From Methanosarcina acetivorans C2A (GTDB lineage Archaea > Halobacteriota > Methanosarcinia > Methanosarcinales > Methanosarcinaceae), in NCBI RefSeq assembly GCF_000007345.1, contig NC_003552.1, positions 2,728,001 to 2,792,000 of the forward strand: 64,000 bases of DNA. Reading direction: 5' to 3'. The translations under genes were made by a program, and so were the position numbers. Numbering within the stretch: position 1 is the stretch's first letter; each line of letters opens with the position of its first letter. Below, piece after piece: positions 1 through 64,000 of this stretch. The notes under the pieces are model-generated. The model saw only the letters and a list, made by a program, of their open reading frames with translations, was not told the origin of the DNA and did not search any database.

Positions 1-852
1 TTCCTGCTCCGTATATCAGGAAATATGAATCATGAGACCCTGTACAGCCTTCCAAGCCTTTCCTTTTTCCTTGCTCCCTCCGAAAAGCAGCTCCTGCTTT
101 CCGGGGTTCTGATCCTTGTCCCTTCCGCACTCTCGCTTATTTTCCTGAAACTCGAATTCCCTCAGGCACAGAAGAGTTTTTCCAACTCTTTTTCAAAGCT
201 CTGCGGGTATCTCGGTTCGTACAGATATGCAGCTTTTGTTGCAAAAGACTCCCTTGATCTTAAGAGAAGCGAAGGGGGGCTCGGGAAAATCATTTTCTCT
301 TTCGTGCTCCCTTTCCTGCTCGTCTGGACCCTGCTCTCTGCGCTCGGGAAGGTTATGCCGGCTTTAAGCACGCTTACACTTTTTGCCCTCGTGCTCGGCG
401 TGCTTTCATCTTCGATGTATAACTGGCTTACCGAATACGATATTTTTTCATCCTATTCCTTTCTTCCCCTGAGGGTTTCGGATATGATAAAGAGCAAGCT
501 AAACAGCTATCTTCTTCTTAACCTGATCCCCCTGGTAATTCTGACCACTCTCGCCCTTAAAAATGATCCCTCATCCCTTATCCCGTCCCTTCTGCTCTTC
601 CTGACGATCTCCCTTTACATGGTTTCGGTACTCGTTTACCTGACCGGGCTCTCCCCTTCCATTAACCTCTACAACGGAAAGACCTTTGCCCTTTATACTC
701 TTTCAGTAATGCCCCTCCTGCTGCTCAACATAATCCTGTCCATGTTCGGGCCGTACTATGCACTTGTGGACCTTTTGCTTGTGCCTGTTGCCCTGTACCT
801 TCTCCTGAAAGGGTTCAGAAAATGGGATTGCAACGAAAGCCGGTATTTTTAA
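1..852 (+). CDS. Polytopic membrane protein, 5' end cut by window
   Basis: The reading frame is open from base 1; the first ATG inside the window is at 25, so the gene probably begins upstream. The visible 275+ residues contain about seven hydrophobic segments (for example near residues 25-42, 85-110, 115-130, 160-175, 185-210, 220-260) separated by short loops, with a long loop at residues 50-85. The C-terminus is short and polar. No catalytic motif is recognisable. The pattern resembles the membrane part of an ABC-2 type exporter permease, but I see no ATPase next to it and do not assign a function. It lies alone on the plus strand, followed by 350 bp of non-coding DNA. Confidence 0.7.
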   Translation, partial: FLLRISGNMNHETLYSLPSLSFFLAPSEKQLLLSGVLILVPSALSLIFLKLEFPQAQKSFSNSFSKLCGYLGSYRYAAFVAKDSLDLKRSEGGLGKIIFSFVLPFLLVWTLLSALGKVMPALSTLTLFALVLGVLSSSMYNWLTEYDIFSSYSFLPLRVSDMIKSKLNSYLLLNLIPLVILTTLALKNDPSSLIPSLLLFLTISLYMVSVLVYLTGLSPSINLYNGKTFALYTLSVMPLLLLNIILSMFGPYYALVDLLLVPVALYLLLKGFRKWDCNESRYF

Positions 853-1207
853 GGGAGAGTGTTTTCCATGACGGGGTTTGACCGGTGGTTTTGAATATGA
901 AATCAATTGACCAAAAACTAATATCAGGAGTTTAGGTGGATAGCTGTTTTTTAGCAGATAGATGTCTTTTAGCAGATGTATGCCTTTTAGCTGAATAGAT
1001 GTCCTTTAGTGGATAGATGTCTTTTTAATCATTGATTGAAAATATATAATTGGGGAGAGGTTAGAAGCCAATTTCTCATCCCCTGGGTTAATTCCGAAGA
1101 GTTCCCTCTCAGGCGGATCGGAAATCGGATAACGTGATTTATCGGAGGAAGAGACTACGATTCCATTTCTCTTAACTTTACTTGCATTTTTAAGAGTACT
1201 AAGAAGG
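853..1207. other. Intergenic, degenerate tandem repeat plus upstream frame of channel gene
   Basis: No independent gene seen. Bases 936-1026 are a decayed tandem repeat built on a roughly 17-bp unit resembling ATAGATGTCTTTTAGC. From 1133 the frame of the downstream K+ channel gene is already open but has no ATG or GTG codon. Confidence 0.5.
936..1026. repeat. Degenerate short tandem repeat
   Basis: About five imperfect copies of a unit like ATAGATGTCTTTTAGC follow each other (GATAGATGTC and CTTTTAG recur at 958, 975, 995 and 1013). Similar decayed repeats occur in several other intergenic stretches of this window (33441, 37493, 49925, 55730, 59455). Confidence 0.55.
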
Positions 1208-1570
1208 TTGCTTAAGGACGAGAAGTTCCGTGCCCTCCTGTATATCACGGCGTTCACTCTTGCTATTGGGACTTTTTTCTATCATTCTGTTGAGGGTTGG
1301 GACTGGCTTGATTCTCTCTATTTCTCGGTTATCACCCTGACAACTGTGGGGTATGGAGATTTTACCCCTAAAACAAACATCGGGAAATTTTTTACAATAA
1401 TTTATATTTTTATAGGGTTGGGGATCCTTGTCGCTTTTGTTACTCCTATCGGAGAATATATAGTAGATAGAAGACTTGACAGGATACAGGAGAGGGAGCA
1501 GAAGAAAGAAATACCTGAAAATGAGTTTGATTTCTCCGGCGTAATCGGAAAGTTGAGGGGAAAAAAATAA
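1208..1570 (+). CDS. Two-TM potassium channel (Ion_trans_2 family)
   Basis: The 120-residue product has the minimal K+ channel pore: TM1 at residues 9-25, pore helix and selectivity filter TVGYGD at 46-51, TM2 at 60-82, then a short charged tail. Known proteins with this filter conduct K+ as tetramers in the cytoplasmic membrane. The only start in this area is TTG at 1208. The same frame stays open back to 1133 and reads plausibly as protein (an extra hydrophobic stretch near 1163-1205), so the gene may have lost its true start, or may use a non-standard one. No regulatory RCK domain is fused or adjacent. Confidence 0.8.
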   Translation: MLKDEKFRALLYITAFTLAIGTFFYHSVEGWDWLDSLYFSVITLTTVGYGDFTPKTNIGKFFTIIYIFIGLGILVAFVTPIGEYIVDRRLDRIQEREQKKEIPENEFDFSGVIGKLRGKK

Positions 1571-1728
1571 GGTTTTTTCTTTTCCAGACTTCTTACATCA
1601 GATTAATCTATTATGTTTTTTATAATTCATATAGTGCATCATTCGATGTTGTATCATTTGATATTGCATCATTTCATAACCGTGTATCGGGCATATGTGC
1701 AATAATTTTTTAAAATTAAACAAATGGG

Positions 1729-2613
1729 GTGAGGAGCATTAACAGATTCAGTTTTTTTGTAATGGTAGTGCTTATTACAGCAATGTTATTTGTTTCCGGT
1801 TGTTCTCAGAATACACCTGAAGAAGATACAACCGAAGAAACAGGTGGCGAAGTGACCGAAGAGGTAACCGAAGGAGCAATGGAAGGAACAACGGAAGAAA
1901 CAACTGAAGGAGTAACTGAAGAAGCAACAGAAGAAGCAACGGAAGAAACAACCGAAGGGGTAATGGAAACAGAAGGGGAAGGAGGATATAGCTCTGTTAT
2001 AAATCCTGATGATTTTGTTGAGGTTGTGGACAATCCTTATTTCCCCCTGACTCCAGGCACAACTTTTGTCTATGAAGGGGAGTCCGAAAGTGAACCGATA
2101 AGAGATGAGGTTTACGTCACCAATGAAATGAGAACGGTAATGGGAGTGAAGACGATCGTTGTCCGGGACCGGGAATTTGAAGACGGGGAGCTGGCAGAAG
2201 AGACTTTTGATTGGTATGCTCAGGACAAAGACGGCAACGTCTGGTACTTTGGGGAAGATTCCAGAGAATATGATGAAGGTGAAGTTGTGAGTACAGAAGG
2301 CTCCTGGGAAGCCGGGGTTAACGGAGCTCAGCCCGGAATTATAATGAAAGGTAACCCTCAGGTCGGCGATACCTATCGGCAGGAGTACCTGGCTGGCGAA
2401 GCAGAAGATATGGCTGAAGTTATATCTTTGAACGAATCGGTTTCCGTTCCCTACGGTCCTTTTGAAAACTGCCTGAAAACAAGAGAATGGACTCCGCTTG
2501 AACCAGGGACCGAGGAAAACAAATATTATGCTGCCGGAACCGGGCTACTTATGGAGATTACCGTGAGAGGAGAAGCCGAGGAGCTGGAACTTGTAGAAAT
2601 TATCACTGAATGA
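1729..2613 (+). CDS. Secreted lipoprotein with Thr/Glu-rich linker
   Basis: A GTG start gives a 294-residue protein with a typical lipoprotein signal: positively charged N-terminus, hydrophobic stretch, and lipobox FVSGC with Cys25 as the expected lipid anchor. Residues 30-85 are a low-complexity linker built of TEE/TEG triplets, very acidic, probably an extended stalk outside the cell. The rest (90-294) is a folded beta-rich domain with no motif I recognise. Upstream, GGGGTGAGG overlaps the start, so a downstream ATG at 1762 would shorten the signal too much. The stop (TGA at 2611) is immediately followed by the RBS of the next tiny gene. Confidence 0.8.
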   Translation: MRSINRFSFFVMVVLITAMLFVSGCSQNTPEEDTTEETGGEVTEEVTEGAMEGTTEETTEGVTEEATEEATEETTEGVMETEGEGGYSSVINPDDFVEVVDNPYFPLTPGTTFVYEGESESEPIRDEVYVTNEMRTVMGVKTIVVRDREFEDGELAEETFDWYAQDKDGNVWYFGEDSREYDEGEVVSTEGSWEAGVNGAQPGIIMKGNPQVGDTYRQEYLAGEAEDMAEVISLNESVSVPYGPFENCLKTREWTPLEPGTEENKYYAAGTGLLMEITVRGEAEELELVEIITE

Positions 2614-2625
2614 ACAGGAGCATTT

Positions 2626-2761
2626 ATGGCAAAAATGTGCAACTGAAAAAGCTCCCAAAACAGGAGCCAGATGTGGTAAAGCAAAAGCTTCAGCCCCGGA
2701 AAAGGCTGCAAAAAAGGACGCAAAAGCTGACAGTAAATCGTCCAAAGGCGCAAAGAAGTAA
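2626..2761 (+). pseudogene. Small Cys/Lys-rich protein gene, frameshifted
   Basis: A good RBS (AGGAG, 2616-2620) precedes ATG 2626. That frame stops after six codons (TGA 2644). One frame over, codons from 2645 to the TAA at 2759 read continuously as a Lys/Ala/Ser-rich tail beginning EKAPKTGARCGKAKAS. Together they would make a protein of about 44 residues with Cys residues at the N-terminus and a basic tail, resembling small Methanosarcina basic proteins. I infer a one-base frameshift near 2641-2645. It is close behind the lipoprotein gene. It is too short to be certain. Confidence 0.45.
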
Positions 2762-3073
2762 TAATTAATCAATCCTATCTGAAAGCCAACCCTCCAAGCA
2801 GCAGCTTGTCAATGTACAGGACTTCATGCGGCTGAAAAATACAGTAAATTTAGTAAAGTTGAAAGCTCCAGACGAAAAAACGGATTAACTAAAAAACGGA
2901 TTAGGAATTAAAAATTGATAGGTTGATGCTTTTAAATCAAATCTTCGGGACCCGGGCTGCAAGAATAAGCATTCCGGAAAACCCGAGAACTAAAGTCTAA
3001 ATGGATTTTTTCTGTTTTGCTCTTTAAATGACTCTTTTACTCCCTCCAGGGGGAGAATTTCAGAATATTGCTC
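2762..3073. other. Intergenic, no gene seen
   Basis: AT-rich spacer between converging genes. I see no convincing ORF, RNA gene or long repeat. T-rich stretches near 3008-3030 may terminate the minus-strand gene that ends at 3074. Confidence 0.4.
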
Positions 3074-3925
3074 TTAAATTAGTTCTTTCGGCTGTTTATG
3101 CTCCGGCAAAACCGGCAGTTCCATCGTATTGATCAGAATGGGGCTTTCAATATTCTTGGCCCTCTCAATCACCAGTTCCTTTCCTTTCTGCGTGAGCGCA
3201 AAAAGAGGAATCGCTGCTGCCACCTGCACAAGAGGTCTTGCAAGCTCCCTGATATGTTTGGAAGCGCAACTGATAACAATATCCGAGTTATCCAGCAGCC
3301 CCTGAGCTTCTTCTTGACTGACACCCGTTACATGTACTGCAATAACCAGCAGGTTAAGTCCCAGTCCTGCTTCTATTTTCCGGACTTGTCTGGAGGTTTC
3401 CGCATCTGCAACCGTAACGGCAATTTTTTTATGGCCAAGTTCTGCAGCTTTTCTTACCCCGCCTGCAGGGTCGATGGCTGCAGTCGAGGGGGAAAGTACG
3501 GTTCCGCCCCGTTCTTCTATTCCTTTGATAACCGCATCTATCGGCTCGGTTTCAATAAGGCCGGACATCCTGGCTCCTATTCCCTGGACCAGCGCCGGGT
3601 TGCTGGAGATCACGGTTCCTGCGCCGTCACAGGCGGTTACGGTTGTATCAAGGAAACCGTTCTTGAGGCCGCTCATCATAACTTCGGAGGCCCCGAAGGC
3701 AACAACGGTTGTTTCAAATTCGAGCTTGCGTCTTTCCGTAAACATTCCCAACTCGCTGATGCGGACCTCCATGTTTTTCCGGATTTCTTCCGGGGTCATC
3801 TTCTGAACCCCTCGCAGCTTGACAAAGAGAGGGCACCATTCCACTTCAGGAGCCCCGACTTCCATGACCTTCCCGTCTTTTACGACTACTCTGGCTTTCC
3901 CCATCATTTCCATTATATGAGGCAT
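3074..3925 (-). CDS. Methanogenesis marker protein 8 (DUF2099), copy 1
   Basis: The 283-residue protein matches the DUF2099 / methanogenesis marker 8 pattern: N-terminal MPHIMEMMGKARVVVKDGK, a central TACDGAGTVIS segment, a glycine-rich stretch around residues 125-155, and a C-terminal hydrophobic segment ending in PLFALTQKGKELVI. The family is restricted to methanogens and its biochemical role is not established; it is often suspected to act in coenzyme M reductase maturation or modification. The start ATG is preceded by AAAGGGTGTG. A second paralogue with the same length and order lies at 22757-23605 on the same strand, so the accessory island sits between the two copies. Confidence 0.85.
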   Translation of the reverse strand: MPHIMEMMGKARVVVKDGKVMEVGAPEVEWCPLFVKLRGVQKMTPEEIRKNMEVRISELGMFTERRKLEFETTVVAFGASEVMMSGLKNGFLDTTVTACDGAGTVISSNPALVQGIGARMSGLIETEPIDAVIKGIEERGGTVLSPSTAAIDPAGGVRKAAELGHKKIAVTVADAETSRQVRKIEAGLGLNLLVIAVHVTGVSQEEAQGLLDNSDIVISCASKHIRELARPLVQVAAAIPLFALTQKGKELVIERAKNIESPILINTMELPVLPEHKQPKELI

Positions 3926-4202
3926 ATAGGCACACCCTTTAAATGCTGGATAAAGTAATTAAATCCGTTCAAAATAAGTTTTTCTTAACTTAATGCTCCT
4001 CAACTTAATGATTCTTTTTCTGGCTATTCTTGCCTTAATAAGCAATGTTTGGAAAAAAGCATCAACTGCACAGGATAAGAAATTTTAGTGAAAATTAAGA
4101 GTTAGCAGCGAACACATGAAAGAACAATAAACAACTATGATCGAACGATAAACAACTATGAGCGAATAATGAGTAATAATGAATAAAGAAGGAAGGCAGG
4201 AC

Positions 4203-4442
4203 TTAAAGCCCTGCTCTGTCAACAATTGTGTCTGCCACCTGTTTTGCATCTTTAAAAGGGAAATCGGCTGCTGTTAACAATTTGCCAGCTTCCCCTGCAG
4301 TAACGGCAAGGTCGCCTGATCTGCATGTGGTGTCTGCGCCGGCAGGGAATGCAGCGAGTAATTCTTCGGGTGTGTTTATAGGAAACTTTGCGCCTTTAAG
4401 GCCTGCAACAATCTGTCCGTGAATATCATCTCTTACAGTCAT
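4203..4442 (-). CDS. MTH865-like family protein
   Basis: A 79-residue acidic-to-neutral protein with the MTH865 pattern: N-terminal MTVRDDIHGQIVAGL, a central FPINTPEELLAAFP, and a C-terminal FPFKDAKQVADTIVDRAG. The family is a small helical (EF-hand-like) fold of unknown function, known from methanogens. A strong RBS (GAGGGAT) lies about 8 bases upstream of the ATG at 4442. It stands alone, with about 280 bp to marker 8 and a long gene-poor stretch on the other side. Confidence 0.8.
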   Translation of the reverse strand: MTVRDDIHGQIVAGLKGAKFPINTPEELLAAFPAGADTTCRSGDLAVTAGEAGKLLTAADFPFKDAKQVADTIVDRAGL

Positions 4443-5902
4443 TTCTTATCCCTCTATCTGGTATTTTTTTCTAAAATTTTTTTCTTCTTTCCAGGTTTCA
4501 GGTTTTCTTCATCTGGACTTTTTACTTCTTTGCAGTTTGATTTCCTCCGGAGAATTCTTCCTGCAATAACATATTGGCGGGTTATTGATATATACTTAAT
4601 CGGCACTGGAATGTAGTTAAGGCATTTAAGTACACTACAACAACGATTAAAGTTATCTCTATACCTCTCAAGAGCTTCCATAATAAACTTTTAGAAGCCT
4701 AAAATGCTTGAAGCCTAAAATAGTTCATTGCTGAAATAAAAAAGTGATAACAAAATTAAGGGATGAAAGAAAGATATTAAGAAGAAAGGATAAAACAGCC
4801 AGGAAAAAGAATAAAGTGCTTAATCTGATTTTTTTTTCGGTAAATTCAGAATTCATAATTAGTAATTAGGCATTAAATATGTTCATGTTTTAAGAATTAA
4901 TTTTTTTCCGGGTTCCTTCAAGAGTCAAAGCCAAAATAATCTGTTTAATTTCGATAAAGCAGAGGAATGCTTTGCAAAAGTAAAAGAACCGGCAAACCTG
5001 ACCCCGGAACAAAAAATTCCGAAGCAAAGAAAAGAACGCTTTTTGAGGAAGATTATCCACGTGAGTACATACGTGAGTACCTATTAGTGCGTCTATTTTT
5101 TAACCCAAATTTGACAGAAGCATACAGTTTATAATGTATAAATGGACTTCATGCTTATGTTTTCTTTATACAATTCAAAGTTTGTCTTGTATCTTACGAT
5201 TTTTTGACGTTATTCATATTACCAAAATGTAATGTGTCGATGCAATGTGCTTTGTGTAAGAAAATACTATATTAATTAGCAGAATCTGTCAAATTAGGGT
5301 TTTAATGAGTAGAGTATATAATTAGTTCCAGCTTCAAAACTAAGCCTACCGGCCATGGTACCGGGCTTTTGTCTGCGTTGAAGCTGGTCCTGTAGAATGA
5401 CTTAAATTCTTCAAATACTTTGCAGAAATTGGATAAAAAAAGCTTGGATGTGGCTTCAGGGATTTGAGAAAGCCGAGCCAAATCCCTGAAGAATCGTTGG
5501 GTTGCAGGAAATGTGGTACAAAACCTGCGACTTTCATTGCGACTTGTAGTTCGAGATGGAAGGAACACCGCCCACCCCGAAACTGAGGCACTGTAGAATC
5601 TGGGTTAGAGAGCCCAGAATATACAGAAGTATTTCAGACCGAAGAATTATTCGTTCTCATTCTATTTAGTTGTTGCGTTATAGCTTATTTTTGTATTATT
5701 TCCTGTTATATTTTTTTGATAACACCATAACAATTGCTACATTTTATATGCATTTTCATAAATGTGCCTGTGCCCTCATCACCACACAATGCTGTATTTG
5801 ATTCTAACATGTATATATTTTCCCCAATTAAGAAAAAACTGAAAATACTCTTGTATTCAAAGAAATATTTTTCCTTTTATAATCTTACCTTAGTTGTAGA
5901 AT
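4443..5902. other. Long gene-poor stretch with relics
   Basis: No intact gene is supported. Two relics are visible. At about 4900-5085 (+) an open frame without a start reads as TPR-like protein (contains FNFDKAEECFAKVK). At about 5330-5640 (+) short open pieces with coding-like composition in shifting frames, e.g. 5500-5580, look like the 3' end of a decayed transposase. The rest is AT-rich. These relic calls are weak. Confidence 0.35.
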
Positions 5903-6793
5903 TCATATTACGAATCCTGAGGTATCTTCAACCATGCCCAATCCGCTACCGGTTTCTTCCAGGGTTATGATCCTGTCCTCCAGCTCGACCTGGAAATCGA
6001 CTACATCGACAAGGTTTTCTATATACCTGAAATTGAAATTCTTTGTGAAGCTGAGAGCCTCCTTGCAGTAGCTTTTTGTGACCATGAATACTCTGCTTTC
6101 TTCAGCTGTGACTATCCATCGTTTGTTCCCTTTTTCCGAAGGGTACTCGTACACTTTTGCCTTCCTGAAGCGGTGAAGCTTTCGGGTTTCCGCATCGTAA
6201 AATTCCATGGAGTTGTGTATATTGTATTCTACTCCGATAATCTCGATATTCGGGATGTAGTAAGTCAGGACTGATCCGTTTTTGAAGATGATTCTCGACC
6301 ATTTCCAGGGGATGAACGGGCCGATAACAATTACTTTCTGGGCATAGCACTTACCGGAGAAGTCCTTTCCGAACAGCTCACCTTTGAAATCGAAATAGAG
6401 GTTCGCAAACCTGTACCCGAATAAGCCTCTGAAAAATTCGGACAATTCCGAATTGTAATTAACATCAGCCGGTTCTCTGATCTCCAGGCAGCAGACCTTC
6501 TCGCCGCTGTTTGATATGTCAAGCATATATTTCGGAAACACCCCGTGGAAATTTGCTGTCAGGTCTTTGCTGGAGCAGGTCACCCTATCATCTTTAACTT
6601 CGATGAGTCCCGGCTCATCCGTGAGTTTTCTCTTTATTTCATCATATGCCCAGGATATGCAGTACCCCTCAGTTTTGTCATCAATTATTTTGCTGTTCCC
6701 TACATACTTACCGTTGACCTCGATATCACCCGCGCTCCTGCCGAACATGAGAAAAAACTGGCGCCGGGATCCGTCATCGGCTGTGAATTTCAT
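5903..6793 (-). CDS. AttH/CrtC-like (lipocalin-related) conserved protein
   Basis: A 296-residue soluble protein without signal peptide or TM segment, rich in beta-strand-like alternation and aromatics (FPKYMLDIS, FIPWKWSRIIFKNGS, WIVTAEESRVF). The layout resembles the AttH/CrtC family (hydratase-like double lipocalin fold), but I see no decisive motif, so the assignment is tentative. Upstream of the ATG at 6793 the frame stays open for a further 33 bases to a TGA. A TATA element at 6837-6845 would give a leader of about 25 bases. The gene is divergent from the integrase at 6866, so it probably marks the left chromosomal flank of the island. Confidence 0.55.
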   Translation of the reverse strand: MKFTADDGSRRQFFLMFGRSAGDIEVNGKYVGNSKIIDDKTEGYCISWAYDEIKRKLTDEPGLIEVKDDRVTCSSKDLTANFHGVFPKYMLDISNSGEKVCCLEIREPADVNYNSELSEFFRGLFGYRFANLYFDFKGELFGKDFSGKCYAQKVIVIGPFIPWKWSRIIFKNGSVLTYYIPNIEIIGVEYNIHNSMEFYDAETRKLHRFRKAKVYEYPSEKGNKRWIVTAEESRVFMVTKSYCKEALSFTKNFNFRYIENLVDVVDFQVELEDRIITLEETGSGLGMVEDTSGFVI

Positions 6794-6836
6794 GAACCAG
6801 TATTCTTTCCCGAAAAGAAATAATCAGAACAGTACT

Positions 6837-6845
6837 CTTTTATAG
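6837..6845. promoter_or_regulatory. Shared divergent TATA element
   Basis: CTTTTATAG on plus, CTATAAAAG on minus. It lies about 26 bases before the integrase ATG (6866), which has no RBS, suggesting a leaderless integrase mRNA. On the minus strand it lies about 47 bases before the 6793 start. Confidence 0.5.
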
Positions 6846-6865
6846 TTTCATGCCTACTACTTTTT

Positions 6866-8029
6866 ATGAATGATTTAGACAGATTCAGAGAAAAATTTGA
6901 AAATGAGCGTGATGAATACCACCCGGATAATTACCGATTGCTGCAAAGACATTTCCGCAAAATTGCCAACAATGCAAAGTTAAGTGACCGGACGCGAGAA
7001 AACCACTATATCACGCTTACACGGTTTGGTAAGTGGTGCAAGAAGCCATTCGGAGAGCTCACAGAGGATGATATTCTAGACTATTGCGAGTATCTTGCAA
7101 ATTCCAAAAGAATAGTAAAAGGGAAACAGGTAAAATACAATGCATCAACCCTTTATTATTACAAATCAGGACTTAAAAGACTGCTTAAAGACATCAAGCC
7201 AGAACTATGCAAAAGTCTTGAAATAAAGACCGTAAGCAAGATTAAAGCTCCTTCTGATATGTTGACAGAGGAAGAGATCGAAAAGCTTCTTGACGCTTGC
7301 CTCAATGCCCGTGATCGTGCCCTTATTTCTACGGCTTATGAGAGTGGGGCAAGACGAAAAGAACTATTAAGCGTGAAAATCCGGCATGTGACCTTTGATC
7401 AAAATGGAGCTGTCCTTTTTATCCCTGACAGTAAGACCTTTGAACGTAGGGTACGCCTGGTATTCTCAAGTTCATACCTCAGGGCATGGCTGGACGTGCA
7501 CCCAAGAAAAAACGATCAGGATGCACCAGTTTTCTGCTCTCTGAGGTCACCATTTAATGTTATATCTCACATGGGAATAGTCGACCAACTAAAGGATCTT
7601 GAGAAACGATCCGGGATTAAAAAACATCTTACAATGCACCTGTTTAGGCACTCAGCAGCCACAAAAATGGCAAAACACCTCACAGAGCAACAGATGAAAA
7701 TAGCACTTGGTTGGCAGCCTAATAGTGGTATGGCGAGCGTGTACGTACATTTGTCAGGTAAGGATATTGATAATGCAATTCTTAAGATGAATGGAATCGA
7801 CACGGAAGAGGAAGACACCAACAATAAATTGAAGGTAACAAAATGTCCGAGATGCCGGGAAATACAAGACTCAAAAGCCTCTTTTTGTTTTAAATGTGGG
7901 CTTCCACTTAATAAAGAGTTTTCCGAGAATATTGATTCTGATTTCCAACAAGTCACAAAAAATATTATAGATTTTAATGATCCTGATGTTAAGGCACAAT
8001 TATTAGAGTTTTTAACTAAAAATAAATAG
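6866..8029 (+). CDS. Tyrosine recombinase (integrase) with C-terminal zinc ribbon
   Basis: A 387-residue XerC/D-like site-specific recombinase. Residues 20-115 form a SAM-like core-binding domain; 130-310 form the catalytic domain. Visible catalytic residues: Arg163 (ESGARRKELL), Lys190 (DSKTFERR), His258-x-x-Arg261 (HLFRHSAAT), Trp283 (GWQP), Tyr293 (SVYVHLSG). A zinc ribbon follows (Cys327, Cys330, Cys341, Cys344), an arrangement typical of archaeal integrases of mobile elements. No RBS is seen, but a TATA element lies about 26 bases upstream. The last 99 bases of the gene have an inverted, 22/32-residue-identical copy at 21957-22055, at the other end of the island. This supports a role in the element's integration or rearrangement. 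Confidence 0.9.
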   Translation: MNDLDRFREKFENERDEYHPDNYRLLQRHFRKIANNAKLSDRTRENHYITLTRFGKWCKKPFGELTEDDILDYCEYLANSKRIVKGKQVKYNASTLYYYKSGLKRLLKDIKPELCKSLEIKTVSKIKAPSDMLTEEEIEKLLDACLNARDRALISTAYESGARRKELLSVKIRHVTFDQNGAVLFIPDSKTFERRVRLVFSSSYLRAWLDVHPRKNDQDAPVFCSLRSPFNVISHMGIVDQLKDLEKRSGIKKHLTMHLFRHSAATKMAKHLTEQQMKIALGWQPNSGMASVYVHLSGKDIDNAILKMNGIDTEEEDTNNKLKVTKCPRCREIQDSKASFCFKCGLPLNKEFSENIDSDFQQVTKNIIDFNDPDVKAQLLEFLTKNK

Positions 8030-8148
8030 TTTTAGAAATATAGAAAGCTTAAGGAAGAAAGCAAATAGCAAAAATAAAAAAAGAAAAACGGCTCGCGACG
8101 GCAAACCCTGGTACTTATAATCAAAGTAAGACGAAAAGGAAGCCGACA

Positions 8149-8180
8149 ACGATTTGATAATAACAAATCGTCTTTAATTT
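8149..8180 (+). terminator. Stem-loop followed by T-rich tract
   Basis: Perfect 8-bp stem ACGATTTG / CAAATCGT (8149-8156 and 8164-8171) with a 7-base loop, then CTTTAATTTT. It may end integrase transcription, or be part of an attachment region. Confidence 0.4.
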
Positions 8181-8352
8181 TGGCAATATTCATATGATAT
8201 ATGAAGAAATCAACATCAAGAGGATTTGTATTTTGCTATTTATAAAATCAATATCGGGTGAGACAGTATATCAAAAACAAACTTTATTTTTTTCTAACAA
8301 AAAAATCACTATCAAATGACATTATAGTAAGAAACTACATCAAAAATAGCAT

Positions 8353-8450
8353 GTTATAGAAATGTTATCAGATATCGAAAATGAAAACGGAATAAATCAG
8401 TAACAAATCAAAAAAACAAAACTATAACATTTCTATAACATTTCATAGAC
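8353..8450. promoter_or_regulatory. Operator-like inverted and direct repeats before the RHH gene
   Basis: A 16-bp sequence (GTTATAGAAATGTTAT, 8353-8368) recurs perfectly inverted at 8424-8439. The right copy is part of two direct 11-bp repeats CTATAACATTT (8422 and 8433). The 11-bp spacing puts the copies on one face of the helix, as known for RHH repressor operators. The RHH-like gene starts 62 bases downstream. Confidence 0.5.
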
Positions 8451-8511
8451 TAAAAACCAATAGCTGTTAACCTTCCGGAAAGAATCCGGAAAAATACGGG
8501 AGTTACCGGAA

Positions 8512-8826
8512 ATGTCAACTGATATTGAAGAAGAAAAAAGATTAGATGTAAGAACATCTCCTGAGATGTACGATATCATCAAAGGCACCGGAAAGAGCAT
8601 TAATACAGCAGTAAATGACGCTCTTAACATTGTTTATGGTAAAAAAACGATTACAGGAAACATTCCTATAGATTTAGATATTCCTATAGATATATACGAA
8701 AAAATGGAAAGGAAATTCACCAGTGTAGAAGAAGCCGCACCACTTTTAGTGGAACTAACATACTTAGATCTCCGACTTTCAGAAACCCGTCAGAAACTAA
8801 AAAAGTTACAAATAAATAAGAATTAA
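8512..8826 (+). CDS. Small ribbon-helix-helix-like protein
   Basis: A 104-residue charged protein. Residues 9-44 (RLDVRTSPEMYDIIKG then SINTAVNDALNIVYG) fit a ribbon-helix-helix fold: one beta strand followed by two short helices with a conserved Asn/Thr-Ala-hydrophobic second helix. The C-terminal 50 residues are helical and Lys-rich with heptad-like spacing, possibly for oligomerisation. RHH proteins of mobile elements usually repress their own operon or act in partition or antitoxin roles. The repeated operator-like sequence just upstream fits autoregulation. There is no obvious toxin partner next to it. Family assignment is by pattern only. Confidence 0.6.
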   Translation: MSTDIEEEKRLDVRTSPEMYDIIKGTGKSINTAVNDALNIVYGKKTITGNIPIDLDIPIDIYEKMERKFTSVEEAAPLLVELTYLDLRLSETRQKLKKLQINKN

Positions 8827-8875
8827 GCAACGGTAGACCTCATACTCACCTCTCATTTTTTGTATTTTTTATTAT

Positions 8876-9225
8876 CCAGGGCATCCTTTCCCAGGGAGAA
8901 ATTCTTCCTTGCAGCTGCAGGCCAGGACCAAGACTTTCTTCCAGGACCAGGACTTCCTTCCAAGGCAACCTTTCCCAGGGAGAAATTCTTCCTTGCAGCT
9001 GCAGGCCAAGGCCCGGACTTTCCTGGCGCCATGATCCTGCAGGTCTGGATCCAGAGGAAGGCCTTCCATCAGGGAGCTGCAGCAATTTCCCTGCAGGCCA
9101 AGACCCGGACTTTCCCGAGCCCCATGGTCCTGCAGGTTCTGGAGCATTATTTCCCGGAAAATAGCCTTTCAAAAATTCCCTTAAAAAACACTATCAATAA
9201 GCACTCTCAAAACATGCCTATGTTT
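8876..9225 (+). repeat. GC-rich island repeat, copy A
   Basis: Mosaic of short modules, including GGGAGAAATTCTTCCTTGCA (8899 and 8980), CAGCTGCAGGCC, and a palindrome-like TTTCCCGGAAAATAG at its right end. The same modules recur at 11330-11690 in the same orientation, and inverted at 16372-16500 and 17113-17330. ORFs crossing it are read as chance frames of the GC-rich repeat. Confidence 0.8.
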
Positions 9226-9286
9226 TTCTCACAATTTTTTTACATTCACCCTGCAATACTTAAAATATATCAATGTATTAAAGAGC

Positions 9287-9439
9287 ATGATTAATTTTGT
9301 TTCAAGTTCTGGTTCTAGTTCATCTCATGCTACCAGAATACTCCTTGGAGAATTCACTATTATAATATTAATTATTATAATAGTGATTCTCTTAATGGTA
9401 ATGATCTTTATTTTCTACTATACCAAATATAAAAAATGA
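9287..9439 (+). CDS. Small single-TM protein (50 aa)
   Basis: ATG 9287 to TGA 9437-9439 encodes a Ser-rich N-terminus (about 17 residues), one strongly hydrophobic segment (residues 24-42, Ile/Leu/Val/Met only) and a Lys/Tyr tail KYKK. This is a classical single-pass small membrane protein. The RBS is weak (AAAG, 4 bases upstream), and the segment lies between a repeat and a MITE, so it could be a chance frame. Small TM proteins are common in archaeal plasmids and viruses. Confidence 0.4.
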   Translation: MINFVSSSGSSSSHATRILLGEFTIIILIIIIVILLMVMIFIFYYTKYKK

Positions 9440-9467
9440 CATTGTTTCCATTGGACTTTTGACTCAA

Positions 9468-9597
9468 GAGCTAGTCCCAAAACTCAAAAATTACCTCTTT
9501 AGATCCTAGTTTTGAAATAATTAGCCGGGATACCAATTTGGAAATAGTTCTGAAACTCTTACGAATTGGGAAATAAAATTGGTTTTGGGATAAGCTC
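9468..9597. mobile_element. 130-bp MITE, copy 1
   Basis: Non-coding 130-bp unit with terminal inverted repeats: GAGCTAGTCCCAAAACT at the left and GGTTTTGGGATAAGCTC at the right. Reverse-complementing it aligns along its full length, without length change, with 15010-15139. I see no clear target duplication. Confidence 0.65.
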
Positions 9598-9872
9598 TAT
9601 AATTAAAAAAAAACTTGAAATAATTCGTAATTTTCTTTTATCTTCTCCGGGCTCCGCCCCCCAACCTTTATACGCGTAAAACCTGTACGCGTGGCAGGCA
9701 GATAGCCGCGAACTGCGCGGCATGCCAGAGCGTCCGGGTTCGGCTTTCCGCAGGTTGGGACCCCCCTTTCCGGGAAGCCCCTTCCTCAGAGTGAAACAAA
9801 AGAGAGCTGTAAAATTTTTCAGGAAAATTTTCTTCGGATAATCCATCTTTGAACATATTGAGAATGAATTTA
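9598..9872. other. Intergenic with GC-rich patch
   Basis: Bases 9650-9800 are GC-rich (CTCCGGGCTCCGCCCCCC and similar), unlike the AT-rich surroundings, and contain ORFs only by chance. No gene or RNA is recognised. Confidence 0.3.
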
Positions 9873-10901
9873 TTATACAGGAAAAATAGCTTTTAGAATT
9901 CTGGGATATTTACAGAACATTATTTCAGAAATATTTTCCACTTTAATGATACTTATATCATCCCTATTAATTGAACATGCTCCATTTTCTGTCAGCACCT
10001 CTATCATGGACCCATGCTTCAAAATTATCCCACAAACACTCATTCCATCTTTTAAATATAAAACAGATATCTGATAACGAGCACCATAGTATCCGGCACA
10101 ATAAGCGAAATTTGTAAAGATTAAGAAAGCAAGTACAAAAGAGACTAAAATTACTTCAAAGGAGTTACTAAGTTTACATAAATAGTACATGATAAAGATC
10201 ATCACAAAAGGAATGAAACGCAATCGAACGAAACTCCTAAATAGGTCTATAAACCATTTGAATCGTTCGCGTAGATTTACTGTTCCATATTTATCAAAAT
10301 TAGTGTATGACTTGCGTCTATCTTTGAGACAATCCGCACCATATTGAAGAAGAACTAACAAACAAAGTTCAACAAGTAACAACAGAGATATTATAAACCA
10401 TTGCATATAAATTTCAAACAATATCAAATAAGGTTCTAACATACAATTTATAACAGATAATATGCCTGCAAAATAATGAGACAGATGTATTATATACCAT
10501 GGTATATATATTTCAAAAAAAGAGTGTGAAGTAAGAATTAAAACAACATATTTAAAAAAAGCAAATATCAAATAAGGTTCTAACATACAATTTATAACAG
10601 ATAATATGCCTGCAAAATAATGAGACAGATATATTATATACCATGATATATATATTTCAAAAAAAGAGTGTGAAGTAAGAATTAAAACAATATATTTAAA
10701 AAAAGCAAATATCAAATAAGGTTCTAACATACAATTTATAATAAATAATATGCCTGCAAAGTAATGCGAAGCTGCATTATATTCTCTAACTTGTGTTTCT
10801 CCCCAACGCACTCCAAAGAAATAAATTATAGCACTTATGAGAACAACTACAATTGGAATAAGTCCAATTATATCAGAATATTTAGTTAAATCATTCTCCA
10901 T
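9873..10901 (-). CDS. Multi-TM protein with internal 48-residue duplications
   Basis: A 342-residue membrane protein with about eight to ten hydrophobic segments. Its N-terminal half carries two complete and one partial copies of a 48-residue unit (starting SHYFAGILFIINCMLEPYLI), almost identical at DNA level, so the duplication is recent. The C-terminal third has two further TM segments (around residues 225-265) and a soluble tail of about 80 residues without a known motif. No family is recognised. It stands alone on the minus strand between a MITE and a GC-rich repeat, inside the island. Confidence 0.65.
   Translation of the reverse strand: MENDLTKYSDIIGLIPIVVVLISAIIYFFGVRWGETQVREYNAASHYFAGILFIINCMLEPYLIFAFFKYIVLILTSHSFFEIYISWYIIYLSHYFAGILSVINCMLEPYLIFAFFKYVVLILTSHSFFEIYIPWYIIHLSHYFAGILSVINCMLEPYLILFEIYMQWFIISLLLLVELCLLVLLQYGADCLKDRRKSYTNFDKYGTVNLRERFKWFIDLFRSFVRLRFIPFVMIFIMYYLCKLSNSFEVILVSFVLAFLIFTNFAYCAGYYGARYQISVLYLKDGMSVCGIILKHGSMIEVLTENGACSINRDDISIIKVENISEIMFCKYPRILKAIFPV
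10422..10782. repeat. 144-bp tandem repeat inside the membrane-protein gene
   Basis: Units begin at 10422, 10566 and 10710 (TATCAAATAAGG); two are complete, the third is about half length. Spacing is exactly 144 bp, which keeps the reading frame (48 codons). Near-identity points to recent slippage or unequal recombination. Confidence 0.85.
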
Positions 10902-11157
10902 CTTACTACAAAATGTACTTAAGATATATGAAGGTCATTATTATAATCTATATATCATTAAATATTTTTCATATTTATTCACGATCTATTCATCCTTTAT
11001 TACCAAAAGAAGGCCTTGTTCTAGATCCTCGGCACAGATGTGCTTCAGGACCTGAACAGCTGCACATAAAAACAGTATCGGTAATAGCCCAGAGGGAAAG
11101 AAAAATTTCCGAACATTTTCCGAACATTTTCCTTTTCACAAAAATTTCAATCCAAAA

Positions 11158-11690
11158 GGAACTTCCATTTCCGACGAAGCTTCCATTTCCGACGAAGCAT
11201 CCATTTCCGAAAGGGCATTTCCCCTTCCTCATTCCCCTTTCCGAAAGGGCATTTCCCCTTCCTCTTTTCCCTTTCCACTTTCCTTTGCCTTCCAAGCATT
11301 CCTTTGCTTTCCAAGCATTCCTTTCCTAGATCTGGAGGAAGGCCTTCCTAGCCCGGGGAGAAATTCTTCCTTGCAGCTGCAGGCCAGGAATTTCCAACAG
11401 AGCTTCCATTCCAACGGCACTTAGACTGCCAGGACTAGGACTTTCCCGGGCTCCAGTATCCTGCAGGCCAGGCCCAGGATATTTCCCGGAAAATAGTCTG
11501 CCAAAAAAACTTCCTGGCCCGGGGAGAAATTCTTCCTTGCAGCTGCAGTCCAGAACCTCAAGGTCTGGATCCGGAGGAAGGCCTTCCACCCAGCTGCAGC
11601 AATCATCCTGCAGGCCAGGACTCGGACTTTCCCGGGCGCCAGGACCTTGCAGATTCTGGAACATTATTTCCCGGGAAATAGTTCAGGGCT
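11158..11690 (+). repeat. GC-rich island repeat, copy B
   Basis: The left part (11158-11330) is a run of CATTTCCGA / CTTCC-type modules, followed by GAGAAATTCTTCCTTGCAGC (11358 and 11523), and a palindrome GAACATTATTTCCCGGGAAA at the right end. About 350 bp (11160-11550) recur as a near-perfect inverted copy at 17115-17470. Confidence 0.8.
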
Positions 11691-12627
11691 TAATGCCCAA
11701 CTGAGGAATACATTTTAAATAAGCTTCTCTTAGTTCATCCTTTTCTATGTGGTCGTACACGTCTATTGCTTCGCCTCTCGAATCTCCCCTTAATTCTTGA
11801 ATGAATGTCCTTTCCATACCTGAACGTCTAAGCCACGTAGTGAACCAGTGCCGGCAGCAATGAGGGGTAAAATGTTCTTCAAGTCTCCCATCAGGGTTAT
11901 GAAGTCCTATAGAGGAAGCGGCAGACGTGACTACATTGTATACTAAATTTCTTTGTATACGGTGACCGTTTTGCTTGCCTATGAATAATGCTTTTTCTTT
12001 GTCATGCCTCTTGTTAAGGTACTCTTCCATGAAGACTTTAGTTTCAGAGTCAAAGAATACTATACGATTTGACCTTTTAGCTGTCTTCTTGAGTCTTACC
12101 GTACACTTTTCTAAGTCTATGTCAGCTCGATCAAGGGTAATTAATTCATTTCTTCTGATACCAGTTTTCGCTAAAAAGATTATCAATGCTTGATACATGG
12201 GGTAACCTGGTACTTTGACAAGCTTTGCCATGTCTTCAATGGTAATCAATTGCCTTGTTTCCGGTGTATGATATTTTTTGTAGCTTCTTAGATAGCGTTT
12301 TCTGAACGTGGGAATGTTATTTCTCTCGATTATGTGCTTGAATTCAAGGAAGTCAAAAAAGGTACTTAGTGAAGCAAAGTAATTGTTACAGGTTGCTAGT
12401 GTGTATTGTCTTTCATCTCTTATGTGAACAAGGAACCCTTCAAGCTCTGTAAATCCTGCATTCACTCCACACATTTGAAGGAAAAACTTAGCATGACTTA
12501 CGTATCCTTCTATTGTTCTTTTAGAGTAGCCTCTCCCGATACAATCGGAAGTGAATAAACTTATAAGTCTTTCATCATCCGGTGGCTCATAGATACTAGT
12601 TAGCTTAATAGCTGTTATTTCACCCAT
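11683..12627 (-). CDS. Tyrosine recombinase (XerC/D-like), second integrase
   Basis: A 314-residue recombinase, unrelated in detail to the one at 6866 and without a zinc ribbon. Core-binding domain about residues 18-110; catalytic domain 125-305. Catalytic residues visible: Arg158 (TGIRRNEL), a Lys in KKTAKRSNR (181-185), His256-x-x-Arg259 (PHCCRHWFTTW) and Tyr291 (DVYDHIEKDE). Such enzymes serve as integrases, as plasmid dimer resolvases, or in DNA inversion. It overlaps the end of repeat copy B and is preceded by an inverted repeat (12656-12690) near its promoter. A 13+6+13 palindrome at 16712 in the same island could be its target site (inference). Confidence 0.9.
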   Translation of the reverse strand: MGEITAIKLTSIYEPPDDERLISLFTSDCIGRGYSKRTIEGYVSHAKFFLQMCGVNAGFTELEGFLVHIRDERQYTLATCNNYFASLSTFFDFLEFKHIIERNNIPTFRKRYLRSYKKYHTPETRQLITIEDMAKLVKVPGYPMYQALIIFLAKTGIRRNELITLDRADIDLEKCTVRLKKTAKRSNRIVFFDSETKVFMEEYLNKRHDKEKALFIGKQNGHRIQRNLVYNVVTSAASSIGLHNPDGRLEEHFTPHCCRHWFTTWLRRSGMERTFIQELRGDSRGEAIDVYDHIEKDELREAYLKCIPQLGIKP

Positions 12628-12655
12628 GAATCAATAAAAGACGTTTGTAAATAAA

Positions 12656-12690
12656 TACTTTGTGTATGATGGTACTTCAAACACAAAGTA
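12656..12690. promoter_or_regulatory. Inverted repeat upstream of second integrase
   Basis: TACTTTGTGT (12656-12665) is repeated inverted as ACACAAAGTA (12681-12690) with a 15-base spacer, 29 bases before the integrase ATG at 12627. It is suitable as a binding site for an autoregulator or for the recombinase. Confidence 0.4.
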
Positions 12691-12842
12691 TAAGTACATT
12701 TACTTTCTTTTAATATATGCTGGTAACAGCAAAAAAGCGCCAAAGTAGAATGACGTCGATTAGAAGAGTAAGTTGGACGTGGGCCTTGAAAAAGGTAGAA
12801 GAGAGCTTACTCTTAATCTCAGTTAAAAACGGAATTGGTATT

Positions 12843-12866
12843 TGAGGGTTATTCCAGTAATCCTCA
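12843..12866 (-). terminator. Stem-loop downstream of the zinc-ribbon gene
   Basis: Imperfect inverted repeat TGAGGGTTATTCC / AGTAATCCTCA just 3' of the minus-strand gene ending at 12876. A possible terminator; no T-run on the minus strand side is obvious. Confidence 0.3.
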
Positions 12867-12875
12867 TAAAAAACG

Positions 12876-13076
12876 TTATTCTTCGATAAATTCTATGTAA
12901 TTACAGCATTCACAGTATAGTGCTTTTTTAAATAGTTTCGTCTTTCTGGTTTCTCGATCGGTTGTTTTCTTCCATAGGTTAATGAGGTAACATTCTCCAC
13001 ATTGAGGGCATTTTTTAAGTTTACTTTTGCCCCTTCCGGTTTGTGGAAGCCTTTTATTAGTGACACGCTTAGGCAT
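12876..13076 (-). CDS. Small zinc-ribbon protein (66 aa)
   Basis: A short, very basic protein with N-terminal Arg/Lys-rich tail, then CPQCG (residues 23-27) and CECC near residue 55, a CxxC...CxxC arrangement typical of a single zinc ribbon. Such proteins often bind nucleic acids; a specific role is not visible. It lies between the second integrase and the OLD nuclease, all on the minus strand, with about 250 bp on each side, so not a tight operon. Confidence 0.55.
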   Translation of the reverse strand: MPKRVTNKRLPQTGRGKSKLKKCPQCGECYLINLWKKTTDRETRKTKLFKKALYCECCNYIEFIEE

Positions 13077-13324
13077 AATGGAATATCGGTGTATTAAGTA
13101 TTAATGGTTTCTAACTTGTGCAATAATAATTATTTGGGGTCGCTTGAGCTATATGCCTTCGGTTGCAAGCTGTTAGAAGGCATTTCAGGCGATTCTTCAA
13201 TTATACATCCATCACTCCCATTGATGAGAGCCAACCACCAGGAAGCCAGCCGGTTCAAGCTTCAAAAAAGTCGAGAAGACTGCTTTCTACTTTGCCCCCT
13301 AGTGACAGCTTCGCTGATATTGGG

Positions 13325-14788
13325 TCAACAGCTGAGATTTACTTGGATTCTCTCTAATATCTCTTTTAACCCATCGCTGTAATCCTTATCTATCTCCTTT
13401 CTGTGTATGTCAAAAATTCCCTTTGTTATACGATTTTGACAGTCTTTGCAATAATTCTCATCTTTTAGAAAATTACATTTACTTCGAAGTTCGCATTCTT
13501 TATCTCGGATATCATTTGCATTCAGCAACTCAAAATAATACTGTTGGAATCTTTTCTCTACATCATCTTTTTCGGCTTTTTTATTCCCATCATATAAACA
13601 ACAAATTCTTTCAAAACCCAATGAACTTAAGATTGCCAAAATATATTTGATATTTCCAGCTCCACCAGCACCAAAACCGAAAAAATTAATTTTACCCTTA
13701 ATATCCAACAATCGTAAGGCTTTCTTTAAAAGCACCACATCTTCCTGACCTTCTACAATTAACACTCCATCGCCTAGAAAAAAACATGATCTAGCATCGT
13801 AACCAAAGACGTGTGGAAAATTTATGTTTTCAATTGAATTTTCCAAGAATTTTTTAGTATCGTCGTCTAAGTCCAATTTATGTATTTTTGAAGTGTTCCC
13901 TTGTTTTGCTACTCTACAAAGAGTTCCTCCATTCAGAATAGATTCAATAGAAACCATTTCAGGGGAATGTGTAGCGTACAAAACTTGTTTGTCCTTAGTG
14001 TGTTTAAGAATTACTTCTAAGAGATTCCTCTGTAGCTCTGGATGTAAAGACAATTCAGGTTCATCGATGACAAGAAGTTTACCCGGCAAGGAATTTAATA
14101 AAGCTTCTACTAAAAAAAGAAGACTGACAAGCCCTTCACCTAATCCATCTGAGTCGTGATCGACGTTTTGTTGGCAAATTTTAACATAATAATCTCCAGC
14201 ATTGCTTAAGTCAATTGTCCAGCTTAATCTATATCCTAGGACCTTCTCCAAAAGATCATCAAACGTTCCTTTCAGTTCTGGGTCTTTAACCAAATCAAAC
14301 AATCCGTTATCTTCAGCATCAATTGGTTGCCCTCTAGGTTTAAGCATAATTGATTTGGATAGTGCCCGAAGCCTGTCACCACCATATGACGCTTTATTAG
14401 AATATGGGTTAAAGAATCTCCTGGACGGCAATACGATAATTGGTAAATCGTCAATTCTAAAAGTTCTTTCTGCTTCAGATCCACCAGCAGAGTGAGTTTT
14501 TAAAATATATGTATGAAAATATTTTCCGTCTATTTTCTTTTTATCACATGTCTGTAGTGTTATCTCAACTCTACTTCCGACTACTTTGTTCCTTTGCCCT
14601 TCCGAAAAGCTGATATCACTCCTTGAAGAAACCGCTTTAAAAGCCTCAATAATCGTTGACTTCCCTCCGTTATTAGGACCAACTATTACTGTAAGTCCAG
14701 ATCCTTTCTTTCCATCAGGTATAGATAGCTTCAACTCTTGTTCTTCTGCAAAACCGCGAAACCCTTTAATTTTAATACTTGAAATCAT
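13325..14788 (-). CDS. OLD-family ATPase with TOPRIM nuclease domain
   Basis: A 487-residue protein. The N-terminal ABC/SMC-like ATPase shows Walker A GPNNGGKST (37-45), signature GLGEGLVSL (215-223), Walker B LLVIDEP (238-244) and H-loop His274 (ATHSPEM). The TOPRIM domain follows with the acidic VEGQED (345-350), GFGAGGAGN (371-379) and CLYDGNKK (397-404). OLD proteins are DNA nucleases, several of which defend against phages (for example P2 Old, GajA of Gabija). No GajB-type helicase or other partner is adjacent, so it looks like a stand-alone class 1 OLD. A Cys-rich stretch around residues 430-455 (CELRSKC...CKDC) could bind zinc and is unusual. Likely defence cargo of the island (inference). 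Confidence 0.85.
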   Translation of the reverse strand: MISSIKIKGFRGFAEEQELKLSIPDGKKGSGLTVIVGPNNGGKSTIIEAFKAVSSRSDISFSEGQRNKVVGSRVEITLQTCDKKKIDGKYFHTYILKTHSAGGSEAERTFRIDDLPIIVLPSRRFFNPYSNKASYGGDRLRALSKSIMLKPRGQPIDAEDNGLFDLVKDPELKGTFDDLLEKVLGYRLSWTIDLSNAGDYYVKICQQNVDHDSDGLGEGLVSLLFLVEALLNSLPGKLLVIDEPELSLHPELQRNLLEVILKHTKDKQVLYATHSPEMVSIESILNGGTLCRVAKQGNTSKIHKLDLDDDTKKFLENSIENINFPHVFGYDARSCFFLGDGVLIVEGQEDVVLLKKALRLLDIKGKINFFGFGAGGAGNIKYILAILSSLGFERICCLYDGNKKAEKDDVEKRFQQYYFELLNANDIRDKECELRSKCNFLKDENYCKDCQNRITKGIFDIHRKEIDKDYSDGLKEILERIQVNLSC

Positions 14789-15009
14789 GTTTTCACCTCA
14801 ATGAGATTTGAACAAAGAATAATGGCAAATATTATGTTTCAATAAACGAAGTTGTTATAAAAACTAGTCGAATTTTCCCCATACAACGATAAGGATTGTA
14901 TCTGAGAACAAAAAAATTGCAAAATACCTTTAGTATGCAGAACTAACATAATTTTTCTAAAAGCCGTAATACAAAAAATGTTAGTTTTGTTCTATCGTCT
15001 GATTATATA

Positions 15010-15139
15010 GAGCTCATCCCAAAACCTATTTTATCCCTATATCGGTCAAAATTTCAGAATTATTTTCATTATCTGTAACTCGATTGACTATTTCAGATTC
15101 AAGATTCTGAGAGCCGATTTTGAGTTTTGGGATAAGCTC
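15010..15139. mobile_element. 130-bp MITE, copy 2 (inverted relative to copy 1)
   Basis: Terminal inverted repeats GAGCTCATCCCAAAACC and GTTTTGGGATAAGCTC; exactly 130 bp, the same as the copy at 9468-9597. It aligns with the reverse complement of that copy, including an internal TTTCAGAA block. Non-coding. Confidence 0.65.
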
Positions 15140-15379
15140 ATAATGAAAATTGCCAATTTCAGGCTGATTTTTCCACAATTGCCTATGTGTTTGTTTTCTC
15201 GATTATTCCTCATCATATAGGAATATGCTTGTTTCCTCCGATAACCCAGGGTAATTGTAAAAAAACATAAAGAAAAACATAGGCCGTTTTTTATTAAGTC
15301 TCTTGATGTTGATTTTGCATTCAAGCTTTTATGAGATTATGATACTAGCACATTTTATTAACTAGTCACTCACGAAATA

Positions 15380-15387
15380 TTTATATA
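15380..15387 (+). promoter_or_regulatory. TATA box of the repeat-protein gene
   Basis: TTTATATA with purine-rich bases (CGAAA) upstream as a BRE-like element; about 100 bases before ATG 15489, implying a leader of roughly 80 bases. Confidence 0.45.
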
Positions 15388-15488
15388 GTAAAGGGTAATA
15401 CTGGATATTATAGTAGTACTATGTTGCTAACCATTCTAAAAAGCAAAAAACTTCAATTGAGTCGAACTTTCAAAGGAAGGTAGACATA

Positions 15489-16101
15489 ATGACACCAGCA
15501 AAAGATATGCAGAAAATGGCAGAAATGATGAAACCAGTAAAAGATATGCAGAAAATGGCAGAAATAATGGCACCAGCAATTGAGTCGCAGAAGAAAATAG
15601 CAGAAATAATGGCACCAGTAATAGAGTCGCAGAAGAGAATGGCAAATATTGTTGCTGACATGACGGAACCAGCAATTGAGTCGCAGAAGAAAATAGCAGA
15701 AATAATGGCACCAGTAATAGAGTCGCAGAAGAGAATGGCAGATATTGTTGCTGACATGACGGAACCAGCAATTGAGTCGCAGAAGAAAATAGCAGAAATA
15801 ATGGCACCAGTAAAAGATATGCAGAAAATGGCAGAAATGATGACACCAGTAAAAGATATGCAGAAAATAGCAGAAATAATGGCACCAGCAATTGAGTCGC
15901 AGAAGAAAATAGCAGAAATAATGGCACCAGTAATAGAGTCGCAGAAGAGAATGGCAGATATTGTTGCTGACATGACGGAACCAGCAATTGAGTCGCAGAA
16001 GAAAATAGCAGAAATAATGGCACCAGCAATTGAGTCGCAGAAGAAAATAGCAGAAATAATGGCACCAGTAATAGAGTCGCAGAAGAGAATGGCAGATATG
16101 G
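15489..16101 (+). repeat. Coding tandem repeat array (39-60 bp units)
   Basis: In-frame repeats built on ATTGAGTCGCAGAAGAAAAT and AAAGATATGCAGAAAATGGC modules. Whole blocks of about 102 bp recur (15577, 15679, 15880), pointing to block duplication. Open frames on the opposite strand are a by-product. Confidence 0.85.
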
Positions 16102-16352
16102 CGTATAGTCTGCCTATAGAGGACATAGCGATTTCAACAAATTTTAAAAGAATTAGAGCTAGTGCACCATACAGGAAATCTATTACTTTAACAGACATGG
16201 ACTTAGAAAGAGCGACAAAACTTGAAAAGATATTTGATACAGTGTACCGTAGTGAAGCCCCGTTCAATTTCTCTAAAACTATATCAAAAGCCTTAGAGAT
16301 AGCATTCTTTTTGCAACTGACACCAATGCAGCAGTCAGGATCAGAACAGTAG
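15489..16352 (+). CDS. Short-repeat helical protein with RHH-like C-terminus
   Basis: A strong RBS (AAGGAAGGT) precedes ATG 15489. Of 287 residues, the first 205 are 14 consecutive near-identical units of 13-20 residues: four PVKDMQKMAEIM-type, about six PAIESQKKIAEIM-type, and four PVIESQKRMADI-type, three of these extended by VADMTE. The pattern A..M.K.AEIM predicts a continuous amphipathic helix or coiled coil. Residues 215-275 (RKSITLTDMDLERATKLEK then FNFSKTISKALEIAFFL) look like an RHH or similar beta-helix-helix DNA-binding fold. DNA units are nearly identical too, so copy number probably changes by recombination. No known family is recognised. In a plasmid-like element it might bridge or segregate DNA (speculation). 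Confidence 0.75.
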   Translation: MTPAKDMQKMAEMMKPVKDMQKMAEIMAPAIESQKKIAEIMAPVIESQKRMANIVADMTEPAIESQKKIAEIMAPVIESQKRMADIVADMTEPAIESQKKIAEIMAPVKDMQKMAEMMTPVKDMQKIAEIMAPAIESQKKIAEIMAPVIESQKRMADIVADMTEPAIESQKKIAEIMAPAIESQKKIAEIMAPVIESQKRMADMAYSLPIEDIAISTNFKRIRASAPYRKSITLTDMDLERATKLEKIFDTVYRSEAPFNFSKTISKALEIAFFLQLTPMQQSGSEQ

Positions 16353-16371
16353 CTATAAGATTCAAAATTTA

Positions 16372-16500
16372 AAATGCTTATTGATTGTGTTTTTGAGGGA
16401 CTTTTTGAAAGGCTATTTTCTGGGAAATAATGTTCTGAAGGATCCTGGCGCCCAGGAAAGTCATGGTTCTGGCCTGCAGATGCAAGGAAGATCTTCCCGA
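16372..16500 (-). repeat. GC-rich island repeat, copy C (inverted)
   Basis: Reverse complement of the right end of copy A: AATGCTTATTGATTGTGTTT, GAAAGGCTATTTTCTGGGAA and a GGATCCTGGCGCCCAGGAAA module match 9130-9215 when inverted. Confidence 0.7.
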
Positions 16501-16711
16501 ATGAAAGTATTCTGACTAAGATTTATATAGTTGCCGTGACTTTGAATATAACGAGCTATCTTTATTAGAACAGTTTCCTTATAGAGATCGAAAAACTTCC
16601 AAATTTGTAAGGAAATTTATATATCCAAGGATAACTAACCAATGTCTATATCACAAAGAAAAAACAATCAGGAGGTCTAAGGTCTAGAAAGTAGATACAG
16701 AATTTCATTGA

Positions 16712-16743
16712 CAACTGTCAAGATTTGCCGATCTTGACAGTTG
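16712..16743. other. 13+6+13 perfect palindrome, possible recombination core or RNA hairpin
   Basis: CAACTGTCAAGAT (16712-16724), spacer TTGCCG, ATCTTGACAGTTG (16731-16743): perfect arms of 13 bp around 6 bases. This geometry equals a tyrosine-recombinase core site. It could equally be an RNA hairpin; a TATA-like ATTTATATAT lies at 16615. Confidence 0.45.
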
Positions 16744-17112
16744 AAGAAATAGCCTTTAGTTACATTGAACATAATTGACTTGACATTACAGTATTCTGAG
16801 TATTTGTTTCTCCCCTATATTAGTCTTTGTATTTTGAGGAGTTAACGCTATCAAACACGTCAATAGTTCATCTTTTCTAGAGGTGTCTCTTTACATGTAT
16901 CGAAGTAGCGAACGCTTTAAAAATCTTCGGAGTAGAGATGAATTATTCGTTAATATTTACTTTATCTGGGAAGATTCCTGAAGCACGAATCCTGAAAATA
17001 ATTCTCTTGACTTTCTTGACTCTGCTACTCAAGATAATTTATTCTATCGGGATTAATGTGCATATGTAAAAAAAGTAGCATGCTAGTCACATAAGAAAAA
17101 GTTTTAAAATAA

Positions 17113-17580
17113 ACTGCAGCTGCAAGGAAGAATTTCTCCCCGGGCCAGGAAGTTTTTTTGGCAGACTATTTTCCGGGAAATATCCTGGGCTTGGCCTGCA
17201 GGATACTGGCGCCCGGGAAAGTCCTGGGCCTGGCAGTCTAAGTGCCGTTGAAATGGAAGCTCCGTTGGAAATTCCTGGCCTGCAACTGCAAGGAAGAATT
17301 TCTCCCCGGGCTAGGAAGGCCTTCCTCCAGATCTAGGAAAGGAATGCTTGGAAGGCAAAGGAAAGTGGAAAGGGAAATGCCCTTTCGGAATGGGGAAAAA
17401 GGAAGGGGAAATGTCCTTTCGGAAATGGATACTCCGTCGGAAATGGAAGCTTCGTCGGAAGTGGTAGGCACCCTTGCGGAACTCGAAGGCATAGATTCGG
17501 AAGTGGGAAAGGAATGTGGAAGTGAAGCTTCTAGGGAAGGCCTTCCTCCGGATGCAGACCTATCGGTCCTGAGGCCCTGC
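17113..17580 (-). repeat. GC-rich island repeat, copy D (inverted)
   Basis: Inverted copy of copy B: 17115-17470 is the reverse complement of about 11160-11550 with few changes (e.g. CTGCAAGGAAGAATTTCTCC at 17116 and 17286). The ORF 17242-17676 (+) crosses it and is not regarded as a gene. Confidence 0.8.
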
Positions 17581-17587
17581 ACACAAG

Positions 17588-17877
17588 CAAAGTATAACTT
17601 CCTAAAAAACGGTTTTTTGAAAATAGATTTTGTATCTTTTCATTTTGGTAAGGTTAGCAAAAAAACAGCCTATTGATAATGTTTTATAGGTAAGATTACG
17701 GTAAGGTTAAGGTAAGGTTAAGGTGAGGTTAGAAAAATATAACATTCTAAAAAACGGTTTTTTGAAAATAGATTTTGTATCATTTCATATTGGTAAGGTT
17801 ATCAAAAAACCGGCTATTAATACCGTTTTCTAGGTAAGGCAGAGGTAAGGTTAGGCAAGATTTGAGAGAATTTTTTA
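17588..17877 (+). repeat. 145-bp direct duplication at the origin edge
   Basis: 17588-17710 and 17733-17857 share TAAAAAACGGTTTTTTGAAA, ATAGATTTTGTATC, TTCAT.TTGGTAAGGTTA and the following GGCTATT block at an offset of 145 bp, with scattered substitutions. Each copy ends in GGTAAG-type iterons. Confidence 0.65.
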
Positions 17878-17954
17878 TGCAACGTATCTTAACCTTACCA
17901 TTACCTTACCTTAATCTTACCTTAACCTTACCTTAACCTTACCTTAACCTTACC
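17689..17954. other. Iteron array 1 of candidate origin (GGTAAGGTTAA, 11-bp period)
   Basis: Four units GGTAAGGTTA start at 17689, 17700, 17711 and 17722, exactly 11 bp apart. Six inverted units TTAACCTTACC fill 17889-17954, again exactly 11 bp apart. Single units also occur at 17647 and 17793 in the flanking duplication. The mirrored, helically phased arrangement is that of initiator-binding iterons. Confidence 0.65.
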
Positions 17955-18232
17955 ATAAACAATAGCAGTAGAAAATAGCAACAAATAAAGAAAAAAAATG
18001 GAAAAAAACATAATTTCCAGAGGGTTCTATCTCTAATAAAGATCCATCAAGACCTTTGCAGCTGCGCTCCTGGAAGCTCTCCTGCAGGATCCAGAAAACA
18101 GAACGGAAGTATTCACCCACATTTGAAAAAGATTAATATTGAAAAATTAGAGTTTAATACTTTAACTGTTTAAATTGATTATAAAAGATTGTTTTTTTAA
18201 TCTCATAATATTGACACCCCCTATACAAAAAA

Positions 18233-18500
18233 GTGGAAAAAACTAGGAAAAACTAGGAAAAAGCGTATACTGATAGTGTTTTCGAAGTGGAAAATAGGTG
18301 GAAAATAGGTGGAAATCGGTGGAAAAAACTGCGTTTTAGTGGATGAGAAAAAATATATAGAATATATAAAAAAATAAAAAATATAAATTAATATTTTATC
18401 TATCTATTTTTCTCATCCACCATTTTCCACCTATTTTCCACTTTTTTCCACCAATTTTCCACCTATTTCCTGTAATTTTCCACCAATTTCCACCAAAAAC
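18233..18500. other. Candidate replication origin: mirrored GTGGAAA iterons around AT core
   Basis: GTGG cores start at 18287, 18298, 18309, 18319 and 18339 (unit GTGGAAAATAG), with an outlier at 18233. Their inverted counterparts CCAC start at 18417, 18427, 18438, 18448, 18459, 18480 and 18490. Spacings of 10-11 or 20-21 bp keep them on one helix face. The inner pair GTGGATGAGAAAAA / TTTTTCTCATCCAC is a perfect 14-bp inverted repeat. Between them, 18349-18410 is almost pure A/T, fitting a duplex-unwinding element. The Rep gene ends 165 bp away. Confidence 0.75.
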
Positions 18501-18658
18501 GCTATCGGATAATTTTTTGCTTGTTTTTTTAAAAAAAAATAATTTCAAAAACATCTTTAATATCTGATTATTTTTTAAAAGAAATTTATATAATCAATAC
18601 ATATTTATTTGATATATTTTAAAACAGAAATAACTATAATTTCAGAAAAAAAATATCC

Positions 18659-20899
18659 TTATTTAGATCTCTGCTTTATTTTTGAGAACATTTTTACGAT
18701 ATCCTGGAATCCGTAATGAAATGAACAGTCTTTCCCATCATCAGTTTTGATAAATTCTTTTGCAACTTCTTCAGATGTTCTCGTCACGTTATTTAAATCG
18801 GGCCGTTCTACAATGAAACCCTCACAAATTCTTTTTAAATTTACTCTTGAGTTCTCTTTGGATCCCTTTAGTTCTTCTATGTCTTCACATTCTTGTTTAT
18901 TAAGATCTTCTTCTATCTCTATATCTTTCTTTTTTATTTTCAATACATCGTATATTTTTTCAAATTTAATATAATATCCTCTCGCGGTCTGCCCGTTTAC
19001 AGTCGTACAGTATTTCTTGGTTTTTCCATCAGTACGCTTTGTTAATATGCCTTCTTTATCCCATTCTTTGATAGCACGGTCAAAATTCTGATTTATACTT
19101 CCTAAATATTTCCGTAGGGCTCCTTCATCATATATTACTCCTGCAGCAGTAACCCATCCCTTTATCTCAATTCCTTTAGCTGTCGTCGTGCTATACGGAT
19201 CTAGTTTGTTACTGTATTCAAAGGACCGCCTATTCCTCACATGCCAGGAATAAACAGCGTCCAGAGCTCGGATGTAATATGGGATGGTTTCGTCATTAAT
19301 GACAGTTGAAATATAATATTTTTTGCAGATCTCAAAAGCATTTTTATGAGGTATTTGGTACTTCATTAAAACATTCTCTAATATTTGACCTCCGAGTGTT
19401 AGAGCCGCGTAGTAATTTTTTTTGCGAGCTGCGAAAGGTGTAGATGCGACTTCAAATTTATCCCTTATCACGTTGTACCGGTTTTTCAGAATTTTCTGGT
19501 ATGAAATTATCACTTCTATTATATCATCCAAGAAAAACCCATAATGACTTCTAACAGTTTCTTCAATTTCGCGGATGCGATTTTCGTCTATTTTGGGTAC
19601 CCCATCGAATATTTCCAGAATACGGACCATTTCACCCGTAGCAGAACTATCTGACTGCGTTAACGGATACTCCCCTGTTGAAATAGTCACATTTCGCCAG
19701 GTAACTACATTAGCTGCACGCACTTCATTATTCTTAATCGTACCTCGGTTTCGACTTACTCCGTTTACCAGGTTGTACACATTTTGCCTGAACTGGGGGT
19801 TTCTGGTAGTCTCGTCAAACGCCAAAACAACATCTGTGTTCTGTATTGCTGTTTGTTCGATCCCGATATCTGTGCTGTTTGCACTTCTACATAGTAATTC
19901 CGGATTCCCTATTAATGAAAGTGCTATTTTTGTCGTTAGTGTTTTTGATCCGGAGCTTTCGAAGTATTGGTGTAGTATGAATGATGGGGCGTCAATGATT
20001 TTCAAAATCATAGCTGCAACCACTGAATAGCATTTTATGCGGGTTATATCATAATCCAACATTGGAGCTATTATTTTTATCCACTCATCTCTATTTCCTT
20101 TCTGAGTATACATTTCCCCCATAACTTCATCAATTGGTATAATATCTCTCTTCCCATCTGCTGAGTACGAATTATTACCAATAATAAATATTGCACAGTC
20201 TTTCTTCCAACCGGTCCGCAGTGCTGTATATTCCTTTGGCATCCATCTTACATACTTTACCATCTTTTTAAAATATGTTAATAAGTATTTTGAATCATTG
20301 CTATTGATATGTAATCCTAGATTCGCAAGTTTTTTAATATCAGAGGATAGGATATCAGAAGGCAATACCCACTTAGTATTATAGTCGCCTATTACGTTTC
20401 TGTAAGTACATTGATAGAGAAAAGTTTCATCATCTAAATTTACACCTGTTGCAGATATCACAATAGGGGTTTCTGATATCACATCATAATCTTCTATATC
20501 TTTATTATTATTAAGTACCTCAATTCCGTTTTTGGACACCCTGAATGGGTAAAGGTTAAAATCAATGTTGAATACATCTGTTTCCTGTTCGTTTGGAGTA
20601 TTCATTATTTCGTTTATTCTCTGTTCTATAGCTTCTTTTTCATTATCCCATGTGGTAGGAGAATATGTTTCGATGATTTTGAAAACTTCCCATGCTACAA
20701 ATCTATATTTTTTTAAGATCAAAGCTAACTTTTCAAGATCTTGAAGACCCCACGAAGGAGCATACGAAAACAAAGTTCTTAACTCTTCGGACTGGATCAT
20801 AACCTCCACGATTTCAAAATTGAGATTTACGGAGTCTAACTCTGAATTGTATGGAATTTTATTATACCATTCTAACAGCTGCTCGCGTAATGAAGCCAT
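18659..20899 (-). CDS. DUF927-like replication ATPase/helicase
   Basis: A 746-residue protein, the largest of the island. A central ATPase region follows the DUF927 layout: P-loop-like FESSGSKTLTTKIAL (313-327), Walker B-like VVLAFDE (357-363), a conserved NLVNGVSRNRGT (376-387), WRNVTISTGEYPL (401-413) and an arginine-containing GEMVRILEIFDGVP (422-435). DUF927 proteins are D5/primase-associated helicase-like ATPases of plasmids, phages and integrative elements. The C-terminal 200 residues contain a winged-helix-like stretch and an acidic, Lys-rich tail. The ATG follows the stop of the previous ORF by 3 bases, with GGGGTGA as RBS. With the iteron arrays next to its 3' end it is the likely initiator/helicase of this replicon (inference). 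Confidence 0.7.
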   Translation of the reverse strand: MASLREQLLEWYNKIPYNSELDSVNLNFEIVEVMIQSEELRTLFSYAPSWGLQDLEKLALILKKYRFVAWEVFKIIETYSPTTWDNEKEAIEQRINEIMNTPNEQETDVFNIDFNLYPFRVSKNGIEVLNNNKDIEDYDVISETPIVISATGVNLDDETFLYQCTYRNVIGDYNTKWVLPSDILSSDIKKLANLGLHINSNDSKYLLTYFKKMVKYVRWMPKEYTALRTGWKKDCAIFIIGNNSYSADGKRDIIPIDEVMGEMYTQKGNRDEWIKIIAPMLDYDITRIKCYSVVAAMILKIIDAPSFILHQYFESSGSKTLTTKIALSLIGNPELLCRSANSTDIGIEQTAIQNTDVVLAFDETTRNPQFRQNVYNLVNGVSRNRGTIKNNEVRAANVVTWRNVTISTGEYPLTQSDSSATGEMVRILEIFDGVPKIDENRIREIEETVRSHYGFFLDDIIEVIISYQKILKNRYNVIRDKFEVASTPFAARKKNYYAALTLGGQILENVLMKYQIPHKNAFEICKKYYISTVINDETIPYYIRALDAVYSWHVRNRRSFEYSNKLDPYSTTTAKGIEIKGWVTAAGVIYDEGALRKYLGSINQNFDRAIKEWDKEGILTKRTDGKTKKYCTTVNGQTARGYYIKFEKIYDVLKIKKKDIEIEEDLNKQECEDIEELKGSKENSRVNLKRICEGFIVERPDLNNVTRTSEEVAKEFIKTDDGKDCSFHYGFQDIVKMFSKIKQRSK

Positions 20900-20902
20900 T
20901 TT

Positions 20903-21082
20903 TCACCCCTCGAAGCAATCCATATATTCAGCTATATCATAGCCTTTTTTCCAAAAAGAAAGCGTGAACGCAGAAGATAACGTTTTTATCCTTTGATTAC
21001 ATATAGAAAAGTTGGATTTAGGATTCTCTTTGTCCGCTCCCCTATGCCTGCCAGCTTTTAGGGAGCCTCTTTTTTCATTCAA
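20903..21082 (-). CDS. Tiny basic protein of the rep operon (59 aa, TTG start)
   Basis: The frame from TTG 21082 to TGA 20903 is fully open and reads as a basic protein (begins LNEKRGSLKAGRHRG, ends GYDIAEYMDCFEG). The start overlaps the stop of the preceding gene by four bases (TTGA), and its stop precedes the Rep ATG by 3 bases with GGGGTGA as RBS. Tight packing is the main evidence for a real gene; the sequence has no recognised family. The non-ATG start makes it easy to miss. It could regulate or couple Rep translation. Confidence 0.5.
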   Translation of the reverse strand: MNEKRGSLKAGRHRGADKENPKSNFSICNQRIKTLSSAFTLSFWKKGYDIAEYMDCFEG

Positions 21083-21240
21083 GGCGTATCCACCCCAGCG
21101 ACAGTTAAAACAGTAAGTGCAAAAGCCTTTTCTGTGGGGTTTCCAAACTTGGCTTTAAAGTTGATAGCTTCCTTATATTCAGAATAGATTTTTTTGAAAG
21201 CATCAATAGTTTCAGGTTTAAAATTAGAAACTGCCTGCAT
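21079..21240 (-). CDS. Tiny protein of the rep operon (53 aa)
   Basis: ATG 21240 overlaps the TAA of the upstream gene (TAATG), the usual sign of translational coupling. The product (begins MQAVSNFKPETIDAFKK, ends TVAGVDTP) is short, helical, Lys-rich in its first half, with no known family. Its stop overlaps the TTG start of the next ORF. Too short for most gene callers. Confidence 0.55.
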   Translation of the reverse strand: MQAVSNFKPETIDAFKKIYSEYKEAINFKAKFGNPTEKAFALTVLTVAGVDTP

Positions 21241-21650
21241 TACTTACCGCCCCCGCAGACACAAGAGACTTTAAATAAACTCAAACTATCTGGATCTAAT
21301 ACTCTCCGATATTTGCCCCTATAACAATGCAAAATGTATTTTAATATCCCGTCTTCTCTTGCTGATTTTGGGATAAACGTTATTATTATTCGAGAAAGCA
21401 CAAAATATATGTTAAAACCTGATGAATATGCAGGTTTTATAGCATGGCACTTCTCTTTTATAGCTTCTCTCGCTTCTTCTTTTGTATTGGCGTTATTAAG
21501 TATTATTTTTCTCACCCATGTTAGAATAAAAGCGGAAAGCGAGAGTATAAACAAGATTAATGCAGTTGGAATAGGAATGTCTATACCTGTTAAAAAGTGT
21601 ACGAGCAAAAACAAGGCAATTGTTAATGCAATTTTTTTAGATATATTCAT
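21240..21650 (-). CDS. Small two-TM protein of the rep operon
   Basis: A 136-residue protein: two adjacent hydrophobic segments (about residues 7-24 and 29-48), then a basic, helical cytoplasmic part with KEEAREAIKEKC and a hydrophobic stretch at 79-95, ending in a Cys/Gly tail CVCGGGK. An AGGAAGGT RBS precedes the ATG. It is the second gene of the operon, 53 bp after the RHH gene. No family recognised; membrane anchoring of a replicon could be its role, but that is a guess. Confidence 0.6.
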   Translation of the reverse strand: MNISKKIALTIALFLLVHFLTGIDIPIPTALILFILSLSAFILTWVRKIILNNANTKEEAREAIKEKCHAIKPAYSSGFNIYFVLSRIIITFIPKSAREDGILKYILHCYRGKYRRVLDPDSLSLFKVSCVCGGGK

Positions 21651-21703
21651 TTTTTACCTTCCTATATTTTTATTAATCTTCTTTTATTATATTCAAAATT
21701 TCG

Positions 21704-21844
21704 TCATGCATTAAACATTTTCTTTATTTTATCTGCCAAAAACGTGCTTCTTTTAGCTTCGCCTCTGGCTTCATCTACTTTTTCTAAAGTCTCTGGATCT
21801 AAATACAAGCTAACAGCATATTTATTTGCGACTCGACAAGCCAT
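21704..21844 (-). CDS. CopG-like ribbon-helix-helix regulator (46 aa)
   Basis: A minimal RHH protein: beta strand KYAVSLYLDPET (residues 8-19), helix LEKVDEARGEAK, helix RSTFLADKIKKMF. This closely follows CopG/Arc-type repressors that act as dimers on operator DNA. The RBS GAGGTAAG lies 5 bases before ATG 21844. It is the first gene of the minus-strand rep operon, and the promoter region upstream carries four phased direct repeats, so negative autoregulation and copy-number control are likely (inference from the CopG paradigm). Confidence 0.65.
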   Translation of the reverse strand: MACRVANKYAVSLYLDPETLEKVDEARGEAKRSTFLADKIKKMFNA

Positions 21845-21862
21845 TGTCTTACCTCATAGAAT

Positions 21863-21957
21863 TTAATTCGAATTAATCTATTGATACTTTTAAAATTATA
21901 AATAGTTTTTGTGTAATATATATAGCACATATAGTACATGTAGCACATATAACACAT
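21863..21957 (-). promoter_or_regulatory. Rep operon promoter with phased operator repeats
   Basis: On the minus strand: TATA box ATTTATAAT (about 21893-21902), preceded directly by repeats. On the plus strand these read TATAGCACAT, ATAGTACATG, TAGCACATAT, AACACATT at about 10-base steps (21921-21957). A perfect 14-bp palindrome TTAATTCGAATTAA (21863-21876) sits in the leader, between TATA and ATG. These are likely RHH-binding sites. Confidence 0.55.
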
Positions 21958-22055
21958 TACAAAACTTTAGTTAAAAACGATAACAATTGCGCTTTTACGT
22001 TTAGGTCTTTGAAATATATTACCTGTTTAGTGACCTGTTGGAAATCAGAATCAAT
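21957..22055 (-). pseudogene. Inverted fragment: C-terminal 32 codons of an integrase
   Basis: Read on the minus strand from 22055, it encodes IDSDFQQVTKQVIYFKDL... to a stop at 21957. It is the same length (99 bases including stop, no gaps) as the end of the integrase gene at 7931-8029, with 22 of 32 residues identical. The sequence before it does not continue the integrase, so only the tail remains. It marks the right side of the island. Confidence 0.7.
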
Positions 22056-22191
22056 AAAAAAGAGAGCCAAGTACTCAGTGTTAAAGACAATATCCAATTT
22101 TTTAAATCAGTTAACTACTCTCACTTTTCGTATTTTTTTCATAATAATTTATATAGTACATAAATATCCTATATATACTCGTGAATACCTG

Positions 22192-22491
22192 TTAAAAAAA
22201 GTGTACTCTTTTACATATGACTTTCCCGAAAAGGGGAAGATCCTCAAAGGAAAAAAAAAGGTCGTCAATGCCTCTTTTTGCTCCTTTCTTCACCAGCAGC
22301 CTTTCAATTTTATCTTTACGGTCCTTTATCGTCTGTATTGATGCGATAAACGCTTTCTTTTCGATTTCAGGCAAGTTTCTGATGTAATCGTTTCTTTCTT
22401 TTATGAAACGTAAGAGCCTGTTTTTTTCGGTTATGATTCTTTCTTCAAGAATGTTGTTTTTATTTTCTCTGTCACTTAGTATGGCAGTCAT
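22192..22491 (-). CDS. Small coiled-coil protein (99 aa), hypothetical
   Basis: A highly charged, Glu/Lys/Ile-rich sequence predicted to be nearly all helix (ILEERIITEKNRLLRFIKER, then KDRKDKIERLLVKK) followed by a hydrophobic C-terminus. GGGAAGATGAG just before the ATG may serve as RBS. No family recognised; it lies between the island's right edge and the second marker 8 copy. A plus-strand ORF overlapping it (22009-22341) is less protein-like. Confidence 0.4.
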   Translation of the reverse strand: MTAILSDRENKNNILEERIITEKNRLLRFIKERNDYIRNLPEIEKKAFIASIQTIKDRKDKIERLLVKKGAKRGIDDLFFSFEDLPLFGKVICKRVHFF

Positions 22492-22756
22492 CTCATCTTC
22501 CCTGAAACTTTAGGCAATACTTTTTCAGAAATATAACATTCATAAGTTCTAAAAAATATAATCTTATCGTAGAAAATTCTGGACACGAATTTTTTGCCGG
22601 AAAAAACAGCATCATGAGAGGAAAAGAAGTATCTGAGGATAAAATAAAATGAAAGGAGTAGGAGAGAAGAAGAGAAAAAAAGAAAAAGAAAAAGGAAATG
22701 AAAATGGAAAAGAAAAGCGTAAACAGTAACGGCTTTGATGCCATTTTTATTTCGCT

Positions 22757-23605
22757 TTAAATCAGGTCCTTTGGCTGTTTGTGTTCAGGCAGCACAGGCA
22801 AAGCCATGGTATTGATCAGAATCGGGCTTTTGATGTCCTTTGCCCTTTCGATCACAAGTTCTTTTCCTTTCTGGGTAAGGGCAAAAAGCGGTACTGCAGT
22901 CCCTACCTGAGCGATGGGCTTTACAAGGTCCCTGATGGGCTTTGAAGCGCAGCTGGTTACGATATCTGAATTTTCCACGAGGACTTGGGCTTCTTCCCTG
23001 TTTAAACCTGTAACATGGACTCCAATTACAATCAGGTCAAGCCCGAGTTCGGCTTCAAGCTTCCGTAACTCTTTTGCGGTTTCAGCAAAAGCTGCAGTTA
23101 CTGCGATCTTTTTGTACCCGAGTTCGGCTGCCTTTTTCACGCCTGCAACAGGGTCCATTTTTGCAGTTGAGGGGTCAAGCACGATTCCGCCGCATTCTGT
23201 AATTCTGTTTATGATGCCATCGATCGGTTCGGTTTCAACGAGCCCGGACATCCTTCCACCCATTCCCTGCACAAGGGTCGGGTTGTTGGAGATGACCGTC
23301 CCTGCTCCGTCACAGGCGGTCACGGTTGTGTCAAGCAAGCCTCTGCTCAGGCCTGTCATCATAACTTCCGATGCTCCGAACCCTACAAAATCCTCAAGTT
23401 CCAGCCTGCGCTTTTCCGTAAACATCCCGAAGTCGCTGATCCTGAACTCCATGTTCTTTTTAACTTCTTCAGGGGTGATCTTCTTGATTCCCCGGATCTT
23501 GGCAAAGAGGGGGCACCAATCAACTTCAGGCTCTCCGACTTCGATGACCTTTCCATCCTTTACAACAACTCTTGTTTTTCCAAGCAATTCCATTATGTGA
23601 GGCAT
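22757..23605 (-). CDS. Methanogenesis marker protein 8 (DUF2099), copy 2
   Basis: A 282-residue paralogue of the gene at 3074-3925, with the same order of conserved segments: MPHIMELLGKTRVVVKDGK, TACDGAGTVIS, QGMGGRMSGLVETEP and PLFALTQKGKELVIERA. The two differ at roughly a third of positions, so the duplication is not recent. A good RBS (AAGGTGGAA) precedes the ATG. Both are on the minus strand and together flank the island. Which copy serves the ancestral function cannot be decided here. Confidence 0.85.
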   Translation of the reverse strand: MPHIMELLGKTRVVVKDGKVIEVGEPEVDWCPLFAKIRGIKKITPEEVKKNMEFRISDFGMFTEKRRLELEDFVGFGASEVMMTGLSRGLLDTTVTACDGAGTVISNNPTLVQGMGGRMSGLVETEPIDGIINRITECGGIVLDPSTAKMDPVAGVKKAAELGYKKIAVTAAFAETAKELRKLEAELGLDLIVIGVHVTGLNREEAQVLVENSDIVTSCASKPIRDLVKPIAQVGTAVPLFALTQKGKELVIERAKDIKSPILINTMALPVLPEHKQPKDLI

Positions 23606-23865
23606 AGTTCCACCTTTAAAGCTGAGTAAAAATACGATTGTTAAGAAACCTAAATTAGGAAAAAACTGTTGATAAGGGTTGGGGTTGCTTACTTAATAGT
23701 TTATTGTTTTTGGGCTTTTGGTTCTACTTGTGGGTTTTTACAGGAATTTTTATTTCTTAGCTTATAGTTTTCAAATTATGGCTTTGTTTCCAATTTGCAT
23801 CTTCCCCCAGCAGCCACCCCGTTTGCGAAGCAAACGGCTTTTCCCATGAATAAAAGAAGATATAG

Positions 23866-26247
23866 TCATTCATCATACCCTTTAAGTTCCTTCAATTTCT
23901 GCTCACAAAAACCAATTATCTTCGGATCTTCTATCGCTTTTCTTATAGCTAGGGATTCCTTCAAAAACTCAATTGCTTTTCTGGGTTCGCCCAGACTATA
24001 GTATGCTAGCCCCATATTTTCCAAAAGATTTCCTTCGGCACTTATATTCCCAATTTCCCTTGAAATTTTCAGCGCTTGCTCATAATATTCAATTGCTTTT
24101 TTAAATTCCCCTTGGTAACTGAATGCTTGACCTAAATTCTCGATCCAAAGTCCTTCTCTTACCACATCGTTTATTTCTTTAGCAATTCTTAAAGCGTGTT
24201 TATAAAATTCAATTGCTTTTTCTATTTCTCCAGAATCAAAATAGACACGACCTTTGTTTCCAAGCCAGTTCCCTAAATTGCACCTGTCGTCAATTTCTTT
24301 TGCAATACTTAAAGCTTGTTCATAAGATTCAAGTGCTTCTTTCATTTCTCCAAAAAAAGAATGGATAATACCCATGTTTCCAAAACAATTTCCTATGCTT
24401 CTTTTATCATTAATTTCTTCTGCAATATACATTGACTGTTGAATACACTGGACTGCCTCTTTTGCTTCATTGAGTTGTAAATAGGCCATACCCATGTGTC
24501 CTAAATTAGCTCCTTCTCTTCTTTTGTCGTTAGCTTCTTTTAAAAGAGGTAAAGATTTTTCAAAATATTGAATTGCTTTTTTAGGTTCTCCAATTTGTAA
24601 ATAAACGAGACCTATATTGCCGAGATTTGCTCCACTTATACCTTTTTGGTTATCATGGTTTGAAATTTTTAAAGTTTGTTCAAAACATTCAATCGCTTTT
24701 TTCATCATTCCTTGTTGAAAATAGAATAAACCAATATTACTGATGCTTATTATTTCATTGAACTTGTTTGTAGCTCCTTTATTTAATTCAACAACTTTTT
24801 CATGATATTGAATTGCTTTTTTTCCTTCGTTTAAAACTGTATATACATTTCCAAGGTTGCCTAAAATAGATATATGAAATTCTTTATTTTTTAACAATGG
24901 TTCATCTTCAAAATGACTTTTTGGCAACACTCCTTCATAAAGCTCTATTAAAGTATTGTAATTACCCCATCTTTCAAGCATTTCATAGAGTTTAAAATGA
25001 AATATTATTTCTGCAGCAGCGTCATATTCTTTTGCCGCACAAGTATGATAATGAGCCTCGATCAAAGGCTGTACATCTCCTTTTTTGGTTGGATTTTCGG
25101 GTAGTGGAAGAGAAAGGCAATATTTTACTGCAAGAATGTGAGCTTCTTTTTTGTTTTTCAGATCCTTATAGGAGAATTCCTGAACCAGTGGATGGAGCCA
25201 GTAGCTTCCATTGTGGTCGTTTTCGAGAAGGGATTTGTCAGTTAGCTTTTTTACAGCATTTTTTGGAGTATTTAACGTAAACATCTCCCTGAGCCCTTTC
25301 ATATCCACAGGCTCACGATACACCGAGATGCTCTCAAGAAGTTCTTTTTCTTCACCTGCCAGTTTGTCGAATAATCTCCTTGCCTTTTTGATGGTATCAT
25401 CTTTACTTTCCTGATACATGCTCAGGTCTTCGAGTGTATCCTTAACACCAAATTCCTTTACCAGCTCTACAAGCAACTTCAGGGCAAGGGGATGACCATC
25501 CACACCTGTCGCCAGTTCTTCCAGCTTTTCGTGTTCCACTTTGTCAAGTCCATTGCTGACAAGGTAGTCAACCGCATAGTCTTTTCTCAAACCTTTGAGA
25601 TTTTGTTTTTCCTCGTCTTCCACCACATCAATAAGACTCTCTCCATTTTCAAATATCGGCACGATTCGGCTTGTAACTATTATTTTTGCGTTATGGGTGT
25701 TATATCGCAGGGAAGAAAAGAGAAGTTCGACACCTTTGTCTGCAAAATGTTGATCTTCTAGAATAGTGCTAAGGTCATCGAAAATGAGCCAGATTTCGCT
25801 TCTTATATCAAGTTCACCAGTGAGTTTGTCAACGTCAGTCTTGTCGGGTTCCCTTCTTTCGGCTTTAAAGGCTGCAATTTCTGGTGCGTTCATGTAGGCG
25901 GCGAGTTTTTCAAGAATATCACCCAGTTTTGCATCTTGATTATCATAAAAGCTGAACCAGAAAGGTTCGGGGACGTTTACAGGTCTGAGGTCTACAAGGG
26001 CTCTTGCAAGAGTTGACTTGCCAACGCCACCGACTCCGCTGAGAAGTAAAATTCGGTGTTTTTCAATGTATATGAGGGCTTTTCTTAACTCCTCAGCTCG
26101 GTTTTTGGTGACAAATTTCTTCAGTTTTTCAGGGTAGTAGGGGAGAATTGAAGGATTATAACGGCTTAGAATTTCTTGATTTGATGCTTCCTTCCTTTTT
26201 TGCTCCAGACCTTCAATTATTTTTAGGTATTCTTCTCCAGAGGGCTT
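23866..26247 (-). pseudogene. STAND-type NTPase with TPR repeats, 5' part split off by frameshift
   Basis: The frame is open from 26247 and runs to 23866 but has no ATG, GTG or TTG before the P-loop; the first ATG (25893) lies after it. Coding content: Walker A SGVGGVGKSTLARAL, Walker B-like IWLIFDDL, a NB-ARC-like region with ATGVDGHPLALKLL (GxP motif), a winged-helix part with SYWLHPLVQEF, then about eight TPR units of 40 residues (AIQYFEKSLPLLKEANDKR type). The protein thus resembles STAND signalling/defence ATPases. The upstream ORF ends in the overlap (26223-26250), so I infer a single original gene of about 930 residues with a one-base frameshift there. Confidence 0.65.
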
Positions 26248-26684
26248 TCAAAATTGTAAAAATTGTTGTAATTTCCCATTGCAAACTGGCTGATGTTTTG
26301 GATTTCAAAATCTATATCATAGTTTATAGTAAGTTGGATTTCTCTTGCAAGTTTGGGATTTCCATCAAGAATTTCCCTTATTATTTGCTGCAAGTCCTCA
26401 AGGGCTTTCGGATCCTTGGGGTTTCTGGCTGCTTGCTTTGCACTTTCTTCCAGTTTTGGGTTCCTTTTGAGGTTTAATTTTGAGAGTATCTTTTCTGCTT
26501 TGTCGAAAACTCCATCACTCACTTTACCCAGCGCATTGTCAGCTACTTTTTCAGCAACTTTTTTGCTTCCCCCAATAAGCATATCTTTGCCTTTATCTGC
26601 TATGGCTCCGCCTCCTGCATAAATGAAAGGCAAAGCTGGAGCAAGAATATCAGTTGCTTGCTGGGCTATAACGGCTGGATCCAC
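26223..26684 (-). pseudogene. N-terminal part of the split STAND/TPR gene
   Basis: Starts at GTG 26684 with a strong RBS (GGAGGAG). 153 residues: a hydrophobic N-terminus (VIAQQATDILAPALPFIYAGGG), then a helical, Lys/Ala-rich region and NYDIDFEIQNISQFAMGN. This is the kind of leading domain placed before the NTPase in archaeal STAND proteins. The frame ends at TAA 26223-26225, inside the start of the NTPase frame, which is open from 26247. I read both as one broken gene; a true two-gene arrangement would need a start codon in the second frame, which is missing. Confidence 0.6.
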
Positions 26685-27133
26685 AAAACTCCTCCAATAT
26701 CTTTTTGGTATTGAAGGTGCTGGAAAATAAATTTTGTTATTTAGAACTGTTCGAATGAAATATTTTCAGGCTTCAGCTTTTTTCAAGGTTCCATTTGCTA
26801 AAATTCAGATTTTTCAGCTTCTTCGCACACCTTTCAGCTTCTTTGCAGACTTTGTGGGAAAGGCCGTTCTCCTGCATCGAGCGGGAAGCTACCCGGGATC
26901 TTTGAAAGCGGTAGTACAACCGGCTGTTGGGAGTAAACATGAAAAACGAGCTTTAAAGTTTTGTTATACGTTTTTGGTATTTCTGTGGTATTATTTTTAC
27001 AAAATAGGGATAATCAAAACAGGTTGGGAGTAAGGAATCATTTGAACAATCAACAGATCAACTATCCAAGTTTAGTTAATGTCCTGACAAGGTTTCTAAT
27101 ATATTAAATGAAAAATTAACCAGGGGGTTATAT
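26685..27133. other. Intergenic, with copy of a dispersed 30-bp repeat
   Basis: No gene supported; the ORF 26734-27033 has no RBS and crosses the repeat. Bases 26857-26886 (GGAAAGGCCGTTCTCCTGCA and on) match 42451-42481. A GC-rich patch surrounds it. Confidence 0.4.
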
Positions 27134-28627
27134 ATGAAAAAATATATAATGGCTATAATACTTGGAATTTCGTTTATACTGTTAACTGGAACTGTCCTCG
27201 CCGCGAATGAAACATACGACGCGGGGGCTTTTCAACAGGCTTTAGAACAGAATGGATTTACCGTACAGGAAGGAGAAGTGGGTTACTTTGATTTTCTCAA
27301 GCTATTTGAGGAAGGGGTACTGCCTTCTGCATACGGAAACAATCCCACCACAAAATATTTGATATATTTTGTTCCACCGGCACCTGGTTATGAAGTAGAT
27401 GAACAAATCAAGCAAATAACCAGTACGCTTGGAGTAAAAGAGAATACAACTCCGTTCTGGAACCTTGGTTCTGATGAAGCTGTTGTTTTCGTGGGAAGAA
27501 CGGCGCCGGAATGCAGGTACTTCAGCTACGACAGTTTCATTATGCACAGGACAATTGGGGACGAGAGGAGATGGCTCTTCGCTAACATAGCAGATACGAT
27601 TAATAACCTTGTTATCAAAACCGAAGGAACTCCAAACGGGTCTTCCGGGAATCCTTTCAATCAAACCACAATAATAATCCTTACTGCTGACAGAGGCATT
27701 GATCAACGCATCCGGGCCGCTGCCCAGTCTGCAGGATATTCGGACAATATAATTAATACCCAGGTGATGCCCTCAGTCATGCTGAACATGGGCCTGGAGA
27801 ATGATTCCGATACATTTGCCTTATTTTTCCGCCCAGCTCTATTTAATGACACGCAGGCTGGCGACGATTACATAAATAATCCACCTGCGACTGTTTTCAG
27901 GATTACTCCCAACGAAACTGTGGAACTTGACCCATATGATTATCCGGAGTTAAGGGTTCGTGGAACCGGAAAAACAGAGTTTGACCTTATGGATGATCTC
28001 GAAGAGCTAAGGATTGCGATTCTTGACAAGTATAATGAATCGAATGCCACAGAGCTTCCGACCAGTCAGGGAGTTCCTATAGGGAGTGATGCTATTCAGA
28101 GAGGGATCAATGGCGTAGGTCCTACCAACGATGCAGTTTATCTATGGTCAGCAAACCAGACAGCCTCTTCACCTACACCTCCTTTCTTTGACACCTCGCA
28201 GTACTATCCATTCCTGCAAGAGCCAGAAATTACACTGGGCAACGACTCCAATGAATTCATAATTGTCTATGGGGTTAATCATGCAGCCACAGGAAAGGCG
28301 ACGTACTCGAACTTCTGCATATACGGAGCTGATGGGTGGAACGGCGTTAGAGCAATCACAGACGCAGATTTCAGTGGATCTGCTGAGGAATATCTTCCTG
28401 ATAATCCTAATGCTAAATATCTGTATGTCTACAAGCTAGCCAGGAACTGCAGCGAAGACGATCAATACTGCTATGAGGTTCCCTACGGTGTGGGAGCTTA
28501 TGGTATAGAACTGGATCAACCGCTTTTCATTGCCTGGAGACTCTATATGGAAAACACTACAAAAACCGGACCAGCCTATTCAGAGATAGTGTACGATCGG
28601 GCTATAAAGTTTGATCCAAAAAATTAA
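27134..28627 (+). CDS. Secreted protein of unknown function
   Basis: A strong RBS (AGGGGGT) precedes the ATG. The 497-residue product has a clear N-terminal signal peptide (basic KK, hydrophobic IMAIILGISFILLTGTVLA, cleavage near residue 23). The mature part is acidic, rich in Asn, Tyr and Pro, with many N-x-S/T sites (e.g. NQTT, NET, NCS), as in archaeal cell-surface proteins. There is no C-terminal anchor or PEF-CTERM-like motif. No domain family is recognised, and no neighbour suggests its role. Confidence 0.7.
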   Translation: MKKYIMAIILGISFILLTGTVLAANETYDAGAFQQALEQNGFTVQEGEVGYFDFLKLFEEGVLPSAYGNNPTTKYLIYFVPPAPGYEVDEQIKQITSTLGVKENTTPFWNLGSDEAVVFVGRTAPECRYFSYDSFIMHRTIGDERRWLFANIADTINNLVIKTEGTPNGSSGNPFNQTTIIILTADRGIDQRIRAAAQSAGYSDNIINTQVMPSVMLNMGLENDSDTFALFFRPALFNDTQAGDDYINNPPATVFRITPNETVELDPYDYPELRVRGTGKTEFDLMDDLEELRIAILDKYNESNATELPTSQGVPIGSDAIQRGINGVGPTNDAVYLWSANQTASSPTPPFFDTSQYYPFLQEPEITLGNDSNEFIIVYGVNHAATGKATYSNFCIYGADGWNGVRAITDADFSGSAEEYLPDNPNAKYLYVYKLARNCSEDDQYCYEVPYGVGAYGIELDQPLFIAWRLYMENTTKTGPAYSEIVYDRAIKFDPKN

Positions 28628-28928
28628 GGTAAAAAGAACCTGGGGATATCAAGGCACATTCAAGCTCTGGCTGATATGTGTTTCTGGCTGATATGTGTTA
28701 GCTAAAAACGAGTCTTTTTAATTTTTTCTGGTTTTTCTTCAATTTCAAGACAACCACAAAATTTCATCCCAATTTGAGCAAATCAATTCACTCATTTAAA
28801 AATGTTGATTCATTCACACAAGCATTCACCAAAATTTTCCAAATTGTGGAACTATTTTTGTGGGAATTTCCGACAGCTACAGCTATAAGCCATCAAGTTT
28901 AAGAACTAATTATTCTCCAATTCTAGCA
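28628..28928. other. Left flank and left end of the IS element
   Basis: Includes the left terminal inverted repeat (28710-28737) and the non-coding subterminal part of the IS; nothing else seen. Confidence 0.4.
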
Positions 28929-30306
28929 TTATCCATATTGGAATCTTGCTCTCATTAAAGGTGAGAAACCTTTCCATTTTCCAGTGCTGAAACACCGTTT
29001 GTTGAAAAAAGTAAATAGATTGTAACAAAAATTAGTTAGTCCATTATCGGTTTTGAATGACCTTACTTTGTCTACTATATCACATATCAAAGAAAATATT
29101 TGTTCCATTGTATTATCTGTCTCAGGTGTAAAACCTTTTTTCAAGAAGCTCACATTCTTGCTGAAAATCTCTTCGGCATAAGAAATCGCTTTATGAGACG
29201 CTTCAGAAAGTTCAAGATCAGAGTTAAATTCTCGTATCTTCTGAATATGCGCAACAGCACTGATAACCGTATCAGAAAGTATCAATTGAGATATCTCATT
29301 GTAGGTAATCTTATCGTTATCTGGAATCTCTTCAACAGAACTGAATTCCTCATAATACCTCTTACTAACGTTTTTTAATTGATGAAACACACAAAAAGAA
29401 TGAGTCACTTCAGGAAAGACCATTTTTACGGCTCCAATGATCGCTTTATCCTCATCAGAAACAATCTTTTTGATTTTATCTTCAGGAAATCGGTTCTTTA
29501 TTCGTATAAAAAGAGGCATCAGAGCCTCAATTGTTGGTAACCTCTCAGTTACTTCAAAATCTAAAATGACCTTCTCTTTGGTAGCAACAACGTAAACAGA
29601 TTTATATCGCATTTTTTTCCATTCTTTCTTTGTGAGTTTCGTTCCAATAAATTCTTCAAGCTTTTTTTTCCATCCATTCTTGATCCAATTCCCATCAACA
29701 TACAATGTTTCTTCAAAGCTAACTCCTTGGTTCAAAAGTTCTTGCTTTGAAAGTTTTGCTAGTTTCTGTTCATATAACCACAATGAAGTGGGACAAGGAG
29801 CTCTTCCACAGACATTTATTACTCCTTCTGTATATGTTTCCCCAATTCGCCGAGAATTGTGCAGACTGCATCGTCCATCGTATCTGACATTTATTTGTGT
29901 ATCATAATATTCAGAACTGTAATTTGCAGAACCCTGAACACCAATAACCTGATCATGATAATGTTTCTTACAAGTGGGACAAAGCCAGTATGTAACATTG
30001 AGAGATATAGTGCCGTAACGTGATATAATAAAACGAGTGTGATGAGAGTTAACATGTAATTTACTTCCACAACTATCACACTGAGTAGGGGAGAATATAG
30101 AGAACATGGGATAGTATCGATTTCCAACCAAAACTTTTGGCAAAGGAATTATTATTTTGCCGTCAACTATCGTTTTTATCATTGATTTATCTATTGCAAT
30201 GTTTCCTTTTCCCATAAATAGAAAAAATATATCAATATAATTAAAATTTTATTGTTTTGCACGATATAGAGGGAAAACGAAAAACCAGAAAATAATAAAA
30301 AGTCTC
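28710..30306 (-). mobile_element. IS element, about 1.6 kb, with 28-bp terminal inverted repeats
   Basis: The left end (28710-28737, GAGTCTTTTTAATT...) and the reverse complement of the right end (30279-30306, GAGACTTTTTATTA...) match at 25 of 28 positions. A single full-length transposase lies inside. No clear target duplication was found by eye. Confidence 0.75.
28929..30215 (-). CDS. IS transposase (zinc finger plus DDE, ISH6/IS256-like)
   Basis: A 428-residue protein. The N-terminus has paired CxxC motifs (CDSCGSK, CPTCKKH), a zinc finger for DNA binding. A catalytic DDE-type core follows: first Asp in LYVDGNWIKN, second in IVSDEDKAIIGAV, and a glutamate in TPETDNTMEQ. CVFHQLKN corresponds to the C/D-x2-H region of MULE/IS256-type transposases. 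The arrangement is like ISH6 or related families of halophiles and methanogens. It appears intact, so the element may be active. Confidence 0.8.
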   Translation of the reverse strand: MGKGNIAIDKSMIKTIVDGKIIIPLPKVLVGNRYYPMFSIFSPTQCDSCGSKLHVNSHHTRFIISRYGTISLNVTYWLCPTCKKHYHDQVIGVQGSANYSSEYYDTQINVRYDGRCSLHNSRRIGETYTEGVINVCGRAPCPTSLWLYEQKLAKLSKQELLNQGVSFEETLYVDGNWIKNGWKKKLEEFIGTKLTKKEWKKMRYKSVYVVATKEKVILDFEVTERLPTIEALMPLFIRIKNRFPEDKIKKIVSDEDKAIIGAVKMVFPEVTHSFCVFHQLKNVSKRYYEEFSSVEEIPDNDKITYNEISQLILSDTVISAVAHIQKIREFNSDLELSEASHKAISYAEEIFSKNVSFLKKGFTPETDNTMEQIFSLICDIVDKVRSFKTDNGLTNFCYNLFTFFNKRCFSTGKWKGFSPLMRARFQYG

Positions 30307-30490
30307 TAAATTTGAGACCGAATTTGGTACAGAATCGATGCCCTTTAGGAAAAAAATTCTTTAACTGAGGATAGATCGAAATACTTTTTTCGAGAATCAA
30401 ATTCAACCTCTATATTTCTCCTTTTGGCAGGACAATTTTCTAACTAACAGTTATTTTCGACCCACACAAAACAGCGTAAAGCCATTTTTT

Positions 30491-31432
30491 TCAGCTTTTT
30501 TGAAGTGCCTGCTTTCTGTTTTGAATAGCATCTGGTTTTTTTGTTTCTTGCAGACACTTTAATTTTTCTATAATATCATTTTCCTGCCTCCTGTCTCCGA
30601 ATTCTCTGTTAATCACGAGTGCCTGGCCATAACATTCAATTGCTTTATCTTTTTCTCCAAGAAAACTATATGCTAAACCTAACCTTTCAAGAGTTTGCCC
30701 TTCTTTAAATTTTTCCCCCATCTCCCTCAAGATTTCAAGTTCCTGTTCGCTATATTCTACTACTTTTTTCATTTCTCCCTGGCGATTATGTGCTATCATC
30801 AGGTTCTGAAGAATATCTACTTCCCCTTGCTTATCTCCTATTTCCTTGGAGATTTTAAGAGCCTGACCGTAGTATCCAGTCGCTGCCTCTAGCTCCCCCA
30901 ACTGATAACATAAGTTCCCCAGGTTTCCCAGGTTATTTCTTTCTCCCGTCAAATTACCGGTTTCTCTGGCGATTTTAAGTGCACACTTGTAGAATTCGAT
31001 TGCTTTTTCTGTTTTTCCCAGATAATCGTATGTCATCCCTATATTTCCTATAACAGTTCCTTCGCTTTCTACATCTCCTGTTTCACGGGAGATTTCCAGG
31101 GCCTGTTCGTAATATTCAATAGCTTTCTCAATCGCGCCCAGCCGGGTATATGCTAATCCCATGTTTTCGAGAGCTAGTTCTTCTCCCTTTCTGTCGCCTA
31201 CTTCTTTAAAAATCTTTGCTGCCTGCTGGAAATACTTAATAGCCTTTCTTATTTCTCCCAAATGGCTGTAAGCCAAACCCAATTTTCCAAGATCATTTCC
31301 CTCTTCCCTTCTATTTCCACCTGCTCTGGAATTTTGAAGATCCAGCTCACAAATTTCTATTGTTTTTTTGCTTTCTTTTATATTATTGTGTGTCAATCCA
31401 AATTTTATGGATTTGTTTTTTGCTTCTCGCAT
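30491..31432 (-). CDS. TPR repeat protein
   Basis: A 313-residue protein of about six 40-residue tetratricopeptide units (LGLAYSHLGEIRKAIKYFQQ, then LGLAYTRLGAIEKAIEYYEQ, and so on). It closely resembles the TPR half of the broken STAND gene 4.5 kb away. It has no NTPase or signal peptide, so it is a soluble protein-protein interaction scaffold, or a remnant of another STAND-type gene whose N-terminus was lost when the IS nearby inserted (inference). The start ATG has AAGGGGGGG-like purines upstream. Confidence 0.75.
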   Translation of the reverse strand: MREAKNKSIKFGLTHNNIKESKKTIEICELDLQNSRAGGNRREEGNDLGKLGLAYSHLGEIRKAIKYFQQAAKIFKEVGDRKGEELALENMGLAYTRLGAIEKAIEYYEQALEISRETGDVESEGTVIGNIGMTYDYLGKTEKAIEFYKCALKIARETGNLTGERNNLGNLGNLCYQLGELEAATGYYGQALKISKEIGDKQGEVDILQNLMIAHNRQGEMKKVVEYSEQELEILREMGEKFKEGQTLERLGLAYSFLGEKDKAIECYGQALVINREFGDRRQENDIIEKLKCLQETKKPDAIQNRKQALQKS

Positions 31433-31873
31433 ACTTGTTCCCCCCCTTACAGGAATTATATTTTTTGTGCGTATTGATCAGGCCGCTCACTTTTCTTTCC
31501 TTATTCTCTGTGCTCTTCCTGATAACTGTTTTCAAGCATCCTCCCAACTACAGTCCTCTTTTTTTTAAAAATGCCTTATAACAAGATAAATTTTTTCATT
31601 TCGAAAATGAAGATCTGATCAATAAAATTCAAATATGGGCTCTTAATTCTCATTCCCTTTCACAATCGAAAAAATTCTGCAAAAAAAACAGCTTTAGAGC
31701 CGCAGTAGATAGCTCCAAGATTCTAAGAAGAAATATTTTTAGTCCTGCTACATGTGAAAAGAACCTGAATTTAGTTTAGATCAACTAAAAAAGTTAATTA
31801 AATCAGAGAAGAAAAATTCCCTGATTGTTTAATGTTTAAGTTACCGAACAGCAATTCTAAGCTGCCCGAAGGC
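31433..31873. other. Intergenic, no gene seen
   Basis: AT-rich; short hydrophobic ORFs (31262-31581 plus strand) are read as chance. No RNA or repeat is recognised. Confidence 0.4.
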
Positions 31874-33175
31874 TCAGAGCTGCGGTCTTCTGTCAATAAT
31901 TCTCTTTGCCTTTCCTGCGGTCCTCTCGATGCTGCCTTTCTCAAGGAGTTCGACGTTTGTGCGGATGTTGAGGACAGATTTGAGTTCACGCTGGACATGG
32001 TCCTGAACGGCTTTGAGGTCTTTGAGATCGCCGGTGAAGGCGTTTTCTTCGAGTTCGACTTCGATTGTGAGTTCGTCGAGCATGTGTTTGTTGCGGTCGA
32101 GGATTAGCTGGAAGTGTTCGCCAACCTCGGGGATCCTTGAGATAACGTCCTGAATCTGGGAGGGGAAGACGTTGATTCCGCGGACGATCATCATGTCGTC
32201 GGCCCTGCCGAGCAGGCGGGAGATCCTTGTGGTTGTCCTGCCGCAGTCGCACTCGGATTCGAGAAGTTTTGTCATGTCACCTGTGCGGTATCTGATGTTG
32301 CAGAAGCCTTCTTTGTTGAGGGAAGTCAGGACGAGTTCGCCTTTTTCGCCTTCTGCGACCTGCTCTCCGTTTTCGTCAAGAACTTCGACCAGGAAATTGT
32401 CGCTCCAGATGTGAAGACCGTTTTGTTCCTGGCACTCGAAGCCGACTCCCGGACCGAACATTTCGGATAAGCCGTAGCAGTCGTAGGCTTTGAGGTTGAG
32501 CCTTTTTTCAAGCTGCTTTCTTGTGTTTTCCGACCAGGGTTCGCCTCCGAAAATGGCTGCTTTTAAGGAGAGCTTGTCTATGAGGCCGAGCTCTTCTGCG
32601 GTTTCTGCAAGGTAGAAAGCGTAGGAGGGGGTGCAGTGGACTGCGGTTACCCCGAAGTCGATCATCATCTCAAGCTGCCTGGCAGTGTTTCCTGTTGCTG
32701 CCGGCACAATCATTGCTCCCATCCTTTCAACGCCGTAATGGAAGCCGAGCCCGCCTGTAAAAAGGCCGTAGTTCATGGCGTTCTGGACGACGTCACCTTT
32801 TGAAAGCCCTATCATTGTAAGACTCCGGGCAATTAAGTCCGACCAGGTCTCGATGTCCTTTGCAGTATAGCCGACAACCGTGGGCTTTCCGCTGGTCCCG
32901 GAAGAGGCGTGGATGCGTACGATGTCCTCCTTCTTTGCGGCAAAGAGGCCGAAAGGATAGTTTTCCCGAAGGTAGGCTTTGCGCGTGAAAGGCAGTTTAC
33001 GGACGTCCTCAAGGGTTTTGATGTCCTCGGGAGTGACTCCTGCCTCCTTGAATTTCTGCCTGTAGAAAGGAACATTGTCATAGACCAGCTTTGCACTGTT
33101 TTGCAGGCGTTTAAGCTGAAGTCTTCTCAGTTCTCCGGGATTCATTGTTTCGTATTTCGGCTGCCAGTATTTCAT
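31874..33175 (-). CDS. paaK: Phenylacetate-CoA ligase-type enzyme
   Basis: A 433-residue acyl-adenylating enzyme: N-terminal LRRLQLKRLQNSAKLVYDNV is typical of PaaK-type proteins, the AMP-binding P-loop HASSGTSGKPTV is at 89-100, a central YDCYGLSEMFGPG at about 233-245, and C-terminal TGDMTKL plus GRADDMMIVRGINVFPSQI. The enzyme activates phenylacetate, or another aryl acid, with ATP and CoA. Methanogens use such proteins to salvage aryl acids into aromatic amino acids, together with indolepyruvate oxidoreductase. That oxidoreductase is not seen here. RBS GAAGGTCC precedes the ATG. Confidence 0.9.
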   Translation of the reverse strand: MKYWQPKYETMNPGELRRLQLKRLQNSAKLVYDNVPFYRQKFKEAGVTPEDIKTLEDVRKLPFTRKAYLRENYPFGLFAAKKEDIVRIHASSGTSGKPTVVGYTAKDIETWSDLIARSLTMIGLSKGDVVQNAMNYGLFTGGLGFHYGVERMGAMIVPAATGNTARQLEMMIDFGVTAVHCTPSYAFYLAETAEELGLIDKLSLKAAIFGGEPWSENTRKQLEKRLNLKAYDCYGLSEMFGPGVGFECQEQNGLHIWSDNFLVEVLDENGEQVAEGEKGELVLTSLNKEGFCNIRYRTGDMTKLLESECDCGRTTTRISRLLGRADDMMIVRGINVFPSQIQDVISRIPEVGEHFQLILDRNKHMLDELTIEVELEENAFTGDLKDLKAVQDHVQRELKSVLNIRTNVELLEKGSIERTAGKAKRIIDRRPQL

Positions 33176-34058
33176 TAAAAGGACCTTCTTCTAATTTGTA
33201 AAACCGTTCTCCAGTTGTAAATTTTAATGCATGAGTGCCATGCCTCTGCATGTCATGATATCTTGAATAATCTCATGAGTAATATAAAATGTTTGAAAAA
33301 ATCCTTCTGTACTGTAACCCTTCCCACATATAAATATTGTTGAGGTGAGGTTTTTGGGGTAGAGTTCGAATTAGAAGGGGAGTAAATTTAGTGGGTTCGG
33401 ATTAAATCCATTGCACTAATTGTTATAATTTCTTATTTTAGTTTAGTTCAGATTTTCCTTTTAGTTCAGATTTTCCTTTTAGTTCAGATTTTCCTGATAC
33501 TGACTGTTTTCATCTGTTGGTGCCAATTTAAAGGCTTGCAATTTATCAGTAGGTATTTAGAACTTTTGGGTAATATCACTTTTATTTGAATGAGATATTG
33601 TGACCACTAAAAAATAAGCTTTAATCTTCCTTCTTTCCCCTCAACTCTCTAAAAATTCTAATCCATGTTATCTGCTTCAATCTTTTTAACCTGACAATGT
33701 ATAAGGTTTTGTAAGGTCTGCGGAGAATTAGATTTTGTCCAGCTTACGTTGAACCTTTAAAATTATCTCTATAGACTTTACATAACCTCGTTTTCTCTCA
33801 TTCAAGCGACGATTCCAATTAACAATTCTTCGTCTGCTGACATTAAAATATTGAAAGTTTAATATAATTGCATATATTTTTATATCACGAAGTCAGAAAA
33901 AAGATATGGGCTTCCGAACAAGTAAATACTTAATGCCCCCAAGCTGTGTTTACTGAAAAATTAACTTAGCTTTTAAACTACATAAAATAGTCAACTATAT
34001 TCATGTATAAAATTCAATGAATGAAATTGACTTACTGATGAAATAAGAAGTGGAAACC
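33176..34058. other. Intergenic with 18-bp tandem repeat
   Basis: 880 bp without a supported gene. Contains the tandem repeat at 33441-33494. The stretch 33391-33419 (GTGGGTTCGGATTAAATCCA) looks vaguely like a tRNA T-arm but has no rest of a tRNA. Confidence 0.45.
33441..33494. repeat. 18-bp tandem repeat, 3 copies
   Basis: Unit TTTTAGTTCAGATTTTCC at 33441, 33459 and 33477, with one mismatch in the first. Confidence 0.85.
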
Positions 34059-34256
34059 ATGGTAGCAAAAATTAATGCCGACTCCTGTGTTGGTTGCGGA
34101 AGCTGTATCGGCGAATGCCCTGCATGTGCAATTTTCATCACCGACGATGATGTTTCATCCGTGATTGAAGATAAATGCAATGATTGCTGTTTATGTTTAG
34201 ATAAATGTGCGCATGGAGCAATTACCATTACATATGATTCCAAAAAACTTATTTGA
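34059..34256 (+). CDS. 2[4Fe-4S] ferredoxin
   Basis: A 65-residue ferredoxin. Cluster 1 motif: Cys10, 13, 16, 20 (CVGCGSCIGECP). Cluster 2: Cys40, 43, 46, 50 (CNDCCLCLDKC). Extra Cys23 and Cys44 are unusual. Proteins of this type carry electrons at low potential for hydrogenases, CO dehydrogenase or formylmethanofuran dehydrogenase. I chose ATG 34059; a GTG three codons upstream (34050) is possible. It stands alone, so the partner is unknown. Confidence 0.85.
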   Translation: MVAKINADSCVGCGSCIGECPACAIFITDDDVSSVIEDKCNDCCLCLDKCAHGAITITYDSKKLI

Positions 34257-34354
34257 ATGCATATACTACTCAAAAAATAAGCCAAGTCAGGTTGTCACAA
34301 AGGTTAATAAGTTAAACCTGCCAACTTTCTATTTAATAGCAGGCAAGTCAAGAT

Positions 34355-34438
34355 ACAAGGATCGTCAAGCTCGGTAAAAGGCGTCAGGTTCATAGCCTGA
34401 ATAGCAGGATTTCGTGGGTTCGAATCCAATCCCTCGCA
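34355..34438 (+). pseudogene. Decayed tRNA-Leu-like gene with CAT in the anticodon position
   Basis: The 84-base segment has a Leu-type framework: D-arm GTCAAGCTCGGT, anticodon stem TCAGG/CCTGA with loop TTCATAG (anticodon CAT at 34391-34393), a long variable arm, T-loop TTCGAAT and acceptor end CCCTCGC-A. The 5' strand ACAAGGA pairs poorly: three A-C mismatches where G would be expected. The T-stem has one mismatch. I read it as a tRNA pseudogene. Confidence 0.5.
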
Positions 34439-34774
34439 CTAAATTTATGGGATATAGGTAACTCAAAAAAACGCAACGCAAGTGTGAAGGTAATGCACAA
34501 CAGTTGAATTTTTAAAGTTGCCCTCATTAAAATTATACTATTTCTCTTTTCACAAAGTTTACTTGGGGAAAATCGAATTTTCTTGCATATTCATATACTT
34601 TATATATACAACTGTATTTTTTGCAAAGTTCTCTTAGCCCAAATTAGTTTTCATTTTATAACATATATTTAATTAAAAGTAGAAATTTTAAGCTAGTTAT
34701 GCATCATACTAAAGCTTTAAAGATAAATTCTTTGTTGCAACGACAGTATTGTTTTTTAATAGGAGATAACAAAT

Positions 34775-34783
34775 ATTATATAC
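34775..34783 (+). promoter_or_regulatory. TATA box of the serpin gene, probably leaderless
   Basis: ATTATATAC centred about 27 bases before ATG 34806, with AACAAAT (BRE-like) in front. No Shine-Dalgarno sequence lies near the ATG, so the mRNA probably begins at or next to the start codon. Confidence 0.5.
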
Positions 34784-34805
34784 TTACGCATATTTTTTAT
34801 AAATT

Positions 34806-36086
34806 ATGACTAAATGTAAAATTATTTTGGTAATTTCGTTAAGTATACTTGCATTACTTTGTATAGGATGTATTGAAAATTCAACTATAAACACAAAGAC
34901 TACGGTTAATTCAACTGTAGACACAAAGACCATAATTAATACTGATTCAGTGGAAGAGTATGATATTGCAACTGCAAACAATGCTTTTACCTTTGATCTG
35001 TATTCAATGGTTAAAAACGAAGATGAAAATGTCTTATTTTCTCCATATAGTATATTTTCTGCAATGGCTGTTTGTTATGATGGAACCGAAGGTTCCACAA
35101 AGGAGCAGATGTCAAATGCGTTTTACTATCCTCTAAATAAACTCGTTCTTGAAGAGAGTTCAAAGAAGATGATAGGTACAATTAATTCTAATAATGATGC
35201 ATACGACCTAGAAACTACAAATGCTCTATGGGTCCTTGAAAACTATACTTTGAATGAACAATATGTTTCCAATGCGAAAAACTACTATGATGGTATGGTA
35301 ACACCAGTTGATTTTGTAAATGAGCCTGAAGCATCCACAGATACCATTAATAAGTGGGTCGAAGAAAAGACAAACGAGAAAATAAAAAAACTTATTCCTG
35401 AAGGTGAAATTGGCCCAGATACACGGTTGGTAATCACAAATACGATTTATTTCAATGGAACATGGGTAAAAGAATTTGATCCTGATATTACAAGAACAAG
35501 GTCATTCACTCTTTCAAATGGCGATGAAAAAAGTGTAAGTACAATGCGCATTGTGGAGAAGTTCAACTATGGGGAAGATCAAAAAGCGAAGATATTAGAA
35601 TTGCCATACAAAGGTGACAACCTGAGCATGTACATAGTTCTCCCGAAAGAGAACAACATTACAGAGTTAGAAAATAATTTTACCCTCAAATATTATAGTA
35701 AACTAAAAGAGAATATGAGCACAGGGGATTATGTGGAAGTGTGGATTCCGAAATTTACATTTAAAACAGAAGCTGAACTAAAATCTCCATTAATAGAAAT
35801 GGGAGTCGTTGATGCTTTTAATCCAAACGCAGCCAATTTCTCAGGAATAACACCAGACAAGAGCTTGGCAATATCAGAGATTTATCATCAGGCATTTGTA
35901 GATGTGCATGAAAAAGGAACTGAAGCTGCTGCAGCAACAGGGGCCATAATATTAGAAGAAGAAATAGAATACACATGGGAGTTCAAAGCAGATCATCCAT
36001 TTTTATTTATGATAGAGGATAAGAGAACAGGTTGCATACTTTTCATAGGCAAAGTTGAAAGTCCTGAATATGAGAAAATGTCATAA
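34806..36086 (+). CDS. Lipoprotein serpin (serine protease inhibitor)
   Basis: A 426-residue serpin. The N-terminal signal with lipobox LCIGC (Cys22) suggests anchoring at the outside of the membrane. Serpin hallmarks: NVLFSPYSIFSAMAVCYDG (77-94), TNTIYFNGTWVKEF (212-225), QAFVDVHEKGTEAAAATGA (363-381) as hinge of the reactive centre loop, and DHPFLFMIEDKRTGCILFIG (397-416). The short-side-chain hinge (GTEAAAATG) marks an inhibitory serpin. Counting 17 residues from the hinge Glu370 places P1 at Glu386. Archaeal serpins are rare; they may guard against extracellular proteases. There is no linked protease gene immediately adjacent; a trypsin-fold gene lies 2.4 kb downstream. Confidence 0.9.
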   Translation: MTKCKIILVISLSILALLCIGCIENSTINTKTTVNSTVDTKTIINTDSVEEYDIATANNAFTFDLYSMVKNEDENVLFSPYSIFSAMAVCYDGTEGSTKEQMSNAFYYPLNKLVLEESSKKMIGTINSNNDAYDLETTNALWVLENYTLNEQYVSNAKNYYDGMVTPVDFVNEPEASTDTINKWVEEKTNEKIKKLIPEGEIGPDTRLVITNTIYFNGTWVKEFDPDITRTRSFTLSNGDEKSVSTMRIVEKFNYGEDQKAKILELPYKGDNLSMYIVLPKENNITELENNFTLKYYSKLKENMSTGDYVEVWIPKFTFKTEAELKSPLIEMGVVDAFNPNAANFSGITPDKSLAISEIYHQAFVDVHEKGTEAAAATGAIILEEEIEYTWEFKADHPFLFMIEDKRTGCILFIGKVESPEYEKMS

Positions 36087-36263
36087 TGGCATTTTCTCAA
36101 GTATTTTTCTCATCTCCTTATTTTCCAATGTATATTTTTGAATGGAAAGTATAGGTAATTTTTACTGAATTTTATAACGGAAGTTAAAACTTCATTTTCA
36201 TTATATATCCATTTTACAATTTCTCTTGATGTCGTTTTACTACTTTACTGTAAAATTTACATT

Positions 36264-36308
36264 TTTACATTTTAAAGTAAAAGTATACACATTTTTACTT
36301 TTGACTTG
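36264..36308. repeat. Direct repeat left of the cas1 relic
   Basis: TTTACATTTTAAAGTAAAAG and on to GACTTG; matches 36862-36905 in the same orientation at about 40 of 45 positions. The stop codon of the cas1 fragment lies within it. Confidence 0.7.
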
Positions 36309-36861
36309 AGACCAATGCTTCCCACTTATTCACCCTTTCCAGAACATGGGCCTCAAGAGTAAACGGTTTATCTGACTTGGCAATCTGCTTCATGTAATGT
36401 AAAGTACCTTTGGAAAACCCTAATTTCTTCCAATCAACATAAGAAATATTGAGGATCTTTTGTCTTATTTCATAAGAATCAACTCTCTCTATTTCATATT
36501 CAGGCTTAACGAAATCCAGTTTTTCCTTTTTGGTAGTAAGATAATGGGCTAATTCTCTTACCTTCAAAAAGATAACATAACTCCATGTGCTTTCTTTACC
36601 CTGGTAATTTACTTTTTCATTCAACATACTTGAAAACTCATTAACAACCTTCCTGGCTCCTGCAGGTTTTAGCCTGAGATTGTAATTCTCAGTCCTGATA
36701 AAGTCTTTACTTTCCATAGCTCCGCTTTCAATCAGGCTGATAACTGCCAGATCCACAAGGAACCTAAAGGCTCCTGAAGGTCAGAAGCCAAGCTGTTCTT
36801 ACTTGGGGTCATTTCATGCAAAAAAAACCTACATGAGCATCCAGACCTACAGAATTAATGT
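36295..36861 (-). pseudogene. cas1: Orphan C-terminal fragment of cas1, frameshifted
   Basis: The longest frame (GTG 36756 to 36295, 153 residues) reads DLAVISLIESGAMESKDFI, TENYNLRLKPAGARKVVNEF and YVDWKKLGFSKGTLHYMKQ: the C-terminal half of a Cas1 integrase. The part before continues in other frames: LHEMTPSKNSLASDLQEP up to about 36770, and NSVGLDAHVGF before 36828. Two frame changes occur, at 36764-36772 and at the A8 run 36820-36827. Nothing of the N-terminal half is present, and no cas2, other cas gene or CRISPR array is nearby. Cas1 integrates spacers; this piece should be inactive. Confidence 0.75.
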
Positions 36862-36905
36862 TTTACATTTTGCAGTAAAACTATACACTTTTTACTTTTG
36901 GCTTG
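36862..36905. repeat. Direct repeat right of the cas1 relic
   Basis: TTTACATTTTGCAGTAAAAC and on to GGCTTG; partner of 36264-36308. The two copies enclose the relic. Confidence 0.7.
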
Positions 36906-37024
36906 TTTAGTAAAAATGGGACGTATGTTGCTGTCAGTGTATGTTTAAACTTTATGGACATTACTATCTAAAGATACACACAGTATAAAAGGAATAAGAT
37001 CCAGAAAGGAGAAGATCCAGGAGT

Positions 37025-37429
37025 ATGATATTATTGAACGAAGCTCTACTCATTGCTCCCTGCGGAATGAATTGTCGCATTTGTGCGGCTTACTTGAGGA
37101 AGAGGAACAAATGCCCGGGCTGTAGAATTGAGGCTAACAAACCTGTTACTCGAGTAATATGCAAAATAAAAACATGTGAAACTTTAACAGAAAACAAATT
37201 AACATTTTGTTTTGAATGTGAAAATTTTCCTTGCAAGAATTTAAAGCATCTGGATAGAAGGTATCGTACCAGATACGGCATGAGTATGGTCGAAAACCTA
37301 GAAAACATTAAAAAATCTGGTATAGAGGAATTTCTAAAAAATGAAAAAATAAGATGGACATGCACCGAATGCGGAGGCACAATCTGTGTTCATAAAGGCA
37401 GTTGCTATAGCTGCGGGAGGAAAATTTGA
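37025..37429 (+). CDS. Cysteine-rich DUF3795 protein
   Basis: A 134-residue soluble protein with about 14 cysteines: APCGMNCRICAAYLRKRNKCPGC at the N-terminus is the DUF3795 signature, FCFECENFPC follows, and a zinc-ribbon-like CTECGGTICVHKGSCYSCG ends the protein. DUF3795 proteins are common in methanogens and may bind metal or Fe-S; their function is unknown. AAAGGAG 9 bases before the ATG is a good RBS. Another DUF3795 protein lies at 53569. Confidence 0.75.
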   Translation: MILLNEALLIAPCGMNCRICAAYLRKRNKCPGCRIEANKPVTRVICKIKTCETLTENKLTFCFECENFPCKNLKHLDRRYRTRYGMSMVENLENIKKSGIEEFLKNEKIRWTCTECGGTICVHKGSCYSCGRKI

Positions 37430-37492
37430 ATTGAAAATTTTATCTCTGGAGGTTTGACAAACTCTAATTTAGCAAATATTACCATCCATATC

Positions 37493-37613
37493 AATTGTCG
37501 TCCACACTAATTACGGTTAATTATCGTCCACACTAATTACGGTTAATTATCGTCCACACCAATTACGGTTAATTATCGTTCACATCAATTACGGTTAATT
37601 ATCGTTCACATCA
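37493..37613. repeat. 26-bp tandem repeat, 4.7 copies
   Basis: Units of AATTATCGTCCACACTAATT plus ACGGTT start at 37493, 37519, 37545, 37571 and 37597 (partial). No unique spacers, so not CRISPR. It lies between two convergent-free plus-strand genes. Confidence 0.85.
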
Positions 37614-37726
37614 TCAGTTGCTTGCAATTTCCTGCACCTCTAATATTTTTGAGGCATCATAAGTAAACTTTTCATACTGGCGTGGGGATATAAGCTGTAT
37701 AAATAAAAATAAGGGGGCTGCTGGAA

Positions 37727-38356
37727 TTGGTTTCTTCCAAAATTACTGCTGTTTTTTCTCTGGTTGCATTCGCGGTTATTCACAGCCTGACTGCGAGCCT
37801 GCCCTTCAAACGCCTGGTCATGAGAGTTGCCGGTCCCGAAGCAGAAAAGCTCTATCTGCCGGCATACAGCCTTACTGCGGTGCTGACGATATTGCCGCTT
37901 ATCTATCAGCTCTACAAAAATCCTGGGCGGGTTCTTTACAAAATATCTTCGCCCTGGCGCTGGCTCATGGTCGGCGGGCAGTTGGTTGCCGGAACGCTTG
38001 ATCTTGTGGCTTATCTGGATGCTCCGCACCGGTTCAAAGTAAGTTCGCAACTCGCTGGCTCACAGGCTTCTGAGGCAAATTCCCTGAAGATCCGGGGTAT
38101 TTACAGGTGGGTAAGGGATCCTTTCCTGCTCTCGGGACTGGTCATGATATGGCTCACTCCCGTCATGACTGTCAATCTGCTTATCGTATACATTTTGACT
38201 ACAATATACTTTTATCTGGGATCTCTTCACTGGGAGAGAAGGCTGGTGGCGCAGTTCGGTGACGAGTACAGGGAGTATCAAAAGCGGGTTCACAGGATAA
38301 TCCCGGGATTAAGAGGAAGCGTTAAAGAATCTGATCAATCCTCTGTTAACATATAA
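37727..38356 (+). CDS. Isoprenylcysteine methyltransferase / NnrU-like membrane protein
   Basis: A 209-residue protein with five to six TM segments. The C-terminal half has the pattern of ICMT-like and NnrU-like proteins: RGIYRWVRDPFLLSGLVMIW (about 133-152) and HWERRLVAQFGDEYREYQKRV (178-198), where the Glu-rich end binds the methyl donor in the known methyltransferases. Its substrate here is unknown. The start is TTG at 37727; GGGGG lies upstream as RBS. Next comes the trypsin-fold gene, 108 bp on. Confidence 0.65.
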   Translation: MVSSKITAVFSLVAFAVIHSLTASLPFKRLVMRVAGPEAEKLYLPAYSLTAVLTILPLIYQLYKNPGRVLYKISSPWRWLMVGGQLVAGTLDLVAYLDAPHRFKVSSQLAGSQASEANSLKIRGIYRWVRDPFLLSGLVMIWLTPVMTVNLLIVYILTTIYFYLGSLHWERRLVAQFGDEYREYQKRVHRIIPGLRGSVKESDQSSVNI

Positions 38357-38464
38357 AGGTAAATATAATTGAGATATAATTGAAATATAATTAAGACCAA
38401 GCTTAACGTAAACCAGGAAATACCATAAACCATGCGAAAGTAACAGGGAGGTTGGTCAAAGCTT

Positions 38465-38947
38465 ATGATAAAAGCAGGCAGTTCTTTTTTTCACAATGGA
38501 AAACGCGGTACTATCGGCGCTGTAATCGTTCTTAAAGGAGTGCTTTACATGATTACGGTTTCTCACATATTTCGGGGAGAGGGGGACCGCCTGACAGTTA
38601 ATGGAATGGAACTTGTTGTTACCGGAATTTTGAAAGATTATGATTTAGCCCTGATAGAGCTTCCTTCTGGCACTGCGGCCGAAATCACCGAGTTTGGCAG
38701 CCCGGCAGAGCTGGAACTGGCTGAGCTTATCAATGATACCCGTACCATCCATTATTGCAGAGTGGTTAATTCAGGAGCTTCACTGCTTTTCCTGGGTTTC
38801 CAATGCCATGATATGCCGGAGCCGGAGGATAGCGGCTCTCCTATCGTGCAGGGGGGAAAGGTGATAGGGATAATGTACTCGGTAACACTTGACACCTGCA
38901 TGGGAATGGCAGTTTCATCTAAAATTCTCCGCAGCCTGGAAGTATAA
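38465..38947 (+). CDS. Small trypsin-fold serine protease-like protein, cytoplasmic
   Basis: A 160-residue protein with a plausible chymotrypsin-type triad: His34 (ITVSHIF), Asp60 (LKDYDLALIEL) and Ser123 (PEDSGSPIV). Spacing and order (H-D-S) fit trypsin-like peptidases, but the domain is shorter than usual (about 200), and there is no signal peptide or PDZ domain. Such short domains could be chaperone-like or regulated proteases. The GGGAGGTTGG RBS lies 13 bases before ATG. The function cannot be narrowed further. Confidence 0.65.
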   Translation: MIKAGSSFFHNGKRGTIGAVIVLKGVLYMITVSHIFRGEGDRLTVNGMELVVTGILKDYDLALIELPSGTAAEITEFGSPAELELAELINDTRTIHYCRVVNSGASLLFLGFQCHDMPEPEDSGSPIVQGGKVIGIMYSVTLDTCMGMAVSSKILRSLEV

Positions 38948-39025
38948 CGATGCTACGAGTATGAAACCCTAATTTCACATTCGATTTTACTTCTTTTTTA
39001 TCTTAGCTTCCCTTTTATCTTAGCT

Positions 39026-40093
39026 TCATTTCCTCTGCAGATAAAAAGCGATAGGAAAACCGACCAGAGTAGGAATCCAGAAAGAAAACACCCTGTATCC
39101 GAGTACGACGACTACAGCAACCGAGCTGGGTACTCCAAGTCCGGTATACAGGGCAATCATCGTGCTCTCCACAACTCCGACTCCTCCGGGGACTACAAAA
39201 GCCATTTTTCCGAAGAGCAGGGGAAGCCCGTATCCTATAAGCAGGACTTCGAGCCCTACCGGATGCCCTGCGGCTATAAAAAATAAGTAAAGAGTCAGCG
39301 CGTCAAAACCTATTGAAAAGGCTGCCAGCAGCGCCGGGAACTGCCAGCCTCCATCATGGAGTATATCAAGGGCTGTAAAGAGCCTGTTTACCGAGTTCTC
39401 GGTTGAAGTTGGGGTAAAAGGTCTGCGTAGAAGTCTTGCGAATGAAGATGCTATTCCTAGAGCTACGGTTTTAAAACGGGCCCTGTGGTTTCTTCCCCAG
39501 CTTACTGTTGCAACTCCAAAGCTCAGTATGCTAAGGATCAGGAGAAAGGCATAAAACTGTATGGTGGAGAGTTCGTGAGCTAAGAGCAGGTGGACTATCC
39601 CGGCTGCTGCCAGTAACGTTAAAATTGCATTATTGAATATGGTGGGCAACGTGCCTGCAAGCCCCGAACCCTCTGCGCTTACTCCGGATTTTCGTACCCA
39701 GCTGTAAGTAGCTGCTGCATTTCCTAAAGTACCCCCTGCAAGCATCCCCATGCTGGCTGCAGCGAGAGTTATGCCAGCTCCCTTTAAGATGGAGAGTTGC
39801 TGGTTAACTATTGCCAGAATCGAATTTATGAGATACCCGTATCCTATGTAACTTGTAGTCTCGGCAACGGCAGCGAGCAGTACAGCCCATAAAGCCATTG
39901 TCCTGATAACCTGAAGGGACGATTCAACCGAAGCAAGTTGGGGAAGGACCAGATGAACAGCCAACCCCAGGAAAATAAGGGTTGGAAGGTAATGGCCCAC
40001 CCTTAGGGCAGGGGGCTGAGGAGAAACCAGGATTTTATGATTATTGTTTTTATTTTCCGGCACCTGTAAAACTTCCTGTTCGTTTATCTCCAT
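39026..40093 (-). CDS. UPF0104 / lysylphosphatidylglycerol synthase TM-like protein
   Basis: A 355-residue integral membrane protein with about eight TM helices, matching the UPF0104 / AglD-MprF flippase-like family. Useful segments: WAVLLAAVAETTSYIGYGY, MGMLAGGTLGNAAATYSWVR (residues 116-135) and PLLFGKMAFVVPGGVGVVES. The family includes putative lipid flippases and AglD-like steps in glycan synthesis. No MprF synthase domain is present. Its neighbours do not reveal the substrate. Confidence 0.75.
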   Translation of the reverse strand: MEINEQEVLQVPENKNNNHKILVSPQPPALRVGHYLPTLIFLGLAVHLVLPQLASVESSLQVIRTMALWAVLLAAVAETTSYIGYGYLINSILAIVNQQLSILKGAGITLAAASMGMLAGGTLGNAAATYSWVRKSGVSAEGSGLAGTLPTIFNNAILTLLAAAGIVHLLLAHELSTIQFYAFLLILSILSFGVATVSWGRNHRARFKTVALGIASSFARLLRRPFTPTSTENSVNRLFTALDILHDGGWQFPALLAAFSIGFDALTLYLFFIAAGHPVGLEVLLIGYGLPLLFGKMAFVVPGGVGVVESTMIALYTGLGVPSSVAVVVVLGYRVFSFWIPTLVGFPIAFYLQRK

Positions 40094-40317
40094 TTACAAT
40101 CCTCTGAATCCGAATATCCGTTTTCATCTTATTTTGCGTTTTCTGACAGAGCTTTTGACATAAATATGAGATGAGAGCTTTGATATATTGAAATAAATGC
40201 AATGAATTAAGGACGAAAGTGTTTCATGCGATGAAGTAAGACGCGATAAAGTGAGCATGAAACTGTTTCCTGTAAATCATCACAGCTTTTAATTATTATT
40301 ACGGAGAATTCTTTCCC

Positions 40318-40590
40318 ATGGTAGAGACTGTATATATTATTTTTCTCTTTATTTACGCTGCGCTTAATGCAGTTTCATTCACCCTGTACGGGCTGGATAA
40401 ATCTAAAGCGAGAAAGAAAATTTGGCGGATCCCGGAAAAAACCCTTCTGACTATTTCCCTTTTCGGACCTATCGGTGCCTGGTTCGGAATGATGCAGTTC
40501 AGACATAAAACCCAGAAACCCATGTTTAGATATCTTGTGCCGGGGTTTGTTGGAGTTCACCTCCTGCTGGTGCTCTGGCTAAACCTGTAA
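40318..40590 (+). CDS. DUF1294 membrane protein
   Basis: A 90-residue protein with two to three TM segments and the DUF1294 signature: N-terminal TM, LYGLDKSKARKKIWRIPEKT, LLTISLFGPIGAWFGM, and RHKTQKPMFRYLVPG. Widespread in bacteria and methanogens, function unknown. RBS GGAGAA, 9 bases before ATG. Confidence 0.8.
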   Translation: MVETVYIIFLFIYAALNAVSFTLYGLDKSKARKKIWRIPEKTLLTISLFGPIGAWFGMMQFRHKTQKPMFRYLVPGFVGVHLLLVLWLNL

Positions 40591-40992
40591 ACCTGTATAG
40601 GGGCCTGATGGCCGCATAGAATCGGTGAAAGCGGGCTGGAAAACTGGAGATACAGTGTTACATTAATTTATTTTTTTGTAAAATGTTTTTTATACTATTT
40701 TCTGCATAAGATAAGAGGCATCACAGTTTTCATTCCTTATCCTGGATGGGGGGTAATACTCTGGCGATAGGTTTTGGGAACTGTAGATAAATGGGGGACT
40801 GAGGAATTTGGATTACCTGGGAATAAAGCGTTCCCGGGAATTAAAATAACCTGAGGATAAAGAGGAACCGGGAAACAAAGACAACCGGGAGATAGAGGTA
40901 ACCGGTGTAAAATAGTGGGGTTTAAAGATAACCGGGTTTAAAGATATCTTAAACTATTCTTGTACTATTTTAAATTTATTTGGGGAGTTTTA
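40591..40992. other. Intergenic, no gene seen
   Basis: Purine-rich plus strand with repeated short motifs AACCGGG / ATAAAG (40830-40945), probably a decayed tandem repeat. A T-rich stretch at 40665-40705 may terminate the DUF1294 gene. Probable promoter of the inositol synthase gene lies near 40950-40980. Confidence 0.4.
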
Positions 40993-42099
40993 ATGGCAGG
41001 TAAAGACAGGATCAAAATTGCCATTGCAGGGGTTGGAAACTGTGCAAGTTCGCTTCTGCAGGGGATTGAATATTACAGAAAAAATGAGGATGCAGATGCG
41101 ATCGGCCTGATGCATCGGGACCTTGGAGGCTACTTCCCGTATGACATTGAAGTGGCAGCAGCTTTCGATATCGACCGGAGGAAGATTGGAAAGGACGTAT
41201 CCGAAGCAATTTTTTCCCTTCCGAACTGCACAACAGTTTTCTGTCCAGATGTGCCGAGGACAGGCATTGAAGTTAGTATGGGGAGGGTTCTCGACGGCTG
41301 TTCCGAACATCTTTTCAATTATCCCGAAGAGTGCAGGTTCCTGCCCGTGGAAGGGGAGGGGGCAACAAAAGAGGAAGTAGTAAGTGTCCTGCAAAATTCT
41401 GGAGCCGAGATTCTTGTAAATTACATGCCTGTGGGTTCCGAAGAAGCTGCCCTATTCTATGCCGAATGCGCCCTTGAAGCCGGCTGTGCCTTTATCAACA
41501 ATATGCCTGTTTTTATTGCGAGCAACCCTGAATGGGCAAAACGCTTTGAAGAAAAGAAGCTTCCGATCATCGGCGATGACATCAAGTCCCAGCTCGGAGC
41601 AACCATAGTCCACAGGACTCTTGCCGACCTTTTCAAAAAACGGGGAGTAAAACTCGAAAGGACATACCAGCTCAACACAGGTGGAAACACCGATTTCCTG
41701 AATATGCTAAACCGAAACCGGCTTGCGTCCAAAAAAATCTCGAAAACCGAAGCCGTGCAGTCCGTGCTTGCCGAGCGGCTTGAAAACGGAAATATCCATG
41801 TGGGCCCGAGTGACTATGTTTCCTGGCAGAAAGACAACAAGGTCTGCTTCCTGCGGATTGAAGGCAAACTCTTCGGAGATGTGCCCATGAACCTTGAATT
41901 AAGGCTATCGGTAGAAGACTCTCCAAACTCTGCCGGGGTCGTAATTGACGCTATCAGGTGCTGCAAACTTGCACTGGATAGGGGGAAAGGCGGAATTCTT
42001 TATCAGCCGTCCGCATATTTCATGAAACACCCTCCAAAGCAGTATCCGGATGATGAGGCATACCTTATGATTGAAGAGTTTATTGCAGGAAATCAGTAG
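40993..42099 (+). CDS. ino1: myo-Inositol-1-phosphate synthase
   Basis: Starting at ATG 40993 (RBS GGGGAG, 40981-40986) the product has 368 residues. It begins with a Rossmann NAD motif [20 protein letters not shown], then [52 protein letters not shown] and [15 protein letters not shown], all typical of archaeal/actinobacterial inositol-3-phosphate synthase. It converts glucose-6-phosphate to inositol-phosphate, precursor of archaeal phosphoinositides and compatible solutes. The longer 40960 start adds [11 protein letters not shown] and ignores the RBS. Confidence 0.92.
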
Positions 42100-42642
42100 T
42101 AATAGAAGCACTTAACATAAATGTAATAAAAGTGCTCCTAAAATGCAGCTGGTTTTATAATGGCTGATTTTGTAATTAGCCGATACTGTACGGGGCAGGT
42201 AAGTTTGTTGAAAAAGGTTCCTTCTGAGATAAGGAGTAATCTTGACTCCTGGAGCCTCTTTTAGTTTACATGGAAATAAACGCCTCCGCCAGCTTATCTG
42301 GCGGCCCTTACCATAAAGAAGAAAAACAGATTTGAAAGAGAAATAAGACCGGAATATCATCTCTTTGACCTTAGGATTCTCTTTCAAACTTGCAAGCTTT
42401 CACAGAAGTTTTTACACTCCCTCTGTCCCTTTATTCTTTTCCGTCTTTTTGGAAAAGGCCGCTCTCCTGCATCGAGCGGGATAAGAAAGGTTCAAGATAG
42501 CGAATATGGTTGAGTGGGTCAAAGATATTGTAATTTAGTCCTCTTGAGAGGGGAAAAACGTGGCGAAAAGGATTGGTGGCTACCGAATAGCAACTCGGTG
42601 TTCGTAACCGTGAGAGTTATTTTTAAAATTTTCTTGTGATTT
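42100..42642. other. Intergenic with dispersed repeat
   Basis: Holds the dispersed repeat (42195-42485). No other gene seen; bases 42541-42620 are unassigned. Confidence 0.45.
42195..42485 (-). repeat. Dispersed genomic repeat (copy 1), relic
   Basis: Its minus-strand frame (FRSYFSFKSVFLLYGKGRQ) matches the plus-strand frame at 63612-63815 (FRSHFSFKSIFFLLFVKSC), and the same GGCGG...CGTTTAT module follows in both. The end 42451-42481 also matches 26857-26886. Probably a decayed mobile or repeat sequence rather than a gene. Confidence 0.55.
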
Positions 42643-44018
42643 CTATGTGCCTTTCTCAGCTTTAATGCGGCCCGATTTTACCGCCTCCTTCAGTGCCTGA
42701 TAATCGCGTTTTGTCTGGTCGGCTAGGCTACGGCAAAATCGGTTATCGCCTCACAAAAAGCGTCACTTTTGCCGATGTATCCTGAAATGCAGGCTGCATC
42801 CCCCGTTCTGGCGTGGGCTCGGGCAAGGCAGACACTGCACACCTTGAGGTATGTTTCCAGGCCGGGTTCTTGAAGGGAATTCAGGTCAAAAGAGCTCTTC
42901 ATGTCTTTCAATTGGCGCCAGTAGTACTGGATTCCGGTTTTTGGATCTTCGATCCATCCCAGAAAGATATCACTGGCTGCCTGCATAAGCTTCTGTCCTA
43001 CAACCACGCGTCGTGCGTTGCCGGCGTAATCTTTTTTCTCGACATAGGGTTCCAGGACCGACTGTCCGGCTTCTTTCAGCTGCAGTATCAGAGCTTCATC
43101 TTTATTCGCGCCTTCGAGATGAAATATAATTATAATACAGCGCGTTCCAATGCTCCCAATGCCTCCTACTCGCAAAGCTCCGTCCGAGATCCTAAAGTGT
43201 GAGACTAGCCGATGCCTTTCCGCGGGCAGGGTGTTTATGAAATCCCGGTACAGGTTTTCAACGTACTGTTCTGTTATTCCGGCTTTTTTTTCTTCGGGCA
43301 GTATCTCACTCAGACGTGCAAGCAGGGGGTGAATTGTTGCGAATTTGCCTTCTATTGTTGACAACCTTGGTGAGCTTCACCATCGTATGCTCCTGCGTAC
43401 TCTCGCGTGCCTTCCTACCCGCCTTCCGGGCATTTTTCCCGGCTCTTTTTGAGGCCTGCTCAAAGACCTCGAGGACCTTATCCACCTCCACGGTAATACC
43501 ACAATCCAGGAAGGCAGTCTGGGAAAGACGTTCTATGGCTCTGCCGTAATATTTACCGACAACATTAGCCAGTTTTCGGTTTACCGAATCTCCAAACCCG
43601 TTCTCCCTTCCTGCAATCACCGAGCTGGCTGCAAGGCGCTTGAGATCCCATTCCCAGGGACCGGGATTAAGTCTCATCAAAATCGTTAATGTCGAAAACC
43701 AGTTTGCGTTCAGGGGTTGCAAAAATGCCGAAGTTTAAAAGGTGTGCATCCACGCAGAGCTGCACCTGGAGCCCGGTCACCGGAGTTGTAGCAAGGTCGG
43801 ATGCCATCACAGCAGCCGAACCTCGCATGAAGACAAAGGGTGATGCCAGCATGCGGCCGTATTTGATAGGCAAAAGGTGTTCAAGACGGGTCCTGTCCTG
43901 TTCCTGAAGCAGGTCAATTAGGTCTGGAAGGATTGGGTATCCAGGTCCCGTGACTGCTGCGGGGCACCTGCTCTTTGAGAACCCTACCCATGTCCCGAAG
44001 CTCTTTGGTAGTATTCAT
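42643..44018 (-). pseudogene. DUF2252 protein, several frameshifts
   Basis: Read from ATG 44018, fragments of one DUF2252 protein follow in changing frames: KEQVPRSSHGTWIP; then PIKYGRMLASPFVFMRGSAA and CVDAHLLNFGIFATPE (43667-43873); then PGPWEWDLKRLAASS (43306-43722); then IGTRCIIIIFHLEG and a long C-terminal part (42723-43364); then ADQTKRDYQALKEAVKSG up to TAG 42643. Four frame changes near 43925, 43690, 43330 and 42725 are needed. DUF2252 is a kinase-like fold of unknown function. The gene is surely inactive if the sequence is right. Confidence 0.75.
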
Positions 44019-44333
44019 CCTGTCATTTACTGACACTTCTAATCCCCCTTAAGTGTAGACTACCGTTTTTCGAACTCATTTTTGGTTACTTTAAGTTGCA
44101 TTAATCGTCATTTATATATACTGAAATATGTAAACGTTGTACCCGGGCAGAGGGAAAGGTCCGGTTTAAAAGCCGGGGAGAAAAAAATGAAATATTCATT
44201 TACGTCTTCTCTGTAAGATCAATCAGTTGAGGAAAAGGAGAGCCTACCTGTAAGCATCGAATTACCTGCAAGTATCGAATTTTCATAGCATCAAACATCT
44301 TTAATCATCAAATATCTTTAGGTTGAATACTTT
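44019..44333. other. Intergenic, no gene seen
   Basis: AT-rich spacer; no ORF or repeat worth noting. Likely promoter of the DUF2252 relic (minus) around 44040-44110. Confidence 0.35.
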
Positions 44334-45734
44334 TTATTCCCGCCAGCTCCTCTCCATTTTCTCGTACAGTCCAAGTAAATTATTTCGTGTGACCTTGAAA
44401 TATGGGTGGTCGGGCCCGTATTCTTTTTCGATTATGTCCAGGGCTTTTTCGTAGAGGTCGATTGCGGTTTCGTATTCTCCCATGCTTTCATGGAGGCCTG
44501 CGAGGTTGTTCAGGGTTGTGCCGACATCGGGGTGGGTGGGGCCCAGCGTGTTTTCATAGATTTTGAGGGCGCGAGAGTAGAGAGGAAGAGCTTTTTTGTG
44601 CTGGCCGAGGATTCTGTACAGTTCTCCAAGGTTGTTTAAAGTCTTGGCAACTTCGGGATTATCCGGGCCCAGGATCCTTTCACGGATTTCGAGGGCTCGC
44701 GTGTAAAGTTCAAGGGCTTTTTCGTAGCGGTTTTTCTGGACATAAACGCCTGCGAGGTTGTTAAGGGTTGTGGCAAAGCCTGCATGTTCGGTTTTCCCCA
44801 GTTTTTCCATGATCTCAAGGGAGCGTGTATAGAGAATCATGGCTTTTTCATACCGTGTTGTCTGGAAATAAAGCAGGGCAAGGTTGGTCAAAGTCTGGGC
44901 TATCTGGGGGTGTTCATTTCCGTATATCTTTTCCTGGAGTTTCAGGGCCTGACCGTATCTTTCCTCGGCTTCCTCAAGTTTGCCCATTTCCGAGAGAAGC
45001 ACTCCCAGATTGTTCAGGGTGCCCGCAGTATAAGCCAGGACTTTTCTATTCTCCGGCTCCTTTTCTTTGAGTTTTTCGAGCAACCCGAGGGCGCGGATGA
45101 AATGCTCTTCGGCTTTTTCGGGCTTTTCCATTCCCTGATAGTAAAAAGCCATTCTATTAAGCGTCCTGACAGTTCCCAGGTTCTCAGGACTCAGAAACTT
45201 TTCCTGAATTTCAAGAGCCCGGTTATAATACAGAAGGGCTTCTTCGGGCCTGTCCATCACATTGTAGAGGATTCCAAGTTCACTGAGCGTGTCTCCGGTC
45301 TCAGGTCTGTCCTGCCCTAAAGTTTTTTCCCGGATTCTGAGGGCTTTTAAATACAACTTCAGGGCTTCTTCGAGCTTTCCCATGTACCGGTAAATTCCGC
45401 CAAGCCCGTTCAATACAGCTGCAGTTCCCGGAGATTCCGGGCCGAGTTCCCTTTTCGCACTATCAAGCAGCTCTTCGTATATGGGTAAAAGCACTTCCCA
45501 GGTTGCAGACCTGTAGAACGGCTCGGCTGCACCTATAAACCAGCTTATAAGTTCCTCAGGCCCCAGCACCTCTTTTGCATGCCTGAAAGCTTCCTTTAAG
45601 CTGATTTCATCTTCCGGTGTGAGCAGTTCAGGATCCAGATCCTTTAACCTCTGATTATATCCTTCAAACAGGATCCTGTGGTTTTCTCCCTTTGACTCTT
45701 TCTTTAACTCTTTCTTTTCTTCTTCCTTTTTCAC
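44334..45734 (-). CDS. Kinesin-light-chain-type TPR protein
   Basis: A 466-residue protein, Lys/Glu-rich N-terminus, then about eight 42-residue TPR units of the NPHV/TPR_12 type (LNNLAGLHESMGEYETAIDLYEKAL, here typical TLNNLA...YEKAL spacing). It lacks a signal, TM or effector domain, and should act as a scaffold. Its repeats are longer than, and distinct from, those of the STAND and 30491 proteins. The role is unknown. Confidence 0.8.
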   Translation of the reverse strand: MKKEEEKKELKKESKGENHRILFEGYNQRLKDLDPELLTPEDEISLKEAFRHAKEVLGPEELISWFIGAAEPFYRSATWEVLLPIYEELLDSAKRELGPESPGTAAVLNGLGGIYRYMGKLEEALKLYLKALRIREKTLGQDRPETGDTLSELGILYNVMDRPEEALLYYNRALEIQEKFLSPENLGTVRTLNRMAFYYQGMEKPEKAEEHFIRALGLLEKLKEKEPENRKVLAYTAGTLNNLGVLLSEMGKLEEAEERYGQALKLQEKIYGNEHPQIAQTLTNLALLYFQTTRYEKAMILYTRSLEIMEKLGKTEHAGFATTLNNLAGVYVQKNRYEKALELYTRALEIRERILGPDNPEVAKTLNNLGELYRILGQHKKALPLYSRALKIYENTLGPTHPDVGTTLNNLAGLHESMGEYETAIDLYEKALDIIEKEYGPDHPYFKVTRNNLLGLYEKMERSWRE

Positions 45735-46794
45735 GTCTCTTTCCTCATTCTCAATAAAACCGCTTTCAGTAAAAATTTCCGCTTTTGCCGAACCTTCCCT
45801 GGAATTAGCCGTAAATCACCCCTCCTGAATGAAAAGCAGAATAATTAAGATCTTTAATGGAACTTCTAACTGGAAATATTCCGGATTGATCCATATATAG
45901 GCTACCCCAAGCTATATTAGTGTATCACAGAGATTAAGGTACATTCTTACCATACAACTTTATTCGCTATACCACGTCCTTCTTTTTATACTCGACGCAG
46001 TATAGCGATCAAATAACTTAATTCCCTGCCCTCATCCTTTGACTATACCAGTGTAGCTTTTCCGGGTGAGGCCGACTTCATAATCACGGGGGACCTGAAT
46101 GCTGAAGGCTCTTTATTTGCCTTTTAATTTTTCTTCATTGTTTCCTTTCTTTTCTCTACTTTTCTTTTTTCACTTTCTCCTACTTTTTCTTTTTTCACTT
46201 TCTAATTTTTATTCCCATATTCTTCGGATTGTTCCCATTCTTTATAACAGGTTTAATATTCCAATTGCTTTCCATCCTTATTTTTCAAATCATGCATGGA
46301 TTTCCCTCTCTGACTGCTCTCCTGTTGATCTCCAACTATTCTTCGGGTACTCTCCAGTTATTCTTTTGTTTTCTGGTAATCACCCTTCCTTTTTTTAAGA
46401 AAACCAGTTCCATTTACCTGCTGATCCGGCTTTTTCTTGTCAAGCAACAAAATTTTTATATGTATTGAATTCAATTACTGTTTAAATTTTAAATTTTAAT
46501 AAATTCTGTCTTATCTGGGAAATAAGAATAAGATAGTTAACTTACGTTATGGTAAGTTTTTGGAAATGGGGAAAACGACGGGGTCTTTATATAATTATCT
46601 AAGGGAGTCTGCCAAAGATACTCTTTGCTTTTCGCTCTGGAGATTTGGGAGTGTATAATCCACTTTATGGACTTATAGAAGCTCATAGAGATGTAGAAGC
46701 CCGCTATATTATCTCAGGGTTCGGAAAAAAGGGTCAATTTGCCAGAAGCATCTGTATTTTGCCAGGTCTCTTAATATATGCAGGTTGAGGGGTC
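45735..46794. other. Long intergenic stretch, no gene seen
   Basis: 1.06 kb. Bases 46130-46205 are a pyrimidine-rich stretch with a 25-bp direct repeat (CTTTTTTCACTTTCTCCTAC module). ORFs such as 46099-46398 are low-complexity Phe/Leu/Ser products of this composition. A promoter for the receiver gene is likely in 46700-46790. Confidence 0.4.
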
Positions 46795-47178
46795 ATGGAA
46801 ATGAAAAGTATACTTGTAGTTGAGGATAGTCCTGTAATTCTGGAACTCATCAGTTTTTTTCTTACCTCTTCTGGCTATGAGAGCAGAGAAACCGGGGACG
46901 GGTTTGACGCTCTCAAAATTGCTGAAGAAAATAGGTTCGATCTCATACTTCTTGACAAACAGCTACCGGGATTTGACGGGCTTGAAGTCCTGAAAAAAAT
47001 CAAAAAGATTTTTGAAATCCGGAAGACGTCTGTAATTGCCCTTATGGCTCATGCCATGCAGGGAGACGAGGACAGGTTCTTAAAAGCAGGATGTAACGGC
47101 TATATCTCAAAGCCCATTGATATCGACAGATTCAAATTAATCTTAGATACCTGCACGGGTGGTTACCAGGTATTGTGA
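46795..47178 (+). CDS. CheY-like single receiver domain
   Basis: A 127-residue stand-alone receiver. Acidic pair Glu10-Asp11, phosphoacceptor Asp54 (LILLDKQLPG) and Lys106 (YISKPI) are present. The conserved Thr/Ser is replaced by Met84 (VIALMAHAMQG), which should weaken or alter the switch. RBS GAGGGG is directly before the ATG. The hybrid kinase starts 38 bp downstream, so both form an operon and probably one phosphorelay. Confidence 0.88.
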   Translation: MEMKSILVVEDSPVILELISFFLTSSGYESRETGDGFDALKIAEENRFDLILLDKQLPGFDGLEVLKKIKKIFEIRKTSVIALMAHAMQGDEDRFLKAGCNGYISKPIDIDRFKLILDTCTGGYQVL

Positions 47179-47216
47179 AATTTACACAGGTTCTGGTCCT
47201 TTAAGGGGGATATGGG

Positions 47217-49907
47217 ATGGAAAATATTTCAAAGTCGCCGTTTATGAAAAAGTCCAATGAACTAATATTTATTCTGGTTCTGGGCTTTATATTTACACTG
47301 GTAGCTTCCAACTATAATCTTTTTGAATCTGTCGTATTGTTTGTTGAGGAGTACAACCTTGATGGACTGGGGCTTCTGCTAATTCTTTCGATATATACTT
47401 CTTTTGGAATGGGAATATTTTCTCTCGGGAGATGGATGGAACTTGAAAATACCCTCACACTTTACAGGAAAGCAGAAGAAGATCTCAGGGAAAAAGATCA
47501 GATGTACCGGGCTCTATTTGAGATGTCCAATGATGCTGTTATTATTTCGGACGGAAAAAAGGTCCTGGACATAAATAATAAAGGTTGTGAAATTTTCGGT
47601 TTCCGGGAAGAGAGGCCACTTAATGTTTCTCTTATCTCCTTCATTCCACCTGAGTACCTTTCCGAGCTTCAGCAGGCGCTTAAGGAAACTTTCAAGCAGG
47701 CTTCTTCTTGTTTTGAAATGAGGTACCAGAAAGCTGAAGGGGAAATTGTTGATATCGAGGTCAGCCTGTCCCTTATCGACAGAAATAATAATATAATTCA
47801 TATTGTAGCCCAGGACATTACCGGGGTGAAAAATGCGGAAAGGTTGGAGCAGGAGAATCGGGAAAGGTTCAAAACCGTCCTTGACAACACCCTTTGCAGT
47901 ATCCTGCTGATCGAAGCTTCCTCCCGAAAAATTGTAGATGCAAATCCGGTCGCCCTGAAAACCACGGGTTATTCCGAAAAGGAACTTATAGGAATGGTCT
48001 GCAGCCGGTTAATCTGCCAGGCAGGGGAAGAAAGGTGTAACGTGCCATCGCTGGATCCGGCAGGTGAGCTCTCTGAGAGTATCCTTTTCAAAGCCGGAGG
48101 AGACAAAATATCTATCCTCAGAAACGTTGTGCCCGTCTCAATAGGAGGAAACGGGTATTTTGTTGAAAGTTTCATTGACCTCTCCGAACGTAAAAAGGTT
48201 GAAGAAGAGCTTCTGCAGGCAAAACTCGCAGCCGAAGGAGCAAACCGTGCAATGAGCGAATTCCTTGCGACCATGAGCCATGAACTGCGTACCCCTCTCA
48301 CTGCCATAATTGGTTTTTCAGAGCTAATGCTTGGAGAGGCAACAGGCGAGTTTGACGAACTTAACAGAAAGTTTCTTGGGCATATCTCAAACAGCGGAAA
48401 ACATCTGCTTTCGCTCATAAACAGTGTCATTGACCTTTCCAGGATCGAAGCCGGGAAAATGGACCTTGAACCTGACTTTTTCTCCCTTTACGATATTTTT
48501 GCCGATACAAAGAGTATAAGCTCTCCTCTTGCTCTGAAGAAAAATATTTCTATGGATTTCAATGTGGAATCAGATTTCCTTATCTATGCCGACAGGACTC
48601 GTTTCAAGCAGATAATGTATAACCTTGTAAGCAATGCAATAAAGTTCACTCCCGCAGGAGGCTCGGTTGAAGTCGTGGGTAGGAGATCCGAAAACAGGAT
48701 CAGGGTTACGGTATCCGATACCGGGATAGGGATTTCACAGGATGAGATAAAACATCTTTTCAAGCCCTTCAAACAGATTAATTTTGCCCTCAGCCGTGAA
48801 TACGAAAGTACCGGCCTTGGCCTTGTGCTATCCAAGAATTTCGTAGAGATGCACGGGGGCAGGATCTGGGTTGAGAGCGAACCCGGGAAAGGTTCAACCT
48901 TTACTTTCGAAGTGCCCGTAGAAATCCTGAACTCCGGGGAGAAGATGAAAATCCCTGAAATTTGCGGGATAAATGGAGCAAATAATTTCGAAATCCCTGC
49001 CGAAACAGGAGAAGCAGGTAACTCCGAAATAGGAAGTCAGACAGAAAAATCCGAAGAAAAAGACTTCGTGGAGATTTTTGAGCCTGAAGGCTCAGACGGT
49101 TCCGAGCCTCTTGTGATGATTGTCGAAGACGATAAATTGTCGAGGGAACTGCTCATCTTCACGTTAAAGGAAGCCGGCTACAGGGTAGTCCGGGCTTTAA
49201 GTGGAAAACAGGCCCTGTCCCTTGCTCAGAAGTTAAATCCCTTCGTAATCACTCTGGACCTCATGCTGCCTGAGATGAATGGATGGGACGTGCTTAAAAA
49301 CCTGAAAAAAGACAGTGAAACTGCCGGAATTCCCATACTTCTCCTCTCGATCGATGAACGGGATGAGTGCAACATGGTCTGGGGTGCATTTGACCATCTT
49401 GTCAAGCCGGTTGAAAAATCAATCCTGCTTTCAACTCTGGAGCGTTTGAATAAGAAAACGAAGAAAGGGTCTCCGAAAATTCTGATCGCGGATGACCAGG
49501 AGGATATGGTTGAACTTATGGTTTCCCTGGTTAAAGAAGAAGGTTACATTATCAGTAGGGCATATGGAGGAAAGGAAGCAATTGACAAGGCATTAACAGA
49601 GCTTCCAGATGCTATAATTCTGGACCTGATGATGCCGGAAGTATCGGGTTTTGAGGTTATAAGGACCCTGAAGAAAGACCCTGAGACCGTGGACATCCCT
49701 GTCATCGTCTGCACTGCAAGAGACCTGAGTGCCGAAGAAACGGAGTTGTTGAACAGCAATGTTTCGGTCGTGATGCAAAAAGAGGATTTAAATAAACAAA
49801 TACTTATGCAGCTAATCAGGAGCCTTGAATCAAGGGAAGAGGGTTGCAGGACATGTATCCTTTCGGCACCTCGGGAAGACCGAAGTTTCTGCAAAGCTGA
49901 AGAATAA
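47217..49907 (+). CDS. Hybrid histidine kinase: 2 TM, 2 PAS, HisKA, HATPase, 2 receivers
   Basis: An 896-residue membrane sensor. Two N-terminal TM helices (about 16-31 and 50-70) with a short external loop; PAS domains at about 93-205 and 212-325; dimerisation domain with phospho-His355 (ATMSHELRTPL); ATPase with N-box YNLVSNAIKFTP and G1 VSDTGIGIS; then receiver 1 (Asp in ITLDLMLPEMNG) and receiver 2 (Asp in IILDLMMPEVSG). The receivers could pass phosphate between them and to the upstream CheY-like protein. Cys residues in PAS2 (268-275) may sense redox or bind metal. No output gene is linked. Confidence 0.92.
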   Translation: MENISKSPFMKKSNELIFILVLGFIFTLVASNYNLFESVVLFVEEYNLDGLGLLLILSIYTSFGMGIFSLGRWMELENTLTLYRKAEEDLREKDQMYRALFEMSNDAVIISDGKKVLDINNKGCEIFGFREERPLNVSLISFIPPEYLSELQQALKETFKQASSCFEMRYQKAEGEIVDIEVSLSLIDRNNNIIHIVAQDITGVKNAERLEQENRERFKTVLDNTLCSILLIEASSRKIVDANPVALKTTGYSEKELIGMVCSRLICQAGEERCNVPSLDPAGELSESILFKAGGDKISILRNVVPVSIGGNGYFVESFIDLSERKKVEEELLQAKLAAEGANRAMSEFLATMSHELRTPLTAIIGFSELMLGEATGEFDELNRKFLGHISNSGKHLLSLINSVIDLSRIEAGKMDLEPDFFSLYDIFADTKSISSPLALKKNISMDFNVESDFLIYADRTRFKQIMYNLVSNAIKFTPAGGSVEVVGRRSENRIRVTVSDTGIGISQDEIKHLFKPFKQINFALSREYESTGLGLVLSKNFVEMHGGRIWVESEPGKGSTFTFEVPVEILNSGEKMKIPEICGINGANNFEIPAETGEAGNSEIGSQTEKSEEKDFVEIFEPEGSDGSEPLVMIVEDDKLSRELLIFTLKEAGYRVVRALSGKQALSLAQKLNPFVITLDLMLPEMNGWDVLKNLKKDSETAGIPILLLSIDERDECNMVWGAFDHLVKPVEKSILLSTLERLNKKTKKGSPKILIADDQEDMVELMVSLVKEEGYIISRAYGGKEAIDKALTELPDAIILDLMMPEVSGFEVIRTLKKDPETVDIPVIVCTARDLSAEETELLNSNVSVVMQKEDLNKQILMQLIRSLESREEGCRTCILSAPREDRSFCKAEE

Positions 49908-49924
49908 TCCTGACAGAAATAAAT

Positions 49925-50060
49925 GGCTGAATTGATCCTAATAGTTGAAGCGATCCTAGCTGAAACGGCCTGAATGGCTGAATCCATCCAAATAGCTTAA
50001 ACGGTCTGGATGGCTGAATCGATTACAAATAGCTGAAATGACCCGGATAGATGGGGGATC
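49925..50060. repeat. Degenerate tandem repeat behind the kinase gene
   Basis: Imperfect copies of a unit like GGCTGAATCGATCCAAATAG (49923, 49970, 50007, 50030), roughly 37-bp period. Lies just after the kinase stop. Confidence 0.45.
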
Positions 50061-50187
50061 TGAAAAAGAATTTTTCGGATTAAAGGCGCTGGAAAAAAAA
50101 CCTGCTGGAAAAAATTGTTTGAAAAAGAAAAGGAATAAAAAGCAAAATCCTTTAAGTTAAGAACCAGAAAAAAGGCCTTATCTCTTT

Positions 50188-51363
50188 TTACCAGACGCCG
50201 TTATTTTTCAGGGTAGCCAGAATGTTGGTGAATTCATTGTTGAACCTGCACTTACGGAAATCCGCAGAGCCCAGGATATTTTGCTTTATCGCCTGCAGCC
50301 CTATCAAAAGATTTATGTCGTTACTGTATTCAAATTCCTCTCTGGGGGCTGTGATGTTTTCCGCAAGGATTTCAAGGAGTTTCGGATCAAGGTCATCTGT
50401 GATATAGGTATCCAGAATCAGAAGATCTGAAATTCTTTTGTAAAAATCAATCAGGTTCTGGTACTCAGATTTCGGATAAGCCTTTGATACCTGTTTTTGC
50501 CTGTTGAGATAAATCAGATACCTGCAGATTGTGCTTACAAGAGTCTCAGTGATTTCTTTTTTAGGGAACTCGATCGGGAATCTTTTTAGCATTCTTGCGT
50601 TCAGATGGTTATTTTTCTGCATTTTTTCACGGTGCCATATCTCAGGTAGAGCCCTTGCTATAGCAGAGTTAAGGACAGCTGTGACATAATGGTAGAGTGT
50701 AATATCCCCAAGCACAACTCCTATGCCATCTGCAAAAACATGGCTTCCGGTCGCATCGTAGGAAGCATGAAGCTGGCAGTGGTTAGTAATAATTATTTTG
50801 GGCGTTTTAATATACTGCAGAAAACTTTCGTTTTCCAGCCGGTAACATTCGACAGAGTCCAGTTCCTGCTTTTCGGTTCCTGCTTTTTGTTTTACTTCCA
50901 TTAGCTGTTCATAAGCCGCAGGAAACTTTGTTTTCAACTCTTCCGGTTGAAAGATTCTGTATTTCTTCCTTATTTCATAGCCCAGGATCTCATACGGCAG
51001 CAGAAACCGGTGCTGCGAGGGATGAACGGCAAATTCATTCGAAGAAGAACCATCCACATAAGGATGCATAAGTTCTTTTTCAATACTCACCTGTGCTACG
51101 CTTATATTTGTTTGCGGGTTTCCATAGCTGTTGGACGCATCGGTGCAATATTCTCTCGAAAGGCTTGTTTCGCATAAAAAATTATTTTCCGGGGGTACAC
51201 CTTCAAAAACTTCTATTGAAATGTCTTCAAGGGTTCTAGGTATTTTGCTCAACCTTTCGACAATATCATCTTTACTCCAGAACATATATTCCACTTTGTT
51301 TTTCAACTTTGGTTTTATATATAGGGAGTTCCAGGTAATTCTCTTTTCTGCCATCAGCTTCAA
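50188..51363 (-). CDS. Orphan TaqI/Eco57I-type specificity-domain protein
   Basis: A 391-residue protein. It reads like the C-terminal target-recognition half of Eco57I/TaqI-type restriction-methylation enzymes: ITWNSLYIKPKLKNKVEYM, a middle FLLPYEILGYEIRKKYRIF, HCQLHASYDATGSHVFADG, LYHYVTAVLNSAIARALPEIW and KRFPIEFPKKEI. No SAM-binding NPPY motif or nuclease domain is seen, and no R-M partner lies near. It may be a fragment of a split system. An ATG at 51354 is as good a start as 51363. Function is inferred from pattern only. Confidence 0.55.
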   Translation of the reverse strand: MKLMAEKRITWNSLYIKPKLKNKVEYMFWSKDDIVERLSKIPRTLEDISIEVFEGVPPENNFLCETSLSREYCTDASNSYGNPQTNISVAQVSIEKELMHPYVDGSSSNEFAVHPSQHRFLLPYEILGYEIRKKYRIFQPEELKTKFPAAYEQLMEVKQKAGTEKQELDSVECYRLENESFLQYIKTPKIIITNHCQLHASYDATGSHVFADGIGVVLGDITLYHYVTAVLNSAIARALPEIWHREKMQKNNHLNARMLKRFPIEFPKKEITETLVSTICRYLIYLNRQKQVSKAYPKSEYQNLIDFYKRISDLLILDTYITDDLDPKLLEILAENITAPREEFEYSNDINLLIGLQAIKQNILGSADFRKCRFNNEFTNILATLKNNGVW

Positions 51364-51600
51364 TCTCAGAAAAAGCTAAAATTTTATTTTGAGACCTTTT
51401 GACTTTTGACTGTATGGGATATCTGGATCAAAACTTTAAATATATCTCTTTATATAATAATTTATTCATTAGGTCCCGGTTAACAATTGGAGTCAATTTT
51501 TTCCCTGCCCGGCAAACAAATCAGAACTGTAGCCATCACGCTGTGAAATTATAGTCATCAAAACAGCTAATTTTTGAAAATTGGAACAAAATTACCAGGT

Positions 51601-52284
51601 TTACATTTCGGAAAAGACTTCTAACGCCTTTCTTGCGTTTTCAAGCATGTTATGATTGTTATTAAAATAAATGTAGACTTTTTCCGGCTCAAATACATCG
51701 ATTTTCCGGGCAATTTCTTTAATTTCTTCCTGCGTATAATTGTAACTGTACCAGCCATCTCTTCCGTGCATTCGCATATAAACGATTTTTCCTGGAAATA
51801 TCCGGTTCCTGTAATCCGGCGAGTCTACGGATACCAGGGTCACCTTTTTCAGAAGTTCCGCACACAGCTCATTGTTTCCGAGCAATTCTTTATTCCTTAT
51901 TTCCAGAGCAAACCTTTCCCCAAGCCCTGTTTCTTCCGCAAACCCGAGCGCTTTTGCAGCATCATCGAACTTCGGCGGCGCCTGAAAAAGGTAGAAATCG
52001 ATCCGATGGTCCAGGGGTTCAAAAAGTTCCCGAAAATTTTCCCAGGTCTCAAGAGCACTTTCCCCGAACTGTCGCCAGTGGGTTACGGACCTGTGGACTT
52101 TTATGCTCCACCTGAGTTCTGCCCCCTTCGTGCTCCAGTTCAGTATATTGTTTGAAGAAGGAAATCTGTAAAAACTTGCGTTGAGCTCTACGGAATTAAG
52201 CCCCGAGTTTTCCACAAACCAGTCCAGATTTTTCTTTTTATTCCACTCATAGTACCAGCCACTTGTACCCACAAATGCATCCAT
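51601..52284 (-). CDS. DUF72 (YecE-like) protein
   Basis: A 227-residue TIM-barrel-like protein of the DUF72 family: N-terminal FVGTSGWYYEWNKKKNLDWF, central FRELFEPLDHRIDFYLFQAPPKF, SVDSPDYRN and C-terminal MRMHGRDGWYSYNYTQEEIKE with VYIYFNNNHNMLE. Widespread, thought to be enzymatic, but its reaction is unknown. It stands alone on the minus strand, facing away from the TRD gene. Confidence 0.85.
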   Translation of the reverse strand: MDAFVGTSGWYYEWNKKKNLDWFVENSGLNSVELNASFYRFPSSNNILNWSTKGAELRWSIKVHRSVTHWRQFGESALETWENFRELFEPLDHRIDFYLFQAPPKFDDAAKALGFAEETGLGERFALEIRNKELLGNNELCAELLKKVTLVSVDSPDYRNRIFPGKIVYMRMHGRDGWYSYNYTQEEIKEIARKIDVFEPEKVYIYFNNNHNMLENARKALEVFSEM

Positions 52285-52379
52285 ATAATCCCCTTACAGG
52301 TATCGGGCATGCTGATAGATGTAGCTTTTGTCTCTGAAGACTCTGGATTATAAAGGAGTGAAGGTTCGGAAAAGTAAAC

Positions 52380-53462
52380 TCAGGTAATGTAGAAGAGATT
52401 CAAAACCCCATGGCAGGTGCATGTCGTGGCTATGAAAAAAGCCTTTTCCTTGGGTTTTTCAGACTTTCTAAAGCTCCTTTCTTCCTGAAGTGTACTTACG
52501 AATTCCATGATTTCCAGTATATTCTGTTTGAACTCCTCTCCCTTGAGCCCGCCTATTCCCGGCTTCATCTGGTGGCTTTCAAAGACCCAGCCAGATATGG
52601 TATTATTGAGTTCCCTGGAATATTCAGTGATGGTTTTCGGTTTATTTCTCCCGAAGATCGGGCATCGATCTCGCGGTCCCGGACAGCCATCCGGACATAT
52701 TTCGCCTTCCCTTGCGTATGAAAAAAACAGCATTCCATACTCAGGGTAACTGCCTGCGATTACATCTTCGGGAAAAACTGCTGCAAGAGTTTCGAAAAAG
52801 GGCATGAGCTCTGAATCTTTAGGTCGGATGAAGAGTTCATTTACAGGTCTGTTTCCCCCTGAAAGATTTATCTCAGAGATCTCTTTTTCAGGAAGATCTG
52901 CCTGGCTCCCCTCATTCCACGTTTGCTGCACCGGGAACTTTAAAATGTCTGCAAGTATATATGCAACTGCATGGCAAGGCACGGCAGGGATGATATTTTC
53001 AGGGATGCCCAGACTGAGGAGAAGAGGGATGCTGTGCATATCCATCGCGTAAAAGTAGGTTTCGGACTCCTTATTTTCTCTTTTATTTTCTTTTTTGCTT
53101 TCTCTTTTATTTTCGCTTCTACTTTTGTCTTCTGTTCCGGGAAGTTGTTCGGCTACTTCTTCCCGGGGGGGAATTTTTGCTTTTTCCCTCAGGAGATTTA
53201 CAAGTTCGCTCCTGGTTTTAAGAACCCGGGATTCTCTTGATGCAGGTGCGTTTTCGTCCCTGTCGATAATAAGCACGAAGGGAAACCTGTTTTTCAGGGC
53301 GTATCGAAGAAAATCTGTGCCGATTTTTCCACCGCCTAGGACGAGGTAATAGTCTTTGATTACTTGAAGGTTTTTGAATGCTTCCATTTCTAGATGAATC
53401 GGTGCTGTTTTATCGGCTTGAGCTGCCATTCGAATCCCTCTAAAATATTCTTCAGACATCAA
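52380..53462 (-). CDS. Conserved protein with NAD-type Rossmann start and Cys-rich motif
   Basis: A 360-residue protein. Residues 36-60 (YYLVLGGGKIGTDFLRYA) resemble a TrkA-N/Rossmann nucleotide-binding loop; a Lys/Glu-rich insertion follows (about 110-135). The C-terminal part has CPDGCPGPRDRCPIFGRNKPKTI, a cluster of cysteines likely to bind metal or Fe-S, and ends in ATTCTCHGVLNLFYIT. I recognise no named family, but the combination looks conserved in methanogens. Its neighbours (DUF72, DUF3795) do not clarify the role. Confidence 0.6.
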   Translation of the reverse strand: MMSEEYFRGIRMAAQADKTAPIHLEMEAFKNLQVIKDYYLVLGGGKIGTDFLRYALKNRFPFVLIIDRDENAPASRESRVLKTRSELVNLLREKAKIPPREEVAEQLPGTEDKSRSENKRESKKENKRENKESETYFYAMDMHSIPLLLSLGIPENIIPAVPCHAVAYILADILKFPVQQTWNEGSQADLPEKEISEINLSGGNRPVNELFIRPKDSELMPFFETLAAVFPEDVIAGSYPEYGMLFFSYAREGEICPDGCPGPRDRCPIFGRNKPKTITEYSRELNNTISGWVFESHQMKPGIGGLKGEEFKQNILEIMEFVSTLQEERSFRKSEKPKEKAFFIATTCTCHGVLNLFYIT

Positions 53463-53568
53463 ATTCGTTTATCGAGTAAATTCGATGAGCCATTAAGTGT
53501 AGTTACGTCTCAGAGGATTATTTTAAATCCTCATTTTTTCTTCTGACTGCTTCTTAGGTCTCTCTTCA

Positions 53569-54036
53569 TCATGCCTGCTGCCAGTTATAAATAGGCCTGC
53601 GGCGCTTGCTCCAGCCTTCAAGACCATTTTTCCTTATCTCTTTGAGGTTATGCATTACCGAAGCTTCGCAGCGGGGCTTTAAAGCCTCAAATTTCTCACA
53701 GGTTTCAAAAGTCCCGCATTCCCAGCATCCCTCGTAGCTTTTTTCCATGCAGCACTGAATTATCTGGCAGGGCGCTGCACCGCACCCTCCTGAGGTTCTG
53801 CAACCTTCGGAACAGGAGTGGTTCATGAGGGCTTCAAGCACGGTAAGAAACGCATCGTACTGCTGAAACTCCGAACCAAAAGGACTTTTTATACTGGCAT
53901 AACTCTGAAAGTCTATATTCTCAAGTTCCTCTTTAAGTTGCCCCGCGATTTTACTGTGTTTATTCTGAAAATGGATACAATCAGCGCAGTAAAGGCCGCA
54001 ATAAGCTGTAAGGTCTTTTTCCTCTTCTCCATGCAT
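53569..54036 (-). CDS. DUF3795 cysteine-rich protein
   Basis: A 155-residue protein with a CGLYCADCIHFQNK motif at the N-terminus and later C..G.CGAAPCQIIQCCMEKSYEGCWECGTFETCEKF, the characteristic DUF3795 cysteine pattern. Soluble, function unknown. It differs from the protein at 37025 but has the same N-terminal signature. The gene has its own promoter-like AT-rich region at 54045-54120. Confidence 0.75.
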   Translation of the reverse strand: MHGEEEKDLTAYCGLYCADCIHFQNKHSKIAGQLKEELENIDFQSYASIKSPFGSEFQQYDAFLTVLEALMNHSCSEGCRTSGGCGAAPCQIIQCCMEKSYEGCWECGTFETCEKFEALKPRCEASVMHNLKEIRKNGLEGWSKRRRPIYNWQQA

Positions 54037-54479
54037 ATGGACAAATCTGCCTTCCTTTTATATAAAAGGGGTAGCAACGAACCTCCATACCAGGTTCAAT
54101 TTTGTGTTACAATGTTTAAATCCTGATTGTACACTAATATATTTCCTACTGTGTATTTATTGTATCAACATCCGTTTAACGTATTCTTTAATATAATTAT
54201 ATTTTTATTATGTTACTATATTTATTTATTGGTTTTTGCAGTGATTCTGCAAGGACTTTTGTGTTGTAAACAGTTTAAAACACATAGCACAACATTAAAA
54301 AAATATTAATTAGAACTATGAATTAATGGCAAACTTGTCTATTTATATTCACGTTGAAAGTCTTTCTTCCGGAAACTTATTATCTTCTTAAGTTTCGTTC
54401 CTTATCATATAACAAAAACAGTATAGCCCATCACAAAAACCCACAGCAGAAGCCGTGAACTTCAGGCAGGATATTTCAT
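54037..54479. other. Intergenic, no gene seen
   Basis: AT-rich, contains ORFs (53818-54126, 54127-54309 +) only by low-complexity composition. Nothing else recognisable. Confidence 0.4.
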
Positions 54480-55002
54480 TCAGTCTCTTATTGATGCCAG
54501 ATATTCCGCAGGGTCTATGAGATTTTCTGGCTTTTCTTCCGAAAACCAGTTCCCACCTGGGTATTTTCTATGGGAGGTGACGGGCTTATCCTTCCAGAGT
54601 TCAAAATGCAGCATGCTTGGGTTTTTATTCTTCAATTTTAGGATATAGGAAAGAGCGCATTCATCTATTTTCGCACAGTTGAGGACCATTCCCACGTATC
54701 TTATCAGCTGTCCTGGACTTACCTGTTCTCCTTTTTGTACTATATGCTCTGCAAGTTTTCCATACTTGCAAAATGTCTGAGGTATTTTCGATTATCACGT
54801 AATAAGTGGGGTTCCAGTAAGGCAGGATCTCAGGGGAAGTCATAAGAACTCTCCGAAACGGTTCCTCCTTCAATAGAAAAGACTTCAGCTTTTTCGGGGG
54901 TATAAAGGTCGATTCCACAGTGGTATCTGTCAGATTGAAAAGCTTTTCTTTACCGAAATTTAAGTTTTTAACTTTCTTTTTTTCATTTTCAATTTGATAC
55001 AT
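54480..55002 (-). pseudogene. M23-like peptidase family protein, frameshifted
   Basis: The first frame (ATG 55002 to about 54760) reads MYQIENEKKKVKNLNFGKEK and ends in PTYYVIIENTSDIL. It continues in another frame as YGKLAEHIVQKGEQVSPGQ and SMLHFELWKDKPV, the M23-like core (GEQV..GQ and LHFE). A single base is missing near 54765. Of the usual HxH zinc ligands only one His remains (SMLHFE), so it was probably inactive already. No signal peptide is seen. Confidence 0.6.
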
Positions 55003-55161
55003 TTATATAATATTACATCAATTTTTTTGTGTTTATTTATGTATAAATCAGGAACAAGGGAACCATTTTTGTACTGAACAATACACGTGATTTCATTCAC
55101 GGGTAAATCTCCAGTACAATACCTGATTTAATGGGATACCGAATTTAGTGGGGGTAAATGT

Positions 55162-55512
55162 ATGAGCGAAAAGGAATGTAACCTTTCTTTAGACGAACTT
55201 CTGAAGTTTGATGGAGTAATGGCAGCCGGGATTTTCAGCCCGGATGGAAAGCTTGTGGAGTACAAATCAAAGACTGAGATGCCAAAAGTGATGGCCGTGA
55301 TGACTGCAAAGTTCTGCGGAGCCGTGAACATGATGTTCGATGCTCTTGCCAGTGCTTACACGGAGCTCTACAAAATGAACTGGGTACCCCAGAACAACTG
55401 GATGTACAGCGGCGGCGATTGGATAGTTATGATTTCGGGTACAAGGGGAGTTTTTGTAGAGAAATCAAAGGCAGATATAGAGAAGATCCTTAAGGGTCTT
55501 GGAATGTGTTAA
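55162..55512 (+). CDS. DUF2173 protein
   Basis: A 116-residue cytoplasmic protein with the DUF2173 pattern (begins MSEKECNLSLDELLKFDGV, contains MAVMTAKFCGAVNMMFDALA, WVPQNNWMYSGGDWIVMISG, ends GLGMC). Related to roadblock/profilin-like folds; role unknown. ATG has GTGGGGG upstream as RBS. It lies alone between the M23-like relic and a 650-bp gap. Confidence 0.8.
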   Translation: MSEKECNLSLDELLKFDGVMAAGIFSPDGKLVEYKSKTEMPKVMAVMTAKFCGAVNMMFDALASAYTELYKMNWVPQNNWMYSGGDWIVMISGTRGVFVEKSKADIEKILKGLGMC

Positions 55513-56162
55513 CACCGCAAAAAACCTGGCTAGCCTCTTCAGGTTAGCCAATCCTTTTCCGGTGAAACCGTACAACCCAGGATAATCATTTATCCTGAAT
55601 TCTCACTTGTTAAAGAAAGAAATATTTTATCGCTGTCCTTTTATACCTTTAACAACATAACATATATTGATCCATAAGGTCAGTCCCAGATCTATGAAGA
55701 AGACGTACGAAGAAAGTATGTAACTTAAATAGGTAATGACTTGACTAAGTAGTAACTTAACTGAGTAATGACTTAAATAAGCATAACTTAAATAGGCATA
55801 ACTTAACTGAGTAAAGAACTACATTAAATTGTGGATCAGACCTTATGGGTCACATCAAGACCCTTTTGACATCTCAACTTCTGTTTCCTCATGTTTTGTT
55901 TCCTTCTGTTTTCAGATTACTTATGCTATCAGTACTCGTTAATTTTAATTTCGCAAGAATTTCTGAAACAATAGATATTGTAGGAACAATCTTTAGAACC
56001 TGAGTTCCCATATTTTAAGCGCATATGTCAGGTTCCGTAAATCTATCTTGCCAGTTGATTACGGTTTTCAAAATTAAATCCTGAGTTATTGTGCTTAAGT
56101 TCAAGCACATAATTCGACATCAGTAGAGTTTTATACGCCTAAAAAGGCAGGTTAGAAAGGCA
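55513..56162. other. Intergenic with degenerate repeats
   Basis: A hairpin-forming stretch directly behind the DUF2173 stop (GGCTAGCC...GGTTAGCC, 55528-55548) is a likely terminator. Bases 55720-55815 hold a decayed 16-20-bp repeat (ACTTAAATAGGTAATG type). No gene seen. Confidence 0.45.
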
Positions 56163-57533
56163 TTAAAAATCCCCTGCTTTAACCAAGTTTACATTACTGC
56201 CTTGCACTTCAACCTCTTCTAATCGTTCTATTTTTTTATTTCGCCAGATCAACAAGGCAATCATGGAAATCATTAATCCGGAAATAATGAACATCAGGGC
56301 AATTACCCTGCCTTCTCCAACTCCAACAATGAAACCGGCTGTTTCAACCAGGAAACCGTCCAGTTCCAGAGGCGGGTTGAAAACTTTATCCGCTAAAAAA
56401 CCTGCGACTGCAAAAGCTGCGATGGAGCCGAGATAAGTGACCATGGAAATAATTGACCAAACACGCCCCTGCTTTCTGTTTTCAATATTTTTCCGAATCA
56501 GGACTTCAATGGAGGTATTAATAAAGGGCAGGGTGCCAAAAAACATGAAGCCTGCCAGAGTAATAAAAATTATATTTGTTGAGAGCCCGGGATTGGCAAA
56601 AAATATGCCTGCCAGGAATAACGAGAAAGCTAATGTTTTAACCTGTTTGCTTTTGCAGCCGAATACTCCGAGAAACAGGCTTCCGATCAGTATGCCTGAT
56701 GCGCAGATTGATTGAGAGATCCCCACTGTTTTTACTGTTGTCAGGCCCAGCAGCATCGGAATAAAAAGGGATTGAAGCAGCCCGACAAAAAAAAGTACGA
56801 GCATGGTAGTGAGAACTAGGTTTACCACGCCTCCATTTTTTGAAAACTCTTCAATGTCTTCCTTAAAGTCGGCTATGATATTTTGTTCCGGATGCTTTAT
56901 TGTCGTTTTTCCTAAAAATTTTCTTACCCATATAACAATAGAGCTGGAAATTAAGAGGGGGCTGATGTCGATTAAAAAAGTAAATTCAATGTCAATTAGT
57001 GTCAGTAAAATTCCGGCTAAAAAAGGGGAGATTAAATATCGAGCTGAACTTGCCAGCTGCACCAGCCCGCTTGCTTTGTCGTATTGGGCTTCGGGCAGGA
57101 GGTCAGTAATTAGAGCCTTATAGGCCGGTTCCTGAATAGCTGAAAAAATCGAACTCGCTGCAATCCCGAGATAAATGTGCCAGAGTTCGATATTTCCCCT
57201 AATCATCATAAAAAATATAAAGAGAAGCCCGAGCGTTGCTCCCAGGTCCCCGAGGACCATCATCAGGCGCCTGTCGTAACGGTCTGCTAGGATTCCCCCA
57301 TAGGGTTTCAGGAGGAAGGGGGGCAAAAACACGCACATCAGTATAAAGACGTAGCTTGAAGCCGCACCGGTCTGCTGGTATACATATATTCCTAAAGAAA
57401 AAATAGTAAGGTCGGTGCCTATTATTGAGATGAACTGCCCAAACCAAATAAAAAGGAATTTGGAAAAAAGGTTTTCGGGTTCATCTATCTTTTTTTCGAG
57501 TTCAACTTTCATTTTTTCGGTTTTATCCGTCAT
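56163..57533 (-). CDS. MFS exporter
   Basis: A 456-residue transporter with about 12 TM helices. Motif A-like GGILADRYDRRLMMVLGDLG lies between TM2 and TM3 (residues 79-98); FVLMCVFLPPF and FLFFGTLPF are TM parts. It resembles EntS/MFS_3 exporters for drugs or siderophores. The broken CPBP gene ends directly before its ATG (TAAATG), so the two were co-transcribed. Substrate unknown. Confidence 0.85.
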   Translation of the reverse strand: MTDKTEKMKVELEKKIDEPENLFSKFLFIWFGQFISIIGTDLTIFSLGIYVYQQTGAASSYVFILMCVFLPPFLLKPYGGILADRYDRRLMMVLGDLGATLGLLFIFFMMIRGNIELWHIYLGIAASSIFSAIQEPAYKALITDLLPEAQYDKASGLVQLASSARYLISPFLAGILLTLIDIEFTFLIDISPLLISSSIVIWVRKFLGKTTIKHPEQNIIADFKEDIEEFSKNGGVVNLVLTTMLVLFFVGLLQSLFIPMLLGLTTVKTVGISQSICASGILIGSLFLGVFGCKSKQVKTLAFSLFLAGIFFANPGLSTNIIFITLAGFMFFGTLPFINTSIEVLIRKNIENRKQGRVWSIISMVTYLGSIAAFAVAGFLADKVFNPPLELDGFLVETAGFIVGVGEGRVIALMFIISGLMISMIALLIWRNKKIERLEEVEVQGSNVNLVKAGDF

Positions 57534-58368
57534 TTAGTTAGCCCCGGCAGCAAGACATTCTTTCGAAAAAAACAGCTCGTTGTCCAAAGTAATGATGGCA
57601 GCGGCAACAACAGCGAAAATCAGGGTCTCGATACACTTCGTCGTCTGAGATATATTCAGCATCTTCTGAGAGATATTGACAATAAAGTGAAAGAGGATCG
57701 CCGCGATAACACTTTTCCCATTTTTTATTCAGATCCAGCTGATAATCACTCCCAGGGGGATGATGCTTACAAAAAAATTCACCCCATACAAGATGTTTTC
57801 GTGGAAAATCTCATACTGGTAAGAATTATTGACAAAGATCAGCGGGAAGTGCCAGAGCGACCAGAGTATACTGAAAATAAGAGATGCCGTAAAGTAGGTG
57901 TACCGGCTTTGAAGGCTGTCAAAGGCATATCCTCTCCACCCAAGTTCTTCAAAACCTGCAGCAAGCATAAGAAGAAATAGTACAGGGACAAAGCCTGTTG
58001 AAAAAGAGAAACCTTCGGCAAGCTGGAACTGCGAGACCGAACCCCCTAAAGGAAGCGAAAGCAGGATAGAAGCCAGGGCAGAGAACGGCATTATTAAGAA
58101 AAATGCCGGCAGTATTATTTGGTTGAATCAGCCTGAGGTTGGTGAGCCGGTTAATAAAATCCTTTTTCAAATCTGGGTTTTTTGATGTAAAGATCATAAT
58201 AAGTGAGATCAGAAAAGGTGCCATCAGTCCGGGCAGCATAAGTAGCATATACAGCCCGCTTTCATCATCCTGAAAACTTAAATACGCCCCTGCAAACCAG
58301 AGAACATAGGTCGCTATAACGGTCGCAGCAAAATAGACCCCGGGTTTGTACTTATTATTAAGAATCAT
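57534..58368 (-). pseudogene. CPBP-family (CAAX-like) intramembrane protease, broken
   Basis: The first frame (ATG 58368, MILNNKYKPGVYFAATVIAT) is hydrophobic and ends out of frame at about 58115. The second (58091-57729) carries EE-type motif GFEELGWRGYAFDSLQ and WHFPLIF. An in-frame TGA (57729-57731) interrupts SWI-IKNGKS, after which LFHFIVNISQ supplies the third conserved His/Asn motif and the frame runs to TAA 57534. All catalytic motifs are present, so one base change and one indel inactivate an otherwise complete gene of about 280 residues. Family: CAAX protease / bacteriocin-processing type. Confidence 0.7.
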
Positions 58369-58848
58369 TTTTCCTCCAGATTTTAACTGCTACAGCCTGT
58401 TCTTGTTTTTTAATTGAAACCAGTTTTGGCAGCCAAAGCTAATAAGATTGCTCCGAATGGTTTTTGATTTTACTGTCTGTGACAAAAAATGCAAGCAATC
58501 GTAAAAATCTGTTTAATCATTTTTAATACATATGCTTTCTTATCCAAAATATCTGTGTTTTTATTGAACGATGACGACTTTTTCATAAACGGAGATAAAG
58601 AGTTGTTAAGCTGTGTTTTACTGAATATTATCCCGTCCGAAGGATCAGTTGACCGTGAGAAAGTGAAAATTAGCGAACTATTGAACTCAGTTTTCCTGTT
58701 GCTTTTTGTCAAGGAGTCCTTAAACTTTATATCGGTACTTGCCATAGTTTTCTATGCTGCAAATCTATATTTTACGGTCCCTTAAAGACAACCTGCAATT
58801 CTTGCAAAGCAAAGCTTGTGATATCAATATACCCGAAGTGAACCGGAA
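58369..58848. other. Intergenic, no secure gene
   Basis: Two opposing ORFs of about 95 codons (58470-58745 minus, 58489-58785 plus) overlap; neither has an RBS or a recognisable motif. The plus one is hydrophobic (MQAIVKICLIIFNTYAFL). I do not call either. Confidence 0.3.
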
Positions 58849-59457
58849 ATGAAGCCTGTTGAATACGTTAAATGTAAAGCCTTTCCCTGTTCCGATATCA
58901 ATAAAGGCGGATATCTTGTGCCTGCTGTAGAAGTCAACCCCGAAAAAGTTAAAGTGGTTATGATTGCCGAAGCCCCTCCGGAGAATCCCCTGGACTATTT
59001 TTATGCTTCAGGAGAGCCATTTTATCTAAAAACGACTCTTCAGGCATTCAACGATGCAGGAATTCCCGTAAACAGTATTCAGGAAATCCTGGATCACGGG
59101 TTCTACCTGACAACAGCACTCAAATGTGCAAAAACCCGGTACGTGATTTCGGCAGATACGGTAAAAAATTGCTCTCTGGTGCTCGAAAAAGAACTTTCTC
59201 TGTTCCCTAATGTTGAGGTGTATATGCTGATGGGAGACGTTGCAATAAAGGCTTTTAACTACATCAGCAGGAGGCTCACCGGAAAAAACACGATTCGTTC
59301 GGGTTCTACGTATAAGATCAGGAAGGAACAGTTTTTTTACAATGGGAAAAGGGTTTTTCCTTCGTATGTGCAGACCGGGCAGAATTACCTGATTGAGAAA
59401 TCGAAAAGAATGATGATTGCCGAAGACCTTGCAGAAGCTGCGAAGTTAATTAAGTAA
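58849..59457 (+). CDS. Uracil-DNA glycosylase superfamily protein
   Basis: A 202-residue protein with UDG-superfamily hallmarks: motif 1 VVMIAEAPPENPLDYFY (37-52), a middle TTALKCAKTRYVI, and motif 2-like FPSYVQTGQNY at the end. The Cys pair near residues 9 and 14 may ligate Fe-S as in family 4/5 enzymes. The superfamily removes uracil or related bases from DNA, but the asparagine/aspartate activity residues cannot be fixed by eye. A tandem repeat begins at its stop codon. Confidence 0.7.
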   Translation: MKPVEYVKCKAFPCSDINKGGYLVPAVEVNPEKVKVVMIAEAPPENPLDYFYASGEPFYLKTTLQAFNDAGIPVNSIQEILDHGFYLTTALKCAKTRYVISADTVKNCSLVLEKELSLFPNVEVYMLMGDVAIKAFNYISRRLTGKNTIRSGSTYKIRKEQFFYNGKRVFPSYVQTGQNYLIEKSKRMMIAEDLAEAAKLIK

Positions 59458-59521
59458 GCGGTTTCGAATGGGTAAGCAGTTTCGTACGGGTAAGCAGTTT
59501 CGTACGGGTAAGCAGTTCCGG
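59455..59521. repeat. 18-bp tandem repeat beginning at the stop codon
   Basis: Units TAAGCGGTTTCGAATGGG, TAAGCAGTTTCGTACGGG (twice) and a partial one start at 59455, 59473, 59491 and 59509. The first unit begins with the TAA stop of the glycosylase gene. Confidence 0.8.
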
Positions 59522-59655
59522 ATCAAGCTTCCCAAATTCGGGTTTTGTGAAGTTTCGGACGAGCTTCGGGTGTTGTGTCAATTAACCGATTCAGAGCCGA
59601 TTCAAATCAAAAGTTAAAGGGATCAAAGACAAACTGCTCCGCTTTAAAAAATACG

Positions 59656-61677
59656 TTATTTTCGTTTTTCCCGGTTTTCACACTTTTCTTTGCTCTCCTG
59701 TTCTCTGAATTTTAGCCTGAATTCTGTCCCTTTCCCTCTTTCAAGTTCGATACTGCCTTCAATCTGCTCTACAAGGATATTTACAAGTTGAAGGCCGAGA
59801 GAAGAGGTATGTTTTAAATCGAGATCCTCAGGAAAGCCGATTCCATTATCCGATACCGTCAGCAAGAACTCCGAGATTTCACAGTTTCCGGGGTGCTTGT
59901 TACAACCCTTCTTCTGACTGCTGCCTGTGCGGTGAAGTTTGATCTGGATTTCTCCACTTCTTCCTTCGGGAAAAGCATGCTTTAAAGAGTTAGATACAAG
60001 TTCATTAACAATGATCCCCAGGGGGATCCCAGTATCCATTCCGAGAAATGCGCTTTCCACATCCAGTTTTAAGCGAATATCTTCACTTCCTACCAAGTAT
60101 GACTTGAAAAGTTCAGTTGCCAGTTTCTGGATATATACTTTAAAATCAAAGGTTTCAATATCCGCAGTCTCTCTGGTTTTATAAAGTTCTTCGTGGATAA
60201 GGGACATCGAGATGACCCGGTTCTGGCTGTCTTTGAAAGATTCTTTTACCTTTGGATCACTGAAATATTCGGCTTGAAGGCTGAGCAGGGATGAGATTAC
60301 CTGAAGGTTGTTTTTAATTCTATGATGTATCTCTTTTTTCCTGATTTCCTCCGTTTTTAAAAGGGCTTCTTCTGCTTTTTTGCGTTCGGTAATATCAAGC
60401 ATTACACCCACAATTCCGATTACTTCCCCGGAGATATTGCTGTAAATAGCTTTGTGGGAGAGGAAATCCCGTACCTTTCCGTCTGCGCACTTTATTTTCA
60501 GTTCATTAGACAGGCTTTTGCCTTCCTTCAGAAGTATCCTGTCATAATAAACGGAATCATTAAGCGTTTCTTCTGAGAACACTTGTGTAAATTCGTAAAT
60601 GGAGTGCCCTATGACTTTTTCTTTCGGAAGGCCAAGGACATGCCGTGCAAACATTTCATTGCAGCCCTGGTAGATACCTGCAAGGTTTCTATAAAATATG
60701 GGAGAAGGGATAGCGTCAAGGATTGTTTCAAGGAAGTATATGTTGTTTTGAAGGTCTTTTTCCGCCTGCTTGCGGACCGAGATTTCATTGAACAGCTGTC
60801 TATTTGTTTTTGTAAGCTCAGAAGTCCTTTCTTTAACGAGCTCTTCCAGGTGTTCTCTGTGCTTATTTAATTCTTCTACAGCTTGCCTGCGCTCGATAAC
60901 CTCTGCAATCACAAAAGCAACGGAGTTTAAAAAGTAGGTCTCAGCCGCAGTAAACTTTCTTTTCTTTGTGGAATGGGCTCCCAGTACTCCGAAGGGTTTT
61001 TCCACATCTCCTATAATGACACTCACCCCGCTTACAATGTTGTGGTCTCTCAAGATTTTCGGGGCTTCAAAGCGGCTTTCTTCTGCAAAGTCTCTTACAA
61101 TTACAGGCATCTTTGAAAAAATAGTGTATCCTGCCTGAGATAATTTTCCTCCTTCCACAACGGCTTTTCCCACAAGTCCTGGTTTCCAGCCGATGCCTGC
61201 TTTGAGCAGGAAATTTCCATCGGGGGTAAGTTCAAGGATTTTGCAGAACTCAAGGTCCAGGGTCTTTACAATCAGTTTTACACTTTTATCCATAAAAACC
61301 TGAAGGTTTTCGCATTTAAGAGCCATTTTTCCAAGAGTATAAAGAGCATCATATTGTTTTTTTTTGATACTGAGTTTTTTTCCCAGCTTTTTCTGTTCGC
61401 TTATATCAAGCCCGTAAATGTTTACAAGTTCCTTTCCTGGCACGGGCTGGAAGTCTATTAGATACAATTTTTTGCCCACCTTAACTTCCATTTTTTCCGG
61501 GTCATTCCTGGAAACAACTCTTTTAATAAGGGTTTCCACGGAATGAGGTAGTTTCCCCTCTCCTCCAATATCCCAGATAGACAGCAAAGGCTCAGCTGCC
61601 TTATTTGAGTAAAAAACTCTCCCGTCAGTCCCTGCCTGAAGCACAGGATTCGGGTTCTTAGATACTAACTGATCCAT
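59656..61677 (-). CDS. Sensor histidine kinase (PAS, GAF, PAS, HisKA_2/HATPase)
   Basis: I prefer ATG 61677 (RBS AAAGGAG), 673 residues; a start at 61698 is possible. No TM segment, so cytoplasmic. An N-terminal PAS-like part (NPNPVLQAGTDGRVFYSNK), a GAF domain (about 115-265), a coiled coil HREHLEELVKERTSELTKTN, a PAS domain (about 310-430, FYRNLAGIYQGCNEMF), then phospho-acceptor EIHHRIKNNLQVISSLLSLQ typical of the HisKA_2 family and an ATPase with NELVSNSLKHAF and DNGIGFPEDL. Such kinases are frequent in Methanosarcina. No response regulator is adjacent. Confidence 0.9.
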   Translation of the reverse strand: MDQLVSKNPNPVLQAGTDGRVFYSNKAAEPLLSIWDIGGEGKLPHSVETLIKRVVSRNDPEKMEVKVGKKLYLIDFQPVPGKELVNIYGLDISEQKKLGKKLSIKKKQYDALYTLGKMALKCENLQVFMDKSVKLIVKTLDLEFCKILELTPDGNFLLKAGIGWKPGLVGKAVVEGGKLSQAGYTIFSKMPVIVRDFAEESRFEAPKILRDHNIVSGVSVIIGDVEKPFGVLGAHSTKKRKFTAAETYFLNSVAFVIAEVIERRQAVEELNKHREHLEELVKERTSELTKTNRQLFNEISVRKQAEKDLQNNIYFLETILDAIPSPIFYRNLAGIYQGCNEMFARHVLGLPKEKVIGHSIYEFTQVFSEETLNDSVYYDRILLKEGKSLSNELKIKCADGKVRDFLSHKAIYSNISGEVIGIVGVMLDITERKKAEEALLKTEEIRKKEIHHRIKNNLQVISSLLSLQAEYFSDPKVKESFKDSQNRVISMSLIHEELYKTRETADIETFDFKVYIQKLATELFKSYLVGSEDIRLKLDVESAFLGMDTGIPLGIIVNELVSNSLKHAFPEGRSGEIQIKLHRTGSSQKKGCNKHPGNCEISEFLLTVSDNGIGFPEDLDLKHTSSLGLQLVNILVEQIEGSIELERGKGTEFRLKFREQESKEKCENREKRK

Positions 61678-61698
61678 TTTTTCTCCTTTTCCCTTCAA

Positions 61699-62146
61699 GG
61701 CTCCCTATTATCTTAGCCTAAAAGTCGGCCTATGAAATCCAAAAATTCATTGCCACCGGGTTAACTGAAAATTATATTTCTCCAGCCTGGCATATTCGCT
61801 CTCGTAAGCATCAGTATATAAAAAACACAGTATTATTCGTTACTTATCCCCATTGCGTTGTATATTCTTTTACTCTAATAACTGTTTCCTACGTGCTTTC
61901 CCATGCTTTTTCCCTTACTCAACACAAAAGTTGTATCAGTTTACTGTACTACTATTCAACGTGAGTGATTTATATCAGTAAAAAACTTCACCAGAAATCT
62001 AAAAGTATATAGATTATTATGCTATATATTTACTACTTGGGAAATCTATTTATAGATGTCAGACAACTATACTGTGTCGAAGAGAAAACAGAAACTAGAC
62101 GTAACTAAGAAAAATATACATTAAAAACAAAAAAGGTGATGTAAAA
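61699..62146. other. Intergenic, no gene seen
   Basis: AT-rich; divergent promoters for the kinase (minus) and the small gene at 62147 (plus, TATA-like TATATTTAC at 62024) are likely here. No other feature. Confidence 0.4.
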
Positions 62147-62359
62147 ATGGAAAAACTCAGGAACTTAATTATAGAGAACGTGGCAATGTTCAATAAGGCA
62201 TTTCCGGACAGGTTCTGCCATAGCCCTGATGTAATCTCCGCGATCTCATACGACTATAAGTTCACTTACGGACAGGTTGAAAACGAGATCGAGAAGATGG
62301 TCCATGAAGGGGTTCTTGAAGCTGAAATTTCCGACTGGTCCGGGATAAAGCTCTTATAA
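62147..62359 (+). CDS. Small winged-helix-like protein (70 aa)
   Basis: RBS AAGGTGATG precedes the ATG. The 70-residue product (MEKLRNLIIENVAMFNKAF, then ISYDYKFTYGQVENEIEKMV and HEGVLEAEISDWSGIKLL) is helical with a beta-hairpin-like end, fitting a small winged helix. Only weak evidence for a DNA-binding role; no neighbour in operon. Confidence 0.6.
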   Translation: MEKLRNLIIENVAMFNKAFPDRFCHSPDVISAISYDYKFTYGQVENEIEKMVHEGVLEAEISDWSGIKLL

Positions 62360-62600
62360 GAACATTGATCAGGGAAAAGAAAGGAAACACAGATCAACGC
62401 GTAACGAAACTCTGGATCAGATCAAGAATTCAAGCAGGCTTTAAACTGCCTTCCGAGAATTTGGTCATTTAACCAGTTTTATAAGTCGGGTAAAGAAACA
62501 TAATACAGCGAAAACTTCAACCGAAGTTTCGTCAGTAGCTATTTCTCCCATTTAATATCTTTTAAGTCTTAGAAAAACCTTAGAAAAGCCAAAGGATTTT

Positions 62601-63350
62601 TCAGTCCGAAACGAGCCTTAGAAGCGGACATCTTGAATAACTGATCTTCTTTTGATAATACCTCTTTGCATGTTCCACAAGAAGGGCATGATATTCCTGA
62701 TAGATAACCAGGTCTTCCGGCAAATTCTCTTCAAACAGGGCCTTGATCTCAGAATACTTCGCTTTCTCCTCAACCAGGCCAAGGTTGCTTACAACTCTTC
62801 TGGTGTACGCATCAACCACAAATGAGGGTTGCTTAAAGGCATAAAGCAGGATCGAGTCGGCAGTCTCGGGTCCAATCCCTTTTAGCGAGAGCAGTTCTTC
62901 CCTTTCAGGCGTTTGGCTTTTAAAATTCGTAAACCACTCTGCAAGAATTTTGAGACGTGCTGCTTTCTGATTATAATACCCTGCAGGCTTTATGGCTTCC
63001 TTTAAGGTTTCTATGTCACAGGAAAGGATTCTTTCCGGATAAAGGGAATCCATTTGCCTGAGGTTGATGAGGGCTTTTTCAACCTGCTGCCAGTTCGTAT
63101 TCTGTGTAAGCAGGGCTCCGCAGATAATCTCAAACTGCTGGTTTTCGGTATGGGGGTAGGTATAATTCCCGGGATGATACCCACGGATGGATCCTGTTTT
63201 TGTGGGATTAGTCCCGTAACTGTTGTGCAGTTCTATCAGAGGCCACCAGCCCTGAAGCCCGTATGAGTCAAGGAGGTAGCCGTAAATTGTTTGGATAACA
63301 GGTTCATTAAAGGTTCTTCCTGAACTGAGATTCTGAACACTTTTCTTCAT
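62601..63350 (-). CDS. Endonuclease III-like DNA glycosylase (HhH-GPD)
   Basis: A 249-residue base-excision enzyme. LLTQNTNW (80-87), helix-hairpin-helix LKGIGPETADSI (156-167), catalytic Asp180 (SFVVDAYTRR). The Lys of bifunctional Nth (in G-V-G-x-K) is replaced by Glu162, so a monofunctional glycosylase is expected. The C-terminal Fe-S cysteines are mostly absent (only CPLL remains). Resembles the archaeal MIG/thermophilic U/T-mismatch type more than Nth. Alone on the minus strand. Confidence 0.8.
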   Translation of the reverse strand: MKKSVQNLSSGRTFNEPVIQTIYGYLLDSYGLQGWWPLIELHNSYGTNPTKTGSIRGYHPGNYTYPHTENQQFEIICGALLTQNTNWQQVEKALINLRQMDSLYPERILSCDIETLKEAIKPAGYYNQKAARLKILAEWFTNFKSQTPEREELLSLKGIGPETADSILLYAFKQPSFVVDAYTRRVVSNLGLVEEKAKYSEIKALFEENLPEDLVIYQEYHALLVEHAKRYYQKKISYSRCPLLRLVSD

Positions 63351-64000
63351 TTCAATACATCTATATCAGGGAATTCCATTTTAATTCTTCTATTGGCAGA
63401 GTTGCGCCAGCAGAGTTGCGGCTCTGCAGTGCGCTGTCCTTTTCACTCGCTTCGCTCGCTCAAGAGGACTAACTAAAACAATGGTAAAATAAAGAGACGT
63501 AGAAAGCAGTCTTTCTCAAAAAGATATGAGAAATGGATGAAAATAAGGAAAAAGAGACCGGAAAAAATAAATAAAGTAAAAGCCAGCAATTTACAGCTGC
63601 TTTAGGCGTTTGTGGATCTGAGAGAAAATTCCAAGGGTAAAGGGCAGATATTCAGGTCTCATTTCTCTTTCAAATCTATCTTTTTTCTGCTTTTTGTGAA
63701 GAGCTGTCAGACAAGCTGGCGGGGGCGTTTATGTTTAACGGTGAATTTTTATGAGGTTCCCGAGGTCAAGTCCGTTACTCTTTTGATGAGGAAGATTGAA
63801 TCCGAAAAAAGGTAAGGTTTCTCAGTCTGCCTGTCTGGCGGCAGGTGAGAAATTATTGAGGTGAATTGATGTTGGCCTGCAGAATATTGGACGGTATCTA
63901 TTGGCCTGTCTGCGGGTAAAGCTTAATTTCCTTCAGGCTCGGAACTGCAGCGGTCAAGCAGGGCACCAAGGCCTGTTTTTGAAGGCTTCACTTCTTCTTT
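63351..64000. other. Right end: intergenic with hairpin and dispersed repeat
   Basis: A hairpin CACTCGCTTCGCTCGCTCAA (63454-63473) is a likely terminator. The dispersed repeat follows (63612-63815). From 63830 to the end no gene can be completed. Confidence 0.4.
63612..63815 (+). repeat. Dispersed genomic repeat (copy 2), relic
   Basis: The frame IFRSHFSFKSIFFLLFVKSC resembles the minus-strand frame at 42195-42387; CAGACAAGCTGGCGGGGGCG matches GATAAGCTGGCGGAGGCGTT there. No RBS. Read as a repeated non-coding or relic sequence, not a gene. Confidence 0.5.

Follow-up and report, generated by a model that had tools for sequence, protein, structure and literature searches.

A plasmid-like element with a probable SaPI-type Rep and origin, integrated into a conserved gene of Methanosarcina acetivorans C2A

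The 64,000-nt stretch of DNA analysed here (the window; NC_003552.1 2,728,001-2,792,000, Methanosarcina acetivorans C2A, to which all coordinates refer) very probably carries, at 6805-22233, a site-specifically integrated plasmid-like element with a SaPI-type Rep and origin. Comparison with related genomes places the integration in a conserved host gene, and the element accounts for the natural interruption of this gene in the model strain. The ends and the two parts of the interrupted gene are:

6805-6817, unstranded: attL core CTTTCCCGAAAAG, exact 13-bp match to 22221-22233
22221-22233, unstranded: attR core CTTTCCCGAAAAG
5903-6805, minus strand: 3' portion of the split host gene, about 300 codons, no function assigned
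22221-22491, minus strand: 5' portion of the split host gene, about 90 codons

The core occurs in only two copies in the window, as a direct repeat, and as a single copy at the uninterrupted junction in relatives; since these copies form the ends, the element is 15,416 bp long. It cuts the target gene at about codon 90. The site is empty in at least eight other Methanosarcina genomes, and in most of these the gene (~390 aa) is intact; a continuous ORF of 390-411 aa runs across the site in L066, L068, L072 and others. The G+C content is 35.8% in the element versus 41.0% in the DNA to its right. A target duplication with an empty site in relatives and an intact integrase beside att (Int1) characterize site-specifically integrated mobile elements, and both are found here. 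An initial sequence-only reading had proposed an integrated element at 6866-22060; the empty site, the att repeat and the split target gene confirm that the island is real, while its ends are corrected to 6805-22233. Relatives were checked for the lack of an empty site, and the outcome was the opposite.

As first proposed, the element encodes two different tyrosine recombinases, which share 21% identity:

6866-8029, plus strand: Int1, tyrosine recombinase with C-terminal zinc ribbon (Pfam Phage_integrase 3e-20)
11683-12627, minus strand: Int2, XerA-like tyrosine recombinase (Pfam Phage_integrase 6e-22)
21966-22056, minus strand: detached copy of the Int1 3' end, a relic (about 31 codons, 74% aa identity)

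Int1 is likely the integrase of the element. Its gene starts 48 bp from attL, and an Int1-family integrase adjoins DUF927 rep genes in ten other loci. Int2 matches NCBIfam XerA_Arch at 2.6e-45, below the cut-off. A putative circular form would have been integrated by recombination at the 13-bp site in the host gene, presumably by Int1. The Int1 tail (7930-8020) and its copy (21966-22056) form an inverted repeat (78%); the copy was rejected as a second att, being inverted and with the true att elsewhere. A suicidal (SSV-type) integrase element was also rejected, as the Int1 gene is unsplit and lacks the Phage_integr_3 domain.

The replication gene lies at the end of a probable minus-strand operon led by a ribbon-helix-helix (RHH) gene:

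18659-20899, minus strand: Rep, DUF927 AAA+ helicase with C-terminal HTH_56 (Cch) domain (DUF927 2.9e-92)
21240-21650, minus strand: 136-aa protein of the probable rep operon, probably membrane (weak DUF1673 match, 0.007)
21704-21844, minus strand: CopG-like RHH, 46 aa, first gene of the probable rep operon (RHH_1 E 0.012, below the Pfam cut-off)
21920-21957, unstranded: four 9-bp direct repeats upstream of the RHH gene, candidate operator

By its profile matches to PDB 5dgk (Cch, 4e-51) and PDB 8tch (SaPI Rep, about 6e-49), Rep belongs to the SCC Cch/SaPI Rep helicase family. The HTH_56 match (3.7e-5) is just below the Pfam cut-off, and the conserved residues K319 and D362/E363 are kept. The DUF927 protein Cch is related to SaPIbov1 Rep (PMC7581432), and the likeness to staphylococcal SaPIs rests on the PDB profile matches together with that source. 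Rep was also checked for a lack of plasmid or viral relatives, and the reverse was found. The distribution is patchy (23 of 238 genomes of the class). No primase is recognisable in the element. Of the RHH-led operon with a DUF927-like Rep described at the outset, the DUF927 assignment is confirmed (2.9e-92) and the RHH-led operon is probable (RHH_1 at 0.012). This operon and the 9-bp repeats upstream of it may limit Rep expression.

Two nested pairs of inverted iteron arrays flank A+T-rich DNA downstream of rep, in agreement with the two-tier iteron region proposed before, the tiers lying at 17688-17958 and 18227-18496:

17688-17731, plus strand: outer iteron array 1, 11-bp unit AGGTAAGGTTA, four copies
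17888-17958, minus strand: outer iteron array 2, inverted, 6.5 copies
18227-18326, plus strand: inner iteron array 1, degenerate GGAAAAACTA units, then four copies of GTGGAAAATAG
18327-18415, unstranded: A+T-rich centre inside the inverted repeat TGGATGAGAAAAA/TTTTTCTCATCCA (98% A+T over 50 bp)
18416-18496, minus strand: inner iteron array 2, inverted TTTTCCACC units

In SaPIs the origin is a set of iterons just downstream of rep, to which the C-terminus of Rep binds (PMC7581432). A SaPI/SCC DUF927 replicon is marked by a Rep homologous to SaPI Rep/Cch and by iteron arrays immediately 3' of its gene. Both are present here, and the twin arrays are read as the SaPI-type origin of an integrative plasmid from an archaeon, with the A+T-rich centre as the likely duplex-unwinding site. 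By analogy with work on SaPI and SCC, the Rep C-terminal helix-turn-helix would bind the inverted arrays just 3' of its gene, Rep would open the duplex at the A+T-rich centre, and two Rep hexamers, loaded in opposed orientation, would support bidirectional replication by host polymerases. Either tier may be the target of Rep, as there are two nested families and only the outer one resembles the iterons of sister elements; 11-mers like the outer iterons lie 3' of both sister reps (L041, L037), and the iterons are alike among the three closest Reps. The inner iterons were rejected as host Orc1/Cdc6 boxes, as both orc1 loci carry other repeats, with a single ORB-like site only, near 2.48 kb.

The intact Rep with a recognisable origin supports the earlier suggestion that the element may still replicate. 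That it is a defective relic, an old integrated element with a dead replicon kept by chance or for its OLD nuclease, is a real possibility, though one from which we lean away. It has gathered MITEs, GC-rich repeats and a detached integrase tail, and the decay of its sister island at 5.05 Mb is clear. However, the ORFs of Rep, OLD and the two integrases run without interruption, the catalytic residues of Rep are kept, the iterons are regular and the att repeats perfect.

The layout was compared across 25 archaeal DUF927 rep loci (413 kb), in which the 2.5 kb 3' of rep were scored. Twin inverted arrays occur 3' of rep in 14 of the 25 loci (union of settings). One setting gave 13 sites in 12 loci, with none elsewhere in the same 413 kb and none in 3x shuffles, while other settings gave 9 sites 3' of rep versus 1 elsewhere and 12 versus 2; the enrichment has a p of about 2e-11 to 1e-8. 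As 11 of the 25 loci lack a twin array under the criteria used, the layout is common but not universal, or the detector misses degenerate arrays. The same layout is seen beside four bacterial DUF927 plasmid or phage reps, in two of the four by eye only. No close free plasmid or virus relative was found, and IMG/VR gave no relatives in a degenerate-pattern search that is insensitive at this divergence. A DUF927 rep followed on its 3' side by an inverted iteron pair offers a comparative rule for predicting origins in unannotated archaeal and bacterial elements.

The remaining genes are regulatory or cargo-like:

8076-8313: conserved leader upstream of the 8512 gene
8512-8826, plus strand: probable DNA-binding regulator, 104 aa
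9873-10901, minus strand: cargo, a membrane-type protein of 342 aa with internal repeats of 144 bp (no Pfam family)
13325-14788, minus strand: OLD-like ATPase/TOPRIM nuclease (Pfam; PADLOC Old 2.7e-27)
15489-16352, plus strand: 287-aa protein, long repetitive helix and a C-terminal segment RHH-like by eye

The OLD nuclease had been recognised from the start, and is probably defence cargo. An RHH identity of the 8512 gene is borne out neither by Pfam nor by a low-confidence model (pLDDT 58); single-sequence models of its product and of the 287-aa protein are too weak to decide an RHH fold. The latter model (low confidence) has helices at 3-111 and 120-207, and Pfam recognises no RHH in this protein. 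Copies of the leader, 73-76% identical, precede the genes of coiled-coil/TM proteins at two places, 3.47 and 5.05 Mb, and the leader matches no known RNA in Rfam.

The 287-aa gene, adjacent to the arrays, bears on whether these are instead RHH-bound, centromere-like partition sites, or one nested pair an origin and the other a partition site. Two distinct iteron families and the possibly RHH-like end of the gene product (by eye) would fit such a role, but the arrays track rep also in loci with no found relative of this gene and no ParA partner is recognised, and we consider it unlikely. Somewhat more doubtful is a virus-satellite-like life, in which a helper archaeal virus would activate and package the element as phages do SaPIs. 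The Rep/ori class, the comparable size (15 kb), the layout of int, regulator and rep, the carriage of a probable antiviral nuclease and the failure to recognise capsid or conjugation genes would agree with it. However, bacterial plasmids and whole phages also use this replicon class, and neither phage-inducible chromosomal island genes (packaging/capsid-remodelling) nor provirus genes (capsid, portal, terminase) are recognised in Pfam or PHROGs. A broader conjecture, in which DUF927 Rep with paired inverted iterons would be an ancient cross-domain replicon class and the element a helper-dependent satellite-like island with two nested origins, one per replication mode, is held to be very unlikely.

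Besides these genes the integrated plasmid-like element carries several repeats:

8870-9200, unstranded: GC-rich, palindrome-rich repeat block a
16375-16500, unstranded: GC-rich repeat block a', inverted
11162-11681, unstranded: GC-rich repeat block b
17110-17580, unstranded: GC-rich repeat block b', inverted
9468-9601, unstranded: MITE-like repeat, inverted second copy at 15006-15139

The sequence-only reading had held these repeats to be confined to 8.8-18.1 kb, mirrored, and the product of an inverted duplication or of inversion. The confinement fails, as about 27 matches to the MITE are spread over the genome and members of the GC-rich family are also found at four or more other places (2.03, 2.67, 3.48 and 5.05 Mb). 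Four inverted pairs do exist (73-88%), namely the Int1 tail and its copy, 11162-11549/17113-17467 (88% over 388 bp), 9091-9203/16375-16479 (80%) and 9468-9601/15006-15139 (73%), but several GC-rich copies within the island are direct. That the halves mirror a duplication, or flip by recombination, is highly improbable: a 388-bp inverted repeat is present, and the Int2 gene, located between its arms, stops 2 bp away from a repeat block, but the repeat families are dispersed, the order is a-b...a'-b' rather than the mirror order a-b...b'-a', and genes at mirrored places show no homology or only a distant relationship. An inverted-duplication element, with homologous genes and repeats in mirror order, was rejected. 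Inversion between the 388-bp repeats, the sole pair that could allow it, is possible. The GC-rich repeats and MITEs are taken to be passengers.

Within M. acetivorans, island 2 (L037, 5.04-5.06 Mb) resembles the element in Rep (42%), Int2 (59% identical), leader, GC-rich repeats and related iterons, but is in decay: a transposase separates rep from the iterons, and the N-terminal part of Rep has been split off. The element of Methanosarcina sp. KYL-1 (L041/L105) has a Rep 39% identical and, about 130-240 bp beyond the 3' end of rep, 11-bp iterons of a related kind, but another integrase and one iteron tier. Geobacillus plasmid pSJEF4-2-2 has inverted TGTCACAAC arrays around A+T-rich DNA directly after a DUF927 rep, but is a free bacterial plasmid with a CHC2 zinc-finger (primase-type) gene. 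The SaPI replicon (SaPIbov1 type) shares the DUF927-related self-loading helicase and a short-iteron origin directly 3' of rep, while the present element has an archaeal host, two nested iteron families and no recognised primase or packaging genes. The SCCmec Cch helicase (PDB 5dgk) likewise combines a DUF927 AAA+ core with an HTH_56 domain, but SCC is moved by Ccr recombinases rather than an Int1-type enzyme, and the Cch origin is undefined in the cited source. Methanosarcina gains a defined candidate replicon, with rep and candidate origin placed to the base, and if Rep acts like SaPI Rep, archaea too make use of a type of self-loading helicase initiator that has been studied most thoroughly in staphylococci. 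In 'classical' archaeal integrated elements with tyrosine recombinases the integrase gene stays intact on integration (PMC8371274), as it does here, but the present element is inserted within a protein gene and its replicon is of SaPI/SCC type. The initial view that no described archaeal element has this layout may hold for the element itself, but replicons of its class are already familiar from the SaPI/SCC islands of bacteria, which suggests that replication initiation of the SaPI/SCC type is common to mobile elements of both domains.

The window covers positions 2,728,001-2,792,000 of a single 5,751,492-bp contig. Separate searches with the left and the right flank of the island in 30 other Methanosarcina genomes found an empty site, in which the left flank joins the right directly, in at least eight of them (G006, G007, G009, G010, G020, G022, G023 and G025). 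At these sites the left flank stops at window position 6816-6818 and the right begins at 22221-22223, the two overlapping by about 13 bp in most of the eight genomes. The overlap sequence, CTTTCCCGAAAAG, has exactly two copies in the window (6805 and 22221, same orientation) and recurs where the two flanks meet in the empty sites, in a variant form in two genomes. This duplication, together with the empty sites, is the mark left by site-specific integration and sets the size of the element at 15,416 bp. An open reading frame of 390-411 codons spans the empty-site junction in at least seven of these genomes; in the window it is broken, about 90 codons lying at 22491 to 22221 and about 300 at 6805 to 5903. 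The element thus interrupts a conserved gene, for which a Pfam search gave no match. Integration, target and ends are thereby established. The G+C content is 35.8% within the element versus 41.0% to its right. Int1 starts 48 bp inside attL and is presumably the integrase of the element, which may still be able to excise.

Features of the element (window positions)
6805 and 22221, direct: attL and attR, 13-bp repeat
6866-8029, plus strand: tyrosine recombinase Int1
8870-9200, 11162-11681, 16375-16500 and 17110-17580: GC-rich blocks a, b, a' and b'
17688-17731 and 17888-17958, inverted: outer iteron arrays, AGGTAAGGTTA-type units
18227-18326 and 18416-18496, inverted: inner iteron arrays, GTGGAAAATAG-type units
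18659-20899, minus strand: Rep, DUF927 helicase
21920-21957: four 9-bp direct repeats, candidate operator

Downstream of rep, tandem arrays form two nested inverted pairs, and the centre between the inner arrays reaches 98% A+T over 50 bp. To see whether such pairs go with the rep family, 25 archaeal loci (about 14-20 kb long, each with a DUF927 rep by which it was oriented) were scanned blindly for a short word repeated in an array that faces an array of the reverse complement. Exact 7-mers gave five positive loci among the 25, every site lying 3' of rep, and no site in 500 shuffled loci or in window 26-64 kb. When one mismatch was tolerated, the stretch within 2.5 kb 3' of rep held 9, 12 and 13 sites at the three settings; the rest of the 413 kb held 1, 2 and 0, respectively, and threefold shuffles none. 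As the region 3' of rep makes up 15% of the sequence scanned, the chance of the observed placement is about 2e-11 for 13 of 13 sites and 1e-8 for at least 12 of 14. All settings united, 14 of the 25 loci carry twin arrays; the array layout is established, and so is its statistical link to rep. The printed sites are short arrays face to face over A+T-rich DNA, with an iteron that differs in most elements. The three closest Reps (of the window, of the element in Methanosarcina sp. KYL-1 and of island 2 at 5.04-5.06 Mb of M. acetivorans; 39-68% identity) go with similar GGTAxGxTTAA-type iterons, and on this basis the outer pair is probably the ancestral iteron set and the inner pair specific to the element in the window. 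Rep presumably binds the arrays, and replication would be bidirectional. Elsewhere on the chromosome (G000:C1:5748810-5748980), there is a run of nine tandem 17-18-bp units with AAACAGAAACAAA, ATGGAAA coming after several of them; the run is situated some 2.6 kb from the contig end, beyond the first orc1/cdc6 gene, and is a candidate chromosomal origin.

Residues 119-396 of Rep match DUF927 (2.9e-92), and a match to the Cch helix-turn-helix domain HTH_56 (3.7e-5) falls slightly under the cut-off. A profile built from twelve Methanosarcina Reps matched only two solved proteins in the PDB, 5dgk (4e-51; "Active helicase"), which is Cch of an SCCmec element, and 8tch (5.8e-49; "Pathogenicity island protein"). 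The P-loop lysine K319 and the acidic pair D362/E363 are kept. As judged from these matches, Rep belongs to the family of SCC Cch and SaPI Rep. Cch, bearing DUF927, is related to SaPIbov1 Rep (PMC7581432).

The rep operon, on the minus strand, runs from a 46-aa CopG-like reading frame (RHH_1 at 0.012, below cut-off) through a 136-aa protein to Rep; the 9-bp direct repeats lie immediately upstream of its first gene, and the 46-aa product may regulate rep. In its centre the element also encodes a second, XerA-like tyrosine recombinase (21% identity to Int1), an OLD-like ATPase-TOPRIM nuclease (PADLOC Old, 2.7e-27), a membrane-type protein, a possible regulator of 104 aa and a 287-aa protein containing a long repetitive helix. 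Pfam, PHROGs and NCBIfam recognised no capsid, terminase, relaxase or primase in the element. The membrane-type gene holds, at 10420-10782, 2.5 near-perfect tandem 144-bp repeats, 95-98% alike, and this near identity suggests a recent expansion. The 287-aa gene consists of units of 39/42 bp (at 15482-16099), among which a 216-bp block recurs at about 93%, and is therefore probably variable in length. A non-coding leader conserved at 73-76% identity (window 8076-8313; L037:5887-6125, in island 2; L038:6464-6672) sits upstream of small regulator or coiled-coil/TM genes in three islands, all of the M. acetivorans genome and nowhere else, and has no match in Rfam.

The sequence-only reading had described a mirrored layout and inferred an element whose halves arose by inverted duplication or which inverts by recombination. 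Inverted repeat pairs are indeed present, but they form no mirror. The repeats belong to dispersed families, the MITE-like repeat having 27 matches genome-wide and the GC-rich family at least four other places in M. acetivorans while being nearly absent from other Methanosarcina. An inverted duplication predicts the block order a, b, b', a', whereas a, b, a', b' is found; moreover, the mirror-placed 104-aa and 287-aa proteins are unrelated and the two integrases in mirror positions only distantly related. One 388-bp inverted repeat (88% identity) flanks 11.5-17.1 kb and could permit inversion of that segment. Compared with first-order shuffles, six-base palindromes are enriched in the GC-rich blocks (8870-9200, 11000-11681, 17110-17580; z 2.8 to 5.8) and depleted in the 41.7 kb right of the element (z -4.4); such palindrome-rich repeats mark several islands of the M. 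acetivorans genome.

At ten further loci a relative of Int1 lies together with a DUF927 rep; Rep itself is found in 23 of the 238 genomes from the class, chiefly within the same family. M. acetivorans itself has two more DUF927 islands, at 2.33 Mb and, degenerate, at 5.05 Mb. Neither integrated elements nor the SaPI-type replicon are new in themselves; a literature search covering few subscription papers found no archaeal description of a DUF927 replicon plus origin, which is not proof of absence. In four bacterial DUF927 replicons, retrieved through the similarity of their proteins, face-to-face repeats likewise directly follow rep: a Geobacillus plasmid, the only one detected by the strict automatic criterion, phage FP_Epona, detected by the loosest, and a Eubacterium plasmid and phage THSA-485A, both read by eye. 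In another Methanosarcina genome, G007 (L043:7787-12737), rep carries an NrS-1-like domain; a family A DNA polymerase gene comes next, and after it the twin inverted iteron arrays. In G001 (L044:7910-11328) a gene of equal length stands in the corresponding position. The rep-polymerase order in G007 is comparable to the polymerase-helicase operon found in pattern 2 SCC elements (PMC7581432).
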